Shown here piece after piece: positions 1 to 64,000 of a stretch of DNA of 64,000 nucleotides. The stretch is taken from positions 6,386,001 to 6,450,000 of the forward strand of contig NZ_CP049143.1 of assembly GCF_011044495.1 (NCBI RefSeq), written 5' to 3'. A program made the translations under genes and the position numbers. The notes under the pieces were generated by a model, which saw only the letters and a list, made by a program, of their open reading frames with translations, ran no database searches and was not told the DNA's origin. Origin of the DNA: Roseimicrobium sp. ORNL1. GTDB taxonomy: Bacteria > Verrucomicrobiota > Verrucomicrobiia > Verrucomicrobiales > Verrucomicrobiaceae. The number at the start of each line of letters is the position of its first letter. Position 1 is the stretch's first letter.

Positions 1-405
1 GCGATGCGCGCCAAGACGACCGCGCGCATCATGCAGGAGGAACTCGGCTACAATCCCGGCATCGTGGTGGAAGAATCCCGCGTCTACCTCGCCGAGGCCA
101 AAGCGCTGCTGGCCATTGTCCGCGAGTTCGACGATGCCTGGAGCCACGTGATGCTCTTTGGCCACAATGATGGACTCAGCGACTTCGTGCGAAAACTGCT
201 CCAGCGTGATCATCTCGGCAAAAGCATGCCCACCTGTGCTGCCGCACTGCTGGAGATCCCGTGGCCTTCGTGGGCCGCGGTGGATTGGAATGAAGCCAGG
301 CTCGTGGGCTATGTCACTCCGAGGTTGATTGAAAAACGCTTCCCCGAGAGTGAGCGCGTGGGTGAGGACTCCAAGCCAGCCGTAGACGAGTCTCCAAGTC
401 AATAG
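1..405 (+). CDS. SixA-like histidine phosphatase, 5'-truncated
   Basis: The reading frame is open from base 1, so the N-terminus, including the expected RHG catalytic motif, lies outside the window. The visible part matches the C-terminal half of SixA-type phosphohistidine phosphatases: an ALRAKTTA-like opening, then GHNDGLSDFVRKL, whose GHN histidine is the second catalytic histidine of the family, followed by a PTCAAALLE strand. These proteins remove phosphate from phosphohistidine in phosphorelay proteins. The internal ATG at base 4 is probably not the real start. The tail (from about residue 115) is acidic and low complexity. A hairpin follows the stop but is oriented to terminate the opposite strand. 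Confidence 0.8.
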   Translation, partial: AMRAKTTARIMQEELGYNPGIVVEESRVYLAEAKALLAIVREFDDAWSHVMLFGHNDGLSDFVRKLLQRDHLGKSMPTCAAALLEIPWPSWAAVDWNEARLVGYVTPRLIEKRFPESERVGEDSKPAVDESPSQ

Positions 406-406
406 A

Positions 407-437
407 CAAAAAAAAGCAGGTGGGATGTGCCACCTGC
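407..437 (-). terminator. Intrinsic terminator of the sugar-nucleotide dehydrogenase gene
   Basis: On the minus strand a perfect 8-bp stem GCAGGTGG/CCACCTGC with a 6-nt loop is followed by a run of nine T. It lies about 30 bp past the stop of the minus-strand dehydrogenase gene and between the converging ends of that gene and the phosphatase. Confidence 0.85.
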
Positions 438-469
438 TGTTGCGTGAGTTTCGTGAGAGCTGAGGAACC

Positions 470-1774
470 CTATTGCCAGCAGACGCCCTCGTAGTTCCAC
501 GAGAGCGTCTTGAGTTCCCGCCAGCCGTTCACGTCGATCGCCCACTGATCTTTCCGCACCACGGATTGCAGTTGCTCTGGCTTCGCTACTTTTTGCGCCG
601 CGACGATGATGTCGCATTTCGCAATCACCTCCTCCGGCGTGTCGCGGAGAAGTTGTGTCAGGTGGGGCATGCGTCGTGAAATTTCAGCTTCATTCGCGCC
701 CACCAGCTTTGCGGGATTCAGGTTCGCATCATAGACATGAATCTCATACCCCCGGCCAAGAAGCGTCTCGGCTACGGAAACCATGGGACTACCGCGCAGG
801 TCATCCGTATCCTTCTTGAACGACAATCCCAAGATGCCCACCTTACGGCTCGGCTTGGAGGTGATCATCTTCAGCAGCCAGTCGAGATGCGCCTGATTTG
901 AGTTCAGCACATTGTCCAGCACCGGCAGGCTCACGCCTTCCATGCGGGCAAAGGAACCCAGCGCGCTCACGTCCTTGGGCAGACAGGAACCACCAAAGGG
1001 ATTCCCCGGCTTCATGTAGTAGCGTGAGATGTTGAGCCTCTCATCGCGGCAGAGCACATCCATCACCTGCGCGCCATCCACGCCCACGTGGCGGGCGATG
1101 CGGCCAATCTCGTTGGCAAATCCCACCTTGAGCGCGTGGAAGTAGTTGCAGGAGTACTTGATCATCTCCGCGCCTTCCCACGCAAGGATCTCGGCATTCT
1201 CACCCAGCAACTCCAGCGGTTCGCGACCGATGACATTGCTGCCATCATGCGTGCCCACCACGCAGAGAGAGGGTACACGAAAGTCCTTCACCGCGGTGCC
1301 TTCCCGGAGGAACTCGGGACAGTAGTAGATGGTGACCTGTCCCGCCTTCAGGAGATCCGCGAAGAAATCCTGCACCATCGAGCGCGTGCTGCCAGGCAGC
1401 ATGGTGCTGCGGAAAATGATCACATGCGGACTGCCCTTGGCGCGGATGCCATCCGCAATCTGCAGGGACACCTTGCGCACGAAGTCGAGATTCAGCCGTC
1501 CAGATTCGAGCGAGGGAGTGCCCACGCATATGATGGAGACATCCGAGGAGCGTACGGCTTCGAGGGAATCGGTGGTGGCGCGCAACCGGCCCGCATCCTT
1601 CGCGGCGCGCATGAGTTCGTCCAGCTCTGGTTCCACGATGGGAGAGAGCCCATCATTGAAGGCCTGCACCTTGGGTTCCTGCACATCCGCCCCGATGATG
1701 GAGTGTCCGCGCTCCGACAGGCAGGCGGCAGTGACGGCGCCCACATAACCCAAACCGAAGATGGATACGTTCAT
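470..1774 (-). CDS. Nucleotide-sugar dehydrogenase (GDP-mannose/UDP-glucose 6-dehydrogenase family)
   Basis: This 434-aa protein should oxidise a nucleotide sugar to the uronic acid with two NAD+ in the cytoplasm, supplying exopolysaccharide or LPS. It starts at MNVSIFGLGYVG, an N-terminal Rossmann glycine motif (residues 7-12); a longer reading from 1816 adds 14 residues without family character. The second half holds RDERLNISRYY and FGGSCLPKDV, with Cys264 the expected catalytic thiol. The wording FGGSCLPKDV and the residue position resemble AlgD (GDP-mannose dehydrogenase) more than UDP-glucose dehydrogenases, but substrate cannot be settled by eye. It is the last gene after gmhA, 186 bp downstream and past a terminator, so it may have its own promoter. 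Confidence 0.92.
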   Translation of the reverse strand: MNVSIFGLGYVGAVTAACLSERGHSIIGADVQEPKVQAFNDGLSPIVEPELDELMRAAKDAGRLRATTDSLEAVRSSDVSIICVGTPSLESGRLNLDFVRKVSLQIADGIRAKGSPHVIIFRSTMLPGSTRSMVQDFFADLLKAGQVTIYYCPEFLREGTAVKDFRVPSLCVVGTHDGSNVIGREPLELLGENAEILAWEGAEMIKYSCNYFHALKVGFANEIGRIARHVGVDGAQVMDVLCRDERLNISRYYMKPGNPFGGSCLPKDVSALGSFARMEGVSLPVLDNVLNSNQAHLDWLLKMITSKPSRKVGILGLSFKKDTDDLRGSPMVSVAETLLGRGYEIHVYDANLNPAKLVGANEAEISRRMPHLTQLLRDTPEEVIAKCDIIVAAQKVAKPEQLQSVVRKDQWAIDVNGWRELKTLSWNYEGVCWQ

Positions 1775-1921
1775 GATTGGAAAAGGATGGCACTGCCTAA
1801 ACCCAAGGATTGGCATTCACGCAACTGCGGAGAAAGAATCCGGGGCAAGTTTTGCAATAGGTCTGGAGGTCCCACTCATGAAGACCAGCTTCATCTGAAG
1901 CGGCAGCCCGGTGTTCTTACC

Positions 1922-1949
1922 GGTCATAAATAACCCGCTTTTGCGGGCT
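1922..1949 (-). terminator. Intrinsic terminator after gmhA
   Basis: On the minus strand, just past the gmhA stop, AGCCCGC-AAAA-GCGGGTT forms a 7-bp stem (one G-U pair) and is followed by ATTTATG, a modest T-rich tail. It separates the heptose genes from the dehydrogenase gene. Confidence 0.7.
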
Positions 1950-1960
1950 GCCTTCCGCAC

Positions 1961-2533
1961 TCAGGAGGCGAATGCTTTCTCCACCCAGTCGCACAAGATG
2001 TGCCCCACCAGGAGATGGCACTCCTGCGCACGAGCCGTCACTGGAGACGGTGCACGGAAGCACAAGTCGGCCACCTCCGCACAACGCCCGCCACCCTCTG
2101 CAGTAAATGCAACGGCAAGACAACCCTGGTTCTTTGCCTCGACAAGACCGTTCACCACACTGGCGCTGTTGCCTGAGGTGCTGATGCCAATCACCACATC
2201 ACCCTTGCGAGCGAGCGCTTCCACCTGCCGTGCGTAGACCGTATCAAAGCCAAAGTCATTCGCGCCGGCTGTGAGGATGCTGGTATCGGTGGTCAGCGCG
2301 ATGCCTGCAAGGGCCGCGCGATTCACGCGATAGCGCACCACGAGTTCCGCAGCGAGGTGCTGGGCATCTGCCGCACTGCCGCCATTGCCAAAGAACAACA
2401 CCTTTCCGCCAGACTTAAGGCACTCCACGAGGCGCTTTGCGAGGTCCTCGATGAACGGCACAAACTCAGGCAACCGCTGCACCGCAGTGAGGTGCTCCGT
2501 GAGGTGGCTCTCGATCAAGGCGGCTGTGCTCAT
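1961..2533 (-). CDS. gmhA: Phosphoheptose isomerase (SIS domain)
   Basis: A 190-aa single-domain SIS protein. GmhA converts D-sedoheptulose 7-phosphate to D-glycero-D-manno-heptose 7-phosphate, the first committed step of ADP-heptose synthesis for the LPS core. The phosphosugar-binding signature FFGNGGSAADAQHLAAEL lies near residue 50, and GISTSGNSASVVNGL near residue 115 is the second binding loop. Length equals the family norm. DiaA is the closest alternative, but the gene starts 13 bp after the heptose kinase gene, which supports GmhA. Confidence 0.93.
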   Translation of the reverse strand: MSTAALIESHLTEHLTAVQRLPEFVPFIEDLAKRLVECLKSGGKVLFFGNGGSAADAQHLAAELVVRYRVNRAALAGIALTTDTSILTAGANDFGFDTVYARQVEALARKGDVVIGISTSGNSASVVNGLVEAKNQGCLAVAFTAEGGGRCAEVADLCFRAPSPVTARAQECHLLVGHILCDWVEKAFAS

Positions 2534-2546
2534 GGGGATTTGAAAT

Positions 2547-3533
2547 TCAATCTTCGTACGCGGCCAGCAATTCAGCAGGCGTCACGCAAGCTGTGCCCAG
2601 CTTGCCCACCACAATTCCGCTCGCGCGGTTCGCGACATCCGCCGCATCTTCCGCCTTCATTCCCGAGGCCAGTGCCAGTGTCAGCACGGCAATCGCAGTA
2701 TCCCCCGCGCCGCTCACGTCATACACTTCACGAGCACGCGTGGGAATGTGGTGCGGATCTCCACTCCGTTGGAAAAGCATCATGCCCTGTTCACCCAGAG
2801 TCACCAGCACCATTTCGGTATCCCAGCGCTCGAGAAGGATGCGACCCACGCGCTGCAGTTCCTCATTCTCCTCTGGTGCGACGGGCAGATGGCTGTCTTC
2901 GATTCCCGCCGCGGCGAACGCTTCCAGACGGTTCGGTTTCACGAGGTGCACGTTACTCCACGGAATCGGATTCCGCGGCGAAGGGTCCACCGTCACCAGC
3001 AGGTTCTTTTCTTTCGCCACGCGCGTCACCACTTCCATCAGAGGGGCGGTGATGAAGCCCTTGCCATAGTCCTCAAGGATGATGGCATCGAGCTTGTCCG
3101 CCAAAGCACTGAGCGTGTCTTCCACTTCGCTCAGTTCCGCATCGGTCAGTTTTACCAGTGTTTCCCGGTCCACGCGGACGATCTGCTGTTGCCTCGCCAC
3201 GACGCGCGATTTTGAAATGGTCCGGATCGTTTTGCTCACCAGCATCGGCTCGGCACTCACACCCTCTTCGTGCAGCAACTGCTTGAGCTGCTGCCCCTGG
3301 ATGTCCTGACCGATTCGCCCCATGAGAAACACCGACTTCGTGAAGGCGGCGAGATTGCAGGCCACGTTGGCAGCACCGCCGGGATTGAAGCTTTCCTCGG
3401 CCACTTCCACGACCGGCACCGGTGCTTCGGGAGAGATCCGCCTCACGTTGCCACGCACAAAGTGATCCAACATGACATCTCCCACGACCAGGATGCGTCG
3501 AGTGGAGAAGGTTTCAAGGTCAGCAGGCTTCAC
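2547..3533 (-). CDS. rfaE1: D-glycero-beta-D-manno-heptose-7-phosphate kinase
   Basis: A 328-aa PfkB-family kinase matching the N-terminal half of E. coli HldE; the nucleotidyltransferase half is absent and must be encoded elsewhere. It phosphorylates C1 of heptose 7-phosphate. Visible are GDVMLDHFVRG near the N-terminus, the NPGGAANVACNLA substrate loop, and the PfkB C-terminal signature DVSGAGDTAIAV with the catalytic Asp of GAGD. The start is GTG; no ATG lies before the conserved RRILVVGDVM strand. It sits between the DAHP synthase gene (35 bp upstream) and gmhA, consistent with one operon. Confidence 0.93.
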   Translation of the reverse strand: MKPADLETFSTRRILVVGDVMLDHFVRGNVRRISPEAPVPVVEVAEESFNPGGAANVACNLAAFTKSVFLMGRIGQDIQGQQLKQLLHEEGVSAEPMLVSKTIRTISKSRVVARQQQIVRVDRETLVKLTDAELSEVEDTLSALADKLDAIILEDYGKGFITAPLMEVVTRVAKEKNLLVTVDPSPRNPIPWSNVHLVKPNRLEAFAAAGIEDSHLPVAPEENEELQRVGRILLERWDTEMVLVTLGEQGMMLFQRSGDPHHIPTRAREVYDVSGAGDTAIAVLTLALASGMKAEDAADVANRASGIVVGKLGTACVTPAELLAAYED

Positions 3534-3568
3534 GCGGGAGTTCTGGGGCAGGATGGAGAAAGAATCAA

Positions 3569-4645
3569 CTAAGCACTGGGGGAGATTCCGCGACGCGCAC
3601 GCACCGCGGCAGCCAGTTCATCAAGGATGCCCACCGTGGTCTCCCACGACACGCACGCATCGGTGATGCTCTGACCGTACTTGAGTTCCTGTCCGGGCTT
3701 CACGCTCTGCTGGCCTTCACACAGATTGCTTTCGATCATGACGCCAGTGACTCCACGGCCACCGCTTGAAATCTGAGCGGCCACATCACTGGCCACCAGC
3801 GCCTGCCTGCGATAGTCTTTCAAGCTATTACCATGGCTGCAGTCCACCATGAGATGCGGGGGCAGTCCTTTGGCACGGAGCTGTTCCACGGCATTGGCCA
3901 CGCTCGCAGCATCGTAGTTTGGCGAGGCTTTTCCGCCGCGCAGAATCACATGGCACGCTTCATTGCCGCGAGTTTGCACAATCGCGGCAGTGCCATGCTT
4001 CGTCACCGAGAGGAACACATGGGCACCGCCGGCGGCCGCAATGGCGTCCAGGGCGATTTGAATGTTACCATCCGTGCCGTTCTTGAAACCCACCGGCATG
4101 GAGAGGCCGCTCGCGAGCTGGCGATGTACCTGGCTCTCCGTCGTACGGGCTCCAATGGCGCCCCATGCCACCACGTCCGCAATGTACTGCGGCGTGATCA
4201 CATCTAGAAACTCTGTCCCTGCGGGCACTCCCATCGAGGCGATCTGCGTGAGCAGGCGGCGTGCCTCGCGCAGGCCCGTATTGATGTCGAAGCTCTCATC
4301 AAGGTGCGGATCATTGATGAATCCCTTCCAGCCCACCGTCGTGCGCGGCTTCTCAAAATAGACGCGCATCACCAGTTCCAAATCAGCAGCATACTTGCCT
4401 CGCGCTTCCTTAAGGAGGCCGGCGTATTCCAAGGCGGACTTGGCATCGTGAATCGAGCACGGACCCACCACGACCAGCAGCCGGTCGTTTCGCCCCATCA
4501 TGATGTCCTGGCAGGCTTGGCGGGAGCGCGTCACAAAGTCTTCACCCGCGGCGTCGAGCGCCATTTGCTTCATGAATACAGAAGGAGGCACGAGGTCGCT
4601 GATGTCCTCGATGCGCAGGTCGTCCGTGCGGTGTTTTTCGCTCAT
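3569..4645 (-). CDS. aroF: 3-deoxy-7-phosphoheptulonate (DAHP) synthase, class I
   Basis: A 358-aa AroF/G/H-type enzyme condensing phosphoenolpyruvate with erythrose 4-phosphate in the first step of the shikimate pathway. Motifs seen are VVVGPCSIHD (PEP/metal site), MRVYFEKPRTTVGWKG, GARTTESQVHRQLASGL, GFKNGTDGN and VDCSHGNSLKDY, all hallmark class I segments. I start it at MSEKHRTDDL because the upstream 76 codons (to 4873) have no family similarity. It is the first gene before the heptose genes; whether it responds to Tyr, Phe or Trp cannot be told from sequence. The symbol marks the family only. Confidence 0.93.
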   Translation of the reverse strand: MSEKHRTDDLRIEDISDLVPPSVFMKQMALDAAGEDFVTRSRQACQDIMMGRNDRLLVVVGPCSIHDAKSALEYAGLLKEARGKYAADLELVMRVYFEKPRTTVGWKGFINDPHLDESFDINTGLREARRLLTQIASMGVPAGTEFLDVITPQYIADVVAWGAIGARTTESQVHRQLASGLSMPVGFKNGTDGNIQIALDAIAAAGGAHVFLSVTKHGTAAIVQTRGNEACHVILRGGKASPNYDAASVANAVEQLRAKGLPPHLMVDCSHGNSLKDYRRQALVASDVAAQISSGGRGVTGVMIESNLCEGQQSVKPGQELKYGQSITDACVSWETTVGILDELAAAVRARRGISPSA

Positions 4646-5040
4646 GTCTGGTTTCGCCCCAATCCGGGGAGCCAGCAAAATCGGCGGGAGCCCATGCCGC
4701 GCAAGTGATTCGTCATCCTGCGGGAAATTCCGCTGCTTCCCTGCCCCGGGTCCGTCACGGGTCGTCTGGAGCCTTACCAGAACCGCCGCCGCGGCGCGGC
4801 GCACTGAGCTCAGGCGCCAAACCCACCGGGGGAGAAATGGCGCGGTTCCATGTGTTTCGGTCCGGCAGGCCACAGGTTACCTCGTTTTTATCAACAATGC
4901 GAAGAAAGTCTCATCCTGTAAAAATCAGGCCGAACCACACCCGCCTTTCCTCTCAAAAGTGCGGTTGAAAAGCTGATGTGCCACACCTCGAACTTTTGCT
5001 CCCCTTGTGTCGTGGGGCGAAGTCGGCCCCACTAGGCTAA
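4646..5040. other. Intergenic region upstream of DAHP synthase gene
   Basis: About 395 bp with no convincing gene. It holds a GC-rich stretch near 4780-4805 and a hairpin next to the NusG-like gene. The promoter of the DAHP/heptose operon should be here, but I cannot point to -35/-10 boxes. Confidence 0.5.
5012..5032 (-). terminator. Hairpin after the NusG-like gene
   Basis: A perfect 7-bp stem GTGGGGC/GCCCCAC with a 7-nt loop lies 8 bp beyond the stop of the minus-strand NusG-like gene. There is no T-run, so termination is possible but not shown. Confidence 0.35.
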
Positions 5041-5583
5041 TCACTTCTCAGTGAAGGAATCACGCGGACTTTTGCCACTCAAGAGCTTGGAGGAGGGAAC
5101 CTCCACGAGGCTTTGCCTGCCGAGAAACTCGAGGAGGATCTTCACCCGGTTCTCTCCGCTGGTCATGCTTTCTACAATGCCCTGGAGGCCGCGCATGGGC
5201 CCTTCGGTCACCTCCACGGTGTCCCCCACGTTTACCCCATGGCTGACATCCCGGACCTCCACGCCCTGCATTTCCGCCCGGAGATCGACCAAGGTTTGCT
5301 CAGGAACCGCCACCGGTGTACCACCGAATCCCACCACCCCAATCACATGATTGGCGTGCTTCACCGCGCGGTAGCGGGAAGAAACGTCGAACTTTGCAAA
5401 AAAATAACTCGGGAAAAGGGCCTCAAGAAACCAGACCTTCCCCCGCGCCGTGCTGCGCTGAAAGCGGATGCGCGGGCAAAAGGTCTCCACTTCTCCAAAG
5501 GCTGCCAGCCCTGCCGCAGCCAGATGCTCCGTCTTCGGCTTGGTGTGCACGCAATACCATTGGGGATTCGGAGAATCAGACAT
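5041..5583 (-). CDS. NusG/RfaH-family transcription antitermination factor
   Basis: A 180-aa NusG-family protein with an NGN domain beginning QWYCVHTKPKTEHLAAAGL and containing ALFPSYFFAKFD, followed by a KOW domain (VNVGDTVEVTEGPMRGLQGIVE, split here by family). These factors bind RNA polymerase and reduce pausing or Rho termination. The divergent NGN sequence points to a specialised paralogue (RfaH/UpxY/LoaP-like) rather than housekeeping NusG, and no secE or rplK lies nearby. I start it at MSDSPNPQW; a reading from 5622 adds 13 residues. It follows the AsmA-like gene by 90 bp. Such paralogues usually serve long envelope-polysaccharide operons; the downstream heptose genes are a plausible, unproven target. 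Confidence 0.85.
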   Translation of the reverse strand: MSDSPNPQWYCVHTKPKTEHLAAAGLAAFGEVETFCPRIRFQRSTARGKVWFLEALFPSYFFAKFDVSSRYRAVKHANHVIGVVGFGGTPVAVPEQTLVDLRAEMQGVEVRDVSHGVNVGDTVEVTEGPMRGLQGIVESMTSGENRVKILLEFLGRQSLVEVPSSKLLSGKSPRDSFTEK

Positions 5584-5673
5584 GAATGCCTCCAAAAGCG
5601 CCTGAACGCAGGCACAGCGCAAGTTTAAATGTACGACCGGCGGAAATCCGCATCGTGCTCCTGGGCAGATACT

Positions 5674-8346
5674 TCATTTACGCGGCGGAAGCGCGGGGCG
5701 CGTGCTTCTCGGCGCAGGAGCCGGCTCCTTGGGGGACTCGTTCATCTGGGGAGCTTCGCCCGTGCGACGGAATTCATCCTTCTCCTTGCTGCCGCTGAAA
5801 TACTTCGGCCGCCACTCCGGCGAACCAACGCTTCCCTCTCCCACATACTCGAGAATCTCGCTCACAGGAAACAACACCAGCCCGGGAAGCCCACGCGCCT
5901 TGGCTTTTGCTTCGAGTTGGACTCGGTCTTCCAGGAAATCCACCTTTCCTGTCACCACCAGACGGAACACCCCGGTGAGCGCTTCAAAGTCTTCCGTGGC
6001 CGCAAAACCATCCGCCACCGTGAAGCTGCAGTCTCCTTCCTTCGCAATGTTGTAGCCTTTGATGGGACGGGGGAGCATCGCACCGAGCAATGGGGTGAGC
6101 GGTCCAAGAATCGGCACGGCATAGAGGTTGCCGTTGAGAATCACCAGCGCTCCCTTGCCCTGCAGCGTCCTCCAATCTCCAAGCTTTCCTGAGAACTGAA
6201 GATGGCCCGTGAGATCCCCTTCCGAGGTCTCTTTCGGAGAGTAGACGCGTGCGAACTTGTTCAAACTGATCGCGTCGACACGCAGTTCACCGGAATAAGG
6301 TTGAGGATTGCGATTGTCATCCAGCTTCCCACGCAGTCGATAGCGGCCATCGAGGAGATCGGATTGCGTGTCGAAATCCACCAGGCCACTTTTGCAAGTC
6401 ACCGTCGCCCTCAGATTTTCGAACGGCAACGCTTTTCCGAAGACTCCATACGGGAAGCTGTCAGCACGGAAGTCCACCGTGTAGTCATTGGCTTCCGGAC
6501 GCAAATCCGCCGTGCCCTTGCAGGCCATGCTCTCTCCGTAGAGACCTCCGGAGATGTCATAGGTGAGCAACGGACCAGAGAACTTCAGATCCCCCACGGG
6601 GCGGCTGATGACATAGTCTTCCCCAAACAACGGATAATGCGCCGTGCCCTCACTCCGGAATCTCACCTGCAGATCCGTGCCCTCCGTGGCGCCAATCACC
6701 CCCTCAAGCTCCACATGAGGATGCTTGTCGAACCGGTACTTCGCGATGGCTTCGGCGGTTTTGGGAGCGAAACACGAAGTCAGCGCCACGGGATCGACCG
6801 TGCTGTTCACCCCAGTGAGAGTCACCTTGCGCTTGATGTCATCACACATCACATGCTTCGCCACCGCCCGGCCTTCTGCGGTATCGATGGTCAAATCGAG
6901 ATACTCATGGTGTGGCCCCTGGAATTTTACGTTTGCCGTCGCCTTCTGGAAATCCACGCCTCGATATTGAAAGCGGTGTATCTCCGCGCGGCCGTGGTTC
7001 TGGCAGCGGTCGATTCTCGGCTCCGACCCTTCGCCTTCCACCTCAAACCAGATTGCCGATTCAGGCCCGAAAGAAAAGCGGCGCAGAATCTCCTGGGTCT
7101 GGGGCAGCTTCAGAAACGGCAGAAACACTCTGGGATCCATCTGTAGCAGCGCGCGATACCGGAAGCTCTCATCCTTCTTCCACAGCGCTTGCAAACCGAG
7201 CGTCCCCGTCTCATGCCGCAGCAGCACATCTCTCAGGTAGCATCCCCTGGGCGAGATCCCGTAGTCCACTTCCAGACCATCCAGGACCACGCCGCGGCTG
7301 GAGAAGCGTTTCGCACGGATGCTGCCAACACAATCCAGCGGCACAAATGCTCCCTCCGGCACCGCCGAACCGAGGAGCAGGCTCCCATCGGCGGTGAACT
7401 CCACAGGCTCGTAGAAGACGAACTCGCGGAATTGCTCCATCTCGGTCACTGCAAGCGCCAGCCCCGGAAGATCCGCGGAGGAACGGAGGTGAAAATTCAC
7501 CTTGTCACCCCCGAGGTTCCAGGTGGCCCCGGCTTCCAGTTCCCCAAGACGATCCCGCACCCGCAGCCGGGTGAGATCCACTTGCTCCCCGGCGTAGCTC
7601 GCCACCGCCTCGAGTTGCTCGCACAGATAGTCGCCGTGCCGCAGATTTTGGGCTGTCAGGCGCATGGTGGCATTCAGCTCTTCCGGATGCTCCAGATCAC
7701 CATTCACCTCCACCTCCAGACGCGGCACATCCGCAGACTCAAAGTGCTTCAACAGGCGTGCTGCCTCCACGATGAGATTCCGCCTGGCCTTGATCGCGGC
7801 CAGGCGTTTGCGCTTGCGCTCCTCCACCTGCCTTTCATCCTCAGGCTCCTTCTCCGAAGGCGGCCGGATGAGCGAGCCACTCAAATGCACCCGGAGGCCG
7901 AAGAGCGTTCCCTCCGCTCTTCGTATTTCAATGCGATCCCCGATGAGGTAGAGCCGTGCATCCAGCGCTTTGATCGTAAGCTTTTCAGAAGTGGGATCCT
8001 CAGGGTCCAGAGGGAACGAAAGATCCGCATCGCGAAGATCCAGCCCTTCCAGGAAGAGCTCATCCTTCATCATCTTGCTGTAGTCCAGATCCAGGTGCAG
8101 GCGGTCCACGTCCGCCAGCAGCACCTTGTATCTTTTATCCTGATACACCTTGATACCGCGGGCCACCAGGCCCTCCAGCGGATCCAGCGTGAGCTTGTCC
8201 AGCGTCAGGTAGACGCCACGGCTTTCAAACTGCTGCATGACAAAGCTGCGCCACTTCCTGGAGAACCCGTCACTGCGCACGTACGCCGCAGCGCTGCCGA
8301 CCACAATCAGCAGTGCCAGCATGATGAAGCGGCGAATCCAGCGCAT
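5674..8346 (-). CDS. AsmA-like envelope protein with N-terminal membrane anchor
   Basis: An 890-aa protein with an Arg-flanked N-terminal membrane segment (residues 6-22, FIMLALLIVVGSAAAYV) and a very long beta-rich body. The last third has the AsmA-like C-terminal layout: LTGHLQFSGKLGDW, then GALVILNGNLYAVPILGP and a closing FPVSEILEYVGEGSVG segment. AsmA/TamB/YhdP-type proteins are large periplasm-spanning proteins thought to move phospholipids to, or assist assembly in, the outer membrane. The tail is Pro/Ala/Lys-rich. I start at MRWIRRFIML, the ATG next to the membrane segment; the frame opens at 8412. Family is recognised by overall pattern rather than one decisive motif. Confidence 0.75.
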   Translation of the reverse strand: MRWIRRFIMLALLIVVGSAAAYVRSDGFSRKWRSFVMQQFESRGVYLTLDKLTLDPLEGLVARGIKVYQDKRYKVLLADVDRLHLDLDYSKMMKDELFLEGLDLRDADLSFPLDPEDPTSEKLTIKALDARLYLIGDRIEIRRAEGTLFGLRVHLSGSLIRPPSEKEPEDERQVEERKRKRLAAIKARRNLIVEAARLLKHFESADVPRLEVEVNGDLEHPEELNATMRLTAQNLRHGDYLCEQLEAVASYAGEQVDLTRLRVRDRLGELEAGATWNLGGDKVNFHLRSSADLPGLALAVTEMEQFREFVFYEPVEFTADGSLLLGSAVPEGAFVPLDCVGSIRAKRFSSRGVVLDGLEVDYGISPRGCYLRDVLLRHETGTLGLQALWKKDESFRYRALLQMDPRVFLPFLKLPQTQEILRRFSFGPESAIWFEVEGEGSEPRIDRCQNHGRAEIHRFQYRGVDFQKATANVKFQGPHHEYLDLTIDTAEGRAVAKHVMCDDIKRKVTLTGVNSTVDPVALTSCFAPKTAEAIAKYRFDKHPHVELEGVIGATEGTDLQVRFRSEGTAHYPLFGEDYVISRPVGDLKFSGPLLTYDISGGLYGESMACKGTADLRPEANDYTVDFRADSFPYGVFGKALPFENLRATVTCKSGLVDFDTQSDLLDGRYRLRGKLDDNRNPQPYSGELRVDAISLNKFARVYSPKETSEGDLTGHLQFSGKLGDWRTLQGKGALVILNGNLYAVPILGPLTPLLGAMLPRPIKGYNIAKEGDCSFTVADGFAATEDFEALTGVFRLVVTGKVDFLEDRVQLEAKAKARGLPGLVLFPVSEILEYVGEGSVGSPEWRPKYFSGSKEKDEFRRTGEAPQMNESPKEPAPAPRSTRPALPPRK

Positions 8347-8451
8347 GAGCCCTGAGCATAACCTGCATTCGCCCACCTGAAAAGCAGTCGCATCACGCTT
8401 TTCAGCGCTCATTTCCGTTTTCCCTCTGCGAATTTCCTTTTAGTATCGGCC

Positions 8452-9501
8452 ATGCTCTCTCTCACGGTCCTCGGCAGCGGCAGTTCTGGAAACTGCGCTG
8501 TCGTGCGCACGGAGAAGACCCGCCTCCTCATCGATGCGGGCTTGAGCGGCCGGCAGATCATGCTTCGCCTCGAAGCCGTGGGCCTGCGCCTGGAGGATCT
8601 GGACGGTGTGCTCCTGACTCATGAGCACTGCGATCACACCGCGGGACTGGATATCTTGTGCCGTCGTCACCAGGTGCCGCTCTTCGCCACACCGCTCACG
8701 CAGGAGGCACTCATGCAAGGCACTTTCCGCAAGGCCACGCCTCGGTGGAGGCTCATGCAAACCGGTGCCCCTTTCGATTTTCAGGATCTGCGCATCGAGT
8801 GTTTTCCCGTGCCGCATGACGCCGTGGACCCCGTGGGCTTTGTCATCGCCGATGAGGAATCACGCCTCGGGGTGCTGAGTGACGTGGGCTTTGTCACCAA
8901 CTTGATTCGCGATCGTCTTCGCGGCGCCCACACTCTCTTTGTAGAAGCGAACTATGACGGTCCTCTTCTGGAAGCAGACACGAAGCGCCCCTGGGCTACG
9001 AAGCAGCGCATCAGCGGACGTCATGGACACCTTTCCAATGAGCAGACGGCAGAGCTTTTGCAGACTCTGGCTCATGAAGGGCTGCATCATGTGGTCCTTG
9101 GCCACCTGAGTGATGATTGCAACTGCCCCGATGTGGCGCTCAAAAAAATGACCTCGGTGCTGCGCAGTTCCGGCGCCTTGGAAACCAAGGTCGTGTGCGC
9201 AAAACGCAGTGTGCCCCTGCCTTGGATGGAAGTCGCCCGTCGCACATGCGTGGTACAAACAGTACTTTCTCCGACCACAGAGCCCATCCCAATCCCCAGC
9301 CCAGCGGCATCTTCCATTCCTGTGATCATCGAAGAGGGCGCCAGCATTCCGGAAGAGAAAAACCTTTCTGAGCCGGTTGTCTTGTACCGCACGGTGCCCC
9401 CTGTCATCCCCAACGCTCCCACCTCTCCCCGCATACGAAAAGCGAACACCACTTCCCAAGAGGTGCAATCCGATTTCTGGCTCGATCCCGGTGTCGCTTG
9501 A
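8452..9501 (+). CDS. MBL-fold metallo-hydrolase (YycJ/WalJ-like)
   Basis: A 349-aa protein whose first 250 residues form a metallo-beta-lactamase fold: LGSGSSGNCAVV at the N-terminus, the metal motif LTHEHCDHTAGL (HxHxDH) near residue 58, then a PHDAVDPVGFVI strand, EANYD, GRHGHLSN and LGHLSDDCN, in the order seen in YycJ/WalJ exonuclease-like proteins. The family has been linked to nuclease activity and cell-wall homeostasis. The last 90 residues are a Pro/Thr/Ser-rich tail not usual for the family. It is divergent from the AsmA-like gene, with about 105 bp between starts holding both promoters. Confidence 0.87.
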   Translation: MLSLTVLGSGSSGNCAVVRTEKTRLLIDAGLSGRQIMLRLEAVGLRLEDLDGVLLTHEHCDHTAGLDILCRRHQVPLFATPLTQEALMQGTFRKATPRWRLMQTGAPFDFQDLRIECFPVPHDAVDPVGFVIADEESRLGVLSDVGFVTNLIRDRLRGAHTLFVEANYDGPLLEADTKRPWATKQRISGRHGHLSNEQTAELLQTLAHEGLHHVVLGHLSDDCNCPDVALKKMTSVLRSSGALETKVVCAKRSVPLPWMEVARRTCVVQTVLSPTTEPIPIPSPAASSIPVIIEEGASIPEEKNLSEPVVLYRTVPPVIPNAPTSPRIRKANTTSQEVQSDFWLDPGVA

Positions 9502-9516
9502 GGGTTTGATCAGTTT

Positions 9517-9996
9517 ATGCAACGCGTACTTCGCATTCTCATTCCTGCAGTTATTGCTCTCGTAATCGGGTGGTTTGTCTGGCCCTACATGCAATCTGAG
9601 AAGAGCCAGGCCGAAAATATGCACCGGAGATTCATCTCCCTCGCGGCAAAGCGGGATTGGGATGGTGCGAACAAACTGATCGCCAACGATTATAGCGACG
9701 AGTGGGATAACAATCGGGAGGAAGCTGTCCAGACGGCCTCAGAGCTCCTTCAAGGGTTCCTCTACCTCAACATCGAATGGGAAACCACGGAAGTCACTGC
9801 GAACCAAGGGATTGCCAAAGTTCGCGGTTTTGCGAAAATGAACGGCAGCGGCGGCGGGTTCAGCTCCCAAATCATGTCTACCGTGAACGCCCTGAAGGAG
9901 CCGTGGGTTTTTACCTGGCGAAAAGAAAGCTGGAAGCCCAATTCATGGAAATTGGTGTCCATGAAAAACGAGGAAGTGAAAAAAATGGGGTTTTAA
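9517..9996 (+). CDS. Membrane-anchored protein of unknown function, NTF2-like shape
   Basis: A 159-aa protein with one N-terminal membrane segment (ILIPAVIALVIGWFVW, residues 7-22). The remainder, with MHRRFISLAAKRDWDGANKL, resembles the helix-cone start of SnoaL/NTF2-like domains, and ends in a WKLVSM strand. This is a shape-based guess. The gene follows the hydrolase by 15 bp and is probably co-transcribed. Confidence 0.6.
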   Translation: MQRVLRILIPAVIALVIGWFVWPYMQSEKSQAENMHRRFISLAAKRDWDGANKLIANDYSDEWDNNREEAVQTASELLQGFLYLNIEWETTEVTANQGIAKVRGFAKMNGSGGGFSSQIMSTVNALKEPWVFTWRKESWKPNSWKLVSMKNEEVKKMGF

Positions 9997-10317
9997 TTCC
10001 CATTTTTACTGATCTCGTCGAGGAAATGGGGCATTTTTGCGGGCAGTCGTGAGCGCAAAAAATCCCTGATTTTTTAAAAATGCTTAGAATTTTTGACCCA
10101 GCCAAACACCCCCCTTTCTCCACCGGTCCATCAACTCAGATTTGCGTGATCCGTTGAAATTGAATGCATTTCAAACCAATTGGCGTCTAAGCATTCAATA
10201 TTACGTTTATATTAGAGACCTCAAATTATTCATGGAATGAACCCATATTCATTAAGTATAAATTGATTTATTATAATTTCCATATCAAGATGCGCCGTGC
10301 TCTACCAACTCAAGTAT
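9997..10317 (+). promoter_or_regulatory. AT-rich leader upstream of the pilin gene
   Basis: About 320 bp with no gene, and much more AT-rich than its surroundings, especially 10180-10300. An inverted repeat TTGAAAT-N7-ATTTCAA spans 10154-10174. I see no clear sigma-54 box. Its position before the first prepilin gene suggests the main promoter of the pilus locus. Confidence 0.5.
10031..10076 (+). terminator. Possible terminator after the membrane-anchored protein gene
   Basis: ATTTTTGCG (10033-10041) can pair with CGCAAAAAAT (10054-10063), followed after five bases by six T. A second AT-only hairpin, AAAAAATC-CCT-GATTTTTT, overlaps it. The weak stems keep confidence low. Confidence 0.4.
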
Positions 10318-10740
10318 ATGAAATACAATCCTATCCTTCGTTCCAAGAAAGCTGCTGGCTTCACCCTCATCGAAATCAGCTTGGTCATCGCCCTGCTCCT
10401 TGGCCTCATCGCCGTGGTGTTCATTGGTCTCGGTTCCTACCGTGAAGGTTCGAACAAGGCCCAGTGCAAAATGCAGCTGGCCGCCGTTCAAAAGGCAGTC
10501 CGCTCCTATGCCAACATGAACAACATCGTGATCGACGCCGCTGGCACGATTCCGGACACCTATCTGGAAGACGGCACCATCATGGCGGTCAAGCCCGTCT
10601 GCCCCTCCGGTGGCACCTACGCCTACAAGGCCCTGGCTCCTGCCGTTGGCATCCCCTATGCTGACTGCAGCTACGACGGCGGCGCTGTCGCTACCAACAC
10701 CCACGTCCTGACCGGTACCACCGGCATCGCTGACTGGTAA
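10318..10740 (+). CDS. Type IV prepilin-like protein (candidate major pilin)
   Basis: A 140-aa class III signal protein: short basic leader (MKYNPILRSKKAAG), then the prepilin peptidase site G/FTLIE with Glu at mature position 5, and a hydrophobic helix SLVIALLLGLIAVV. The C-terminal part has three cysteines (KAQCKMQ, VCPSG, YADCSYD), so a disulfide is possible. I start at ATG 10318, next to the basic leader; a GTG at 10297 adds seven residues. It opens the plus-strand pilus run behind a long AT-rich leader, and its codon-rich, Gly/Ala/Thr composition fits a highly expressed pilin. Prepilin peptidase is not in the window. Confidence 0.88.
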   Translation: MKYNPILRSKKAAGFTLIEISLVIALLLGLIAVVFIGLGSYREGSNKAQCKMQLAAVQKAVRSYANMNNIVIDAAGTIPDTYLEDGTIMAVKPVCPSGGTYAYKALAPAVGIPYADCSYDGGAVATNTHVLTGTTGIADW

Positions 10741-10795
10741 ATAGCAGCGTCGTTTCCGGCCTTTCGCGGTATCAATCTCACCCTTCCAACTTCCC

Positions 10796-12682
10796 GTGTC
10801 TGTCATTACCGATCCGTACGATTTGAAGCCTGCCGACGTCTATCGTCAGGCTCGTACTGTCGCTGCAAAGACCAGCCGTGGAACGGATGGGAACTGGTAC
10901 CGCGATCCTGGAGACATCGCATGTCAATGGCATATCTGGTTCGACGGGGGCAGGGAGGTATGTTCTGCCACCTTCTCCCGTTCGGACAACTGCTGGCGGC
11001 AGGGCCCTCCCCTGCCGCTGGCCAGTCTCACCACGGGGGATGACATCCAGTCCTTCCTGGGAGACCTCATGTCCCCCACCTACTTCGGCCACAAGCCTAG
11101 GGCCTTGGGCGTCATCCTTCATGTCGCCGACGAGTTCTCCCTCGCAGAAGTGGCCTCAGGCCCAGAGATTGCAGGAGAGACCGCCGACGACCTCAATGTG
11201 CTGAGGTACAACCTTGTCGACTCGCCCAAGGATTTCCTGGCTGACCGTGATGTATCGGTCGATACCATTTCCTGGCGATTGCTTCCCTTCTGGGGTGCAC
11301 CCGGCGGCCAGACTCGATACACAGCTGTTTCTCTTCCCCGGTCCCGCGAAACGTTCCTCGGCAAACTGGTGGAAGGTGGCGAAGAATGGCGCATCCCGGT
11401 CCGGGTGGCCGTGACCAGCGCGCCCATGGAGGCCCTGGCATCCTTGGCCCTCCTCAAGCCTGAACTCCGAGGGGGCGGCTTGATTGCATTCCCTTATTTG
11501 AAATACACCGCCGTCTTCGCCCTGAATGCGAGTGGCGAACTCCGTTCCGCGCGCAGCCTTGCCCACCGAGGAGGCAATCCACTTCCTTCCAGCTTCGGGG
11601 ACATCTTGTGGAACATGGGTGTGGCCGCTGAGCTCATCACCAACGATGGAGCCGGGCAGTTGCTGCCGAATGTCGTCATCATTTCACCCAACTCCGCAGT
11701 TCTCAACGAAGCCGTTAGAGACTTGGAGGCTTATTCCCTGAAACGTCAGCGCATCGTCACTCACGCGCTGGACCTCAGCAGCCACCCCACTACGGGCAGC
11801 CTTCCAGGCAACCGCCCGGAATTCCTGCCCTATGATGCCGGCGCCGCCTCGCAGGTGGGCTCAGGATCGCTTTCCAAATCGGAGACCTTCCGGTCTCTCT
11901 GGGATGGCTGGGCCACTCAAAACTTCTTCAACACCGCGAAGATCGACACCCAGTATCCCACTCTGGCCGATCTTCGCCTCCTTCGCTTTTCTTCGTGGTT
12001 CGTCGGATTGCTGGGAATCTCGCTCGTTGCCATGGCCGGATACGGCATTTATGGCTTGTTTACCGCGATGCGTCACCCCTCTTGGGAACTCACTGAGGCA
12101 CAGGTCTCCGCCACCAAGGCCAAGCACGAGAAGCTCTTCGTTGAAGAAAAGCAGATTGATGTCACTGACCTGTTGATGAAGCCTCGCTCCCAAGGCTGGA
12201 CAACGCTTGAGTTGATCATGCAATTGTTCCCTGAGGACGCAGGGGTCCGTCTTGAAGATTTCGGCTACGAAGTCAAACCCGTCACTGCTACAGTACCGGC
12301 GGGACCCAGACCAAAAGCCGCCCCTGGAACCAAGCCTGCCGGTCCCCAGACGTTTGGCATTACACGCGAGTGGACTTTCAAGGGCTTGGCAAAGCCCAAG
12401 GCGCTTGATCTCCTGAACAACCTCAACAGCCAGCGAGGTCTTACCGCGCTCTTCGACCAGGTGTTCAAGGCGACCAATGATTCAAGCCTTGCTCCCGATC
12501 CCTCCCGCCAGGTCCGCCTCGTTCTCACCCAAAACACCAATCCGAGATTCGATGTGAAAGCGTCCGCGGGTGAAGCAGCCAAAGACCCTTCCCTGACTTT
12601 CCCCTACGCGTTCGAGGCCGTCATCTCGCAGACCCTTACAGAAAAGGATCCCCTCGCACTCCCCACCGGGAAGCCCTTCTGA
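10796..12682 (+). CDS. PilM/PilN-like (GspL-like) inner-membrane assembly protein
   Basis: A 628-aa protein beginning at GTG. The first 390 residues look like a cytoplasmic actin-like domain, weakly conserved. A single membrane segment follows at about residues 398-422 (SSWFVGLLGISLVAMAGYGI), then a coiled region and a PilN/GspL-like periplasmic part with a Pro/Ala linker (PAGPRPKAAPGTKPAGP) at about 505. The arrangement equals PilM fused to PilN, or GspL, which bridge the assembly ATPase to the periplasmic alignment complex. The assignment rests on architecture and position before PilO-, PilP- and PilQ-like genes; no motif is decisive. Confidence 0.62.
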   Translation: MSVITDPYDLKPADVYRQARTVAAKTSRGTDGNWYRDPGDIACQWHIWFDGGREVCSATFSRSDNCWRQGPPLPLASLTTGDDIQSFLGDLMSPTYFGHKPRALGVILHVADEFSLAEVASGPEIAGETADDLNVLRYNLVDSPKDFLADRDVSVDTISWRLLPFWGAPGGQTRYTAVSLPRSRETFLGKLVEGGEEWRIPVRVAVTSAPMEALASLALLKPELRGGGLIAFPYLKYTAVFALNASGELRSARSLAHRGGNPLPSSFGDILWNMGVAAELITNDGAGQLLPNVVIISPNSAVLNEAVRDLEAYSLKRQRIVTHALDLSSHPTTGSLPGNRPEFLPYDAGAASQVGSGSLSKSETFRSLWDGWATQNFFNTAKIDTQYPTLADLRLLRFSSWFVGLLGISLVAMAGYGIYGLFTAMRHPSWELTEAQVSATKAKHEKLFVEEKQIDVTDLLMKPRSQGWTTLELIMQLFPEDAGVRLEDFGYEVKPVTATVPAGPRPKAAPGTKPAGPQTFGITREWTFKGLAKPKALDLLNNLNSQRGLTALFDQVFKATNDSSLAPDPSRQVRLVLTQNTNPRFDVKASAGEAAKDPSLTFPYAFEAVISQTLTEKDPLALPTGKPF

Positions 12683-12686
12683 TCCA

Positions 12687-13250
12687 ATGAGCGCTTACAC
12701 CAAGCCCATTCTCCGATTTGGACTCATGGTCCCGGCGATTTTCAACGCCATGATTCTCGGCGGCGTTGTTGCCGGCGTTTCCAAGCTCTCCGCGATCCGT
12801 GCAGAAAAGGAAAAGCGGTATGACGAGCAGACGAAACGCCTGGCCGCGATGAAACAGCTCGAAGCCAAAATCGCCCCCAAGCGCAAGCTCTTTGAAGAGC
12901 AGAAGAAGATTCTTACCTCGGACCCCGGCCAGATCATGACCAAAGGGCTCGACGCTTCTCTTCCGAAGTACACGGAGCTCGAACTGGCAAGAACCAGCCT
13001 GATTTTCCCACAAGACCGTGGCCGCCTTGGCCGCCTGATGCAGTGCGACATCAGCAAGGTCAAGTGCACCTTCAAGGGTGGCATTGGCCCCATGCAGGAG
13101 ACACTGCTCCAGATTGAATCGCTCATGCCGCACGCCTTTTTGGAAGAAATCAAAGTCAGCCGCAAGAGTGATCTGATGCTGAAGCGGCCGGATCACCTGG
13201 AGATTGAAACCACACACGCTTGCTGGAAGGCCGGGGAGGAAAAGCCGTGA
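12687..13250 (+). CDS. PilO/GspM-like alignment protein
   Basis: A 187-aa protein with a short cytoplasmic start, one membrane segment (residues 10-30, FGLMVPAIFNAMILGGVVAG), then a charged coiled-coil (AEKEKRYDEQTKRLAAMKQLEAK, residues about 39-60) and a small alpha/beta domain. That layout is PilO/GspM-like. PilO proteins pair with PilN in the periplasm to align the inner-membrane platform with the secretin. It starts 4 bp after the PilM/N-like gene and overlaps the next start by four bases (GTGA), indicating translational coupling. Confidence 0.6.
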   Translation: MSAYTKPILRFGLMVPAIFNAMILGGVVAGVSKLSAIRAEKEKRYDEQTKRLAAMKQLEAKIAPKRKLFEEQKKILTSDPGQIMTKGLDASLPKYTELELARTSLIFPQDRGRLGRLMQCDISKVKCTFKGGIGPMQETLLQIESLMPHAFLEEIKVSRKSDLMLKRPDHLEIETTHACWKAGEEKP

Positions 13251-13852
13251 AAACCTTGTCGTCATTGTTGATTCTCACCCTGGCAGCCGCTGCTGTCGCA
13301 AATGGGGCTCCCCCGGCGAAGGCCCCGTCCGGTCCCGTCAAGAAAGCGCCATTTGTGGGCAACGAGGCTGGCTGGCTTCCCAGAGTGAAGTGCCTGCCCA
13401 GTGCCGCGGACGTTGACGCCGCTGCGCAAAAGCTGAGTTCGCGGACACGGGCGGTCGATCCCTTCAGCGTCGCCACGTTTCCTCGTGAAGATGACAAACC
13501 TCAGACGGATGAAAACGAGAACCGTCCGACCCTTCGCATCACGCTGAATCAAGCGCTGCAGACGTTGAAGCTCAACGGGATCAATCTCACCCAGAAGGAA
13601 TTCCTCATTGGCGGGCGCAACGTGTACGAGGGCGACGTCGTTGAGCTCTCCTACAAGAATGAAATCTTCCAGGCTCTCTGCGTCGAAATCAACGCAACGG
13701 AGATCGTCTTTCGGGACCTGCAACGGGGTGATGTCGGGATCATGCCACATAACATGATTCCCAAGCTCCCACTCGAACCCATGCGCAAAGTGGCCTCCTC
13801 CCTAGAGCCGCGCTGGGCTCCCATGGAACCGGCAACACCTCCCAAGAAATGA
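13247..13852 (+). CDS. PilP/GspC-like periplasmic protein
   Basis: A 201-aa secreted protein. The GTG start overlaps the previous stop as GTGA and has a strong GGGGAGGA box 6 bp upstream; the frame extends to 13220 but loses the signal peptide. After the signal (LSSLLILTLAAAAVANG) come a low-complexity linker and a small beta domain around residues 100-175 with YEGDVVELSYKNEIF and EIVFRDLQRGD, similar in shape to the PilP/GspC homology region that contacts the secretin N0 domain. It ends four bases into the secretin gene (ATGA). Function is inferred from shape and gene order. Confidence 0.6.
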   Translation: MKTLSSLLILTLAAAAVANGAPPAKAPSGPVKKAPFVGNEAGWLPRVKCLPSAADVDAAAQKLSSRTRAVDPFSVATFPREDDKPQTDENENRPTLRITLNQALQTLKLNGINLTQKEFLIGGRNVYEGDVVELSYKNEIFQALCVEINATEIVFRDLQRGDVGIMPHNMIPKLPLEPMRKVASSLEPRWAPMEPATPPKK

Positions 13853-15918
13853 ATCTTCCTCTCACCATCTCCCTCAACCTGCTGGTCTGCTCCCTAACTG
13901 CCCTGCAGGGGCAGTCGGACCTGCCCCTGCCTCTCCCTGCGCCAAACTCTCTTCTCGCCCTGCAACAGCCGGATGGTACCAAGCCTCTGGCTGGCCCCAT
14001 GCTGGTGCAAAATTCAAGCCCCGTTGCCGACCCTGGAGCTGGAGCGAGAGCAGGCTCGGATATCACTCCTGTGCCGGCGGATGCTCCCACCCCGGCGCCC
14101 GCCGCTGAGGGTTCGAGTTCCACTCCGATGCTGGCCGCCGCCAACCCTGGCCTTGAAAATCCGGCAGCCACTCCCCTTCCCACCCTGCCCTCCGAGGGTT
14201 ATTGGGTGGACGGAGCTCCCATCAATGACGTCATGCAGTACCTGTGCCGCAAAGCCGGCTACCAGTACTTTTTCAACAATGAGCTGAACGGCCCGGAGCA
14301 CATCGTCACCGGCCACCTGCAGCTTGATGATCCGGAGCGTCAGATTGAAGACCTCGCCGTCGCCTTTGGACTTGCTGTCTACCGCCAGGCGAAGACGCTC
14401 TATGTCATGAATGACCAGCAGCTCTCGCGCCTGCCGCTGGAAATCATGAGCTATCAGCTCAAGTACCTGCGTGGCTCCAGCCCCAGCCGCGTATCCGCAC
14501 AATCTTCCGCCGAAGCTGGTGGCGGTGGCGGTGCGTCAGGAGGCATGGCCGACTTCGAAAAGCTCAAGCTCATCATTCGCCCCCTGCTCACCAAGACTGT
14601 GGGTCAGATCGAGTTCGAGGAAAAGACCAACACGCTGCTCGTCACGGACAACAGCGTGAAAATTAAGCGCATCAAGGATCTCCTGGAAAAGATCGACCGC
14701 CCCAAACAGCAAATTGCTGTGAATGTCCGCGTGCTGCGCGTCATCAACAACAAGGGCAAGAAACTCGGCGTCGACTGGTCCACTACCTTGGGTGAAGGCC
14801 TCTCCGTCACCGCGAGCCAGAGCTTGAATGCCATGTTCAACCTGCCGGAAACGAGCACGCTGACCAAGGCAAGCTCCAGCATCCGGGAATTCACCAACGG
14901 ATTCAGCAATACGTCGATAGCGAGCGGAGCGACGGGAACGCCCACCACCACCACGTTCGAGAATACCACCACTGCGACTGGCAGTACCACCGACTCCAAT
15001 AGCAGAGACACCGCCAGCCTCTATGACAACGGTCCTGGCCTGATCTTCGCTCCCCTTCAGATTAATGCCATCATCCGCGCTCTGGAGGAAAACGGCATCG
15101 TTTCGCAGGAATCCTGCCCGACGATCATCACGGAAGACAACGAACAGGGCCTCATCTCCATCGTGGATCGCTTCCCCATCCTCACCTCGACCATCACCGA
15201 GACGACGGCTGGGCAGAACATCACTGAAGAACTCCGCTACAAGATCGACGACGCCGATCCGGACCCCATGGATAATCCGGAAAAGAGCCGCGAAATCGGT
15301 GTGACCCTTTCCGTGACTCCCACACTGCTGCCAGATGGTACCGTCCGCATGAAGCTGCGCCCCCGCGTTGCCAAGATTGTGGAATTCATCACCGGTCAGA
15401 CACAAAACATCTACCCCCGTGTGAGTGAATCCACTGCGGAAGCAATCAGCCGTATCCCAAGTGGACAGTCCCTCATCCTTGGTGGATTCTACGACTACAA
15501 TGACCGCAAGAATGGCAACAACGTTCCGCTTCTTGGCAAGGTTCCCGGCTTGGGCTGGCTCTTCAAGTCCAAGGACAACACCATGGAGAAGGTGAGCCTG
15601 ATCTTTGTCATCACCCCGAGCGTCTATGACGCCTCCAACCCCAACGCCATTCGTGGCATGAACCAGGAAATGCGGACTTACTCGAACTTCGAAGCTGCCC
15701 GGTTGGATGCGATGAGCGAGCGTTTCCTCCCTCCGCTTCCCGTGGACGGCCCGCCCGCCGCCTACCAGACCCGGGAGACGGTGAAGACACAGACGGTCTC
15801 CAAGCCCTCCGGTGCTCTTCCTGCTGAAGGCTCCGCCCAGCAGTCCGAACAGCCCAAGAAGAAGTCCTTCTTCGGTCGCATCTTCAACAAGAATTCAAGC
15901 GCAGCAACCTCCCCCTAA
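13849..15918 (+). CDS. Type IV pilus / type II secretion secretin
   Basis: A 689-aa outer-membrane channel of the PilQ/GspD family. After the signal peptide come a Pro/Ala-rich spacer, an STN-like N domain (PINDVMQYLCRKAGYQYFF, about residue 125), an N1-like domain ending in LLVTDNSVKIKRIKDLLEKI (family-typical), and a secretin domain at about residues 405-590 containing LQINAIIRALEENG, EIGVTLSVTPTLLPDG and IPSGQSLILGGFYD. An inserted Thr/Ser/Gly-rich segment at about 345-385 and a Lys-rich C-terminal tail are unusual. Translation is coupled to the PilP-like gene. Confidence 0.92.
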   Translation: MNLPLTISLNLLVCSLTALQGQSDLPLPLPAPNSLLALQQPDGTKPLAGPMLVQNSSPVADPGAGARAGSDITPVPADAPTPAPAAEGSSSTPMLAAANPGLENPAATPLPTLPSEGYWVDGAPINDVMQYLCRKAGYQYFFNNELNGPEHIVTGHLQLDDPERQIEDLAVAFGLAVYRQAKTLYVMNDQQLSRLPLEIMSYQLKYLRGSSPSRVSAQSSAEAGGGGGASGGMADFEKLKLIIRPLLTKTVGQIEFEEKTNTLLVTDNSVKIKRIKDLLEKIDRPKQQIAVNVRVLRVINNKGKKLGVDWSTTLGEGLSVTASQSLNAMFNLPETSTLTKASSSIREFTNGFSNTSIASGATGTPTTTTFENTTTATGSTTDSNSRDTASLYDNGPGLIFAPLQINAIIRALEENGIVSQESCPTIITEDNEQGLISIVDRFPILTSTITETTAGQNITEELRYKIDDADPDPMDNPEKSREIGVTLSVTPTLLPDGTVRMKLRPRVAKIVEFITGQTQNIYPRVSESTAEAISRIPSGQSLILGGFYDYNDRKNGNNVPLLGKVPGLGWLFKSKDNTMEKVSLIFVITPSVYDASNPNAIRGMNQEMRTYSNFEAARLDAMSERFLPPLPVDGPPAAYQTRETVKTQTVSKPSGALPAEGSAQQSEQPKKKSFFGRIFNKNSSAATSP

Positions 15919-15932
15919 GCCGACAATCTCCC

Positions 15933-16550
15933 ATGTTCGCGCCCAAGGTCACAGATACAATCACTGGCATTTCATTCCTGCCGCCGGAGCCGTCGTCAGG
16001 ATTGATGGCGGCGATCAATGTGCTGGAATCCATCGCAGCATGCTCAGTGAATCATCTGCAGCAGGGCGGTTACATGTCGGACACAGAGATCCACGGTCTG
16101 CTGCAGAGCTATCATGTGCATCTTACGAGTGGCGGTTCCCTGCCTGCCTGTCGTGACTTCCTTGCCTTCACCGCTCTGCACCAGGCGAGGAAGCATGCCG
16201 TGACCCCGGAAGGCGAGGTGTCCCGCATGCAGCGCGTGCTGCGCCAGAGGCTGCACGATGAGGTCCACTACTGGAGCGTTGGCATGATGCCGGGACGGCC
16301 CAATTCCCTCTACGAATCCTGCCCCTCGCTCCGCGTGGCCTGTTCGCTCCTCGGGTGCCCCGCAGTCCTCTCCGGCGATGACAGCATCGTGCATGTCGCC
16401 TCACTGAATCCCGTCTCCGCTCTTGTTGCCTCCGCGTGGATTCGCCACGAGATCACGCACGCCGGCAAGCAGGATCCGCCCTTTGTCTTCCCCTTCATCG
16501 TGGACCTCGCCACCTGGGAGTCTCTCCAGCAGCGCCACTTCTCCGCATGA
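15933..16550 (+). CDS. Unknown protein of the pilus locus
   Basis: A 205-aa soluble-looking protein with no signal peptide or membrane segment, lying between the secretin and PilB genes. It is rich in His, Ser and Cys, with segments HLQQGGYMSDTEIHGLLQSY and HDEVHYWSVGMMPG. I do not recognise a family. The stop overlaps the PilB start (ATGA), so the two are translationally coupled, which argues for a cytoplasmic partner or regulator of the ATPase. Confidence 0.75.
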   Translation: MFAPKVTDTITGISFLPPEPSSGLMAAINVLESIAACSVNHLQQGGYMSDTEIHGLLQSYHVHLTSGGSLPACRDFLAFTALHQARKHAVTPEGEVSRMQRVLRQRLHDEVHYWSVGMMPGRPNSLYESCPSLRVACSLLGCPAVLSGDDSIVHVASLNPVSALVASAWIRHEITHAGKQDPPFVFPFIVDLATWESLQQRHFSA

Positions 16551-18238
16551 ACCTGAATCTCGGCATCGAATTCAACGAGACCATCCAGGCACTGGTTCTG
16601 GAGGAGCTTCGAAAGGTTTCCCCTTCCGACATGACGCTTTCGGATGAGGCGCTCATTCGCAAGTCCTCCAAAGCGCGCATCCTCGGCGCCGTGGGCAAGG
16701 CATCCGGTCTGGCCGCCTTCCCGCATGTGAAGGAGCTCGTGGACTCAGAGCTGGTGAGCTACTGTGACCCGGCCGCCCTCTCTCGCGGTTTGTTTGTGCC
16801 GTTGCGCCGCAGTTCCGAGCAGATCCTGCTCGCAGTGGCCAATCCCTGGGACTATCGCGCGGACGACTACTGCTCCGTACGCTTCCCGGATGAGGAAATC
16901 CTCAAGGTGGTCACGCTGCCGGCGGAGATTTCCAGCGTTATCGAAGGCTCCTCTTCCTCCGCTGGCCCCAGCCGCGAAGACCTCGAAGCACTGGAGGTCG
17001 ATGAGTTCTCCCTGGACGTTCCGGACTTTGACGTGACACGTCAGTACGACGAACCCATTGCCCAGCTCGTTGCCAGCATGGTGTCCGACGCCATCAAGCA
17101 GCATGCCTCGGACATTCACATCAAGACGGAGAAGACCAGCATCGCCTATTCCTTCCGTGTGGACGGAGACATTGGTCCGAAAATTGAAATGCCGGTGAAG
17201 CTGAAGGATCGCATCGACGCCTTCCTGCTGAACCTCATGCGTCTGCCCCCAGAAGACCGCAGCAAGCGCCCCGGCATCTCCGGTCGCTTCACCGCGAGCT
17301 ACTACGGGCGCTCCGTTGGTGTGCGCTATGAGCGCCACCGCACCTATCGTGGTTATCACGTCACCATGCGTCTTCTGGACAAGACGCACTTGGAAGCCCG
17401 CCTCGGCATGGGCACCCTGGCCTTCGATGAAGGTACGCTTTTCGAACTGGACAAGGCCATGGCAGTGCCCTCGGGCATCATCGTGATGTCGGGCCCCACC
17501 GGCTCCGGTAAATCCACCACGCTCAACGCCATGCTGCGTGAGTTGAACCGGCCCGAGGACAACATCCTCACGCTGGAAAACCCGGTGGAAGATGAAATTC
17601 CCGGCGTTACGCACTGTGACCTTCGCGATTCCTCGGAATTCAAGCCGATGATCACGAGCTTCATGCGTTCTGACCCGGACATCATCCTCATGGGTGAGGT
17701 GCGCGACCGTGAGTCTGCCGAGCTCGCCATCGAAGCAGCCATCACCGGTCACAAGGTGCTGACCACCATTCACACCCCTCGTGCTTCACAGATCATCGAG
17801 CGATTTGAACAGTTGGGAATGGAGCGCTGGAAGATTGCCCAGACGCTGAAGGCCGCCTGTGCCCAGCGTCTCGTGAAGCTGCTCTGCCCCTCCTGCCGCA
17901 TCAAGCTGGACGGTGTGCCAGAGAGAGAGCGTCGCCTCTTCCATATGGAAGACTTCTGGGCAACCCAGCCTGTTTTCGAGCACAGCAAGGATGGTTGCCA
18001 GGAGTGCAAAGGAAGAGGCTACTCAGGTCGAACCGCAATCCTCGAAATTCTCCCCATCAGTCCCAAAGTGGGTGACAAGCTTGCCAAGGGCGAGATCACT
18101 CCATACGAACTGGAGCACGAAATCCGGCGGGAATACGGTCTTCCTTCTCTCCGAGATAACGGTTTCAAACTTCTCCAGGCGGGACGCACTGACCTCGATG
18201 CGCTCAGAAAGGTGCTGGACCTCACCTACGACTGCTGA
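16547..18238 (+). CDS. pilB: PilB/GspE-family assembly ATPase
   Basis: A 563-aa secretion ATPase. An N-terminal MshEN-like region (1-150) is followed by the N2 domain with SDIHIKTEKTSIAYSFRVDG and the ATPase core: Walker A GPTGSGKST (about residue 321), Asp box, Walker B DIILMGEVRD, and His box TTIHTPRAS. A zinc tetracysteine pair, CPSC and CQEC, lies near residues 449 and 485, as in GspE/PilB extension ATPases, followed by GYSGRTAILEIL. It powers pilin addition at the inner membrane. A longer frame from 16436 only overlaps the previous gene; ATG 16547 forms an ATGA junction. Confidence 0.94.
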   Translation: MNLNLGIEFNETIQALVLEELRKVSPSDMTLSDEALIRKSSKARILGAVGKASGLAAFPHVKELVDSELVSYCDPAALSRGLFVPLRRSSEQILLAVANPWDYRADDYCSVRFPDEEILKVVTLPAEISSVIEGSSSSAGPSREDLEALEVDEFSLDVPDFDVTRQYDEPIAQLVASMVSDAIKQHASDIHIKTEKTSIAYSFRVDGDIGPKIEMPVKLKDRIDAFLLNLMRLPPEDRSKRPGISGRFTASYYGRSVGVRYERHRTYRGYHVTMRLLDKTHLEARLGMGTLAFDEGTLFELDKAMAVPSGIIVMSGPTGSGKSTTLNAMLRELNRPEDNILTLENPVEDEIPGVTHCDLRDSSEFKPMITSFMRSDPDIILMGEVRDRESAELAIEAAITGHKVLTTIHTPRASQIIERFEQLGMERWKIAQTLKAACAQRLVKLLCPSCRIKLDGVPERERRLFHMEDFWATQPVFEHSKDGCQECKGRGYSGRTAILEILPISPKVGDKLAKGEITPYELEHEIRREYGLPSLRDNGFKLLQAGRTDLDALRKVLDLTYDC

Positions 18239-18243
18239 TTTCC

Positions 18244-19461
18244 ATGAATGTCTTTCAGGTAACACTGCGCAATATCAAGCGCCCCGAGGTAGCCAAGATC
18301 ATCGACGTCGAAGCCCACAACAGGGAACAGGCGGCGATGCTCTCCGAAAGAGCCGGGTTCCGCGTGGCCCTGGTCAAGGCGATGCCCATTGGGGACCGCA
18401 AGCTCAAGGGCAAAAAGAACATCTCCATGAAGGAGATGGTGAAGATGTTCCGGGCGCTCTCCTCGATGCTCAAGGCAAATATCAGCACGGCAGACGCGCT
18501 GATGTACTATGCGCAGGGCTTGCCTGATGCTGGCCTGCAAGGCTCGCTGATGAGTATTCGCAATCGGTTGGAGGCAGGTATGCCGGTGCATATCGCCTTC
18601 GCCAAAGAGCGCAAATTCGATGCCACCATCATCACGATGATTGAAGCCGGGTCCGATGCCGGCAAGCTCCATGAGGCCTTCACGTCCATGGCGCGCAAGA
18701 TCAAGGTGGAAATGGCCTTTGCCAGCAAGCTGCGAAACGCCCTGTTGGTGCCCTGCCTCGTGATTCTCTTCCAGATCGTCCTCTTCATCTGGTCCCAGAT
18801 CAGCGTGGTCGGACAGGTGGAGGATACGCTGAAGAGCATTCGCCAGGAGCCTGATGGTCTTTCGAAGGTGATCTTCTCCTTCAGCCACATCGTGAAGGCG
18901 ACATGGCCGTTCTTTATCATCGGCCTGGCTTCATTTATCGTCGCCCTTTTCCGCTCCGCCAATCTCCGCCAGACCCTGCTGAATTTTGGTATGGAGAAGT
19001 GGCGCTTGCTCAAGAAGCTCGTGATGGGTCTGCGCCAGACCGCGTACATCGGCACCTTGCAGATGCTTTATGCGAACGGCATCAACCTCGCGCGTGCATC
19101 CATGCTGGCCGCCAAGGTGGTGCAGGGCACTCCCACCTATGCTCCCCTTGTAGAGGCCAGCCAGATCTATGAGGGCTCCGGTCTTCCTTTTGCAGAAGCG
19201 CTCAAGAAGCGTCCCATCCTCGATCCACAGGTCATGCACATGATCAGCATCGGGGAGCGCTCGGCTTCACTTCCCGAGCAGCTCGAAATGCTCCGTGACA
19301 TTTATGAAGAAGACACGGCGCAGGTGATGAGCGACTTCACCCAGATCATCAACCTGATCACGCTAGTGCTGGCCATGTTCCTCATCGGTCTGGTCTTTGC
19401 TGGCGCCATGCTCCCCATCTTCCTCATGGGTCCGCGCATGATGCAGTCGGGCATGCGTTAA
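18244..19461 (+). CDS. pilC: PilC/GspF-family inner-membrane platform protein
   Basis: A 405-aa polytopic protein with two T2SSF domains. The first carries MVKMFRALSSMLKANIS and MIEAGSDAGKLHEAF (about residues 65-150); the second repeats the pattern with LQMLYANGINLARASML and SIGERSASLPEQLEML (about 275-355). Three hydrophobic helices lie at about 160-180, 218-240 and 370-395. PilC/GspF is the membrane platform moved by the PilB/PilT ATPases. It starts 5 bp after pilB. Confidence 0.94.
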   Translation: MNVFQVTLRNIKRPEVAKIIDVEAHNREQAAMLSERAGFRVALVKAMPIGDRKLKGKKNISMKEMVKMFRALSSMLKANISTADALMYYAQGLPDAGLQGSLMSIRNRLEAGMPVHIAFAKERKFDATIITMIEAGSDAGKLHEAFTSMARKIKVEMAFASKLRNALLVPCLVILFQIVLFIWSQISVVGQVEDTLKSIRQEPDGLSKVIFSFSHIVKATWPFFIIGLASFIVALFRSANLRQTLLNFGMEKWRLLKKLVMGLRQTAYIGTLQMLYANGINLARASMLAAKVVQGTPTYAPLVEASQIYEGSGLPFAEALKKRPILDPQVMHMISIGERSASLPEQLEMLRDIYEEDTAQVMSDFTQIINLITLVLAMFLIGLVFAGAMLPIFLMGPRMMQSGMR

Positions 19462-19475
19462 CAATTCACTCCGCG

Positions 19476-20009
19476 ATGTGTATGTCCCTTTCCTCCCGCA
19501 TCACCACCGTCGCCTGCCGCCTTGGTCTGGTGCTGGCACTGAGTGCCCCTGTCTCCTTCGTTGCCGCGCAATCGTCAGCCTCCCCTTCAGCCGCCAAACC
19601 GAAGACGAAGCTGGCACCCCGGCCATTGCCCGGCTCCACGTCCAGGAGTAACCAGTCGGGTCCTTCGGACGACGACTTGGCCACCGCGGAAGCACAGAAT
19701 CGATCCAAGGTGCCGCTGTATCGTCCGTCCTCGGTCCAACCAAGGTCCGGCACTGCCGGGGAGACTAGCGCAAACCAGCAGGCTGCCATGCAGCACTCTG
19801 ACCGAGCCAAGATCGTAGCGATCCGCCGCCGTGGCACGTTCCCGGTGCCCACCTCCATTCCGTCCGACACCGCCCCAGCGCTGGTTAACGAAACCGGTCC
19901 CAGCACTGTGGCAGCTGAACCGGCACCGGCTGCACTGCCTCCCGGTAAGATCCGCATCATCCCCAAGGAGATGATCAAGGCCAGCACTCCTGCCGCACCA
20001 CACCCATGA
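19476..20009 (+). CDS. Secreted low-complexity protein of the pilus locus
   Basis: A 177-aa protein with an N-terminal signal peptide (cleavage likely after SFVAAQ, about residue 32) and a Ser/Pro/Ala/Thr-rich body with no visible fold. I do not recognise it. The stop overlaps the next prepilin start (ATGA), so it is part of the operon. It may be a periplasmic linker or pilus-associated protein. Met3 is an alternative start. Confidence 0.65.
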   Translation: MCMSLSSRITTVACRLGLVLALSAPVSFVAAQSSASPSAAKPKTKLAPRPLPGSTSRSNQSGPSDDDLATAEAQNRSKVPLYRPSSVQPRSGTAGETSANQQAAMQHSDRAKIVAIRRRGTFPVPTSIPSDTAPALVNETGPSTVAAEPAPAALPPGKIRIIPKEMIKASTPAAPHP

Positions 20010-20422
20010 AGTTGATCCGTCCCCTCGCCCGCCCACGGTCTAGAGCCCATGGTTTCACCCTGATCGAGATTAGCCTCGTCATCGGTCTCATGCTGGGACT
20101 CATTACCCTCGGCGGATTCAGCTACGCAATGGTCCGGGATTGGAACAAGGCCAAGAATGCTTCACTCGCCCTCCAGGCAGTGTATTCCGCCCAGCGCAGC
20201 TACATGGCAGACAATCCCACAGCAGATATCACGGAGATCGACGCCGCCACCTTGATCCCCTACCTTCCCACCGGCTGGACGGAGATGCCAACCGCGACAA
20301 GCTTGACTGATACGGCGCTCACTCTGGATTTCCAAGTGATGCCCCCAGTCTTTCGGTCCTCTGGGGCGGCGTATGACCCTTCCAAAAGCACGAAGGATGG
20401 TCTGTGGGACATTGGCGGCTAG
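20006..20422 (+). CDS. Second type IV prepilin-like protein
   Basis: A 138-aa protein with a basic leader (MKLIRPLARPRSRAHG), the processing site G/FTLIE, and the helix SLVIGLMLGLITLGG; the site and helix closely resemble those of the candidate major pilin at 10318. The mature domain lacks cysteines and contains many Thr and Pro. It is probably a minor pilin of the same filament. ATGA overlap with the preceding gene indicates coupling. Confidence 0.85.
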   Translation: MKLIRPLARPRSRAHGFTLIEISLVIGLMLGLITLGGFSYAMVRDWNKAKNASLALQAVYSAQRSYMADNPTADITEIDAATLIPYLPTGWTEMPTATSLTDTALTLDFQVMPPVFRSSGAAYDPSKSTKDGLWDIGG

Positions 20423-20447
20423 TGCTGCCCGATAGCATTTCTTATCC

Positions 20448-21134
20448 ATGGAGTCCTCCCCCGCTCCCAGCATTGACGTTGAACCTGGAACAAAGTTTGG
20501 CTACCGCAGCGGCCCGTTCTGGAATAGACAACCCAAAGTCCTAGTGGACACAGAAGAGAAGGTCCACGTCGGACCCGGTCTTCACCTCTTTGTGGCGCCC
20601 AACGGCGCTGGGAAGACCACCCTGCTGCGTTCCCTCGCCGGCCTGACGAAACCCATTGCCGGCCGGCTGTCTGTAGACGGGCAGGTGCATTACTTTTCGG
20701 ATGAACTCAGGATGGATCCTGAACTGAAGCCGAGAACGCTTTTCAAGTCCATGCTGAGTGCCCATGCACGCGAGCATGCCCTGAAGCTCTCCGACACGCT
20801 GAAACTCAGCCTCACGAAGCCAATCAGCAAACTTTCCCGAGGCAACCGCCAGAAGACCATCCTCATCCTGGCCGAATCCCAATTGCAACAGGCAAACCGG
20901 AGTGTCCTTTTGATGGACGAGCCCCTTTCGGGATTGGACGCCGAAACGCGCGAACAGGTGGTGGATCTCTGGGCAAGCTCCAGCAAGCAGGTGGTCCGCT
21001 TTGTCATCATGCACGAGCTGGAAAGCGTTCACAACGCAGACAGTCTCTTCACCATCCGTTCCGGTGCTCTCCGTCATGCTGCCACCAAGACTGGCTCTTC
21101 TTGGATGGACACCTACCATGCCATGCAGAAATAA
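20448..21134 (+). CDS. ABC transporter ATP-binding protein in pilus locus (PilH-like)
   Basis: A 228-aa ABC ATPase with Walker A APNGAGKTT (about residue 52), a shortened signature LSRGNRQK in place of LSGGQ, Walker B VLLMDEPLSGLD (about 154), and the switch histidine in FVIMHELES. It forms a pair with the membrane protein that starts inside its stop codon. ABC proteins within type IV pilus loci are known as PilGHI in Myxococcus xanthus, where they are needed for pilus assembly; a similar role is inferred here. Substrate is unknown. Confidence 0.88.
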   Translation: MESSPAPSIDVEPGTKFGYRSGPFWNRQPKVLVDTEEKVHVGPGLHLFVAPNGAGKTTLLRSLAGLTKPIAGRLSVDGQVHYFSDELRMDPELKPRTLFKSMLSAHAREHALKLSDTLKLSLTKPISKLSRGNRQKTILILAESQLQQANRSVLLMDEPLSGLDAETREQVVDLWASSSKQVVRFVIMHELESVHNADSLFTIRSGALRHAATKTGSSWMDTYHAMQK

Positions 21135-21913
21135 TGACCTCAGAACGCACCTGGCCACTTTTTAGACTCAGCACTTCCGGGCTTCTCGTGCGCGGAAGCT
21201 GTTGGCTTCTGTTGCTTCTGGGAGTCCTGTTTCCGTGGCTCGCGCCGCTGGTGACTCCCTGGGAGGAGAATCCCGGCATCCTGCAGCCCGCCAGGGCGCA
21301 GGCCGCGTGGATGTTTGCCTGGCTGGCCCTGTTTACGTGGCTGCCTTTCCAAGCCGCTTCCCTGGGTCACAGGATTCGCAAGCAAGGCATGCTAGAACAT
21401 CTCCGTGCCGCAGGACATGCCCGGCTCAATCTCTGCATTCAGTTGAATGCGTCGCTCTTCCTCTGGGTGGTGGCAGTAGCGTTGCTGGCAATCATTGTCT
21501 GTTTGGGCTTTTGCATGCCCTCGTCAGCCACCGATGCCAGCAACTGGACTTGGCTCGTGCTGCAATACGCTTCGCTCTACATCCTGGCGGCCGTTCCCTT
21601 GATGATGCTCGGCGTGGCGCTGGGTACCGTCACCAATGAGATCATTGCCTTTATGATTCCGGTCAGCATTCTATTTGTGGGACTGTTCGGAGGCCTCTGG
21701 CTCGCTCCCTTTTTTGCCCAGGGCGAATCACCGCTTGGCAAGCTGTTTTGGGTTTTGATGCCTCACTACCACCTGGCGGATCTCACGCCGCGCCTGGTTT
21801 TCAAAATGGGACCGCTGCCCACTCCCTACTACTTGAGGACTGTCACCGTACTGGCCGTTGAAGGGGCCGCTTTTACCCTCCTTGGACTATGCGCTTTCCG
21901 CACACGCTCCTGA
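21134..21913 (+). CDS. ABC-type membrane protein in pilus locus (PilI-like)
   Basis: A 259-aa polytopic protein with about six hydrophobic segments, including CWLLLLLGVLFPWLAPLV, VVAVALLAIIVCLGF and IPVSILFVGLFGGLWL. The layout fits an ABC-2-type permease partner of the preceding ATPase. The start overlaps the ATPase stop (TAATG), so they are coupled; an upstream ATG at 21101 lies inside the ATPase gene. Its 3' end overlaps the next gene by 25 bp. Confidence 0.8.
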   Translation: MTSERTWPLFRLSTSGLLVRGSCWLLLLLGVLFPWLAPLVTPWEENPGILQPARAQAAWMFAWLALFTWLPFQAASLGHRIRKQGMLEHLRAAGHARLNLCIQLNASLFLWVVAVALLAIIVCLGFCMPSSATDASNWTWLVLQYASLYILAAVPLMMLGVALGTVTNEIIAFMIPVSILFVGLFGGLWLAPFFAQGESPLGKLFWVLMPHYHLADLTPRLVFKMGPLPTPYYLRTVTVLAVEGAAFTLLGLCAFRTRS

Positions 21914-22848
21914 TGGTCCTTGCCGCCGCGGTGCTCTGGGGAGTCTCGCGGTATGCAGCACCCTATCCACCCAAGACGGTAGAGGAGGTTCCCACGCTTG
22001 CCATTCCTGGCAGCGCGTTTGGGAGCTTGATCGCCCGCACCATGCGCGAGTCCCTTTATACCTATTGGCACGGAGGTGAGGCCGCCCGCGCCTTGGCGAC
22101 CAATCCTGCCAAACAGGCATCTGCTACCACCTCGTCTCCGCCACCTCCTCCCCCACCGACGCCTGGCGTCTTTTCGAGGCGCCAGTTCACTTCCAATGCG
22201 CCCGCGGCCGTACCTGCACCAGTAGAGGCCATTCTCCCAGATGAGGGGCCTGACTTACCCGCGATTGGAACCCCGGTGGATAGGGTTGCCGGTTTGTTGT
22301 TCAAGCTGGAAACTCAGCGCAGACGGAGATCGGGACCCGCAGTGCTTTCAGCAGCTCACCGCCGCTATATCCAGGCCTCCGCGGGATGGCGGTTGAGACT
22401 CGCCTACAATCTTGATCCGGGTGATCCAGCCCTCTACGAAATCCTGTACCACTATATCACCACCACCTCCCAGGATTTGGGTCAGGTTAAGGAGCGGTCC
22501 AGGATAGTGACTGAAAAGGCGCTGGCTCAGGCAAAATCCAGCCAAGGTGGCATGGCAAACGCACTGACGGGCGTAGGCGCCGCGATCAATGGCCTTAACG
22601 ATCTGATCCTTGCGGCGCAGCCGGGATTCCCCACGAAAAACGAAGTCGCCCCCCACTGGAATAACATCATCTCTCTCCAGCAGCAATTTCGTGAAACACG
22701 TGCTGCAGCCGAGCGGGAGGGATGGTGGATGAACATTCCGTTCGCCCGCCGGGTGGAAATCGACGACCACGCCCGGTTCCTCGACCGTATCGTCGTGAAG
22801 TTCCGGGACAACCTCGCCGCCAGAGGATATCTGGTCAGCCACCAATAA
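21889..22848 (+). CDS. Membrane-anchored Pro-rich protein (PilG-like by position)
   Basis: A 319-aa protein with an N-terminal membrane anchor (residues 7-22), a proline run (SPPPPPPPTPG, about 83-93) and a helical C-terminal domain from about residue 125. I do not recognise a family. It is the third gene after an ABC ATPase and permease, as in PilGHI of Myxococcus where PilG has no enzyme motif, so a PilG-like role is a positional guess. Its end overlaps the convergent PilT-like gene by 14 bp. Confidence 0.7.
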   Translation: MRFPHTLLMVLAAAVLWGVSRYAAPYPPKTVEEVPTLAIPGSAFGSLIARTMRESLYTYWHGGEAARALATNPAKQASATTSSPPPPPPPTPGVFSRRQFTSNAPAAVPAPVEAILPDEGPDLPAIGTPVDRVAGLLFKLETQRRRRSGPAVLSAAHRRYIQASAGWRLRLAYNLDPGDPALYEILYHYITTTSQDLGQVKERSRIVTEKALAQAKSSQGGMANALTGVGAAINGLNDLILAAQPGFPTKNEVAPHWNNIISLQQQFRETRAAAEREGWWMNIPFARRVEIDDHARFLDRIVVKFRDNLAARGYLVSHQ

Positions 22849-23998
22849 GATTGGTGCTGAACACCTGCTCTGAAATCTTGCCCTCGCGATACAGTTGCAT
22901 CATCGAGCTGTCCCAGCGCAGGTTGCCCTTGTAACGCAGGGCATCCGCCAGTGAGGTGGCGTTGCCATCGTAGGCTCGAATACCGGCGCCCACCGTATCA
23001 CTGGTATTCTGGAGATATTCGGTGACCAGCACTCGGCCTTGGAAACCCGTGAGCAGACCTTGGGACAACACAAAGGTCAGTGTTTCACCCAACCGATTCA
23101 ACACGCCGGGCTGTTGATCCTTGGGGAAGAACTCCAGAATACGGTCAATGGTCTTAACCGCACCACGCGTGTGCAGGGTGGAGAGAACGAAGTGACCGGT
23201 CTGAGCTGCCTCAATACAGGTCTCCATCGTTTCGCGGTCACGAATTTCCCCCAGCAGAATGATGTTGGGTGTCTTACGCAATACTTCCTTGAGGCCCGAC
23301 TGGTAGGAGAGCGTATGCTTGCCCACTTCCTGCTGCGTCACCATGGACGGCGCAGGAATCATGAGACCCGGAGTGTTGGGATCCTCCATGTCCCTGTCAT
23401 ATCGATATTCAATCGGGTCCTCCACGGTGACGACATGCTTTGAGAAGTGTCTCCGTACCCAGTCCAGCAACGCCGCCAGAGTGGTCGACTTGCCTGAACC
23501 CGTGGGACCCGTGATCAATCCCAGCCCGAAGCGGCGCTGGACGAGATCACGCAAACTGTCCGAAATCATCGGGTCGATCCCGAGAGTCTCGAGCTGTGAG
23601 ATCTTGCCGCGCAACCAACGGGTCGTGAGGCCGAGTCCAGTTTCGCTGAGGTGCATCTGCACACGCATACGAACCGGCGCACCGAGAGCACCGTTGTCGC
23701 AACTGAAGTCGATGACGCGCTTCTTGCGGATGAGCTCCCACATCTTCTCCACTGAGCCCTGGCCATCCGCGTCTGACCAGAGTTCCACATTCTGGTTCAG
23801 GAACAGCGCTTCCGCAATCTGCGCCACGGTTTCTGCCGGCATGACCCCAAACGATTCGGCAATCTCAATGCCACGATTGGTGTGCACGTAAAGCAGGCTG
23901 TTCGTACGGATCTGCACATCCGAAATCTCACGATCTGGATAGGCCGCGGCAATGAGACCCAAGAAATTATGGACGGCGGAGGACTGAAGAGCGCTCAT
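22835..23998 (-). CDS. PilT-like secretion ATPase
   Basis: A 387-aa AAA-type ATPase. Walker A GPTGSGKST (about residue 168), Asp box TVEDPIEYRYDRD, Walker B NIILLGEIRDRETME and His box STLHTRGAVKTIDRI are intact, and there is no tetracysteine zinc site, as in PilT retraction ATPases. The AIRNLIRE motif that in PilT is needed for retraction is replaced by a segment reading AGIRAYDGN, so retraction activity is uncertain. It is the last gene of the minus-strand run and converges on the plus-strand pilus operon with a 14-bp overlap. Confidence 0.9.
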   Translation of the reverse strand: MSALQSSAVHNFLGLIAAAYPDREISDVQIRTNSLLYVHTNRGIEIAESFGVMPAETVAQIAEALFLNQNVELWSDADGQGSVEKMWELIRKKRVIDFSCDNGALGAPVRMRVQMHLSETGLGLTTRWLRGKISQLETLGIDPMISDSLRDLVQRRFGLGLITGPTGSGKSTTLAALLDWVRRHFSKHVVTVEDPIEYRYDRDMEDPNTPGLMIPAPSMVTQQEVGKHTLSYQSGLKEVLRKTPNIILLGEIRDRETMETCIEAAQTGHFVLSTLHTRGAVKTIDRILEFFPKDQQPGVLNRLGETLTFVLSQGLLTGFQGRVLVTEYLQNTSDTVGAGIRAYDGNATSLADALRYKGNLRWDSSMMQLYREGKISEQVFSTNLIGG

Positions 23999-24061
23999 TA
24001 AAACAGTGTCAGGGGAGGCAGTGGATGCAGATGTCCGCGCGGTGGTCGCACGAACAGATTT

Positions 24062-26011
24062 TCAATTAATCTCTTCGATCACTACAAGCCAGTTCAACTG
24101 GTGGATGGGTGGAAGCTCTGCGGGGCTCTCAAGAGGCGTAAGATCCGCCGAAATATCATTCGTGTGCACAGTATCATCCTTGCCGGACTTCATGTCCATC
24201 GGTCTCCACGCGGAGGTACTGCCCGTCTGCAGCGAACCCATTTGGCCCTTATGCTCGAAGAGGCGATTGTTCTGGGTCGTGCCCACGCGCAATTCCGAAG
24301 CGAAAATAGACATGGGGGGATAATAACTGGCGGTGCCTGTAGGAAAACCTGCATCCGTAGGGACCGAGGGCAAGGGGTACTCGTTGAGGTCGTCCCCAAT
24401 GTAGACACGCACCGGTCCCACCAGCGAAAAGCCCTTGGTGAAGGAAGTCAGGTCCTTCCCTTTGCGAATGATGGCACACATGTCTCCCTCGGCCGGAGGG
24501 GATGACAGAGCCTTCACCGTCAAAGGATCTGCCGTGGCGTCCACGGAGATGTGCAAGCTATTGTTCGTAAGCACGGAGGCCCCTCCTTTGGAGAGAAGCC
24601 AGGCGTTCAACAATCCCGGGGAGACGGTGATGCAGGAGCGGCCAGTGCTGGTGAGTTCAGTCTGGAACGGAATGACATCGCCGCCCGTTTCCACCGCAGA
24701 CGGCCAGTTGCTGTTGCGTGTGAGTACGGTCGTCTGGGTGGTTCCTGAGGGAGTCTTATACTTGACGCGGATGGAGGTGGGTGTCTGGTCATCAAGGCTA
24801 ACCATCGCAAGTGCCTCGATCGTAACTTTGCAGTCAATCGCGCCGCTCTTGTATTGGTCCCACTTGGTAGGGGTACCCACGAACTTGTTTAGAAAAGCAG
24901 TTCCACTTGGAATCGGGTAGAAAACGACTCGCCCAGAGTTCGCGGACAATGCCACAGGCAGGATGTTGGTCTTGGCACTCGCATGCATGCTCTCACGCAC
25001 ACCCATGGCATCGAAGTCATTGTCGACCGTGGTGCCATCCAACTCCAGGGGAGCGTCCAACTCAATCGATTCACGTCCGGCAAGACGGCTGGCTCCGTGA
25101 GCGCCATTCATTTTCAGGCTGTCTGCATAGATCCCACCTTCGATCGTGATATTGGCCCCCCATGCTGTGCCACCTTCGTATTGACCAATTTCAGCAAAGG
25201 TCGCCGCTTCAATGGGAAGCTGGGACGGCACCTCGTACAGGGAGAGAATATAGTTTTTGGTGACGCCGACATCGCCCTCACCGTAACGCACGCTGAACGC
25301 CCACCAGTTCCGCTTTGCCACAAAAGGCTCGCCGGGTTTGGCATAACCAAACCTAATGTTCGGATAATCGATTTTGTTGAACTTGGGATAGCTGGTGACG
25401 CTCGCCAGCAGGCCGGCGCTTTGTTCCGCATAGACCTTCTCCGGGCTGACGACGGGGCGATTTTCATCAGCCGCTTCCAGGGCAGGAGTTGACTTCAGGA
25501 AGGGGGGTACCTTTCCAGCGAGCCCAGCTGCGGTGAAATCATCCTCGTAACTGGAGATACCAGGGGTGACTCTTCCAGCTTGGCCGCTCAGCGAAGTGAT
25601 CCAGCTTTGCACTGTTGCCGCATTATCATCACCGACGTCCGCCTGGCGCACATTGGCGCCCAGACCCATCGCCTGCTTCATGCTGGTCGAAATCGCCTCC
25701 GAAGCCGCCGCACGCTGAATGGCGTCTGCAAAAATCGCATTCCAGCTATAGGTAGTCGAATCTGCATAGTTTCCCTTCATGCAGGCCACGACCTTCGCAG
25801 GAAAGCTGGCCACCAGGGCGCGCATGAGAGCCTCCTCACGCTGATGGTAGTCGATACGAAGCTGGCTCTTCGCAGCCTGATCGCGCTTGATGAGCGAACT
25901 GCGATAGACCATCGCCAAGCTCAGAAGGAGGAAGATGCTCATGAACGTCACCATGGGCATCGCCGCAAATCCTCGAAGGGTGCGTTTGGTGGATGGGACT
26001 CGTTTTTTCAT
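24062..26011 (-). CDS. Large PilX-like pilus-associated protein
   Basis: A 649-aa protein with a basic N-terminus and one hydrophobic helix (GFAAMPMVTFMSIFLLLSLA, residues 14-33) followed by VYRSSLIKRDQAAKSQ, a layout like PilX N-terminal segments of minor pilin assembly proteins. No Glu5 prepilin site is clear. The remaining 600 residues are mostly beta-rich and extracellular in style. It overlaps the upstream GspJ-like gene by four bases (ATGA). It could be a tip-associated adhesin or scaffold; Verru_Chthon cassette protein A is a family worth comparing. Function not known. Confidence 0.7.
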   Translation of the reverse strand: MKKRVPSTKRTLRGFAAMPMVTFMSIFLLLSLAMVYRSSLIKRDQAAKSQLRIDYHQREEALMRALVASFPAKVVACMKGNYADSTTYSWNAIFADAIQRAAASEAISTSMKQAMGLGANVRQADVGDDNAATVQSWITSLSGQAGRVTPGISSYEDDFTAAGLAGKVPPFLKSTPALEAADENRPVVSPEKVYAEQSAGLLASVTSYPKFNKIDYPNIRFGYAKPGEPFVAKRNWWAFSVRYGEGDVGVTKNYILSLYEVPSQLPIEAATFAEIGQYEGGTAWGANITIEGGIYADSLKMNGAHGASRLAGRESIELDAPLELDGTTVDNDFDAMGVRESMHASAKTNILPVALSANSGRVVFYPIPSGTAFLNKFVGTPTKWDQYKSGAIDCKVTIEALAMVSLDDQTPTSIRVKYKTPSGTTQTTVLTRNSNWPSAVETGGDVIPFQTELTSTGRSCITVSPGLLNAWLLSKGGASVLTNNSLHISVDATADPLTVKALSSPPAEGDMCAIIRKGKDLTSFTKGFSLVGPVRVYIGDDLNEYPLPSVPTDAGFPTGTASYYPPMSIFASELRVGTTQNNRLFEHKGQMGSLQTGSTSAWRPMDMKSGKDDTVHTNDISADLTPLESPAELPPIHQLNWLVVIEEIN

Positions 26012-26553
26012 CGGCTGCCTCCGTAATAAGTAACCTCTTCTTGATTCGGCCCAGTGAGAGTGACTCCGAGGACGCCGGTATTACAGTGAAATGTAGCATT
26101 ACCGAGGCCTTCGCACACGGTCCATTGCGATTCGGTGCCATTGGGAAGCTTACCATAACACTTCAGCACCTTCGTGCCCGCCACAGTTTGCACTTCCACC
26201 CACAGTTCCGTGATGTCGCCATTGGCAGCCTGGCTGAAAAGACGCACGGCACCTCCATTGACCAACACTGGAGCTGCGCCACCGAGAGCAGCATCGCGGC
26301 TGGAATAGACAAAATAGTGATCGGCCGAACCAAAGATGCGTCCCACAAGGTTTCCAATCTGGGGTGCCTCCGTCGTGAGAAAGGACTGCTTCTGAAGCCA
26401 GCCCATCAGAGTGATGTGCTGCTGAAGCATGGCAATCAAAGCTACGCTCAGGGCGAGGGTGATGCTCACACCCATCGAAGTCTCCAGCAGGGTGAAACCA
26501 CCCCGCCTGAGTGACTTTCTCCACGAGAGCGGCCGTTGAAGACGAAAATTCAT
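26008..26553 (-). CDS. Minor prepilin-like protein (GspJ/PilW-like)
   Basis: A 181-aa protein with a basic leader (MNFRLQRPLSWRKSLRRG) and the site G/FTLLETSM, with Glu at mature position 5, then a hydrophobic helix. The later part is a pseudopilin-style beta domain with two or three cysteines (LKCYGKL, TVCEGLG, FHCNTG). I start at ATG 26553, next to the basic leader; longer readings extend into the upstream gene. The start overlaps the upstream stop (ATGA). Confidence 0.82.
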   Translation of the reverse strand: MNFRLQRPLSWRKSLRRGGFTLLETSMGVSITLALSVALIAMLQQHITLMGWLQKQSFLTTEAPQIGNLVGRIFGSADHYFVYSSRDAALGGAAPVLVNGGAVRLFSQAANGDITELWVEVQTVAGTKVLKCYGKLPNGTESQWTVCEGLGNATFHCNTGVLGVTLTGPNQEEVTYYGGSR

Positions 26554-27023
26554 TGTGCGCGAAGCGTGGATGAGGATTTCACATACTGATTCGAGCCGAC
26601 ATTGTACTGCACCACGGAATGCAGCCTCCATACCGCGAGAGTCACGTCCGGTTCGCTGGTATTAGCCTGGTTCACGCGATAGCGGATCAGCTTCGCCGTG
26701 ACTGGAGCGCCACCCATGATCTTCCCAATCTGGATAGTCACGGGCGCTCCGACCACGCCCCCGGAGGCGTCGGGCCACATCGAGGTCCCGGAAGCGATCT
26801 CCGCGAAGGGGACGCGGTTTGCCATCGCGGTCTCGCGCGTGAGGAGGGCATCCGTCAGCGTCTGCATGGTCGTCCAGTCATTTCCTCCGATGGCAAGCAG
26901 TGTAGCTTTCATCATCAGCAACGCCAGCAAGGTGGCGGCCCCGAGGGCGATGGACGCCTCAACCAACACGGAGCCTCGCCGGCTCGAACGCCGGCGTCCC
27001 CTCATTACATGGCGCATGTTCAT
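26550..27023 (-). CDS. Minor pilin-like protein (GspI/PilV-like) with variant processing site
   Basis: A 157-aa protein with a strongly basic leader (RGRRRSSRRG) and G/SVLVEASIALGAATLLALL: Glu5 is kept but the first mature residue is Ser rather than Phe. GspI/PilV proteins often show such variants. It lies at the start of a coupled group of three pilus-associated genes. Confidence 0.75.
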   Translation of the reverse strand: MNMRHVMRGRRRSSRRGSVLVEASIALGAATLLALLMMKATLLAIGGNDWTTMQTLTDALLTRETAMANRVPFAEIASGTSMWPDASGGVVGAPVTIQIGKIMGGAPVTAKLIRYRVNQANTSEPDVTLAVWRLHSVVQYNVGSNQYVKSSSTLRAQ

Positions 27024-27035
27024 GGTCGAAAGTGA

Positions 27036-28178
27036 TTACGGGCTTCCTTCCGCCGTGCTCAACTTGCCACGGGAGGAGATGACACGGTCCACTTCAAAGG
27101 TGACCTTCTTGAGTGTGTCCTGGCGGCGATTGTGGAATGGAGTCTCGGTAATGATCTCCATGGTATAGATCCCATCCTTGGGGGTGTAGCTGGACAATCC
27201 CGTCACACCAATGGACGCGTTCTGCGGTACCGTAGGATGGTCAGTCAGACCAGGGTTGTAGTACTTGCCATACTTGCGCTCCGTGGTTTCGATAATCGTG
27301 CCCTGGGTGCCTTTCACCCACGGGCCTGAATAGATTTGCACATACGTTTTGGAGTCCGGATACAGGTCCGAGTAGGTGAACACCAACTCGGGAATGGCAT
27401 CAATGAAGACCTGGTTGTCGGTAACACCTGTGAACTTGGCCTCGGCCACGGGCCAGACCTCGATTTTCGGTTCCGCAATGTACGTGGCTGGAATGCCATC
27501 GGCCGCGTACCGTTTCACTTTAAGCTTCCATTCTCCAACACAGTCCAGCTTGTTCGCGGGGTTGTCGAGTAAAGCGTAGAGCTCTTTATCATATCCGAAC
27601 GGAAATTTCTGGTTACCCTCGAGCACAACCGGAACGGGGGTCAGAGGGTAGGGCTGTTTCTCCGGTCTCCCACTTGCGTTTCCTAAAGGGGAATAAGTGT
27701 CAGGCCAGTAGTCCGTGCCGATGAATTCAATCTCGACCGATCTCTCCGCCGCGGCAGCTGTAGCGTCTGTGACCACCCCTGAGATCGTGACCGAAAACTT
27801 GATGGGTTCATCCACCCGCGTACGGACTACAAAGTTCGGAGTCTTCGGGTCGCCACGGAAATAAGTAGGGTCACCGGTCTCGATCGTAAAACTCGCCGCG
27901 GGCGAATAGGCCTTGATGATTTTGGTATCCAGAAGGTACTCATTGGTATCCCAAGCGGTGCCCTTCGCATACAGCTTGTACACATTTCCGCCATCCGAGA
28001 CGGGGAGGAGTGGTGTGTAAGGCCCACCGAGATCGGTCGGCAGGTAGACATGGGCCGAAATCCCGGTTCCGAGATCCTTTTCAATGACCCACGCCTTGGT
28101 CGAGGTCGTTTGTGCCATCAGGCCGCCTTGGGAAGCAGCGAGCAACAGCAGGAAAATGTTGAGCCTTATCGATTTCAT
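27036..28178 (-). CDS. Secreted protein of unknown function in the pilus locus
   Basis: A 380-aa protein with a clean signal peptide (LNIFLLLLAASQGGLMAQ) and a beta-rich body without recognised motifs. Segments such as ITGDPTYF-like strands, EIEFIGTDYWPDTYSPLG and AEAKFTGVTDNQVFIDAI suggest tandem Ig-like domains. It precedes the minor-pilin genes by 12 bp. It may be a surface or periplasmic accessory of the filament; no family is recognised. Confidence 0.72.
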   Translation of the reverse strand: MKSIRLNIFLLLLAASQGGLMAQTTSTKAWVIEKDLGTGISAHVYLPTDLGGPYTPLLPVSDGGNVYKLYAKGTAWDTNEYLLDTKIIKAYSPAASFTIETGDPTYFRGDPKTPNFVVRTRVDEPIKFSVTISGVVTDATAAAAERSVEIEFIGTDYWPDTYSPLGNASGRPEKQPYPLTPVPVVLEGNQKFPFGYDKELYALLDNPANKLDCVGEWKLKVKRYAADGIPATYIAEPKIEVWPVAEAKFTGVTDNQVFIDAIPELVFTYSDLYPDSKTYVQIYSGPWVKGTQGTIIETTERKYGKYYNPGLTDHPTVPQNASIGVTGLSSYTPKDGIYTMEIITETPFHNRRQDTLKKVTFEVDRVISSRGKLSTAEGSP

Positions 28179-28212
28179 GGATTCAGAGTGGTAGTGGTGA
28201 TGAGAATCGCGA

Positions 28213-28827
28213 CTATTTCCTAGCGGCCCCTGCCTTATTGGGGGCCTTCTCGGTCTCGGGCTCGGGCTCCAGGACAGTGATGGGATTTCCCTTCAAAAGG
28301 GCCACAAGCACGCGCGTGTCTTGGGAGAGCGCCTTCATCACGATTTTGGATTGATCGGCATCGCCGTAGACCATCTTCATCGGCACTTCCCAGCCTCCGA
28401 CCCAATCCTTATTTTTCGCGAGAAAGTCCGGCCAGGGCAGCAACGGACCTTTCGGCTTGTCGATGACGCGGTTCCGATAATTCGCCGGAAGAGCCAGTAC
28501 GGAGCCAATCGGCACTCTGGTGTAGCTGCTTCCATCGTAGAGCAGGATGCAGTCTTCGTTCGGGTCATTCTTGACCTCTTGCTCGCCCAGCGAGGGGTCT
28601 CTCGGTACGCTCTTGTACTCACCAATCGTTTTTGACGCCTGTATTTTCCTCTGAAATTCCGCCGCTGTCGTAACTTCACCCATCGGAGGCCTAAGCGAGT
28701 CGGGCCTGGCGCCCGGCGCCTGAGAATGAGCCGGTAGTGCCCCAAGAACGAAACTTGCTGCCGCCACAGCCATGGCAGTATGACCTAACTTAATCCGCAA
28801 ACGCGTGAGAGAAAGAATGGTGTACAC
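28213..28827 (-). CDS. Secreted protein of unknown function, first gene of the minus-strand pilus run
   Basis: A 204-aa protein with a signal peptide (AVAAASFVLGALPAHSQ). The start is GTG; the internal ATG at 28773 would remove the positive N-region. The mature part holds EDCILLYDGSSYTRVPIGSVLALP and a Lys/Pro/Glu-rich tail. No family is recognised. It lies 34 bp before the next secreted protein gene and behind a 293-bp intergenic region with palindromes. Confidence 0.68.
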   Translation of the reverse strand: MYTILSLTRLRIKLGHTAMAVAAASFVLGALPAHSQAPGARPDSLRPPMGEVTTAAEFQRKIQASKTIGEYKSVPRDPSLGEQEVKNDPNEDCILLYDGSSYTRVPIGSVLALPANYRNRVIDKPKGPLLPWPDFLAKNKDWVGGWEVPMKMVYGDADQSKIVMKALSQDTRVLVALLKGNPITVLEPEPETEKAPNKAGAARK

Positions 28828-29120
28828 GGTGCTACTTGTACCATCCGTTTCTTGTATATTCCATAATTACTGTGTTTTTAGACCCTTTATTTAGGGCTTG
28901 AAACACAAAAGAGCGTTCATCCGAACAATTCCCTGCAATTGCAGGTTGCAATATTGCTATATGACACAAAAAAGGGGCGCGCGTCTAGCCCTTTGTGACG
29001 CTCTGAGAGCCTCACCGACCGCGAGACGGGCCTGGTCGACCGCCGCAGACGTTTCATCTGCGGCGAAGCGGCCCGTAATGAGAGAACGATGTTGCCCTAC
29101 CGCGATCTGCGCGGGGACAT
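28828..29120 (-). promoter_or_regulatory. Leader of the minus-strand pilus run, with operator-like palindrome
   Basis: 293 bp without a gene. A perfect 14-bp palindrome CCTGCAATTGCAGG lies at 28932-28945, about 105 bp before the first gene of the minus-strand run, in an AT-richer stretch. It is a candidate operator. A compound hairpin lies further upstream. Confidence 0.5.
29027..29075. other. Compound hairpin upstream of minus-strand pilus run
   Basis: An outer 6-bp stem CGGGCC/GGCCCG (29027-29032 with 29070-29075) encloses a perfect 9-bp stem CGCCGCAGA/TCTGCGGCG (29041-29049 with 29057-29065). No T-run follows on either strand, so it is not a normal terminator; it could be a structured RNA leader. 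Confidence 0.5.
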
Positions 29121-29618
29121 TCAACCGAGCTTGAGCTCGGCGCGCTTTTCCAAGGCTTCGGCGATCTCTGGCCATCCGCCGGGACGCTGCTGCTGGAACA
29201 TGTACAAATAGAGGGCGACCTGCTCTCCGGAGTTATCCTTGAGCATGGCGTCCACGCCAGCAGCGACTTTTTTTGCCTCAAGGGTCTCGGGCAGGTCATC
29301 CACCTGTCCCTTGCCATCGTGCTTGATGCCAGCAGCGTCCAGGAAGGCAGCCAGCATGGGCACCTTGGCCTTGAGCAGCCAGAGCTGCAGAAGCTGCTCG
29401 GATACGCCGTCCAGCGCCTTCTGCTTCATGTGGCCCAGCAGCCAATCGATGCGCTCGCTCTTGGACTTGCTGTCGAAATACTGGGGGCGCAGCTTCCTCG
29501 TGGCACCTACCTGGTAGAGCGCCGTGCGAAATGCATCCTTGGTTTCAGTCTGGATGTAGCCGAGGATTTCCTGCTGCAGGGCAGGGCTGATGGAAGCGAT
29601 AAGCTGATGGGCTTTCAT
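29121..29618 (-). CDS. Conserved protein of unknown function
   Basis: A 165-aa soluble, helix-rich protein with no signal peptide. Segments include ISPALQQEILGYIQTE, KSERIDWLLGHMKQKALDG and EQVALYLYMFQQQRPGGW. I do not recognise a domain. ATG 29618 is used; ten extra upstream residues are possible. It follows the methyltransferase gene by 54 bp on the same strand. Confidence 0.75.
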   Translation of the reverse strand: MKAHQLIASISPALQQEILGYIQTETKDAFRTALYQVGATRKLRPQYFDSKSKSERIDWLLGHMKQKALDGVSEQLLQLWLLKAKVPMLAAFLDAAGIKHDGKGQVDDLPETLEAKKVAAGVDAMLKDNSGEQVALYLYMFQQQRPGGWPEIAEALEKRAELKLG

Positions 29619-29672
29619 GCGGGGCGGAGTGCCTAACACCGGCACCACTCAGGTGCAAACGCTAAGTCCATT

Positions 29673-30752
29673 TCAAGCAGCGGGCGCATGGGGAGGCCTT
29701 TGCGCCAACACCTTGAAGGCACCTCCCGCCCCCGCTGGATCCAGGACAAAGGCATCCGCAGCGTTTGCCTTCGCCCGCTCAGCAGCATTGCCAATGTGAC
29801 GGTTGATGAAACTCGACTGGGTCTCGAGGACATCAGTACGCCAGCCCAGAGATTCGCCCCAGTGCTGGAGGTCGGTAAAATTCACGTCCGCAGTGATGTC
29901 CTGTCTGCCCATGCGCTGGTACACCTCTGCTCCGGTGAGCCTCTGCTGCGCAAAGTACGCGCGCAGGGTGCCACGCGGCTGGCGGTGGCACACCGCGGGA
30001 AAGGCGTCTCCGTAATCCAGGGTGAGCATCGCGCCTTCTTGCCACGATCGCGCCCAGCTCTCCAACCACTCCTGATACGAGCAATGCACCTCCACCTTCT
30101 GGCCGTGGCGAAGCGTGTTCTGCGGCCAGGCCTCCTCCGAGAGAGCCACCGCAAGCAGGCCATCTTCTAAGGGCACTCCCCCGTCGATGCCTCCGGCCAC
30201 TGCCGCCCCCAATTCCTCGCGCCACACTCCTGCAGCTTCGTCGCGGCGCATCCAGATTTCACACCAAGTCCTGGAGGGCTCATCCCACTGCAGCAGCGTC
30301 GCCGGGAAGGCATCGACCAATTCATTGTGGAAGACAAAGGCCCGCCCGTCGGTGGCATCCATCGCAGCCTCCATGGACTCATGCCAGACGGCGGCTCCCT
30401 CACCCAGCTTTTGCTGCTGTTGGGCGCGCAGCACGGGGGACGCCTCCACCATGTGCCAGCCCATCTTCCAGCGGGGCCACCAGCCCAACGAATCGCGCAC
30501 TGTGGCGGAGAGAACACCACTGCCGCCGCCCACTTCAATCACCGCACGCACACCGCGCTGGCGGCGCATCTGTTCCTTCAGCCAAGCCGCGACAGCTTCC
30601 CCCAGCAAAGTGCCTGCGGTGGCGGAGGTGGAAAAATCACCGCGCCGACCCACGGTGCGCACGTTGGTGGTGTAATAGCCTGTATCAGGATCAAACAACG
30701 CGCGGCGCATCCACTCACGAAAAGGGATGGCGGTGTTGCCCACGGGCTGCAT
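29673..30752 (-). CDS. MidA/NDUFAF7-family SAM-dependent methyltransferase
   Basis: A 359-aa class I methyltransferase of the DUF185 family. Visible are the N-terminal IPFREWMRRALFDPDTGYY and GDFSTSATAGTLLGEAVA segments that define the family, and the SAM loop VIEVGGGSGVLSATV (about residue 70), followed by FVFHNELVDAFP and LTLDYGDAFP. NDUFAF7 methylates an arginine of the 49-kDa subunit of mitochondrial complex I; bacterial substrates are not settled, but nuoH-N lie only 3 kb upstream on the same strand. ATG 30752 has a GGTGGAG box; the frame extends to a TTG at 30797. Confidence 0.88.
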   Translation of the reverse strand: MQPVGNTAIPFREWMRRALFDPDTGYYTTNVRTVGRRGDFSTSATAGTLLGEAVAAWLKEQMRRQRGVRAVIEVGGGSGVLSATVRDSLGWWPRWKMGWHMVEASPVLRAQQQQKLGEGAAVWHESMEAAMDATDGRAFVFHNELVDAFPATLLQWDEPSRTWCEIWMRRDEAAGVWREELGAAVAGGIDGGVPLEDGLLAVALSEEAWPQNTLRHGQKVEVHCSYQEWLESWARSWQEGAMLTLDYGDAFPAVCHRQPRGTLRAYFAQQRLTGAEVYQRMGRQDITADVNFTDLQHWGESLGWRTDVLETQSSFINRHIGNAAERAKANAADAFVLDPAGAGGAFKVLAQRPPHAPAA

Positions 30753-30812
30753 ATCTCCACCAAAGGCAGCAGACCTGCGCAGGCAAGCTGCAATCAAGCT
30801 TGAAGCACCGCC

Positions 30813-31742
30813 TCAGCGGAGTTGCATGGCCTTGGAGCCATTCTGGCGGAACCACTCGTCGCGCTTGCGACGCAGTTCCTCAAGACGCGCCGCCACGAGG
30901 TCTTTGTCCTTGCCCGCCTGTTGCACGAAGTGGTTGTTGGTGCCATACATTTTCCACGGGCCATCGGGGACTTCATGCACATCCACGAAACGCCAGTCCA
31001 CCTTGTGGTTGGTATTGAAGCCAAGGTAATCACGCACCGCAGGAGAGACATCGAGCCCCGCGCCACCATTCTTGTAGTTGGCGGGCTTGGCATCGCCGAA
31101 CACATAGCCCACGTCATCCGTGAGGAAGGGGCCGCAGTCGCTCCATTGCGCATAACAAATGCGGTCCTGATAGCGGATGGCAATCCAGCGATCACGGCAC
31201 ACGGATTTGCCATGGCGCTCAAAGGTCTGCTTGAACCAGGGAATCACACGCGACGCATCAGGCTTCGTGGTCCGGTAGTCGAGGCAGTCGTTGTAGGGCA
31301 GGGCCACGTAAAAGGGATTCTGCTTCGGCACGAAGGCCGCAGGGCGGTAATCCGGAGCACGCTTGTTGGGATCCGGATCATCATAGCCGCCGTAGTTCGC
31401 CGTCCACGCGGTGTCCCACGAGCTCTTGGTATTGGGTGTGGGATTGTTCTCCGTGGGAAGTTCACCCACCCAGAAGACCGTGGTCATGATGTCCGTCTTC
31501 CACGGATAGCGGGTGTAGGTGGCACGCGGAAGCGTGGGTGCAAAGACCCGTGGCAGCGTCGTCGAACTCGTCGCAGGAGCAGGACTCAACCCCTCCTGCC
31601 GCGAGGTCGAAAGCATGCCCATGGACGCCGTTTCACGCGAAATACCCACAGCGACAGGGGAAAGCGTCTGAGCAAATAGATTGCCTCCAGCCATCAGAGA
31701 CAGGACTGCAAGATGGCGGCAAAGGGATGTCTTGCGAATCAT
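30813..31742 (-). CDS. Secreted protein, possible double-psi beta-barrel
   Basis: A 309-aa protein with a signal peptide (HLAVLSLMAGGNLFAQ). The C-terminal half contains WIAIRYQDRICYAQWSDCGPF, LDVSPAVRDYLGF and VDWRFVDVHEVP in that order, resembling the DCGPF...LDVSPAA...W pattern of RlpA-like/DPBB domains found in cell-wall-acting proteins. Assignment is by motif order only. The start at 31742 puts the basic residues directly before the signal helix. It lies 60 bp before the methyltransferase gene. Confidence 0.7.
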   Translation of the reverse strand: MIRKTSLCRHLAVLSLMAGGNLFAQTLSPVAVGISRETASMGMLSTSRQEGLSPAPATSSTTLPRVFAPTLPRATYTRYPWKTDIMTTVFWVGELPTENNPTPNTKSSWDTAWTANYGGYDDPDPNKRAPDYRPAAFVPKQNPFYVALPYNDCLDYRTTKPDASRVIPWFKQTFERHGKSVCRDRWIAIRYQDRICYAQWSDCGPFLTDDVGYVFGDAKPANYKNGGAGLDVSPAVRDYLGFNTNHKVDWRFVDVHEVPDGPWKMYGTNNHFVQQAGKDKDLVAARLEELRRKRDEWFRQNGSKAMQLR

Positions 31743-31900
31743 GAGCAGTTTTGGGGGCGTGCACAGACGTTGAAGAAAATTTACCACAGGCCGATCGCGC
31801 GTGGCAATCCATCAGGCATCACTTTTTTAGAAATTTTCCAGAAAGTCGGGCGGCGACATTTTGTGAATTTATTCAGCAAGCCAAAGCAAACGTGTATTTT

Positions 31901-33412
31901 TCAGCTTCCGAGTTCCTTCGCGCGTTGCAGTGCACGCAACAATCCGCGCGCCTTGTTCACGGTCTCATTATATTCATACGTGGGGTCGGAATCCGCCACC
32001 ACCCCGGCACCCGCCTGCACATAGGCATGTCCATTTTTCAGCACGCAAGTGCGCAGGGCAATGCAACTGTCGAGTGAACCATCGAAGCCAAAGTAACCCA
32101 CCGCGCCGGCATACGCGCAGCGCTTGTTCTTCTCCAGTTCGTTGATGATTTCCATCGCCCGCACCTTGGGAGATCCACTCACCGTGCCTGCGGGGAACGT
32201 GGCTCGCATCACATCATAGGAGTTCCTATCAGGAGCAAGGGTCCCCTCGACATTGGAGACGATGTGCATCACATGCGAGTAGCGCTCGATGATCATCAGC
32301 TCATTCACGCGCACGCTACCGTGACTCGACACACGCCCAACGTCATTGCGCGCCAGGTCCACGAGCATGATGTGCTCAGCGCGCTCCTTCGGATCTTCCA
32401 GCAGTTCCTTCGCCAGGGCATCATCTTCCGCCGGCGTCTTTCCTCTCCAGCGCGTGCCGGCGATGGGGCGGATTTCGATTTTTCCATCGAGGCATTTGAC
32501 ATGCACTTCCGGTGAACTGCCCACCAGGGCGAAGTCATCCGGGAAATCCAGGCAGAACATGTACGGCGAGGGATTCACATGCCGCAGCGCGCGATACAGG
32601 TCGAGAGAGGTGCCGGTGTAATCCGTCTCAAATCGCTGCGAAGGCACAAACTGGAAGACGTCTCCTGCCTTGATGTATTCCTTCCCGGCCACCACCATGG
32701 CTTCGTACTCCGCCTGGGTGGTATTGCCGCGAAGCTCCAGCGCGCCATTTGATGCCTCAGGCGCGAATGCCTGCAAGGCCTTCACTTGAAGAGGCGCTTC
32801 CAGTTTGGCGATGATCTGCTGGATGCGCTTGCCCGCCCATTCGTAGGCCGCTTCAAGAGAAGCGTGATCCGGCACAAACACATTCGCCACGATGGTGAGC
32901 TTGCGATGCTTGTGATCGAAGATGACCACCGTGTCCGCAATCATGAACACCATGTCCGGCACACCGAGGGAGTCCGGAGGAGCGGCGGGCAGGGTGGGCT
33001 CGAAGAACCGCACCATGTCATACGACAGATAGCCGACCGCACCGCCGTGGAATACCGGAAGGGGCGCGGGAGACACCGGCTTGAACGCGGCCATGATATT
33101 CTCCAGCTCCTTGAGCGGATCCCCAGGGGCGGTATAGGTGCGCTTCTCGCCTTTCTCCTCGATTTCAATCTCGCGCCCGCGCGCGGTGAAAATCAACCGT
33201 GGCTCGCTGCCCAGAAGTGAGTAGCGCCCGGAATGCTGCGTCAGTTCCGCGGACTCCAGCAGGAAACCATGCCGGCCGTCATGAATCTGGCGGAAGGCGG
33301 ATAGCGGCGTCTCATAATCTGCAGCCAGCTCCACCCACACCGGCACAAGATTACCTTGTGTTGCACGGGCGGAGAAGGTCTGGAAGTCGGGCTGCAGGAA
33401 TCGGTGGAACAT
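31901..33412 (-). CDS. trpE: Anthranilate synthase component I
   Basis: A 503-aa chorismate-binding enzyme converting chorismate, with ammonia from TrpG, to anthranilate. The N-terminal region has LLESAELTQHSGRYSLLG, matching the tryptophan feedback-site segment LLES. The C-terminal catalytic part holds PSPYMFCLDFPD, IRPIAGTRWRG, EHIMLVDLARNDVGRV, ATFPAGTVSGSPKVRAMEII and GAVGYFGFDGSLD, which are the standard order. It stands alone without trpG or other trp genes. The intergenic region upstream carries a long palindrome. Confidence 0.95.
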   Translation of the reverse strand: MFHRFLQPDFQTFSARATQGNLVPVWVELAADYETPLSAFRQIHDGRHGFLLESAELTQHSGRYSLLGSEPRLIFTARGREIEIEEKGEKRTYTAPGDPLKELENIMAAFKPVSPAPLPVFHGGAVGYLSYDMVRFFEPTLPAAPPDSLGVPDMVFMIADTVVIFDHKHRKLTIVANVFVPDHASLEAAYEWAGKRIQQIIAKLEAPLQVKALQAFAPEASNGALELRGNTTQAEYEAMVVAGKEYIKAGDVFQFVPSQRFETDYTGTSLDLYRALRHVNPSPYMFCLDFPDDFALVGSSPEVHVKCLDGKIEIRPIAGTRWRGKTPAEDDALAKELLEDPKERAEHIMLVDLARNDVGRVSSHGSVRVNELMIIERYSHVMHIVSNVEGTLAPDRNSYDVMRATFPAGTVSGSPKVRAMEIINELEKNKRCAYAGAVGYFGFDGSLDSCIALRTCVLKNGHAYVQAGAGVVADSDPTYEYNETVNKARGLLRALQRAKELGS

Positions 33413-33522
33413 GGGAGCGCGGAGTCTAGCGCATCCCGTGGAAATTGCACCAGTCTTGCGTGCTGAAGGAAATCAGGATGTGCGGAACACCACTTACCCT
33501 ACGCATAACGGCACCCAGGAGT

Positions 33523-33619
33523 CCTGGGAGCGCTGGCCTCCGGCCGGCGTGCATTCAGGAGTCGCATGTCGATTGGCCCAGCCACGCAGGTACGCCGGCC
33601 AGAGGCCAGCGCTCCCAGG
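33523..33619. repeat. Palindromic repeat with 28-bp arms
   Basis: Arms 33523-33550 and 33592-33619 match at 27 of 28 positions as an inverted repeat (core GAGCGCTGGCCT), separated by a 41-nt loop. It fills the gap between the nuoN stop and the trpE start. It can fold on either strand; a role in ending nuo transcription is possible. Confidence 0.85.
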
Positions 33620-33633
33620 GCCGTGCCCGGAGT

Positions 33634-35145
33634 TTATCGCTTCTCCGTCACGGCCACCTGAGCGGCTTTGGCGTCGGCTTTGCCACGAAGGGCGTTGCGG
33701 ATGGAATCTGGATAGACACCCATCACCACAATGCTGGCGGTGAAGACCGCGAGCAGAATGGCCGAGGGAAGTCCCAGCTTGAGTTTCGCGGGAGCGGCCT
33801 CGCCGTCGACCTTGGAGTAGAGCGAGAGGATGACTCGGAAGTAATAATAGAAACCAACCGCGGCGCCGATGACGGCAATCACGAGGTAGGCATAGGCGCC
33901 ATCCAGCACCGTGGCGAAGATGACGAGGAACTTGCCCATGAAACCAGCGGTCAGCGGAAGACCGGCCAGCGAGGCGAGCGCGAGGGTGACAGCCATGCCC
34001 AGCTTCGGATTGCTCAGCGCGAGACCGCGCAGGCTGGCAATTTCTTCTCCCAGACCCTGGGCGCGCGCGGTGCTCAGAAGCAGGAAGCAGATGAAAGTCA
34101 TCGGCAGGTAGGTGGCCAGGTAGAAGGCGGCGATCTCACCGGAGGTCAGCCCTGTGTTCGCGGTGTGCAGGCATCCCAGCACGACAATCAGGTAACCCGC
34201 ATGGGCGATGCTCGAATACGCGAGCAGGCGCTTGAAGTTCGTCTGGGCAATCGCGGCCAGGTTTCCGAGAAGGATGGTAGCGCCGCCGAGCACGAGCAGC
34301 ACGTGTGAAATGGGCTGGGCAATGGCGGAACCTTCCGCAACAAAAGTCTCCACCACGCGGGTAAGGACGACGAAGCCTGCTGCCTTGGAACCCACGGAAA
34401 GGAATGCCGTCACCGGAGTAGGGGCGCCTTGATACACGTCCGGCACCCAGATGTGGAAGGGCACAGCGCCCACCTTGAATCCGAGGCCTGCAATCACCAG
34501 CGCAGCGGCAAAGAGCAGAGGTGCCGTGCTGCCCTCCCAATGCTGGAGCGAGTGGGCGATTTCTTCCAGCGTCAGTCCGCCGGTCATGCCGTACAGCCAG
34601 GAGAGGCCGTAGATGAGAAGGCCTGTGCTGAGAGCACCGAGAATCAGATACTTCACGCCGGCTTCCAGGGAGGAAGCGCTGCGCCGCATGTAGGCCACCA
34701 GCACGTAGAAGCTCACCGTCACCAGTTCGAGAGCCACGAAGATGGTGATGATGTCCTTGGCCGAGGCCATGACCATCATGCCCACGCAAACGAAGACCGG
34801 CAGGCTGAAGAACTCACCGAGACCCGCTTCCTTGTGCTTCTCGGGGTTGGTGGCCACATACTGGTTCACCACCGGAGCGTATTCCAGAGAGAGCACGATG
34901 GTGGCAATCGTCGCCACGAGCACGAGTCCCTTGTAGAAGAGCGCAAGGCTGTCGACCGCGTAGAAGGTCTCCATGTGTGGAACCTGAGCGCTCGCCCCAC
35001 CGGAGATGAGAATGATCAATGCCAACGTGAGACCTCCGAGCGCACCGTAGGCAAGCGTCTTGCGCGGCACGCGGGTGAATGCCTCCACCAGCAGCAGCAC
35101 AAGGCCGAGCACACCAAGAGCGAGTTCCAGAGAGAGCGGTGACAT
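33634..35145 (-). CDS. nuoN: NADH-quinone oxidoreductase subunit N
   Basis: A 503-aa polytopic antiporter-like subunit of complex I. It contains the Lys/Glu-bearing helices expected of NuoN, including ELVTVSFYVLVAYMRRS, HIWVPDVYQGAPTPVTAFLS and LLAYSSIAHAGYLIV. It forms one of three proton paths of the membrane arm. Last gene of the nuoH-N operon; starts 6 bp after nuoM ends. Confidence 0.96.
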   Translation of the reverse strand: MSPLSLELALGVLGLVLLLVEAFTRVPRKTLAYGALGGLTLALIILISGGASAQVPHMETFYAVDSLALFYKGLVLVATIATIVLSLEYAPVVNQYVATNPEKHKEAGLGEFFSLPVFVCVGMMVMASAKDIITIFVALELVTVSFYVLVAYMRRSASSLEAGVKYLILGALSTGLLIYGLSWLYGMTGGLTLEEIAHSLQHWEGSTAPLLFAAALVIAGLGFKVGAVPFHIWVPDVYQGAPTPVTAFLSVGSKAAGFVVLTRVVETFVAEGSAIAQPISHVLLVLGGATILLGNLAAIAQTNFKRLLAYSSIAHAGYLIVVLGCLHTANTGLTSGEIAAFYLATYLPMTFICFLLLSTARAQGLGEEIASLRGLALSNPKLGMAVTLALASLAGLPLTAGFMGKFLVIFATVLDGAYAYLVIAVIGAAVGFYYYFRVILSLYSKVDGEAAPAKLKLGLPSAILLAVFTASIVVMGVYPDSIRNALRGKADAKAAQVAVTEKR

Positions 35146-35151
35146 CAGAAT

Positions 35152-36651
35152 TTAGTTCGCTGCGAGTGTCGCGAGTGTTTTCAGCGAGGCGTCGATCACC
35201 TGCAGCAGGGAGCCGGGGTACACACCGACGATGAACAGGGCGGCCGCCAGAAGGATCATGGGCACACGCAGGCCGAATCCCGGGTCGCTGACATAGAGTC
35301 CCGAGGCCGCCTGGCCGAAGAAGAGCTTCCGATACGCGCGGAGCATGTAGACCGCGCTCATGACCACGCCCCAGAGGGAGAAAATGGTGGCCACCTGCAG
35401 GAAGGTGAAGCCCTCAGCGACCTTGAAGCTCTCAAACGTGGAGAAGAAAATCATCACTTCACCCGAGAAGTTCGCGAGGCCGGGCAGACCGATGGAGGCA
35501 AAGGCCGCGATGCCGAACAGCAGGCTGAGGAAAGGCGCATTCTTCGCGAGGCCACCGAGCTTGGCGAACTCCAGCGTGCCAAGCTGGTTGCGGAGACGGC
35601 CGCAGATCATGAAGAGCAGGGCCACCGAAATGCCATGGCCGAACATCAGAAGCACCGCGCCATTCGTTCCGATGGCATTCCCAGCAGCAAGGCCCAGGAA
35701 GATGTAGCCCATGTGCATCACGCTCGAGTTCGCGAGCATGGTATCCAGGCGCGACTGGTGAATGGTGACAAAGCCGATGACGAGGATATTCCCCAGCAGC
35801 ATGTAGAGCAGCGCGTGCTGGACCCAGGGAGTCTTGGCAGCTTCCGGAAGCAAGGGCAACGCGATGCGGATGAGACCGTAGAGACCGAACTTCTTCAACA
35901 CACCCGAGTGCAGCATGGCAACTGGTGTAGGTGAGGCAGCATAGGCGGGAGCAGCCCAGCTATGGAAGGGGAACAAGCTCACCAGCGTGCCGAAGCCCAC
36001 AAGAAGCACGAAGAAATTGATGGGAGCAAAGCTGGCGTAGGGAGCGTCGCCCTTCAGAGGATGCTGCAGCAAGGTGAGCAGGTCGAAGGTCAACTCCCCG
36101 CTCGGCGGACGGCAGTACCACACGACACCGAGGAGACCGGCCAGCAGAATCAAGCTGCCTACACCAAGATAGATGGTGATGCGCCATGCGGCCTGACGCT
36201 TCTCGCCATGACCGTACAAGGCGATCATGAGGAAGGTGGGAATCAGCGCCAACTCATGGAAGGCGTACAGGAAGAAAATGTCCGTGCAAAGGAAGGCGCC
36301 GAGCGCACCGCTCGCGATGAGCAGTGACGCACCGTAATGCAGCTTCTCCTTGCTCGTGGTGGCCCAGACCGCGGCCAGCGTCACGAGCACCGTGAGCAAG
36401 GCCAGCGTGAGGCTGATGCCATCCGCCCCGACCGCGAAGGCGATCTTCGGCGCGGACAGCACTACATGCGAGTTGATGTAAGCCATCTTGCCCTCGATGG
36501 ACGCATCGCCGCGGTACCCGATGAATAACCCCAGCACCAGCAGCAGGTTCACCACCGAGGCTCCCAGCGCCGTGGCGCGGGCGGGCGCACCCAGCCAGAT
36601 GGCAATGGCGGCCAGCAGCGGAAGCAGGATGATGATTTCGAGAGGACTCAC
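35152..36651 (-). CDS. nuoM: NADH-quinone oxidoreductase subunit M
   Basis: A 499-aa antiporter-like subunit. Signature helices include FFLYAFHELALIPTFLMIA, LFPFHSWAAPAYAASPTPV with VAMLHSGVLKKFGLYGLIR, and MLANSSVMHMGYIFLGL. The conserved EL/H pair of the discontinuous helix is intact. I use GTG 36651, giving the membrane start SPLEIIILLPLLAAI; the frame runs to 36867 but that part overlaps nuoL. No strong ribosome binding site is visible. Confidence 0.95.
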   Translation of the reverse strand: MSPLEIIILLPLLAAIAIWLGAPARATALGASVVNLLLVLGLFIGYRGDASIEGKMAYINSHVVLSAPKIAFAVGADGISLTLALLTVLVTLAAVWATTSKEKLHYGASLLIASGALGAFLCTDIFFLYAFHELALIPTFLMIALYGHGEKRQAAWRITIYLGVGSLILLAGLLGVVWYCRPPSGELTFDLLTLLQHPLKGDAPYASFAPINFFVLLVGFGTLVSLFPFHSWAAPAYAASPTPVAMLHSGVLKKFGLYGLIRIALPLLPEAAKTPWVQHALLYMLLGNILVIGFVTIHQSRLDTMLANSSVMHMGYIFLGLAAGNAIGTNGAVLLMFGHGISVALLFMICGRLRNQLGTLEFAKLGGLAKNAPFLSLLFGIAAFASIGLPGLANFSGEVMIFFSTFESFKVAEGFTFLQVATIFSLWGVVMSAVYMLRAYRKLFFGQAASGLYVSDPGFGLRVPMILLAAALFIVGVYPGSLLQVIDASLKTLATLAAN

Positions 36652-36674
36652 GGGAAGGGAGTAGGAGGCTTGGC

Positions 36675-38561
<1,887 letters not shown>

Positions 38562-38577
38562 CAGATCGTCGGAAGTG

Positions 38578-38895
38578 TCAGCCCTTCATCTTTTCCACAG
38601 CGCCCACATCGACGCTCTGCTTCGCGCGGAAGAGCGCCACGATGATGGCGAGACCCACGGCCACCTCAGCGGCGGCCACGGTGATGGTGAAAAACACCAG
38701 CGCCTGTGCGTTGTAATCAGGAAGCCCCTCCACCAGGCGGAAACGGGAGAAGGCCACCAGCGTGAGATTTGCCGCGCTCAGCATCATCTCCAGGCACATG
38801 TAGATGGTGATGATGTTCCGCCGCACGACCACGCCCACCAGCCCGATCGCAAAGAGCAGGCCGCTGACCATGAGATAATGACTGAGGGTAATCAT
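38578..38895 (-). CDS. nuoK: NADH-quinone oxidoreductase subunit K
   Basis: A 105-aa protein with three membrane helices. The buried glutamates of NuoK are present in CLEMMLSAANLTLVAF and TVAAAEVAVGLAIIVA. Position between nuoJ and nuoL is canonical. Confidence 0.96.
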   Translation of the reverse strand: MITLSHYLMVSGLLFAIGLVGVVVRRNIITIYMCLEMMLSAANLTLVAFSRFRLVEGLPDYNAQALVFFTITVAAAEVAVGLAIIVALFRAKQSVDVGAVEKMKG

Positions 38896-38909
38896 CGACG
38901 GGACTGGAG

Positions 38910-39473
38910 CTAGTTCACTTCACGCTTGCTGAGGATGACCACGCCCACGGTGCCGACAAGCAGGAGCACACCGACGAGCTGAATCTGGAAAGGGTAACGC
39001 TGGAAGAGGGCCTGACCCACCAGCTTGGCATCGGGCAGAGACTCACGCTCAAGATCCCGCTTCACACCAGGAAGCGCCTGGGCGCGTGAGGCGTGCTGGA
39101 ACTGCACAGGCACATCAGCGAGCTTCGTGCGCCCCTTGTCGAAGTTGGCCAGAATGCTTCCAAGCTGGGCTACGAAGACGATGGCAAGCAGAGCACCACC
39201 CACCACCGGGAGGGCATTCACCTTTTTCAACTCCTCTGCCCTGATATCCAGAAGCATGACGATGAAAAGGAACAGCACCATCACCGCGCCGGCATACACG
39301 AGGATCTGGATGATGCCGATGAAGTAGGCGTCCAGGCTCACGAAGAGCGCCGCGAGACCCACGAAGCTCACCACCAGGGAGAGCGCGCTGGCCACCGGAT
39401 TACGCAGCACCACGACCAGCAGGCCGAAGACCAGCGTTATCGCAGCAAAGAGGTAAAACAACACGGACGGCAT
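38910..39473 (-). CDS. nuoJ: NADH-quinone oxidoreductase subunit J
   Basis: A 187-aa membrane subunit with about five helices: FYLFAAITLVFGLLVVV, NPVASALSLVVSFVGLAALF and IQILVYAGAVMVLFLFIVML, the last holding the pi-bulge helix region typical of NuoJ. A longer soluble loop (about 100-145) precedes the final helix. Six bp after nuoI. Confidence 0.95.
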   Translation of the reverse strand: MPSVLFYLFAAITLVFGLLVVVLRNPVASALSLVVSFVGLAALFVSLDAYFIGIIQILVYAGAVMVLFLFIVMLLDIRAEELKKVNALPVVGGALLAIVFVAQLGSILANFDKGRTKLADVPVQFQHASRAQALPGVKRDLERESLPDAKLVGQALFQRYPFQIQLVGVLLLVGTVGVVILSKREVN

Positions 39474-39479
39474 GGCGGC

Positions 39480-40013
39480 TTACTTCAAATCGTTCCACTT
39501 GTTTACCAGGCCGACACGCACGCCGCCGATTTCATAAAGCTTGGCCTTGTCATGCACCATCTCCGCACGGCTCGTGCCGGTGATGGCGTAGTCCTTGCGC
39601 AGGAAGATGGCCTGCTCAGGGCAGACTTCCTCGCACATGCCGCAGTAGATGCAGCGGATCATGTCGATCTTGAATTCCTTGGGGCGTTTCTCGACCTTGG
39701 CCCACTTGTCCTCGCTGGGGATTTCCTCAGGCGTGATGGTGATGGCACGGGGGGGACAGATGAATTCGCAGAGCTGACAGCTCACGCAGCGCTCGCGGCC
39801 ATGCTCATCCGTCACCAGCGTGGGCGCACCACGATAATGATCCGGCAGGTTCGCATCCCATTTCTCCTCGGGATACTGCATGGTCACCTTCTTGCGACCA
39901 CGCATGATGGCAATGGCATGGCCCAGCGTGATGCGCAGGCCTTTCAGGAACGTGGAGATGAACCAGCGCTCATGCCATTTCAGTTTGGGGCGTTGACAGA
40001 CAATCGTGGCCAT
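39480..40013 (-). CDS. nuoI: NADH-quinone oxidoreductase subunit I
   Basis: A 177-aa ferredoxin-like peripheral subunit with two complete [4Fe-4S] motifs: CVSCQLCEFICP and CIYCGMCEEVCP (about residues 78 and 120). These carry clusters N6a and N6b leading electrons to the quinone site. Starts 12 bp after nuoH. Confidence 0.97.
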   Translation of the reverse strand: MATIVCQRPKLKWHERWFISTFLKGLRITLGHAIAIMRGRKKVTMQYPEEKWDANLPDHYRGAPTLVTDEHGRERCVSCQLCEFICPPRAITITPEEIPSEDKWAKVEKRPKEFKIDMIRCIYCGMCEEVCPEQAIFLRKDYAITGTSRAEMVHDKAKLYEIGGVRVGLVNKWNDLK

Positions 40014-40025
40014 ATTCGCGGGCGA

Positions 40026-41240
40026 TCAGATGCGGAACCACAGCATAAGCACGGCGGTGAGGAACACATTCGCCAGTGCGAGTTCAAAGAAGACCAGCCA
40101 GCCGAGCTTCATGAGCTGGTCATAACGGAAGCGCGGCAGGGTCCACCGCACCCAGATGAAGAAGAGAATGAAGAGGAAGACCTTCGCGAGGAAGCACACG
40201 ATATGAATCAGGCCCAGCAGCAAGGGAGTGGAGCCCTCTTTGAAGGTGAGCTGAATCCCGGTCCACTGCTCAATCAGTCCACCAAAAGGAATGCTCCAGC
40301 CGCCGAGGAAGAGCGTGACCGCCAGACCGGAGCCGATGATCATCGCAGCGTACTCACCCATGAAGAACAGGGCGAACTTCATCGAGCTGTACTCGGTATG
40401 GTAACCAGCGACGAGTTCCGTTTCGCACTCAGGAAGGTCGAAGGGAGCACGATTCGTCTCCGCGAACATGGAGATCACGAAGATGACGAAGGAGATGAAA
40501 ATGGGAATGAGCAGGACCCAGCGGCCCAGTGTGAGGCCCTCGCCCCAGAAGGGAAGCAGCAGCCAGCCGTTCTTGTCCTGATAGCGGGCAATCTCCGGGA
40601 GATTCAGGTCGCCGATGATCATCAGCACGGGGATGATGGAAAGGCCCAGCGCGATTTCGTAGGAAATCATCTGCGAGGAGCTGCGCACCGCACCGAGGAA
40701 GGGATACTTCGAGTTCGAGGACCAGCCCGCGAGCACAATGCCGTACACGCCCAAGGACGCGATGGCGAAGGTGAAGAGCGGCCCCACATTGAGATCCGCG
40801 ATGACCATCGGCACCGCCTGATGCACCCAGGTGCCTTCCAGGCCAAGCTTTCCTGCGATCCAGCTCAGGTCCAGTTCGCTGCCAAAGGGAATCACCACCG
40901 CCGTGAGCAGGGCCGGCACCATGACCAACGTGGGCGCGAGCCAGTAGTAGAACTTCTTTACGTGAGAAGGAGTGAAGTCCTCCTTCAGCAGGAATTTCAA
41001 GCCATCCGCCAGCGGCTGAATCAAGCCGGCAAAAGGAATGTCCTTCTTCCCGCCGAAAAGAGTGAGCGGAATACCCGTGCGGTTCGGGCCCACGCGGTCC
41101 TGGATGACGGCGCTGCCTCGTCGCTCGAAATACACCGAGTACGCCACCATGGGCAAAATGACCAGGAAGCTGAAGAACACGATCTTCACCGCCGAAGCGA
41201 TGAGATACGCGAGATTGATGCTGTCTAGAAAGCTACCCAT
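40026..41240 (-). CDS. nuoH: NADH-quinone oxidoreductase subunit H
   Basis: A 404-aa subunit with about eight helices that forms part of the quinone chamber. Signature segments are YFERRGSAVIQDRVGPNRTG, LQPLADGLKFLLKEDF-like, FAETNRAPFDLPECETELVAGYHTEYSS-type (seen here with FDLPECETELVAG) and WVRWTLPRFRYDQLM. I start at MGSFLDSINLAYL; the frame runs to 41831 but without homology. It is the first gene of the visible nuo operon; nuoG is 15.7 kb away. Confidence 0.96.
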   Translation of the reverse strand: MGSFLDSINLAYLIASAVKIVFFSFLVILPMVAYSVYFERRGSAVIQDRVGPNRTGIPLTLFGGKKDIPFAGLIQPLADGLKFLLKEDFTPSHVKKFYYWLAPTLVMVPALLTAVVIPFGSELDLSWIAGKLGLEGTWVHQAVPMVIADLNVGPLFTFAIASLGVYGIVLAGWSSNSKYPFLGAVRSSSQMISYEIALGLSIIPVLMIIGDLNLPEIARYQDKNGWLLLPFWGEGLTLGRWVLLIPIFISFVIFVISMFAETNRAPFDLPECETELVAGYHTEYSSMKFALFFMGEYAAMIIGSGLAVTLFLGGWSIPFGGLIEQWTGIQLTFKEGSTPLLLGLIHIVCFLAKVFLFILFFIWVRWTLPRFRYDQLMKLGWLVFFELALANVFLTAVLMLWFRI

Positions 41241-41309
41241 GAGCCAGCCGCACGATAGCGGGACGTAGAGACCGATCTCACTACCGGAAGCGGGGCGGGG
41301 CGGCAAATT

Positions 41310-41333
41310 GAATTTGTGAAAAATTTCACAAGC
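41310..41333 (-). promoter_or_regulatory. CRP/FNR-type dyad upstream of nuoH
   Basis: The perfect dyad TTGTGAAAAATTTCACAA (41314-41331) fits the CRP consensus TGTGA-N6-TCACA. Its centre lies 82 bp before the nuoH start. A 24-bp sequence containing it is repeated exactly upstream of nuoG. The esterase gene on the other side starts 110 bp away and could share it. Confidence 0.75.
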
Positions 41334-41442
41334 CCGGATTTCTGCTTGCCGTTCCCGGCATCCACACACCGCTCCGGAGGGCTGCAATTCTGAACAGAGT
41401 TTCTCTTGTCGCGCACCGAACTTTCCGATAGAACGCAGTTCC

Positions 41443-42477
41443 ATGAACAAGACCCTGGTTCCTTGGGCGGCACTTTCCCTGTCCCTCGCCCTGAGCCCCC
41501 TGGCTGGCGCTCGAACCTTCACCGACAAGAACGGCCGCAGCATGGAGGCCGAGATTGTGGCCAAACAGGGTGACCAGGTCCGCATCAAACGCACGGACGG
41601 CCAGCAGTTTACCGTGCCCGCCACCACTTTCTCCCCGGCAGACCAGGAGTACATTAGAGCTTGGCAGGCTCCGGGCGGAGCACCGACCCCGGCGTCGACA
41701 CCGGGTACTCCGGCCAAGCCCGGCGCTCCGACCGCCCCCTCAGGCACCGCCGACCCCCGCGTGAAGCCCGGCGCGGTGGTGGCCCTTGAATTCCCCAGCC
41801 TGCCCAAGGACCACAATGGCAACGTGGCCACCTGTAACGTGCGTATTCCCGAGGACTACGACCCCACGAAGCCAGTACCGCTGTTGGTCTGGATTGGCGG
41901 GGGCAAGGGTGGGAACACTCCGAACGGCGGCTTCGCCTTGGTAGATAAGGGCCACTATGCCATCGCCGGCCTCCCCTACCCCTCCACCGTGCCGACGCCG
42001 AACACCGCCCTCGACAACCCGAAGGACTTCGACGTCATCATCGACTACCACAAGGCCATGCTCGCCGATGTGGTGAAGCTTCTGCCGAATCTGGACCCCA
42101 AAATCCGCCTCGTGGCCGGCTTCAGCAACGGCGCCCACACCATCGGCACCAACCTCACCCGCGGCGAAGGCTACTTCATCGACCTCTTCAATGCCTTCAT
42201 CATCATCGAAGGGGGTGGTCGTGACATCGACGCCAAGAAGAAGCTGCGTGAGAAGTTTGCCTACCTGGCCTGGGGCAACGACGCCGCCAAAAAGGGCAGC
42301 AAGGACTACATGGCAAACTATGTGTGCAAGGCCGTGAAGGACGCACGGCTGCAGGTCACCGACCACGAAATGGACGGCGTGGGTCACGATTTCCCCGAGT
42401 CGGAGAAAGCACTCGTGAAGACGTGGATCGAGAAGACCGTGCTGCCAGGGCTGGCGGCGGGACCGAAGAAGCCGTGA
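41443..42477 (+). CDS. Secreted alpha/beta-hydrolase with SHD1-like domain
   Basis: A 344-aa protein. After a signal peptide (LSLSLALSPLAGA) comes an SHD1-like domain: ARTFTDKNGRSMEAEIV and VRIKRTDGQQFTVPATTFS (residues 23-65), common in Planctomycetes and Verrucomicrobia secreted proteins. A Pro/Ala/Thr linker follows, then an esterase-like domain from about residue 115 with the nucleophile elbow GFSNGAH (about 228) and a late GVGHDFPES that may carry the catalytic histidine. It resembles polyhydroxybutyrate-depolymerase-like esterases. Substrate is not known. Confidence 0.8.
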   Translation: MNKTLVPWAALSLSLALSPLAGARTFTDKNGRSMEAEIVAKQGDQVRIKRTDGQQFTVPATTFSPADQEYIRAWQAPGGAPTPASTPGTPAKPGAPTAPSGTADPRVKPGAVVALEFPSLPKDHNGNVATCNVRIPEDYDPTKPVPLLVWIGGGKGGNTPNGGFALVDKGHYAIAGLPYPSTVPTPNTALDNPKDFDVIIDYHKAMLADVVKLLPNLDPKIRLVAGFSNGAHTIGTNLTRGEGYFIDLFNAFIIIEGGGRDIDAKKKLREKFAYLAWGNDAAKKGSKDYMANYVCKAVKDARLQVTDHEMDGVGHDFPESEKALVKTWIEKTVLPGLAAGPKKP

Positions 42478-42481
42478 CCGT

Positions 42482-43184
42482 ATGAAGTGGGCGATCTATA
42501 TTTTCGTGTGCTTTGGCTTGCTCACTTCGGCAGTTCAAGCTGACAGCAAACGTGTTTTCGGCGTAGAGCTCGATCTAAATGACAAAGAGCTTGATTGGAA
42601 TGAGGCATGGGAATTCGCTTGGCCCGAGCACTCTTATAAATTGGACCCATGGAGGGAAGTAGCCGTGGAGCTATCTGAGCTGAAACCGGTCGCCAGTGCA
42701 CAGAAGTTCAATGGCGGCCTTGAAATAGTTGATGAAAGACTTAATCGCATGATATTCAAAGCGTTGGGAATCAAAGCGATTGAACTTTCCAAGCCGGTTT
42801 ATTCGATTGGCAAAGAAAAGGAAATCGATGCCATCATCTACAACTATAAGGGTGCAGTTCCCTTCGAAGTACGGCACACGCTGTGGTTTGGGCAATTGTG
42901 ATTCCGAATACGAGCTGGGATTCCGCGAAGAAAACAATGCTAGCGCCCCTTATGGAACGCAGTAAAAGTGGTGAAGCCTCTTAAAGGATAGTCCCGATAT
43001 TTCGAGCGGTGAGATTCTTGCACAACTCAGCTCAAAGCTGCCCCCATTCTTGAGCGACGCCATAATCCTCGAGAACAAGGGGAGCCTCGTGATCGCAGGC
43101 TCGAAGATTAAGGGACATTCATCTATACCGCCAGGCCACTATCCCTTGCAAAATGTTGGCTGGTTGCGCAGAAATATTAGATAG
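42482..43184 (+). pseudogene. Decayed secreted-protein gene with several frameshifts
   Basis: The first part (42482-42901) encodes 139 aa beginning with a signal peptide (MKWAIYIFVCFGLLTSAVQA). Protein-like sequence continues past its stop in other frames: GNCDSEYELGFREENNASAP (to 42965), AVKVVKPLK, then DSPDISSGEILAQL...PPFLSDAIILENKGSLVIAG to a TAG at 43182. About three frame changes and two stops would be needed to join them, so this reads as one decayed gene. It starts 4 bp after the esterase gene. Codon usage is AT-richer than its neighbours, suggesting transfer. Family not recognised; the first 139 aa could still be made. Confidence 0.6.
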
Positions 43185-43233
43185 CGGTCCGCCGTCACCA
43201 CCACCCACGCTGCTTATTTGATCTGAAGGTTGG

Positions 43234-43635
43234 TCATTGCGGGGGCATTGCTTTCATATGGAAGAGCCCCCACTGGTGTCCATCGGGGTCGGAAAAGTCG
43301 TGCTGGTACATGAAGGCGTCGTCCTCCGGCTTCCCCTGGGTCGTGCCGCCGGCGCTCAATGCTTTCGCGACCAGTCCGTCGACTTCCTCCCGGCTCGAAC
43401 AACTGAGGGAGACCAGCATTTCGGTGCTCGTCCTCGTGTCACAGATCGTCTTGGGCGTGAAACTGGTGAACTTCGCGTGCGTCAGCAGCATGACATGAAT
43501 GACATCGCTGACGACAATGCATGAAGCGGTGTCATCGGAGTACTGGGAATTGTGGTCAAAGCCCAACGCGCTGTAGAAGGCCGTGGACTTGGGCAGGTCA
43601 GCTACAGGCAGAGTTATGAAAACGAGTCGGCTCAT
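43234..43635 (-). CDS. VOC-family (glyoxalase/extradiol) protein
   Basis: A 133-aa single-domain protein starting MSRLVFITLPVADLPKS, with the AFYSALGFDHN loop typical of VOC proteins and the C-terminal half-site DPDGHQWGLFHM, with Glu replaced by Gln-Trp region. Similar to YaeR/PhnB-like VOC proteins of unknown substrate. The frame runs to 43827, but the VOC start is clear at ATG 43635. Confidence 0.88.
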   Translation of the reverse strand: MSRLVFITLPVADLPKSTAFYSALGFDHNSQYSDDTASCIVVSDVIHVMLLTHAKFTSFTPKTICDTRTSTEMLVSLSCSSREEVDGLVAKALSAGGTTQGKPEDDAFMYQHDFSDPDGHQWGLFHMKAMPPQ

Positions 43636-44037
43636 GAGGAGGGAGAAGGATGGGGTGATGTTTGGAGGTGCTTGGTCAGGACCGCCGAAGCTGCCCGTCA
43701 AAAGAATGACGAACGTCCCCAGCAAGCGAGGACAACTCGGGCTACTTTTTCCTTTAGGTCTGGTTTTCCTAACCAAGCAGACGCGCTCGCGGAGGTTGGA
43801 CCTGATGACCCACGACTCTGCGAACACTTCGTTTTACTTGAGCAGCCTTGAGCGCTCCCCCGAGAAACCGCGGCGCCGAACCCACATGTTATAATAACAG
43901 CGATCTGTTTGCGACGTGATGAATGAGAACATCGGGTGAAGCCGTAAAAGAAAATCCCCCGACAATGCCTTGCCCCACCCCCGAGACCCCGGGGGTGCGC
44001 TCCGAGGCTGCGCCGGGATGCATTGCTCTCACCTTCG
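43636..44037. promoter_or_regulatory. Divergent intergenic region before the DUF1592 gene
   Basis: About 400 bp between divergent starts. A TATAAT hexamer lies at 43890-43895, 142 bp before the DUF1592 start, but no good -35 box stands at the right distance. No gene is supported here. Confidence 0.35.
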
Positions 44038-46485
44038 ATGACACGTTCCGTTTTCAGCCTCTCAGCCATCCTAATCGCCAGCGCCGGTCTTCCCAGTGCC
44101 GTCCGCGCCGCCGAGCCGTTTGATGCCTTCCTGGATAAATACTGCATCAGTTGCCACGGGCCCGAGAAGGAGAAGGGCGACCTTCGCATCGACAAGCTCT
44201 CTCGCGACTTCAAGCTGGGTGCGGATTCCCATCACTGGTCGGAGATGATTGAGCAGGTCAATTCCGGCGAGATGCCTCCGAAGAAGGAGAAGAAGAAGCC
44301 GACCCAGGAGGAAATGGCGGCCTTCGTCACGACACTCGACGGGCTGATCAAAGAGGGGCGCGCGGCCCGTATGGCAGCGAGGCCTGCGGTGTCGCATTAC
44401 CGCCTGAGCCGGAAGGAGTACCAGAACACGGTCTATGACCTGCTCGGCGTGCGCTACGACCCCGCCAAGCCAGGGGAGCTGAACGAGGACACGCTGTGGC
44501 ACGGTTTCGAGCGCATTGGCTCGGAGTTGTCGCTGTCGCCCTCGCATATGGACCGTTATTACCGCGCCGCGGGCACGGTGCTCGACCGCGCTTTCCCCGC
44601 CGCATCGTCCGGCGAGGCGCGCAAGGTCCGCAAAACGGCAGCAGACCTGCGCTACAACGGAGGGAAGGAACAACAGGCCGCGCTGGACCGGTTCGGCATC
44701 AAGCGTCCCCTGCGTTATCTGCTGTTCCCCGGCACCGTTCAGAATGCGCTCTCGCCCAACTGGTTCGGAAAGACCGGCCCGGAGCACAGCGGCCTCTACA
44801 AAGTGCGCATCCAGGCCAGCGGCGTTCGCCCCCTCGACGGCCAACCGGCGCACTTGAGCATCGGCCAGCGCACCGGGGAGGAGACCGTGGATAGCCTCAT
44901 CGATCTGGACATCACGGCACCCGAGGACAAGCCGCAGGTGTATGAGTTTGAGGTATTTCTCGAAATGCCGGTGTCGCTGGACTTCTGCGTCGTGGCCACC
45001 GATGTGGTGGACCGGAGAAGCGGAGCCGCCTTCCGCAATGCGCTTTCCAGCCGCGGTGGATACATCTTCACCCACAGCAGCGAGACTCTGCTCCTGAACC
45101 CGAACGCCCCGCAGATGTTCGATGGCAAGGGGAACGGCCTCTTCTCCACGGTGCTCCTCGATTGGATCGAGTGGGAGGGCCCCCTTGAGACGGACATCGA
45201 AAAATCCCGCCGCAAGGATCTGGTACCCGCCGATGACGCGACGCCCGAGGTGGTCGCGGAGCATCTGCAACGCTTCGCCGAGCGCGCCTGGCGCCGTTCG
45301 GTCAAGAAGGAGGAACTGGAGGACTATCTGAAATCCTACCGCGAAGAGCGCGAGGCAGGCGAAAAGCCGGCTGAGGCCTATCGCGTGGCAATGCAGGGTG
45401 TGCTGACCTCCCGGAACTTCCTCTACCTCGTCGAGGGCGAACCGACGGCCCGCGAGAAGCTCACCGACCTGGAACTCGCCTCACGGCTCTCGTATTTCCT
45501 GTGGAGCTCCATGCCGGATGACGCCCTTTTCACCGCAGCCAAGGGCGGCACCCTGAACGGCGATGGCCTGAAGAAGCAGGTTGACCGGATTTTGACGGAC
45601 AGCCGCATCAACCGCTTCGTCGACGACTTCTCCCGCCAGTGGCTGCAACTGCACCGCGTGGGCATGTTCCCGCCGGACAAGAAGCTCTACCCCACCTATG
45701 ACCGGTGGCTGGAGACAAGCATGCGGGAAGAGCCGGTGGAGTTCTTCCGCGAAGTGCTGGTGAAGAACCTGCCCATGGAAAGCTTCCTCGATTCCGACTG
45801 GACCATGGCCAATTCCCGGCTCTGCGATTTCTACGGACTGCCAGAGCCGAAGACGGATGCCTTCCAGCGCGTCTCGCTCAAGCCTGAAGATCGTCGTGGC
45901 GGATTGCTTACCATGGGCGCATCGCTTGGGCTCACCTCGGACGGCACGCGTCATCGTCCCGTGCATCGCGGTGTGTGGCTCAGCGAAGTGATCTTCGCCA
46001 AGACGCCGCCACCACCGCCGGCCAACGTGCCCGCCATTGAACCCAATCCACCCACGAGCGCCAAGGCCACCCTCCGCGAAAAATTGGAGGCGCACCGCGA
46101 CAACGCCAATTGCTCCGCCTGCCATGCGAAGATCGATCCCCTGGGCATTGCGTGGGACAACTACGATGCCATCGGCCAATGGCGCACCCATGAAAAGGTC
46201 GCAGCGGGAACCGGCGCGGACCCCATGGTGAATCCCGCCGGCGAGATGCCTGATGGTCGTCACTTCAAAGACTCCAACGAATTCAAACGCCTCTTGATCG
46301 AAGACCGTGACAAGTTCGTCCAGGCCTTCATTGAGCACCTCTGCACCTACGGCCTCCGCCGCGTGCTCACGGTAGATGACGAAGACGACATCGCGGCCAT
46401 CGCCGCAGAAGCGAAGAAGAACAACTACGGCGTGAAGGATATCGTCCGCGCCGTGGCGGTCTCCAACTTGATGCGCAAACGCTAA
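44038..46485 (+). CDS. DUF1592-type Planctomycete cytochrome c domain protein
   Basis: An 815-aa secreted protein. After the signal peptide ([17 protein letters not shown]) comes a c-type haem motif CISCHG (about residue 40), then DUF1587 ([18 protein letters not shown]), DUF1595/1592 ([34 protein letters not shown]), DUF1588 ([27 protein letters not shown] in family terms) with a second [12 protein letters not shown], and DUF1585 at the end. These large proteins are abundant in Planctomycetes and Verrucomicrobia, with unproven roles in extracellular redox or polymer breakdown. Start is ATG 44038. The DUF1552 gene follows by 39 bp. Confidence 0.93.
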
Positions 46486-46524
46486 CGCTCACTCCACAAT
46501 TTTCCCTCTTCAACATTCGATATT

Positions 46525-47907
46525 ATGAGCAACTACCTGTCCCAATCCTGGCTGATTGACCGCCGCCATGCTCTCAAAGCATTGGGCTCGTTCATTTCTC
46601 TCCCCTTGCTGGAATGCATGGTGCCTCGGCAGGCGGCAGCAGCGGCGGCGATCACTGAAACACCCAAGCGGAGCGCTTTCATCTATATTGCAAATGGTGT
46701 CCATTCGCTGAACTACCAGATCACTTCGTCGGGGAAGGACTACAAGTTTTCCCGCTCGCTCTCGCCTCTGGAGAAGCATCGCCAGAGCATCACGCCCATC
46801 AGCGGCCTGCATCACCCGGGCAGCCTCAGCCATCACCACAACTGCATCAACGTGTGGCTGACAGGTGGAAAGCTCGGACCTTCCGATAAAAACACCATCT
46901 CGGTGGACCAGAAGATGGCGGAGATCACGGCGCAGCACACGCGCTACCCGTCGCTGGAAGTTGCCATCACCCAAGAATCCCTCGCGTGGACGGCGGATGG
47001 TGTGAGGCTGCCCGCGATGCGTCGCTGTAGTGAGATCTTTGCCTCGATGTTCGCAGAACCCAAGGGTGGCATCGCAGCCCAGCGACGCGCCTTGCGCCGC
47101 AAAGGCAGCGTGCTGGATGACAATCTTGCTGAAGTGCGTCGCTTGGAAAAGCAGATGGGCGCCCAGGACAAGGGACGCATGGATCAATATCTCACCTCCG
47201 TGCGCGAAGCGGAAATCCGCACGCGGCGGGCCGATGCCTGGCTGGATACGCCGCTTCCGACCATCTCCGAAGCGGACCGCCAGCGCACCAACCGCGACAT
47301 CCCCGACACCAAGGCGGGTGATTATTTCCGCACTGTCTATGACCTCATGGTGCTCGCATTCCAGACGGATGTGACCCGCGTGGCTACCTTCAGCTTGGGT
47401 GGCGAAGGCCAGGCGATCTCCATTCCTGAAATCGGAATCACGGAGTCGCGTCACCAACTCAGCCACCACGGTGGTGACCCGGGCTACATGGAGAAGCTCA
47501 CCAACTACGACACCTTCGCCATCGAGCAGTACAGCTACTTCCTCACGCGGCTCGAGGAAACCAAGGATCTCAGCGGCAAATCGTTGCTCGGCTCCACCAT
47601 GTCGCTTTTCGGCAGCGGTATGTCGTATGGCCACAGCCACGGCAATGCCAACCTCCCGCTCGTGCTCGCCGGCGGCTCGGACCTCGGTCTGAAGCATGGC
47701 CAGCATCTGGACTTCAACAAGGAGGCAGCAGGATTCCAAGGCTATGCGCTCGACGCAGCTGGAGCACTCACCAGCGCGCATTACCAGGTCTGCAGCCGCC
47801 CCGTGAACACCGACGCTCACATGAGCAACCTGCTCCTCCTCATGGCCCAGCGCATGGGCGTGGAGACGGACAAGTTCGGCGACAGCAACAAGGTGATCGC
47901 GCTGTGA
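46525..47907 (+). CDS. DUF1552 secreted protein
   Basis: A 460-aa protein with a twin-arginine-like start ([20 protein letters not shown]), typical of DUF1552 proteins that nearly always follow DUF1592 genes. Conserved segments include [57 protein letters not shown] (family sulfatase-like fold pattern) and [19 protein letters not shown]. Probably exported folded by Tat. Its role is unproven. The stop overlaps the next start as GTGA. Confidence 0.92.
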
Positions 47908-49277
47908 GGCAGTTCTTGGTTCCTCGTTCTTGGTTCTTGGTTATGCGTTCTTCGTTTATGGTTACTCGCTCTCTCTTCGCGGTTCATTCGTTGTCGTTGG
48001 CTCTTGGTTGTTCGTTCGTCATGCACGCGACTGCCGCCAACGAAGAACCAAAAACCAAGAAGCAAGAACAAAAAGCCGAAGTCTTCCGTCCCGAGGCGGG
48101 GAAGTTCCCTCCTCTTGAAAAGGCATACACTTACCGGGGTGAACTCGTGTTCGTGGATCACGTCAACCGCCGCGGCAGCGTTCGCGTGCAGGGTGAGGGT
48201 GGTACGTATTTCCGCAATGCCCCGCAGCCCTTTGCTTTGCTGCCGTATGCCGTGGTGCGCTATCACGGCGCGCCGGCGGATTTGAGGGACATCCCGCTCG
48301 GCACCGTGCTGCACATCCGCGGCTTTCTCCCGCCTGACCCGAAGCTTTCCGCCGTGCCGGTGTTGCCAGTCGACAACAAGAGCAAGATCGCGGGCTACAG
48401 TGGCACCGGTGTCGCACCGGCCGAGAACCACATCCTTCTCTTGGAAGACGAGCCCAGCCATTGCCAGCGCGAAGGCTTGGTCTGGAAGTTGAAGGAACTC
48501 GACATCAAAGACAGTGAGGGAATGATCATCGCCAAACGCGCCCCGAAGGCTGATGGCGCAGGCGGAGACGGCAAGGCCACCGAGGAGAAGCTGACCTTCG
48601 ATGCCGCTACGCGCGTGTGGCGGGGTCGCGAATGTCTGGGCATCGCCGACCTGGTCACCGAAGGCATCTGGCCCGCCAGCGGCAAGAAAGCACTCGATGG
48701 CCAAGCGGTGCAGCTCGGCATCACCTGGAAACCCACACCCGATGGTGTGTTTACCCGATTCCACATCTCGGACATCTGGCTGGACGACGCCGCAACACAG
48801 CGTGCCGCGCAAAATCAAACCGAGCAGCACAAGGCCTTTATCCGCAGTCGCTGGATGCCCGCTTGGGTGGATAATGTCGAGTATGGCAAGTTTGGTCGCG
48901 CCACCGTGACCGTGACCTTGTTCGGCGGCATGGATGCTTCCCTGTATGCCGACTTCAAGAAGAGTGGCCAGGTGCTGGTGAATGGAGCCGAGAATACCTT
49001 GAAACACGCAGGTGGCGGATACGGCCCCGCGCACATGGCTTCCAAAGGCCCCATCCTCGACGTCACGAAGGTCGAGGGAGAGGCTCCTGTGGGCAGCAGC
49101 GGCATCCAGGTCAAGTTTGAGACGGACCTTGTTATCGAAGGCATCCGTCCCACGAGGGTCATCCGCATCCGCCCTGCGGAGTGGCCCCAGGTACAAGTGC
49201 CCCGCGAAGAATATCTGGGCGATGGCACCGACGCCGGTGACCGCTTCCCGACCCCGGACATCTTTCCCAAGTACTGA
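47904..49277 (+). CDS. Secreted protein of unknown function, paralogue A
   Basis: A 457-aa exported protein; from about residue 62 ([14 protein letters not shown]) it is closely similar, about three quarters identical by eye, to the protein encoded at 50482-51786. The body has repeated beta segments, e.g. [34 protein letters not shown], and ends [12 protein letters not shown]. No named domain is recognised. The GTG start overlaps the upstream stop; ATG 47943 is an alternative start. Unusually, the signal region and the mature N-terminus ([12 protein letters not shown]) are written in GTTCTTGG-type repeat sequence. Confidence 0.75.
47911..48071. repeat. GTTCTTGG-family repeat inside paralogue A
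   Basis: TTCTTGGTTCCTCGTTCTTGG and further copies run from 47911 to about 47960, and inverted copies such as GAAGAACCAAAAACCAAG lie at 48041-48071. The two sides can pair. The whole element is in frame and encodes the signal peptide region and a Lys/Gln/Glu-rich linker of paralogue A. Confidence 0.75.
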
Positions 49278-49289
49278 AGCTAACAGCTC

Positions 49290-49383
49290 GTTCTTGGTTT
49301 GTGGTTCTTGGTTCTTTGTTGGCCAGCAAGAGGCCAGGACTTCGAGGCTGGAAACCAAGAACTAGGAACGAAGAACCAAGAAC
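49290..49383. repeat. GTTCTTGG-family inverted repeat before the LRR gene
   Basis: A left arm rich in GTTCTTGG (from 49290) and a right arm rich in CCAAGAAC (to 49383) form a long imperfect hairpin. The right arm ends directly at the ATG of the next gene, leaving no normal ribosome binding site. Blocks of 24 and 22 bp are shared exactly with the element at 50395. Confidence 0.8.
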
Positions 49384-50385
49384 ATGAAACTCACGCTCTT
49401 CTGCGCTTTCACCACTCTCGCTTTCTCGGCCACCGCCTTCGCGCTCGACCCACACGTTGAAGCGGTCATCCGCACCGTGGAAGGTGCCAAAGGGAAGGTC
49501 GAAAAGACCGAGGATGGCCAGAGCCTCAAGCTCGTCGATCTCGCGGTGCCGAATACCGGCCCGCATGATCATCGCAAAGACGACCCTTATGACGCGGCCT
49601 TCTTCGAGCATCTCGGCCACATCGCCACGCTTGAGTCACTCAACGTCATCTCCACCAAGTTCAACGACGAGTGGATGCCACACATCGCAAAGCTCACGCA
49701 CCTCAAGACCCTGCGCTTCACGAACAATGGCAAGCTCACGGATGCAGGCATGGTGCAACTCGCCGGAATTAAGGATCTGGAGAGCTTCTCCTTTGTCGGC
49801 ACCGCCATCACGGGCAAGGCGTATGCGAAGTTTGACGGCTTCACCAAGCTCACACGCGTCAGCCATCGCGGCAGCAGCATCGATGACGAGGGACTCAAAG
49901 AACTCTGCGACCACCTGCCCAACCTCGAAAGCATCAGCCTCGCGCATGCGAAGTTCACCGACGCCGGCGCTCCGAATCTCGCGAAGCTGACCAAGCTCAA
50001 GAGCCTCGAACTGGGCGCGCACGCCACGCCTGCTGCACTGAAAAACATCACCGCGCTGCCACTCGAAAACCTTCAACTCGGAGAAGGCTTCGACAAGTCG
50101 GAGTCCCTGCCCATCACCAAGGAGATCAAAACGCTGAAGCGGCTTACGCTTACGAACTGCAAGACCACTACCGCGGACGATCTCAAGCTGCTCGCCACCA
50201 TGACGCAGCTCGAATCCCTTGAGCTCGGCAACCTCGAGCAGGCTGAAGCCTATCTGCCGCAGTTGTCGGCCTTCACGTTCCTCAAGGAACTGAAGTTCTA
50301 TTACCCCAAGCGCTACTCACCCGAGCTTCAGGCCAAGATCCAAGCCGCAGTACCCAAGGTCGCGGTGAAGTTCACCCCGCAATAG
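49384..50385 (+). CDS. Secreted leucine-rich-repeat protein
   Basis: A 333-aa protein with a signal peptide (LTLFCAFTTLAFSATAFA) and irregular leucine-rich repeats: ATLESLNVISTKF, THLKTLRFTNNGKLTDAGM, PNLESISLAHAKFTDAG, TKLKSLELG and TQLESLELGNLEQ. The pattern (L..L.L....TD.G) is the cysteine-containing/RNI-like LRR type common in Planctomycetes and Verrucomicrobia. LRRs usually mediate protein binding. It sits between two paralogous genes, each preceded by the same repeat. Confidence 0.85.
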   Translation: MKLTLFCAFTTLAFSATAFALDPHVEAVIRTVEGAKGKVEKTEDGQSLKLVDLAVPNTGPHDHRKDDPYDAAFFEHLGHIATLESLNVISTKFNDEWMPHIAKLTHLKTLRFTNNGKLTDAGMVQLAGIKDLESFSFVGTAITGKAYAKFDGFTKLTRVSHRGSSIDDEGLKELCDHLPNLESISLAHAKFTDAGAPNLAKLTKLKSLELGAHATPAALKNITALPLENLQLGEGFDKSESLPITKEIKTLKRLTLTNCKTTTADDLKLLATMTQLESLELGNLEQAEAYLPQLSAFTFLKELKFYYPKRYSPELQAKIQAAVPKVAVKFTPQ

Positions 50386-50394
50386 TTGATTCAC

Positions 50395-50481
50395 GGTTCC
50401 TGGTTCTTGGTTCTTTGTTGGCCAACTACACGCCGCGATCCAAAACTGGAAACCAAGAACCAGAAACGAAGAACCAAGAAC
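50395..50481. repeat. GTTCTTGG-family inverted repeat before paralogue B
   Basis: Same architecture as the element at 49290: a GGTTCTTGG-rich left arm, a short spacer and a CCAAGAAC-rich right arm that abuts the ATG at 50482. A further inverted copy, AGCACCAAGAACAAAGAACC, lies in frame inside paralogue B near 50553-50573. Confidence 0.8.
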
Positions 50482-51786
50482 ATGAAGCTCCCCCTGCTCG
50501 TCGCTTTTTTGTGCGTTCTCACCGCCGTCGCACCTGCTGCTGGCGAAGAATCAAGCACCAAGAACAAAGAACCAGGAACGGGAATCTTTCGTCCCGAGGC
50601 GGGGAAGTTTCCTCCTTTGGAAAAAGCGCACTCCTATCGAGGTGAGTTGGTGTTTGTGGATCATGCGAACCGCCGGGGCAGCATCCGCGTGCAAGGGAAC
50701 GGCGTGTTTCGCCGGAATGAACCGCAACCTTTTGCCATGCTTCCCTACGGCATGGTTCGCTATCACGGCGCACCGGCGGATCTCAGAGACATCCCGCTCG
50801 GCACCGTGCTACACGTCCGTGCTTTCCTCCCGCCAGACCCGAAGATTTCCTCCGTGCCGGTGCTGCCCGTCGACAACAAGGAGAAAAGATCCAGCTACGG
50901 TGACATCGGTGCCGCCCCCGCCGAAAACCATGTCCTTCTCCTCGAAGATGAGCCCAGCCACTGCCAGCGCGGGGGATTGGTCTGGAGGCTCAAGGAACTG
51001 GAGCTCAAAAACAACGAGGGCACGATCGTAGCCACCCGCGAACCGAAGGCAGATAGCGCAGGCGGGAACAGCAAGGCCAGCGAGGAAACACTGACCTTCG
51101 ACGCCGCCACGCGCATCTGGCGAGGTCGTGAATGCCTCGAGATCGCCGACCTGATCGCAGAGGGTGCTTGGCCTGCCAGCGGTAAGAAATCTCTCGATGG
51201 CCAAGCTGTGCTGCTCGGAGTCACTTGGAAACCCACGCTGGGCGGTGTGTTCACCCGTTTCCACATCTCAGACATCTGGCTGGACGACGCCGCCATGCAA
51301 CGCGCCGCCAAGAACCAGACCGAGAGACACAAGGCTTTCATTCATAGCCGTTGGATGCCTGCATGGGTATACTCGGTGGAGTATGGCAAGTTCGGTCGCG
51401 CGACCGTGACCGCGACTCTGTTCGGCGGCATGGACGCCTCTCTCTACGACGACTTCAAGAAGGACCTCCAGGTGTTCGTGAATGGAGTGGAGAACACCCT
51501 GAAGCACACCGAAGGAGGCACCGCTGGGCCCACTCAAATGGCCTCACGCGGCACCCTCCTCGATGTCACGAAGACACCCGGAGACGCTCCCCTTGGCAGC
51601 AGCGGCATCCAAATCCGCTTCGAAACAGACCTCATCACCGAAGGCATCCGTCCCACCCGCATCATCCGCATCCGCCCCGCCGACTGGCCCGATGTCCACA
51701 TGCCGCGCGAGGAATACCTCAACAGCGGCGGGAACTTCAGCCACGAAGACCGCTTCCCGACGCCGGATATTTTTCCGAAGTATTGA
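50482..51786 (+). CDS. Secreted protein of unknown function, paralogue B
   Basis: A 434-aa protein with a clean signal peptide ([19 protein letters not shown]), followed by the linker [13 protein letters not shown] that is partly repeat-derived, and then a body nearly collinear with paralogue [45 protein letters not shown] and [12 protein letters not shown] at the end. No named domain is recognised. A reading from 50386 is open through the repeat but implausible. The tandem arrangement A - LRR - B suggests duplication of a unit including the 5' repeat. Confidence 0.78.
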
Positions 51787-51974
51787 GGTCTTTCCGAGCG
51801 AAGAGGCATCCACCGCGCGGGTCATTCGCGAGTACTGCGAGTCGGATGCGGAGGCTTTCGCGTAGTGGGCACTACATCACATGGTTGGTCAGAATCTCTT
51901 CGCGTGCTATTGTTGACGGCACGATCTTTGCATCTGTGCAAAGCCTCCCAGGGTGAAAGCCAACAAGAAAAGAA

Positions 51975-52748
51975 ATGACCACGAGCAAACCGCATCGCAG
52001 TTCATTCCTTCTTCTTTGCAGCGGCATGGCGTTGGTGACACTGACCTTGTTGCTGGCGAGTTGCAGCTCCACTTCGCCGGGTTCAAGGGGACCGAGCAGT
52101 TCCAGATTGGACCAGTGGGGAAATCGCGCGGGGCCACAGGGCTTTAACACGGTTGTGGTCGATGCGGGACATGGCGGAAGAGACTCTGGGGCGGTTTCGC
52201 GCCGCACGGGGCTGGTGGAGAAGACGCTGACGCTCGACCTGGCGCGGCGTCTTCGCAGCGAATTGGGGGGGAGCTTCCGCGTGGTGATGGTGCGCGATTC
52301 GGATGTGTTTGTGGATCTCGATGATCGCGTCCGCATCGCGAACAAGAGGGGCGACAGCGTCCTCGTCAGCATCCATTTCAATGCAGGCTCGCGGAGGCTT
52401 GCGGGCCCAGAGACTTACTGGTGGCGCGTGGACAGTTACACCCTGGCGAAACGTGTGCAGCGCAACCTCACGGGTGTCTCCGCGCAGGACAACTCACGCG
52501 GCCTCGTGCGCCGCCGCCTGCGGCTGACTCGCAATCCCATGGTCCCGTGCATTCTCGTGGAGGGCGGTTACATCACTAATACACGGGAGGCGAAGTCACT
52601 CGCCAATCCTGCCTATCGTGCGCAACTGGCGCGTGCCATCGCTGCTGCTCTGCGGGAACAGGCGGCTCAGGGGGATGGCAATCTCGGTCCCTTGCCGGGG
52701 TTCATCTCAGCGCCGCCCAGCCGACATGGGGATGCGCGCGACAGTTGA
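51975..52748 (+). CDS. N-acetylmuramoyl-L-alanine amidase, lipoprotein
   Basis: A 257-aa Amidase_3 enzyme with a lipobox (LLLASC, about residue 29), so it is probably lipid-anchored. Zinc ligands and catalytic residues are visible: His in VDAGHGGRDSGA, Glu in GLVEKTLTLDLA, His in VSIHFNAG and Glu in ILVEGGYITN. It cleaves the amide bond between MurNAc and the stem peptide during cell separation or remodelling. A GAAAAG purine stretch precedes the ATG. No obvious operon partner. Confidence 0.9.
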   Translation: MTTSKPHRSSFLLLCSGMALVTLTLLLASCSSTSPGSRGPSSSRLDQWGNRAGPQGFNTVVVDAGHGGRDSGAVSRRTGLVEKTLTLDLARRLRSELGGSFRVVMVRDSDVFVDLDDRVRIANKRGDSVLVSIHFNAGSRRLAGPETYWWRVDSYTLAKRVQRNLTGVSAQDNSRGLVRRRLRLTRNPMVPCILVEGGYITNTREAKSLANPAYRAQLARAIAAALREQAAQGDGNLGPLPGFISAPPSRHGDARDS

Positions 52749-52796
52749 TACTATCAGCAGTTGAAAAGGGTCTTTGTGCAGGAAGCGAAGGATTGG

Positions 52797-52963
52797 CAAA
52801 GGAGCGTGGACACTCTTGTCCGCCGTTCTGCGGTGTAACAGCCTCATTCATGTTGAAACTGCTGGTGGCGTTTCTGGAGCAGCTGATGGAAAGCGGCCTT
52901 GCCTGCCAGGTGAAAGAGGGTAGTGCGTCAGGGATAGCGGACAAGAGTGTCCGCGCTCCTTTG
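52797..52963. repeat. CACTCTTG palindrome, copy 1
   Basis: Arms 52797-52823 and 52937-52963 match at 26 of 27 positions as an inverted repeat (core GGACACTCTTGTCCGC), with a 113-bp interior. It lies between converging gene ends. A related element lies at 56804. Confidence 0.8.
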
Positions 52964-52975
52964 GAATGCTGCACG

Positions 52976-55519
52976 CTACGCCGGCACCACCGGCCCGATG
53001 GCGATGAGCGATAGCGTAGGCTTGCCGGCTTCGCGGGCTTGATCCAGATCGACGCTGAACTCCATCTGCCAATCATTCAGGCCTTCGGGGTCCACCAGCA
53101 CCTGGCAGACGCGCCAGGTGCGTTTGTCCTCAGAGGGCTCCACGTAGGTGTGGCGGCCATTGCGCGCTTCGTTGTCGAGGCTGATGCGCTCGTGCTCGTC
53201 ATAATAGGGATCCAGCGTGGCGATGAGAGTTTCCTCGCTCCATGTCGACGGAGGCTGGGAGAACTGAGATGCCGCGAGCTTGTAGTTCCCCATGGCGAGA
53301 GGACGGAGGAAGCGGAAGATCTCAGTGCGAACCAGTGCGGTGAATTCCCGCTTGTTCTTGGTGATGTCCGCAGGCTCGGTGGAGGCGGGCTCGTCTTCGC
53401 TCGGTTTCCAGTTGGGATCACGCAGACGCTCCCATTCATCGAGCAAACTCGAGTCGGTGCCGCGCAACACGCCTGCGAGCCAGGCCTCCATCTCCTGCAC
53501 GGCCTCGGTCTTGAACTTGTCTGGTACCGTTTGCGTGAGAATCTTGTGCACCCCCGAGAGGTGGCGCAAGAGCACGCCCTCTGCGCGGTCAAGGTCGTAG
53601 TCCTTGATGTAGTCCGCGAAGCCACGGAAGTTCTCAAACATCTCACGGGCGATGCTCTTTGGACGGATATGATCCTGACCCACCCAGGGATGCTCTGCCT
53701 GGAACTCGTTGAACGTGCTGTAGATAAAATCGCGGCACGGCTTCGGATACTCCAGCTCTTCCAGTCGGGCCATGCGCTCCTCGTAGGGGATGCCCTCGGC
53801 CTTCATCTCGGCCATCGCATCGTCCTTCACCTTGCTCAGTTGCCGGCGCAGGATGGTGTCCGGATTCTCCATGATGGATTCACAGAGCGTCATCATATCC
53901 GCAGCATAGGTAGGGGAAGCGGGATCAATGACGGCGAGGGTATCAATCACATAGAGTGCCAGCGTGTGGTTGAGGGAGAAGTCTTCTTGAAGTTCGACAT
54001 TTAACCGCAGCTTCTTTCCCTCAGCTCGCTCGGCTTTGGGAAGTATCTCGATGATTTTGCGTTCCACCAGAGCACGGAAGAGTTGCCAGGCGCGCTTCCG
54101 GTGTTGCTTCTTTGCTTTCGGCGTTTCGTGCGAGTCCGCAATCAGACGCTGCATGGCACGGCAACCATCGCCGTCGCGGCTCAGCACCTGGAGCAGCATG
54201 CCGTGTGAAACCTGGAAGCGCGAAGTCAGCGGCTCGGGAGATGCCGCCTGAAGTTTCTTGAAGGTATCTTCGTTCCATCCCACAAAACCTTCCGGTGGTT
54301 TCTTCTTCACCATCTTGCGAAGCTTCTTCGCATCGCCAGCCGCCTTGGCGTCCATCTTGAGATTCTCGATAACATGCTCAGGCGCCTGCGCGACCACGTA
54401 GCCAATATCATCGAAGCCGCGTCGACCGGCGCGACCGCTGATCTGATGGAAGTCGCGTGCGGAAAGGGTGGACACCTTCTGCCCGCCATACTTGCTCAAG
54501 CGCGTCAGCAGCACGGTGCGAATCGGGACATTGACGCCCACGCCAAGCGTATCTGTGCCGCAGATGACTTTCAGCAGACCGCGCTGCGCGAGTTGCTCGA
54601 CAAGCATGCGGTACTTCGGCAGAAGTCCGGCATGATGAATACCGACGCCATGCGCGAGGTATTTCTTCACTTCCTTCCCATAGGGACTCGTGAACTTTAC
54701 GCCCATCATGAAGTCCTTGATGGAGGCCTTCTCAGCTGGCGTGCAGAAGTTCAGGCTCATCAAATCCTGCGCCGCCTGTGCGGCTTCGTTCTGCGTGAAG
54801 TGCACGAGGTAGACGGGTGTCTTCTTGGCCTCGACCAACTCTTGCAGCGTGACATCCACCGGTGTCTCCACGTAGCTGAACTCCAGGGGCACGGGACGTT
54901 CCCTTGAGGACACGATGGTCGTCTCCGCGCGTGTCAGGCGGGTGAGTTCGTCCCAGAAGAACTCTGTCGCGCCCATGGTGGCGGACATGAGGAGGAACCT
55001 CGACTCACTCATGGTGAGGAGAGGCACCTGCCACGCGACGCCACGCTCGTGGTCCGCATAGTAGTGGAACTCGTCCATGATGACCTCGCGGAAGGGTGCC
55101 TGGGCACCGTCGCGCAGCGCGTAGTTCGCAAGGATCTCGGCGGTGCAGCACATGATGGGCGCATTGCGATTCACCGTAGCATCACCCGTGGCCATGCCCA
55201 CGTTATCCGGCCCGAAATCCCGACAGAGCGCGAGGAACTTCTCATTCACCAGGGCCTTGATCGGGCTGGTGTAGACCGAGCGCCGCCCCATGGCCAGCGA
55301 GCGGAAATGCAAGGCCGTCGCCACCAGCGACTTTCCAGAGCCAGTCGGCGTATTGAGGACGACATTCTTGTCCTCGAAGAGCTCCAGCACTGCTTCCTCC
55401 TGGGCGGGGTACAACTCCAGCTTCTTCTCGGTTACATAATCGAGGAAGCAGCTCAGCAGTTCATCATTGGAAGCGCCGGAGGATGACGGCAAGCGGCGCA
55501 GCAGCGGGTGGTCAGACAT
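52976..55519 (-). CDS. Ski2-like DEAD/DEAH-box helicase with DUF3516
   Basis: An 847-aa superfamily 2 helicase. Motif I is NTPTGSGKS (about residue 56), motif [10 protein letters not shown] (a DEFH variant of DEVH), motif [11 protein letters not shown], and motif [17 protein letters not shown], followed by a long C-terminal DUF3516-type region ending [10 protein letters not shown]. The layout resembles Mtr4/Ski2 RNA helicases. An RNA-processing or decay role is inferred. I start at [13 protein letters not shown]; the frame opens at 55726 but that part has no helicase character. Confidence 0.9.
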
Positions 55520-55610
55520 CGAACAGACACCGTCCCGAAACAGGGCGTTTGGGCAATGGCTGATTTCCCACGAAGTGGTGCACGAGTCGGGATGGCGGCG
55601 CGAGCGCCCA

Positions 55611-56720
55611 TCATGGCAGCACCACTTTCTTCCCCGTCTTCGCCGACTCACGCGCTGCCTCCTGAATCTCCATCGCGATGAGATTGGTCTCCAGGGAAGA
55701 CATGCTGCCCTTGGGATCGATTTCACCCCGAATCACGGCGGCAAAATACTCCACCGATGAGCCATAGGGCGCGGGCAGCGGTGCAGCAGTCTTCTCCTCG
55801 GGACGCTTGGCGCGGTCGAGTTGGATTTCATAGTCCGTGGGGTTGATCGTCCGGATGATGCCTTTGCGGCCGTAGATTTGCACATCCTTGCGCGGGAAGG
55901 TCCAATCCCAGGACGCCTGGATGATGCCCTGTGCCTGCGGATACTCGAGGATGAGCGTGGCATTGTCGTCCACCTGCGTCCACGTCTCGGGCCGGTTGGT
56001 CTGGAAGACGGCCGTGACCGACTTCGGACGTTGATTGCCCAGCAGCCAGGTCGTGATGACGCCACCGTAGCAGCCGAAGTCCGACGATGCGCCGCCGCCA
56101 TTGAGCTTTGGATCCTTCAGCCAGGCGAGGAACTCGGGTTGTACACGGTCAGGTCCGGGATGGCCGAAGTGGCCCACGATCTTCGTGAGCACCCCGAGTT
56201 GCTGCTCCTCGACACAGATGCGGTGAGCCTCCCCGAGGCATGAATACCACGTCGTCTCGAGATTCGTCAGGAGTTGAATCTTGTGCTTCCCTGCCAGCGC
56301 CGCCATGCGGTCAGCGGCGGCCTTATCGACGGCAAGCGGCTTTTCCACAATCACGTGAATGCCACGCGGAGCCGCCGCTTCGACTGCGGCCAGATGGTCG
56401 TACGTGTTGGTGAAGACCCAAATGGCTTGCGGCTTCTGCTCATCCAGCATCTTTGGGAGATCGGAGCCGAAGGGCACCTTCTCGAGTTGGAAGCGTTCCT
56501 TGTACCGGTTCACCACTTCCTGGTTGGGCTCATAGATGCCGACGATCTCCACCGAACCTAGGTTGGCCTTGTGCAGGAATCCGCTCACGTGACCGTGGAC
56601 GAGACCTGCGATGATGACTTTCACGGGAGCAGGAGCAGGCGCAGGCGTCGGCGAGTCCGCGGCGCGGACTTCAAAAGCACCGACGAGAACCAGGACTACA
56701 AATAGGAAGCTCTTAAGCAT
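55611..56720 (-). CDS. Secreted Gfo/Idh/MocA-family oxidoreductase
   Basis: A 369-aa protein with a Sec-type signal peptide ([17 protein letters not shown]) and a Pro/Ala spacer, then an NAD(P)-binding Rossmann domain ([17 protein letters not shown], family GxGxxG altered to GLVHGH), the family lysine in [17 protein letters not shown] (about residue 130) and a C-terminal GFO/IDH/MocA domain. Exported members of this family are frequent in Planctomycetes and Verrucomicrobia and are thought to act on sugars. The loss of the usual GxGxxG glycines is worth noting. Confidence 0.88.
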
Positions 56721-56803
56721 CCATCAATAGAGTGCGTGGCCTCGCGTTTCTTGCAGGAATCGCGAGATGATTGCGCTGAAATCACGAAGAAGCGAAAGCT
56801 TCT

Positions 56804-56881
56804 CCAAGGATCGGGGGCACTCTTGCCCCCTCAGTGGTATGCAACGCGAAATTGGGGGCAAGAGTGCCCGCTGATCCTTGG
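56804..56881. repeat. CACTCTTG palindrome, copy 2
   Basis: Arms 56804-56830 and 56854-56881 are near-perfect inverted repeats (core GGGCACTCTTGCCC) with a 23-nt loop. The core relates it to the element at 52797. It lies between the 3' end of nuoG and the 5' side of the oxidoreductase gene. Confidence 0.75.
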
Positions 56882-56886
56882 GGAAA

Positions 56887-56942
56887 GCGCATCCGTTTTT
56901 TTGATGCGCCGCGCCGACCTGACCGCACAGAGGACTGTGCGG
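56887..56942 (-). terminator. Two hairpins after nuoG
   Basis: On the minus strand after the nuoG stop come CCGCACAG-TCCT-CTGTGCGG (56923-56942, perfect 8-bp stem) and GCGCATC-loop-GATGCGC (56887-56909) whose loop holds seven A/T. Neither has a classical T-run, but together they may end nuoG transcription. Confidence 0.4.
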
Positions 56943-56958
56943 ACCACCAAGCAACGAA

Positions 56959-58692
56959 CTACCCAACAATAATCCCCTTCGCCTTGCGCTCGCGTTCGCG
57001 CTCCAGCAGGGGGATCTTCTCGTCGGTCTCCATGACCTGCACGCCGAGGTCGCCGATGCCACGCAGGGTCTTGCCCTGGAAGATGGCGATTTCACCGGCC
57101 ATGCGCTTGAAGACATCGTCCACAGAGTGGAGGCCGTTCGATCCGCTCACGGCGAGGATGAGGTCACGCAGGATTTCCCAGTCGTCATGCGCTTCGCCGG
57201 GGAGTTCCACCGCCTTGTTCAGGCGCTGGAGACGGCCGGTGACATTGATCATGCTACCGCGCTTCTCGGCATAGGTCGCTCCGGGGAGCACCACATGGGA
57301 GAGCTCAGCGGTCGCATTCGCCAGCACGTGGCTGGAGGCGAGGAATTTCAGCTTGCCCAGCACTTCCTTGGTGAGGCCGAGCTTCAGGAGGTTTTCGCCG
57401 AGGGCGAGCACGACCTTGATCTTGCCCGCCGTGATGTCGGCGATGATCTGGTCGAGCTGCTTGCCAGGCTCCGTGCCCCAGATGGTGCGCACCCCATTGC
57501 TGTTGGGGTTCATGTCGGCGGCACGCAGGAAGTTGTCGGCCTCGCGGGTGCGGGGCACCACATCGAACTGCGAGGTACCGAGCGCCTTGATGAGGGCCTT
57601 CGCGAGGTAGAGCTCTTCATTCGTCATGCGCGCGGAGGCGATGACGGCAATCTGGTCGGCGGGCACTCCGGCGACACCCTGCGCCACGGCGAGGATGGCG
57701 TCCTTCCACGTCGCGGCCTGGTGCTTGCCCGCCGCCTTCTTGATGAGCGGCTGGGTGAGGCGGAACTCGCTGTTGACGAAATGGAAGTCGAGACGGCCAC
57801 GGTCGCACATCCACGTGCTGTTCACGTCGTTGTTCTCGCGCGGGGTCTGGCGGTAGATGGCCTGCTGGCGGGAGGAGATCTCCATGTTGCAGCCGCGGCC
57901 GCACTGCGTGCAGATGGACTTCGTTTCCTTCAGGAACCAGACGCGCTGCTGGAAGCGGAAGTCATTCGAGGTCAGCGCTCCCACCGGGCAGATGTCCACG
58001 GTGTTGAGCGAGTAATTGTTCTCCAAGCGCTTGCCGGGGTGCACCGCGAGGGTGGTGTGGCTGCCGCGCTCCGTGAAGCCCAGCACCGGATCATCCACGA
58101 TTTCCGCGCAGAAGCGAATGCAGCGGGAGCACATGATGCAACGCTCGTCATCCAGACGCACGCGCGGGCCGACATCGACATTCTTCGGCTTCTTGACCTT
58201 CTCCTCGCGGAAGCGGCTCTGGCCATTGCCATGCTCCACGCTGAACTCCTGCAGACGGCACTCACCGGCCTGGTCACAAATGGGGCAGTCGAGGGGGTGA
58301 TTGATGAGCAGGAGCTCCATCACGCCGCGGCGGCATTCTTCGCTCAGCTTGCCCCCAGTACGGATGCCCATGCCTTCGCTGACGGTATTCGCGCAGGCGA
58401 TGACGGGACGCGGCATCCAGCCGATGACCGGCATGCCGTGCTCGTCCTTCGCAGGCTCCTGGCCGGGGGTGGGACGGGGGGGCATGCCCATCTCCACGAG
58501 GCACATACGGCAGTTGCCGGGGGAGGAAAGCTTCGGGTGGTAGCAGTAGTGGGGCACCAGCTCACCCGCGATACGGCACGCCTCAATCATGCGCATGCCC
58601 TTGGGGAACTTGTGCCACTTGCCATTGATCTGCACGTTCACCGTGTCCACCGGAGGCGGCGAGGCGGAGGCGCTGGCAGGGGCAGTACTCAT
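56959..58692 (-). CDS. nuoG: NADH-quinone oxidoreductase subunit G
   Basis: A 577-aa iron-sulfur subunit of complex I. The [2Fe-2S] set is YCYHPKLSSPGNCRMC plus VIACANTV; the His/Cys [4Fe-4S] set is HPLDCPICDQAGEC; the ferredoxin set is CIMCSRCIRFC with DICPVGAL; and a CTQCGRGCNM plus STWMCDRGR group opens the molybdopterin-like domain. The total length is short compared with E. coli (908) or Thermus (783), so the C-terminal molybdopterin-like domain is reduced. A long Ala/Ser/Pro start precedes the fold. It is separated from nuoH by about 15.7 kb and stands alone here. Confidence 0.94.
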   Translation of the reverse strand: MSTAPASASASPPPVDTVNVQINGKWHKFPKGMRMIEACRIAGELVPHYCYHPKLSSPGNCRMCLVEMGMPPRPTPGQEPAKDEHGMPVIGWMPRPVIACANTVSEGMGIRTGGKLSEECRRGVMELLLINHPLDCPICDQAGECRLQEFSVEHGNGQSRFREEKVKKPKNVDVGPRVRLDDERCIMCSRCIRFCAEIVDDPVLGFTERGSHTTLAVHPGKRLENNYSLNTVDICPVGALTSNDFRFQQRVWFLKETKSICTQCGRGCNMEISSRQQAIYRQTPRENNDVNSTWMCDRGRLDFHFVNSEFRLTQPLIKKAAGKHQAATWKDAILAVAQGVAGVPADQIAVIASARMTNEELYLAKALIKALGTSQFDVVPRTREADNFLRAADMNPNSNGVRTIWGTEPGKQLDQIIADITAGKIKVVLALGENLLKLGLTKEVLGKLKFLASSHVLANATAELSHVVLPGATYAEKRGSMINVTGRLQRLNKAVELPGEAHDDWEILRDLILAVSGSNGLHSVDDVFKRMAGEIAIFQGKTLRGIGDLGVQVMETDEKIPLLERERERKAKGIIVG

Positions 58693-58742
58693 CGTAATAA
58701 GGCTAGAGGCATTAATGGATTCGCGGGAGTGTCCAGCAAGGG

Positions 58743-58766
58743 GAATTTGTGAAAAATTTCACAAGC
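58743..58766 (-). promoter_or_regulatory. CRP/FNR-type dyad upstream of nuoG
   Basis: The same 24-bp sequence as upstream of nuoH, holding the dyad TTGTGAAAAATTTCACAA (58747-58764). Its centre lies 63 bp before the nuoG start, a usual activator position if the transcript begins close to the gene. Confidence 0.75.
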
Positions 58767-58908
58767 GTGAGTGGTGGCCCGACCGGTCCGTGTGCGGTCA
58801 GGACCAAGGTCAGACCACCAACGACGCCCCAGTTTCTCCAAGAAACCACAAAAAGACCTTGCAGTCCGTGTACGTGCAGTCTCCCGTCACGCAGCCCTGA
58901 CGGCTGCC

Positions 58909-59250
58909 ATGCGCTCGATTGTCACTTTCTTGGTGGGCCTTTCCCTCGCCGCCCTTGCCTGCGGCGCGGAACCGCCTGCGGCGAATCCTGCCAAGGCACC
59001 TCGTGAGACCTACCCGCTCTATGGGAGGGTGGTGTCCATCAGTTCCCAGACGCTCGTGATCAAGGGCGGCAGTGGCAAGCCGGACCGGTCCTTTGCCCTA
59101 AGCCCAAACCTCACCATCAAGAAGGACGAGAAACCCGCCACCCTCGCCGACGTCGTGGCAGGGCAGTGGGTGGGTGGCTCGGTGCGCAAGACTGCGACAG
59201 GTCCGCCGCTGCTGGAGAAGCTGAACCTCAGCGTGAAACAGAAGCCGTAG
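58909..59250 (+). CDS. Small secreted protein of unknown function
   Basis: A 113-aa protein with a signal peptide (FLVGLSLAALACGA), possibly a lipoprotein (LAALAC). The mature part is a small beta domain: YPLYGRVVSISSQTLVIKGG, DRSFALSPNLTIKKDEKPA and VVAGQWVGGSVRK, like OB- or DUF5666-type repeats. I start at ATG 58909, directly before the signal; the open frame begins at 58771. No operon partner. Confidence 0.7.
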   Translation: MRSIVTFLVGLSLAALACGAEPPAANPAKAPRETYPLYGRVVSISSQTLVIKGGSGKPDRSFALSPNLTIKKDEKPATLADVVAGQWVGGSVRKTATGPPLLEKLNLSVKQKP

Positions 59251-59283
59251 GGGAGCGTTACGCCCTCATGCATATCTCCAGCC

Positions 59284-59370
59284 CTGCAGCGCCCCACTTT
59301 CCGAGCCGCAGGAAATCACCCCAGTTCAAGGAGCGGCACTAGCCTAGTGCCGGATCTGCAGCGCCCCACT
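59284..59370. repeat. Direct repeat and palindrome upstream of lipid kinase gene
   Basis: CTGCAGCGCCCCACT occurs at 59284-59298 and 59356-59370. Between them is a 19-nt near-perfect palindrome CGGCACTAG-C-CTAGTGCCG (59334-59352). Together they could be operator sites for the lipid kinase gene, about 90 bp downstream, or the terminator of the small secreted gene. Confidence 0.5.
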
Positions 59371-59457
59371 CGCGCTGAACCAGGAAGTCCACCCCGGCAC
59401 CCGCACCCGATTTCGAGGTAGCACGTCACACCGCCCCCTCCTTCCCTTCCCCTTCGC

Positions 59458-60447
59458 ATGCCTGCGACCGACTCCGCCCCCGACTCCCCCACCCTCGACC
59501 CCACACCGACTTGGACCAAGGCCACCGTGGTGCTGAACCGTGAGTCGGGCGCCGTTTCCTCCCTTGGCCCGGAGACCTTGGTAGAGGACCTGAAGGCGGA
59601 ATTCCTGAAAAACGGCATCACCGCCACGGTGCATCTCGTGAAGGGGTCTGAGCTGGAGGCCACTCTGAAGCAGGCCAGGGATGACGACAGCGATGCTGTG
59701 GTGGTAGGCGGGGGAGATGGCACGGTGGCTGCCGCCGCTGCCCTGCTCGCCGGCGGGGACAAGCCGCTGGGCGTGCTGCCCTTTGGCACCTTCAACATCG
59801 TCGCACGCGATCTGAACATCCCGCTCGACTGGCAGGAGGCCGTTGCGGCCCTCGCCACCGCGTCCCCCACGAGGATGGATCTCATGGAGGTGAATGGCGG
59901 TCTGTATTGCTGCGTTTGCGTGCTGGGTTTCTTCCCCGCGCTGAAGATGGCGCAGCCGGAGCATCATGGGAACTGGGTGGTGCGCACCCTGCAGACCTGC
60001 TGGCTCGGATTGCGTAGCATGGCCACCTTTCCGCCGCTCGACTTGAAGCTGATGCTTGATGGCAAGGAGATCCATCGGCGCACCCGCTTCGCGCTGCTCG
60101 CGAACAATGACTACGAGGAGATGTTCGGCCTCATCCCCAAGCGCAAGAGCATCAACGGCGGCTACTTCACCATCTATGTCTCCAACCACCGCACGAATAT
60201 CGGCATGACCCGCGCGCTGATCTCGTGGATCCTCGGCCGGTTCAAGCAGGACAAGGAACTCACGATTTTCCACACGGATGAACTCGACATCGTCGTCCGC
60301 CGCAAAGGGGTGATTCCCGTGATGGTGGATGGCGAGGTGAAGAAGCTCACGTCACCGCTGAAGATAAGGACACGGCCGCAGGAATTGTGTGTACTGGCAC
60401 CAGCAGAGACGAAGGAAAACGTGGAGCATGAAAAGGCGGAGCCATGA
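59458..60447 (+). CDS. Diacylglycerol/lipid kinase family protein
   Basis: A 329-aa protein with the DAGK catalytic signature VVGGGDGTVAAAAALL (about residue 82) and LGVLPFGTFNIVARDL, followed by a beta-sandwich lipid-kinase domain ending in a VPVMVDGEVKKL-like strand. These kinases phosphorylate diacylglycerol or related lipids (YegS/BmrU family). The usual GTxNDFAR is GTFNIVARD here, a known variant. No signal peptide. Confidence 0.92.
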   Translation: MPATDSAPDSPTLDPTPTWTKATVVLNRESGAVSSLGPETLVEDLKAEFLKNGITATVHLVKGSELEATLKQARDDDSDAVVVGGGDGTVAAAAALLAGGDKPLGVLPFGTFNIVARDLNIPLDWQEAVAALATASPTRMDLMEVNGGLYCCVCVLGFFPALKMAQPEHHGNWVVRTLQTCWLGLRSMATFPPLDLKLMLDGKEIHRRTRFALLANNDYEEMFGLIPKRKSINGGYFTIYVSNHRTNIGMTRALISWILGRFKQDKELTIFHTDELDIVVRRKGVIPVMVDGEVKKLTSPLKIRTRPQELCVLAPAETKENVEHEKAEP

Positions 60448-60530
60448 GAAAGTAGTCCGCCGAGCCTCGGCGGTCACCGTGTCAGAACCCACGATCTTCC
60501 ACCCGCTATACACGGAAGAATCCCGTGAGG

Positions 60531-60569
60531 GAATAGCCGCAAGAGAACGCAAAGAGCACAAAGGAGAGA
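60531..60569. repeat. GCAAAAGAACGCAAAG-type repeat, copy 1
   Basis: GGGAATAGCCGCAAGAGAAC then GCAAAGAGCACAAAGGAG; shares about 30 of 36 positions with copies at 60895 and 62132. Confidence 0.7.
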
Positions 60570-60894
60570 GTGCCTATAGCACACCCTCCGAGCGCCTCAG
60601 TGACGTCACGAATTCCTGGAATCCTTCTTCGCTTGCTGACGACTCACGCTCGCCTTCAGGTGGCCCTTCATGCGCGTCTTCACTCCTGCCGTTTTCAGTT
60701 TGACCTGCGTGATTCGCGCTTTGGTTGCCACTTTCTTGGCCCTGGCAGCACCCCTCGTCGTAGATTTTATTTTCATCGTCGGTGTGGGTTGGCGGTTAGC
60801 AGTTGGCGTTAACGAACCATTGGCACATGGCGTGCCGATCTGGAGTGTACTCTTCTTTGGGTATGCATGGCCATCACAAAGTCGCCGTCATGAA

Positions 60895-60930
60895 GGGAAT
60901 GGCCGCAAAAGAACGCAAAGAACACAAAAG
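60895..60930. repeat. GCAAAAGAACGCAAAG-type repeat, copy 2
   Basis: GGGAATGGCCGCAAAAGAAC then GCAAAGAACACAAAAG; this copy is closest to a consensus of the three. Confidence 0.7.
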
Positions 60931-61052
60931 TTTTTGCCGGTGGAGAAGCTCTTCAACAACGCGCGGTGGCAAGCCTCCAGCAGTGCACATGTGCGTCAGT
61001 TAAGGAAACCGTATTTTGGATAAACAGCGAGATGGGGCACTGCGCATCCACT

Positions 61053-61252
61053 CTACGCACCAGGTCGCTTTGCGTCGTGGAGTGCGGTGGCAAAGGCCTC
61101 CCTTGAGGCCGCGACACCGCTTTGAACGAAGGAACCTCGTCCCCAAGTCCCAGAGAAGTTCCGTGGAATCCAGCATCCGAAGCTTCCCAGTGGGACAGCT
61201 TGTCGACGTCCTTCAGACCGAGCACGGCACCCACCCTCAGCACGATTCGCAT
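61053..61252 (-). pseudogene. Remnant of a RelE/ParE-like toxin
   Basis: Directly overlapping the antitoxin stop, a frame starts MRIVLRVGAVLGLKDV and reaches SLGLGDE, which resembles the start and the S/GLGDEF turn of RelE/ParE toxins. Continuation in a second frame reads SFVQSGVAASREAFATALHD, as expected after a frameshift. No intact toxin ORF is present. The case rests on position and short motif resemblance. Confidence 0.35.
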
Positions 61253-61464
61253 TCGAGCACTCGCGCTTTGATCGCCGCCCACGTGGTGGATGAGTCAGGA
61301 TGGTTTTTGAAATGCTCCATCCTTCGCTCCAATTCGCTGACGATGGTGTCGGAGACGGGAAGATCGGAAGGGTGTGCTTCCAATTGGTTCCAAAGCTCCG
61401 ATGCAAGCTGCAGCTTTTCCAAAGCTGACAAACGCTCCACTTCCGGAAACCGTTCGAGGATCAT
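61237..61464 (-). CDS. Addiction-module antitoxin (Unstab_antitox family)
   Basis: A 75-aa protein beginning MILERFPEVERLSALEKLQLA (family-typical), with LASELWNQLEAHP, LPVSDTIVSELERRM and TTWAAIKARV, the pattern of the putative addiction module component family that is normally paired with a RelE/ParE toxin. An upstream ATG at 61491 adds nine residues. The expected toxin downstream appears decayed, so this antitoxin is probably an orphan. Confidence 0.75.
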   Translation of the reverse strand: MILERFPEVERLSALEKLQLASELWNQLEAHPSDLPVSDTIVSELERRMEHFKNHPDSSTTWAAIKARVLECESC

Positions 61465-61668
61465 GCGTGGAAGATGACCCCAATGCCGCATTCCGCAACC
61501 CGGATCGAATCATCAGGAGCAACCCGGTCCGAAGTCCCTCGCGCTGAAGAAAAATCGGTGGAGGGCTCTTGCATGGCGGCACCTCATCCCCACCCCAAAA
61601 GCAAAGAACGGCAACGCGATGCCCGCGCTGCCGTCCTCGGTCGGCCCGACTCTGCACCTACTGCTTGC

Positions 61669-61953
61669 TTAGGCGCGGTAGCTTTTCTGGAAAGTGGTGT
61701 AGGACCCGTCGCTGAAGTAGTTCGCATACGTCACCACCGTCACATGGTAGATGTACTTGTGGCCGCAGTGGTCGTAGGCATAGCGGCACTGCGTGGTGCG
61801 GCAAATCTCCTTGGTGCACACATAGGTCGGCGTGCAGTAGAAGGAATGATTGTGGTTGTGTTTCTCGAATTTGAATCCGTGGTCGTGGGCGCTCGCAGTG
61901 GGGGCAAGGGTAAATCCGGTGATCGCGAGGGCTACTATAGCAAGGGTTTTCAT
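61669..61953 (-). CDS. Small secreted His/Cys/Tyr-rich protein
   Basis: A 94-aa protein: signal peptide LAIVALAITGFTLAPTASA, then HDHGFKFEKHNHNHSFYC, five cysteines in total (FYCTP, YVCTKEICRTTQCRYAYDHCGH) and a Tyr-rich end. The His and Cys content suggests metal binding or disulfide stabilisation. No family is recognised. The start at 61953 fits the signal peptide; the frame opens at 62082. Confidence 0.65.
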   Translation of the reverse strand: MKTLAIVALAITGFTLAPTASAHDHGFKFEKHNHNHSFYCTPTYVCTKEICRTTQCRYAYDHCGHKYIYHVTVVTYANYFSDGSYTTFQKSYRA

Positions 61954-62131
61954 GGCACTGGTTTGAGTTGGAGTTTGGAGAGATTCAAAAGTGACTCTCA
62001 TCCGTTCTCTGATTGCATGTAGGCCCGCTCGCGTTTGTATCAAAAAATCTTCGGGAGCATTCACAGGCCGTATGCAAATCACAGATCCGGAGCCCCCGGA
62101 ATGCGCTCAGCACAAGCTCCAAGGAACGTCG

Positions 62132-62173
62132 AAGGGATTGGCCGCAAAAAGACGCAAAAGGCACAAGAAGAGG
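62132..62173. repeat. GCAAAAGAACGCAAAG-type repeat, copy 3
   Basis: AAGGGATTGGCCGCAAAAAG then ACGCAAAAGGCACAAGAAG; a diverged copy of the repeats at 60531 and 60895. It adjoins the inverted-repeat element at 62170. Confidence 0.65.
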
Positions 62174-62396
62174 CGCCAGCCAATGTGGTCCCGTACGCGG
62201 GACTGCCCTCAGCGTGAATCAAAACCCAGTCGCGAAGCGCCAAATATTCAGAGGACACCATCCGCCCTCAGACGTTGCATCAGGACACATCACACCATAC
62301 AGGCTTCGATCCACCTCAAAGGGAAGCACAGGCGCTGCGCGCAAAAATAGAATGATTCACGCTGAGGGCAGCGTGAGCCACCTTGGCTGGCGCCTC
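62170..62396. repeat. Element with long terminal inverted repeats, non-coding
   Basis: Inner arms 62203-62221 and 62353-62371 are a perfect 19-bp inverted repeat (CTGCCCTCAGCGTGAATCA). Outer arms 62170-62188 and 62378-62396 match at 18 of 19 (GAGGCGCCAGCCAA core). The interior of about 130 bp has no gene. The size and structure resemble a MITE or a large structured repeat. Confidence 0.7.
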
Positions 62397-62449
62397 CTCT
62401 CTGGCACCCTCAGGCTATCAACTATCAACCCTAAACCATCAACTCCCTC

Positions 62450-63232
62450 TCACAGCGCTCTCGCATACGCCCCACCATCCACCAACAACGCCTCACCGGT
62501 GATGTAGCTTCCTGCTTCACTCGCGAGCAGCAGGGCCGGACCAGCGAGTTCCCTCGGCTGCCCCCAGCGTTGCAGGGCCGTGCGGGTGGCGAAGGCATCC
62601 TTCTCCTTGTCATTCAAAAGGCTCATCGGCAGATCGGTGAGGAAAGGTCCGGGGCAGAGGCAGTTCACGGTGATGTTGTACGTGCCCAGGTCCAGTGCGC
62701 TCGCTTTGGCCATGCCGATGAGGCCCGCCTTGCAGGCGGAATAGACATTGCGCTTCTCCTTCGAGCCCACGCCCAATACGGAGGACACATGGATGATGCG
62801 ACCCCACTGGCGCGACTTCATCCCCGGCACCAGCGCCCGCGTGAGCGCCATGCAACTCGTGAGGTCCAGTTCCACAATACGGTCCCAGGCTTCATCCGTG
62901 ATTTCATCGATGGCCTGCGGCTGGTTGCTGCCCGCGTTGTTCACCAGGATGTCCACCTTGCCCAGGCGCTTCTCCGCCTCGGCCGCCAGATTCTTCACCT
63001 GCGCGCGGTCCACCATGTCCGCCACCATCCACTCTACCTTCACCGAAAGCCCCTCACCAATCTCCGCCGCCGCCTTCTTCAACTCCTCCTCACTCCGGCT
63101 GGAGATGAACACATCCGCCCCCGCCTCCGCAAACCCCCGCGCCATCGCCTTGCCCAGTCCCTTGCTGCCGCCCGTCACCAATGCCGACTTGCCCGTGAGA
63201 TCGAAGAGAGGATGGATATGTGCCTGTGCCAT
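62450..63232 (-). CDS. SDR-family oxidoreductase
   Basis: A 260-aa classical short-chain dehydrogenase. The cofactor motif is TGGSKGLGKAMA (about residue 19), with NNAGSNQP, the catalytic Ser in HVSSVLGVGS and the YSACKAG (YxxxK) pair, and a CPGPFLTDLP loop. It probably uses NAD(P)H on an alcohol or sugar, similar to gluconate 5-dehydrogenase-like SDRs. Start is ATG 63232; twelve Pro-rich residues upstream are unlikely to be translated. Confidence 0.93.
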   Translation of the reverse strand: MAQAHIHPLFDLTGKSALVTGGSKGLGKAMARGFAEAGADVFISSRSEEELKKAAAEIGEGLSVKVEWMVADMVDRAQVKNLAAEAEKRLGKVDILVNNAGSNQPQAIDEITDEAWDRIVELDLTSCMALTRALVPGMKSRQWGRIIHVSSVLGVGSKEKRNVYSACKAGLIGMAKASALDLGTYNITVNCLCPGPFLTDLPMSLLNDKEKDAFATRTALQRWGQPRELAGPALLLASEAGSYITGEALLVDGGAYARAL

Positions 63233-63403
63233 GGCGGGATTGTAGCGTGGGGGTGGAGGGGGATGCAAGTAGCCTAATCGAACATGAATGCACTCACATC
63301 GACCAAGGACGTCTTCGCGTTTTACACTTGCCTTCCCGAATTCAGTTAAATACGTTCATTTAGTCCAAGGAAAAAATATCACTCTAGCGACGACTCAACG
63401 TAT

Positions 63404-64000
63404 ATGAATGCGGATCCCATTGATGCTCGCGCGGCCAAGCTTGCTGAAATTATAGAATGGTACACAGCGCACTCGGCCTCTGTGGTCAGCGAGTCTGACA
63501 CCAGGCTCAAGATGATTGACCGAATCCTTCGCGAGGCACTTGGGTGGGAAATTGAGAATACGCAAACTGAGGAAGACGCAGGCGAAGGACGACTGGACTA
63601 TCGCTATACCGTGGGCTGCGGCACGAGGGCAGTAGTGGAAGCCAAACGCACTACAGTAAACTTTGAAATACCATCTCATCGTTCTGGTCAAGCTTTCTTA
63701 CTCAATGGCCCAGTTTTTGGAGTGAATGCACGCTACGCCATTAAGCAAGTAGTGACGTACTGTGCATTCAAAAGCGCCGAACTGGCATGCTGCACCAATG
63801 GCAATCAATGGATCATTTTTCGCGGAAATCGCCTTGGAGACGGCCGCGACGTACTCGAAGGAAAAGGATATATTTTCGCAAGCCTTCCCGATGTGCAAGG
63901 TGCGTTTAGCCTCTTTCATGACCTTTTGTCTCGGGAGTCGTTGACGTCCCTCCGCTTTCGAGGAGTTCTACAACAAGCCGAAGGCGTAAAGCTTCGTAAT
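63404..64000 (+). CDS. Putative PD-(D/E)XK nuclease-domain protein, 3'-truncated
   Basis: An open frame of 199 codons runs from ATG 63404 to the last base with no stop. The N-terminal half has a nuclease-like core: MIDRILREALGW, then RLDYRYTVGCGT and AVVEAKRTTVNFEIP, giving D...ExK spacing, and later QVVTYCAFKSAELACCTNG and QWIIFRG, the order found in HsdR-N-like and other PD-(D/E)XK restriction-type domains. What follows the nuclease domain is outside the window. Sequence is AT-richer and codon use differs from neighbours, suggesting acquisition. No other recognisable motif is present. Confidence 0.65.
   Translation, partial: MNADPIDARAAKLAEIIEWYTAHSASVVSESDTRLKMIDRILREALGWEIENTQTEEDAGEGRLDYRYTVGCGTRAVVEAKRTTVNFEIPSHRSGQAFLLNGPVFGVNARYAIKQVVTYCAFKSAELACCTNGNQWIIFRGNRLGDGRDVLEGKGYIFASLPDVQGAFSLFHDLLSRESLTSLRFRGVLQQAEGVKLRN

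Follow-up and report, generated by a model that had tools for sequence, protein, structure and literature searches.

Within a 64,000-nt stretch of DNA from Roseimicrobium sp. ORNL1 (hereafter, the window), positions 10318–28827 were found to hold a locus of 19 genes, arranged as two facing operons. The plus strand carries a row of 13 closely packed genes (10318–22848), and the minus strand, read from 28827 to 22835, carries u204, u380, u157, u207, u649, and pilT. Five of the products resemble prepilins; further ones are a PilM-PilN fusion, proteins resembling PilO and PilP, a secretin, PilB, PilC, a PilT-like ATPase, and an ABC ATPase-permease pair, and five of the 19 proteins had no match in the libraries searched. 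Stop and start codons overlap at pilO/pilP, pilP/secretin, u205/pilB, u177/pilA2, and abcA/abcP, in agreement with the translational coupling proposed by an initial, sequence-only reading of this DNA. That reading had also named the secretin, PilB, PilC, the PilT-like ATPase, and the ABC pair, all of which gave Pfam or NCBIfam matches where it had placed them. It had further noted that a prepilin peptidase is missing from the window, and the genome's single A24_N prepilin peptidase indeed lies 1.8 Mb away.

The two prepilins predicted at the outset are both present on the plus strand, and both contain Glu5. PilA1 (10318–10740) carries the motif G/FTLIE, matches the IV_pilin_GFxxxE model and, weakly and at its N-terminus, the GspG and GspH models, and is encoded upstream of pilMN in most loci; PilA2 is encoded at 20006–20422. 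The pilins lean towards the GspG/H models. Extra tandem prepilin genes were observed upstream of pilMN at three related loci (L199, L112, and L076). The initial estimate of at least five unnameable proteins held in so far as five lack a library match, but three of the genes left unnamed look, from their sequences, like minor prepilins of the PilV/GspI (u157, 26550–27023, G/SVLVE), PilW/GspJ (u207, 26008–26553, G/FTLLE), and PilX/GspK kind (u649, 24062–26011), all on the minus strand. The u649 product is large, begins with an N-terminal GF and a hydrophobic helix, and co-occurs with pilMN; its Glu5 is missing, as it also is from GspK and PilX.

The proteins u205, u319, u380, and u204 are conserved among the relatives and matched nothing in the libraries tried (which for u205, u319, and u380 included solved structures), which bears out the view that the accessory set is a different one. 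The soluble protein u205 (15933–16550, plus strand), whose stop codon overlaps the pilB start, was kept in 60 of 61 loci; it gave no match in Pfam (43 members), in PDB sequences, or in Foldseek, the last being uninformative with a poor AlphaFold model built from two sequences (pLDDT 48). The idea, arrived at by eye, that u205 is a split-off N-terminal (MshEN-type) domain of PilB was supported neither by profile comparison nor by Pfam on the 43 members, and was rejected. The product of u319 (21889–22848, plus strand) is helical with a short hydrophobic N-terminus, and its gene is the third of the ABC unit, following abcP in the mapped loci. On the minus strand, u380 (27036–28178) is probably secreted, accompanies the minor pilins, and is a candidate tip protein, and u204 (28213–28827), small and also probably secreted, accompanies u380. 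PDB sequence searches returned nothing for u319, u380, or u649. The remaining small protein, u177 (19476–20009, plus strand), is proline-rich with an N-terminal hydrophobic segment and was found in the window's family only; L022, a MAG of the Verrucomicrobiaceae, shares its short motif RIxIIPK towards the end of the protein.

The pilMN gene (10796–12682, plus strand), detected in all 61 loci, encodes 628 residues with a single membrane segment (residues 395–414). Neither the protein alone nor a 37-member alignment matched a sequence family. A Foldseek search, performed with a poor AlphaFold model from two sequences (pLDDT 40), gave ten matches with E <1e-3, all of them actin-fold proteins and nine of them GspL or PilM; the set comprised GspL cytoplasmic domains, PilM of Thermus, Pseudomonas, and Myxococcus, and one actin-fold protein annotated without a function. 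Profile comparison (hhalign) with PilN-domain fusions of the phylum gave E 2e-4 across 94 columns within the actin-like region. Because the structure search and the profile comparison agree, assignment of the N-terminal part to PilM/GspL is supported at the level of predicted fold and sequence, and so is the fusion first proposed; the C-terminal part is assigned to PilN from its topology and predicted secondary structure. PilN-domain proteins of 450–580 residues occur elsewhere in the phylum, suggesting that fusion of PilM to PilN is widespread there rather than specific to type II secretion systems (T2SS).

The genes of the proposed PilO- and PilP-like proteins are both present on the plus strand, as tentative assignments; pilO (12687–13250; 61 matches in 61 loci) is named from its position, a single N-terminal TM segment, and a weak GspM match (E 2.6e-4), and pilP (13247–13852), with an N-terminal hydrophobic segment or signal peptide and no family match, is named from position and topology. 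PDB sequence searches gave nothing for PilMN, PilO, or PilP. The secretin that follows (13849–15918, plus strand), which would take the PilQ/GspD role, matched PF00263 (E 2e-34) and PF03958, and scored 131.8 bits against the GspD model (cut-off 351).

The assembly ATPase PilB (16547–18238, plus strand) matched PF00437 (T2SSE; E 1e-81) and contains an MshEN domain, Walker A and B motifs, and two CxxC; both Walker motifs and the zinc motifs are intact in 61 of 61 cases. The GspE and PilB models were nearly level (288.6 bits, cut-off 630, and 284.7 bits, cut-off 675.65, respectively), and the best PDB sequence match was M. xanthus PilB. Four other PilB/GspE ATPases of the genome score near the canonical cut-offs, compared with 285–289 bits for the locus PilB. 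Two tandem PilB/GspE ATPase genes, each near yet under the PilB and GspE cut-offs, were observed at G000 C1 1525779–1528682. PilC (18244–19461, plus strand), the inner-membrane platform, matched PF00482 (T2SSF; E 1e-25), with GspF as its best model (119 bits, cut-off 424), and the PilT-like ATPase (22835–23998, minus strand) matched PF00437, with pilT_fam as its best NCBIfam model (243 bits, under the cut-off of 319). Among 44 ATPases placed in a tree, the PilB proteins of the loci made up one clade (support 100/100) that is distinct from the canonical ATPases used for comparison and has a stem of 5.6 changes per site; long branches are flagged, and the tree does not fix where this clade stands relative to M. 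xanthus PilB, E. coli GspE and HofB, or the other ATPases of the genome. The locus PilT proteins likewise formed a separate, long-stemmed clade. The PilT motif AIRNLIR is missing from the locus PilT, but the same pattern also misses the other PilTs of the genome and is therefore uninformative. No locus component reached the curated cut-off of a named type IVa pilus (T4aP) or T2SS family.

The ABC ATPase gene abcA (20448–21134, plus strand; PF00005) encodes the Walker A motif NGAGKT, the signature LSRGN, and the Walker B motif MDEP; since Walker A and the LSxGN signature are intact in 37 of 37 relatives, the enzyme is probably active. The adjacent abcP (21134–21913, plus strand) encodes an ABC-2 type permease (PF12698) with several predicted TM segments.

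Loci were mapped with iterated profiles in 60 stretches around PilMN, which together with the window made 61 loci. There were 61 matches each to PilMN, PilO, PilP, and the secretin and 60 each to u205 and PilC, one locus being cut short; because the same set recurs in 60 other loci, the arrangement is not due to chance. In several families the order ABC ATPase, permease, u319, pilT, pilin, pilMN, pilO, pilP, secretin, u205, pilB, pilC, pilin is conserved, and pilT stands next to the core at almost every locus. Among 20 upstream stretches from families other than the window's, where abcA-abcP-u319-pilT-pilin-pilMN is the usual order, abcA-abcP-u319 adjoins pilT in 19, with L211 having it inverted, and follows pilC in L216. 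Family f3 carries the minor-pilin module u204-u380-u157-u207-u649 beyond the ABC unit, and in the window's family the same genes are rearranged, with the ABC unit after pilA2 and the minor-pilin operon facing it. Two f3 loci, L106 and L216, differ from their neighbors in having the ABC unit after pilC together with a same-strand minor-pilin module, and either transfer or an ancestral order is possible there.

Across the 289 genomes of the order, one search found PilMN in 102, and abcP and u649 were found in 104 and 110, respectively, with the proviso that carrier counts vary with contig breaks. PilMN and abcP were common to 99 genomes (Fisher P = 6e-67, a value that ignores shared ancestry), and PilMN and u649 to 101. 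In genus g3, at least 14 listed genomes had none of pilMN, abcP, and u649, and 16 listed genomes had all three; because presence within this genus is all-or-none, gain and loss seem to affect the block as a whole. The PilMN alignment had no match outside the order among 289 genomes drawn from the phylum. Taken together, the 60 other loci and the 20 upstream stretches revealed one conserved machine, spread across several families of the order.

The locus shares PilB, PilC, PilT, a secretin, and minor prepilins with the T4aP of Pseudomonas and Myxococcus, along with putative counterparts of PilMNOP, and as in T4aP the extension and retraction ATPases are found in one block. It differs from T4aP in that PilM and PilN are fused, PilO and PilP are unrecognizable by sequence, PilB and PilT fall into the separate clades described above, u205, u319, u380, and u204 are added, and the system is order-specific. 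A secretion-type filament is nevertheless possible, because PilO has a faint GspM signal, PilMN resembles GspL, and the pilins tend towards GspG/H. The locus would then be a divergent T2SS, in which a short pseudopilus of five pseudopilins (G, H, I, J, and K) serves the export of periplasmic enzymes via the secretin, PilT and the ABC transporter being additions. GspM is the only library match of PilO, the best models of PilC and, by a narrow margin, PilB are GspF and GspE, and one of the five prepilins is GspK-like in lacking Glu5. However, the near-equal GspE and PilB scores, the M. xanthus protein as best PDB match, and a fusion that is likely not T2SS-specific all weaken this reading, as do the missed GSP cut-offs and the integral position of the PilT-like ATPase and ABC transporter. 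No PDZ domain was matched in any locus product. In the survey of Denise et al., pilT is mandatory in the T4aP model and lost in T2SS (PMC6668835), and the fact that almost every locus keeps the PilT-like ATPase together with the core therefore favors a pilus. A T2SS is considered unlikely.

That ABC genes lie among the pilus genes of Myxococcus has been known since 1998, and their role is still poorly supported by experiment. The likeness of the M. xanthus PilGHI cluster to the present locus is one of gene context, namely an ABC ATPase, a permease, and a third gene among pilus genes, whereas the ABC unit studied here lies beside pilT in most relatives, within a block of 18–19 genes. M. xanthus PilG, H, and I were reported to be indispensable for translocating pilin across the inner membrane (PMC3724824); according to a later survey, experimental data supporting their role in ABC transport were not available (PMC6060248). 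In the Roseimicrobium locus, the permease has no NCBIfam match and a generic ABC-2 exporter annotation only, so that the pair might be a same-operon neighbor with an unrelated job, such as lipid or polysaccharide export. Given that the pair is co-inherited with hardly an exception across the order and stays adjacent in differing arrangements, this is quite improbable. Because the pair is inherited almost one-to-one with the pilus machine over many genera, an obligate role throughout the order is supported by these genomic data, and the transporter seen by the sequence-only reading as embedded among pilus genes is best regarded as a machine part.

The Akkermansia Amuc_1098-1102 system belongs to the same order (Verrucomicrobiales) and follows a similar logic, in which a secretin is combined with a PilM-like protein. 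The locus secretin scored 55 bits against the Amuc_1098 model (cut-off 750), and three members of that family above the cut-off are encoded elsewhere in the same genome (G000 C1 6037386, 6637443, and 7584715), which also encodes five other secretin-domain proteins. The two systems thus use different secretin families and coexist in Roseimicrobium. None of the 18 listed genomes in g12, a genus that is probably Akkermansia, contained the window's PilMN. That the locus is the Amuc_1098-1102 pilus-like system under a different name was rejected as hardly conceivable.

The best explanation is that the locus encodes a complete, order-specific type IV filament machine, of the retractable pilus type and with an obligate ABC transporter (probability of about 0.62). 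The original proposal, a divergent machine of T4P/T2SS-like type with an ABC transporter embedded in it, was strengthened by comparative genomics; the outcome that would have spoken against it, with all components inside ordinary T4aP or T2SS clades and every accessory gene already described, was not observed. The machine is divergent and order-specific, but the whole set is still recognizable as a type IV filament machine and, for this reason, is better seen as a variant than as a class of its own. More tentatively, and with doubt outweighing confidence, the locus might define a distinct order-specific class, in which the ABC exporter and u319 are core to assembly and coupled to the PilT-like ATPase, and u205 is a new motor cofactor.

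In the proposed mechanism of the retractable pilus machine, PilB would polymerize PilA1 and PilA2 on the PilC platform, and PilMN-O-P would align the platform with the secretin; PilMN-O-P and the secretin would span the envelope. The GspI/J/K-like trio u157, u207, and u649 probably primes and caps the filament in concert with u380 and u204, which are probably secreted; u649 is a putative tip component, and u380 and u204 may contribute to the tip as well. The PilT-like ATPase would retract the filament, which is presumably displayed as a surface pilus. The ABC-2 exporter and its partner u319 would be obligate, and by analogy with Myxococcus PilGHI most likely either help pilin to reach, or fold in, the inner membrane or export a compound that assembly requires.

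Fimbriae have been described at the prostheca tips of Verrucomicrobium spinosum, in a paper that makes no mention of pili or a secretin (PMC12283558), and it may be guessed that these are one possible output of the machine. The near one-to-one inheritance of the ABC unit and the pilus genes offers a clean comparative and genetic system, in which the long-standing question of how ABC transporters serve pili can be tested directly.

Follow-up and report, generated by a model that had tools for sequence, protein, structure and literature searches.

A predicted Rex operator repeated before the scattered complex I genes and other energy genes of Roseimicrobium and its relatives

In Roseimicrobium sp. 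ORNL1 the genes for respiratory complex I (nuo) are broken into separate units, and two of these, 15.7 kb apart in the 64,000-nucleotide stretch of DNA analysed here (contig NZ_CP049143.1, positions 6,386,001 to 6,450,000; hereafter the window), are preceded by the same short sequence. Which regulator might read this sequence, and which genes does it mark? The identical 24-bp repeat GAATTTGTGAAAAATTTCACAAGC was confirmed at 41310-41333 and 58743-58766, with a TGTGA-N6-TCACA dyad inside it, as a first-pass annotation had claimed. That annotation placed the site 63-82 bp before both genes, which held roughly for nuoH (the 24-mer ends 69 bp upstream) but was too large for nuoG (50 bp). The repeat contains an 18-bp core, TTGTGAAAAATTTCACAA, for which the window held two copies and no further copy at up to three mismatches (0.02 expected from shuffles). 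Genome-wide, the exact 18-mer was found in seven copies and the full 24-mer was seen at nuoH, nuoG and nuoE. The features of the two units, in window coordinates, are as follows.

41314-41331, no strand assigned: predicted Rex operator of the nuoH-N operon, 18 bp, TTGTGAAAAATTTCACAA, inside the 24-bp repeat 41310-41333 (consensus as given in excerpts of PMC2883068 and PMC5355995)
41301-41306, minus strand: -35-like hexamer TTGCCG of nuoH, 7 bp from the operator, proposed by reading and from the class-wide position
41278-41283, minus strand: -10-like hexamer TAGTGA of nuoH, 17 bp from the -35, proposed by reading and from the YANNNT peak
40026-41240, minus strand: nuoH, first gene of the nuoH-N unit (PF00146; our own start call at 41240)
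39480-40013, minus strand: nuoI (4Fe-4S; named from position)
38910-39473, minus strand: nuoJ (PF00499)
38578-38895, minus strand: nuoK (PF00420)
36675-38561, minus strand: nuoL (PF00361 and PF00662)
35152-36651, minus strand: nuoM, an open reading frame named from position alone
33634-35145, minus strand: nuoN (Proton_antipo_M; named from position)
58747-58764, no strand assigned: predicted Rex operator of nuoG, inside the identical 24-bp repeat 58743-58766
58734-58739, minus strand: -35-like hexamer TTGCTG of nuoG, 7 bp from the operator, proposed by reading and from the class-wide position
56959-58692, minus strand: nuoG (PF00384, Molybdopterin; PF22117; PF10588; NADH-G_4Fe-4S_3 also named; start at 58692)

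A 344-aa frame at 41443-42477, with no Pfam or NCBIfam match, diverges from nuoH, the operator region being common to both. Elsewhere in the window, 48026-49216 and 50529-51719 form direct repeats 2.5 kb apart and about 75-80% alike, apparently a duplicated gene, and repeats of the AAGAACCAAGAAC type lie near them.

Judged from the sequence, the 24-bp repeat is almost certainly a docking site of Rex, a sensor of the NADH balance. The Rex consensus TTGTGAA-N4-TTCACAA, as it appears in excerpts of PMC2883068, PMC5355995 and PMC6391272, agrees with the arms of the repeat and contains TGTGA-N6-TCACA, which accounts for the first-pass reading of the site as the operator of a CRP/FNR-family regulator. 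A profile search returned one Rex in the genome (PF06971, E 5.8e-16), composed of the N-terminal winged helix PF06971 and a Rossmann CoA_binding domain and encoded at genome position 6,796,205, about 0.35 Mb past the window on the same chromosome. It scored over the cut-off of six of the nine NCBIfam Rex models listed (five equivalog and one subfamily: NF003995, NF003992, NF003993, NF003996, NF003989 and NF003994) and below that of NF003990, NF003988 and NF003991. Eight PDB chains were matched at E 1e-33 to 1e-43, all of them Rex or carrying its early name, and the closest named proteins were the Rex of Verrucomicrobium sp. BvORR106 and BvORR034 (87%) and of a Phragmitibacter MAG (83%). The residues through which S. 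agalactiae Rex is reported to touch the DNA bases (Arg50, Arg51 and Arg62; an excerpt of PMC8376106) align to Arg, Lys and Arg, and the PDB Rex chains 5zz5 and 3ikv likewise have a Lys. CRP/FNR operators resemble the site in their TGTGA-N6-TCACA half-sites, but the arms here reach out to TTGTGAA and TTCACAA. The profile search gave no match to PF00325 in the genome and nothing over the cut-off for PF13545, with only two places below it, whose frames resemble by eye a GntR-type regulator and an ECF sigma factor. With no such helix-turn-helix protein over cut-off and a site that follows the distribution of Rex across the class, we rejected the CRP/FNR assignment as very improbable.

Ten perfect matches to TTGTGAANNNNTTCACAA were found in the 7.96 Mb genome; allowing a single mismatch added no site, and allowing two added fifteen. 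A reversed control pattern gave none at zero mismatches and 6 at up to two, against 25 for the real pattern. Each of the ten exact sites precedes respiratory or energy genes. Six lie before complex I fragments (nuoH-N, nuoG, nuoF, nuoE, nuoD and nuoB-C), and the others before the ATP synthase operon, an alternative complex III (ACIII)/oxidase operon, a polyprenyl synthase and an H+-pyrophosphatase. The proposal that a common operator links the split nuo units thus stood, and scatter of the 24-mer away from respiratory genes, which the annotation had named as the case against an operator, was not seen among the exact sites. Of the seven units into which complex I is split, six have an operator; the suggested scan before nuoA-F found the site at nuoB-C, nuoD, nuoE and nuoF, but not at nuoA, where none was present within the roughly 500 bp upstream examined. 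The nuoA gene stands alone at genome position 6821800-6822108 on the minus strand (L205/L210), with a TTGACG...TAGTAT promoter, by eye, very near its start codon. The ACIII operon carries on one strand genes for a multihaem cytochrome, a TAT/Fe-S protein, NrfD, a CcoN-like protein, FixO, a cytochrome c, CtaD, COX3, COX2 and CtaA; the name alternative complex III is our reading of the gene order. The polyprenyl synthase probably serves quinone. Sites with two mismatches, such as 4250165 before a GHMP kinase and 474867 inside a called open reading frame, were taken as chance. A transaldolase gene (L024:5128-6081) diverges from nuoB over the same operator and could be co-regulated.

Of 384 genomes of the class, 123 had the exact operator and 139 a Rex over cut-off; the two occurred together in 114, the operator alone in 9, Rex alone in 25 and neither in 236 (Fisher p ~1e-60, uncorrected for relatedness). 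The exceptions were the 25 of 139 Rex-bearing genomes that lacked an exact site and, among the 123 with a site, 9 that lacked a Rex match. Genomes with Rex averaged 3.0 exact sites, those without it 0.045. Conservation in relatives, which the annotation had proposed as a check, was found for most sites. The comparison covered 75 sites in 74 regions from 15 relatives, of 18 genomes searched; from G071, G119 and G152, outside this set, one site each was taken (L107-L109), and for G171 the 7 listed sites of 11 were taken. By tblastn, 58 of the 75 sites preceded nuo, atp, act, polyprenyl synthase or rex genes, at distances up to 510 bp (AtpB 12, ActA 10, NuoB 9, NuoD 8, NuoG 6, polyprenyl synthase 6, NuoE 3, NuoF 2, NuoH 1, Rex 1). 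Nine more adjoined other respiratory genes: cytochrome oxidase or CtaA in four cases, MqnE in two (over cut-off), and a proton-pumping antiporter subunit, a cytochrome c and an NDH-like flavoprotein in one each. The remaining eight had no clear energy target (L144, L153, L155, L156, L157, L159, L161 and the second site of L198). Of another 30 loci, 28 had an evident energy target, cydA and a CofH/MqnC-family gene among them, and two, L035 and L058, had none, the latter from a genome without a Rex match. The breakpoints of nuo vary by lineage, with nuoDEF joined in some and nuoD, nuoE and nuoF separate in Roseimicrobium's family and in G340, and each nuo fragment seen in the relatives has its own operator; since sampling started from sites, operator-free fragments such as the nuoA of Roseimicrobium are invisible to it. 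In G059 a sigma-70-family factor gene (L140:2560-3264) diverges from mqnE over a Rex operator, and in G171 the nuoG operator has a second perfect one 1.4 kb away (L198:3902), close to a gene with an RNA recognition motif.

These comparisons also bear on the idea that the 24-mer is a dispersed repeat or a promoter cassette copied along with nuo fragments and read by no regulator. The 24-mer and the neighbouring ATT..CTTGCC are indeed near-identical at several nuo units. Between families, however, linker and flanks drift apart but the arms are kept, the site also occurs at atp, act, mqnE and cydA, and it is lost along with Rex, as the mean site counts with and without Rex indicate. We rejected a repeat of this kind as scarcely credible on the ten of ten sites before energy genes and the class-wide co-occurrence with Rex.

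The rex gene of Roseimicrobium has no 18-bp site of its own and carries instead a variant 2 bp short, the 16-bp palindrome TTGTGAAAAATCACAA (L017:1473-1488; genome 6796177-6796192), which runs up to the rex start codon. This form, approximately TTGTGAA-N2-TTCACAA, was observed 14-20 bp before the inferred rex start in Roseimicrobium and at 13 relative loci whose Rex is about 68% identical or more (L110-L116, L212-L215, L217 and L218); L113 and L215 are the same in sequence, so at most 12 of the 13 are independent. The spacer letters vary, and a TTGAC motif precedes the element in several loci by eye. An exact-arm search found no 16-bp element in 30 other rex loci, and we had considered it a chance occurrence until a tolerant-arm search showed it in Roseimicrobium's family. 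At L117 a similar form sits elsewhere, at 31 bp, and the one at L123 is weaker; none was found at G340 (L216) or the other distant rex loci examined, and 18-bp sites lie near rex in G216 and G089.

The position of the operator relative to the promoter was compared in 65 nuo and atp promoters, a first set of 46 including Roseimicrobium and a second set of 19. Measured from the operator, the nearest TTG downstream came at 7 bp (39 promoters), 5 bp (12), 6 bp (5), 15 bp (5, all one family), 17 bp (1) or 3 bp (1), and 2 promoters had none. The gap was thus 5-7 or 15-17 bp in 62 of 65 promoters and 8-14 bp in none, and 35 of 38 family-by-gene groups were wholly in phase; this phase set was chosen after inspecting the data, the shift by one helical turn having been spotted by eye in the second set. 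The 7-bp spacing was almost absolute in the first set and looser in the second. A -10-like YANNNT peak followed 22-23 bp past the TTG. Mean identity was 51% in the linker and 31% over the 20 nt after the TTG, so the spacing has outlasted the sequence around it, with common ancestry still contributing. The polyprenyl synthase and, within the order, the act operators lie near the start codon with a likely promoter upstream of them, whereas in G301, G128, G089 and three second-set loci a TTG follows the act operator after 5-7 bp.

So strict a phase upstream of the -35 is more usual among regulators in contact with RNA polymerase than among those that simply block it, and it leaves room for Rex touching the polymerase, which may make it either a phased repressor or an activator. 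Rex could act as an activator or dual regulator, with NAD+-bound Rex at about -51 or -61 contacting RNA polymerase and driving nuo and atp when acceptor is plentiful and repressing where its site lies at or downstream of the start site. The gap distribution, the in-phase groups and the low identity of the linker and of the bases after the TTG all speak for such a contact, as does the TTGC rather than TTGA found in 36 of 45 first-set -35s. This last sign was given no weight in the end, since in the Rex-less genome G099 the region upstream of nuoD shows by eye a similar TTGC...CATAGT element, and TTGC may therefore be typical of the class. The position of the act operator, upstream in certain families but downstream elsewhere, would require the sign of regulation to flip. 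Phased upstream repressors such as GalR exist, and our literature search found no report of Rex as a 'direct activator'. The Rex proteins described in the accessible parts of PMC5355995 and PMC2883068 are repressors.

Natural loss of Rex offers a further view of the sign. G147 and G283 (both genus g8) and G344 (g15) have neither a Rex match nor an exact operator, and Rex-bearing genomes of genera g8 and g15 have 2 to 6 exact operators. At nuoD the operator arms keep 13 of 14 letters in G147, 10 of 14 in G283 and 12 of 14 in G344, and in all three the TTG of the -35 is unchanged, 5 bp downstream of the decayed operator. These nuoD sites look like disused operators, in one gene of three genomes; of the 25 two-mismatch places listed for the trio, 15 were checked, and among these no further operator before nuo, atp or act could be made out. 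The core promoter did not improve after Rex was lost, which speaks for repression, again in one gene of three genomes, and against a promoter that depended on activation by Rex. We consider the activator or dual role unlikely. Equally doubtful is its fuller form, with Rex as a helix-face-dependent partner of RNA polymerase that activates nuo and atp under NAD+ and represses at start-region sites, the shorter rex operator giving a separate set-point; were it true, helix-face activation by Rex would reverse the textbook sign at respiratory operons.

The reading we favour is that a Rex repressor controls oxidative phosphorylation in Verrucomicrobiota, as it does in Streptomyces, each complex I fragment having its own operator, and we regard it as quite likely on the sequence evidence, which covers the operator, its targets, the Rex gene, their co-occurrence and co-loss, and the phasing. 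DNA binding, the response to NADH and repression would follow from known Rex biology. At low NADH, Rex would sit on the 18-bp palindrome and transcription would fall; when NADH builds up, through limitation of oxygen or another acceptor or through plentiful reductant, Rex would be released and the oxidative phosphorylation genes would rise together. Complex I (six of its seven units), ACIII with the terminal oxidases, ATP synthase, the polyprenyl synthase and the H+-pyrophosphatase would be raised jointly. Rex would act just upstream of the -35 on a fixed helix face at nuo and atp, and downstream of the likely promoter at ACIII and the polyprenyl synthase. As the pieces of the broken nuo operon keep their own operators, one regulator can match subunit levels.

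Rex control of nuo and atp is already known, and S. coelicolor, like S. avermitilis, has a known Rex regulon. The accessible parts of PMC5355995 describe repression of the atp, cyd, nuo and rex-hem operons by S. avermitilis Rex and its binding to hppA, with footprints at -50 to -22 (atpI) and -42 to -16 (nuoA1). That regulon shares with ours the operator consensus TTGTGAANNNNTTCACAA and the targets nuo, atp, hppA and rex; of the remainder, cydA and an NDH-like flavoprotein are targets here only in Roseimicrobium's relatives. It differs in that nuo is one operon in Streptomyces and six operator-bearing fragments here, in the ACIII/oxidase, polyprenyl synthase and, in relatives, mqnE targets, and in the operator, which here lies mostly upstream of the -35 in fixed phase, unlike those footprints. 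In Gram-positive fermenters such as S. aureus (excerpts of PMC2883068) the 18-bp TTGTGAAW4TTCACAA is likewise found in or within a few bp of the promoter, but its targets are mainly the fermentation genes adhE, ldh and pfl, whereas here they belong to oxidative phosphorylation.

A literature search, with most subscription journals outside its reach, found no report of Rex in Verrucomicrobiota. What appears to be new is the occurrence in this phylum, a shattered complex I whose pieces have separate operators, the helical phase at the promoters and the 16-bp variant at rex; as far as is known, ACIII, the polyprenyl synthase and MqnE are also new as Rex targets. Because the helical phase is so strict, whether regulation is positive or negative can be tested directly. 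The predicted regulon would extend to Verrucomicrobiota a redox switch known mainly from Gram-positives and would tie nearly the whole chain from NADH to oxygen, together with ATP synthase, to one sensor. It would also be an example from nature of an operon that fell apart and yet had its regulation preserved piece by piece, with the operators decaying in lineages that lack Rex.
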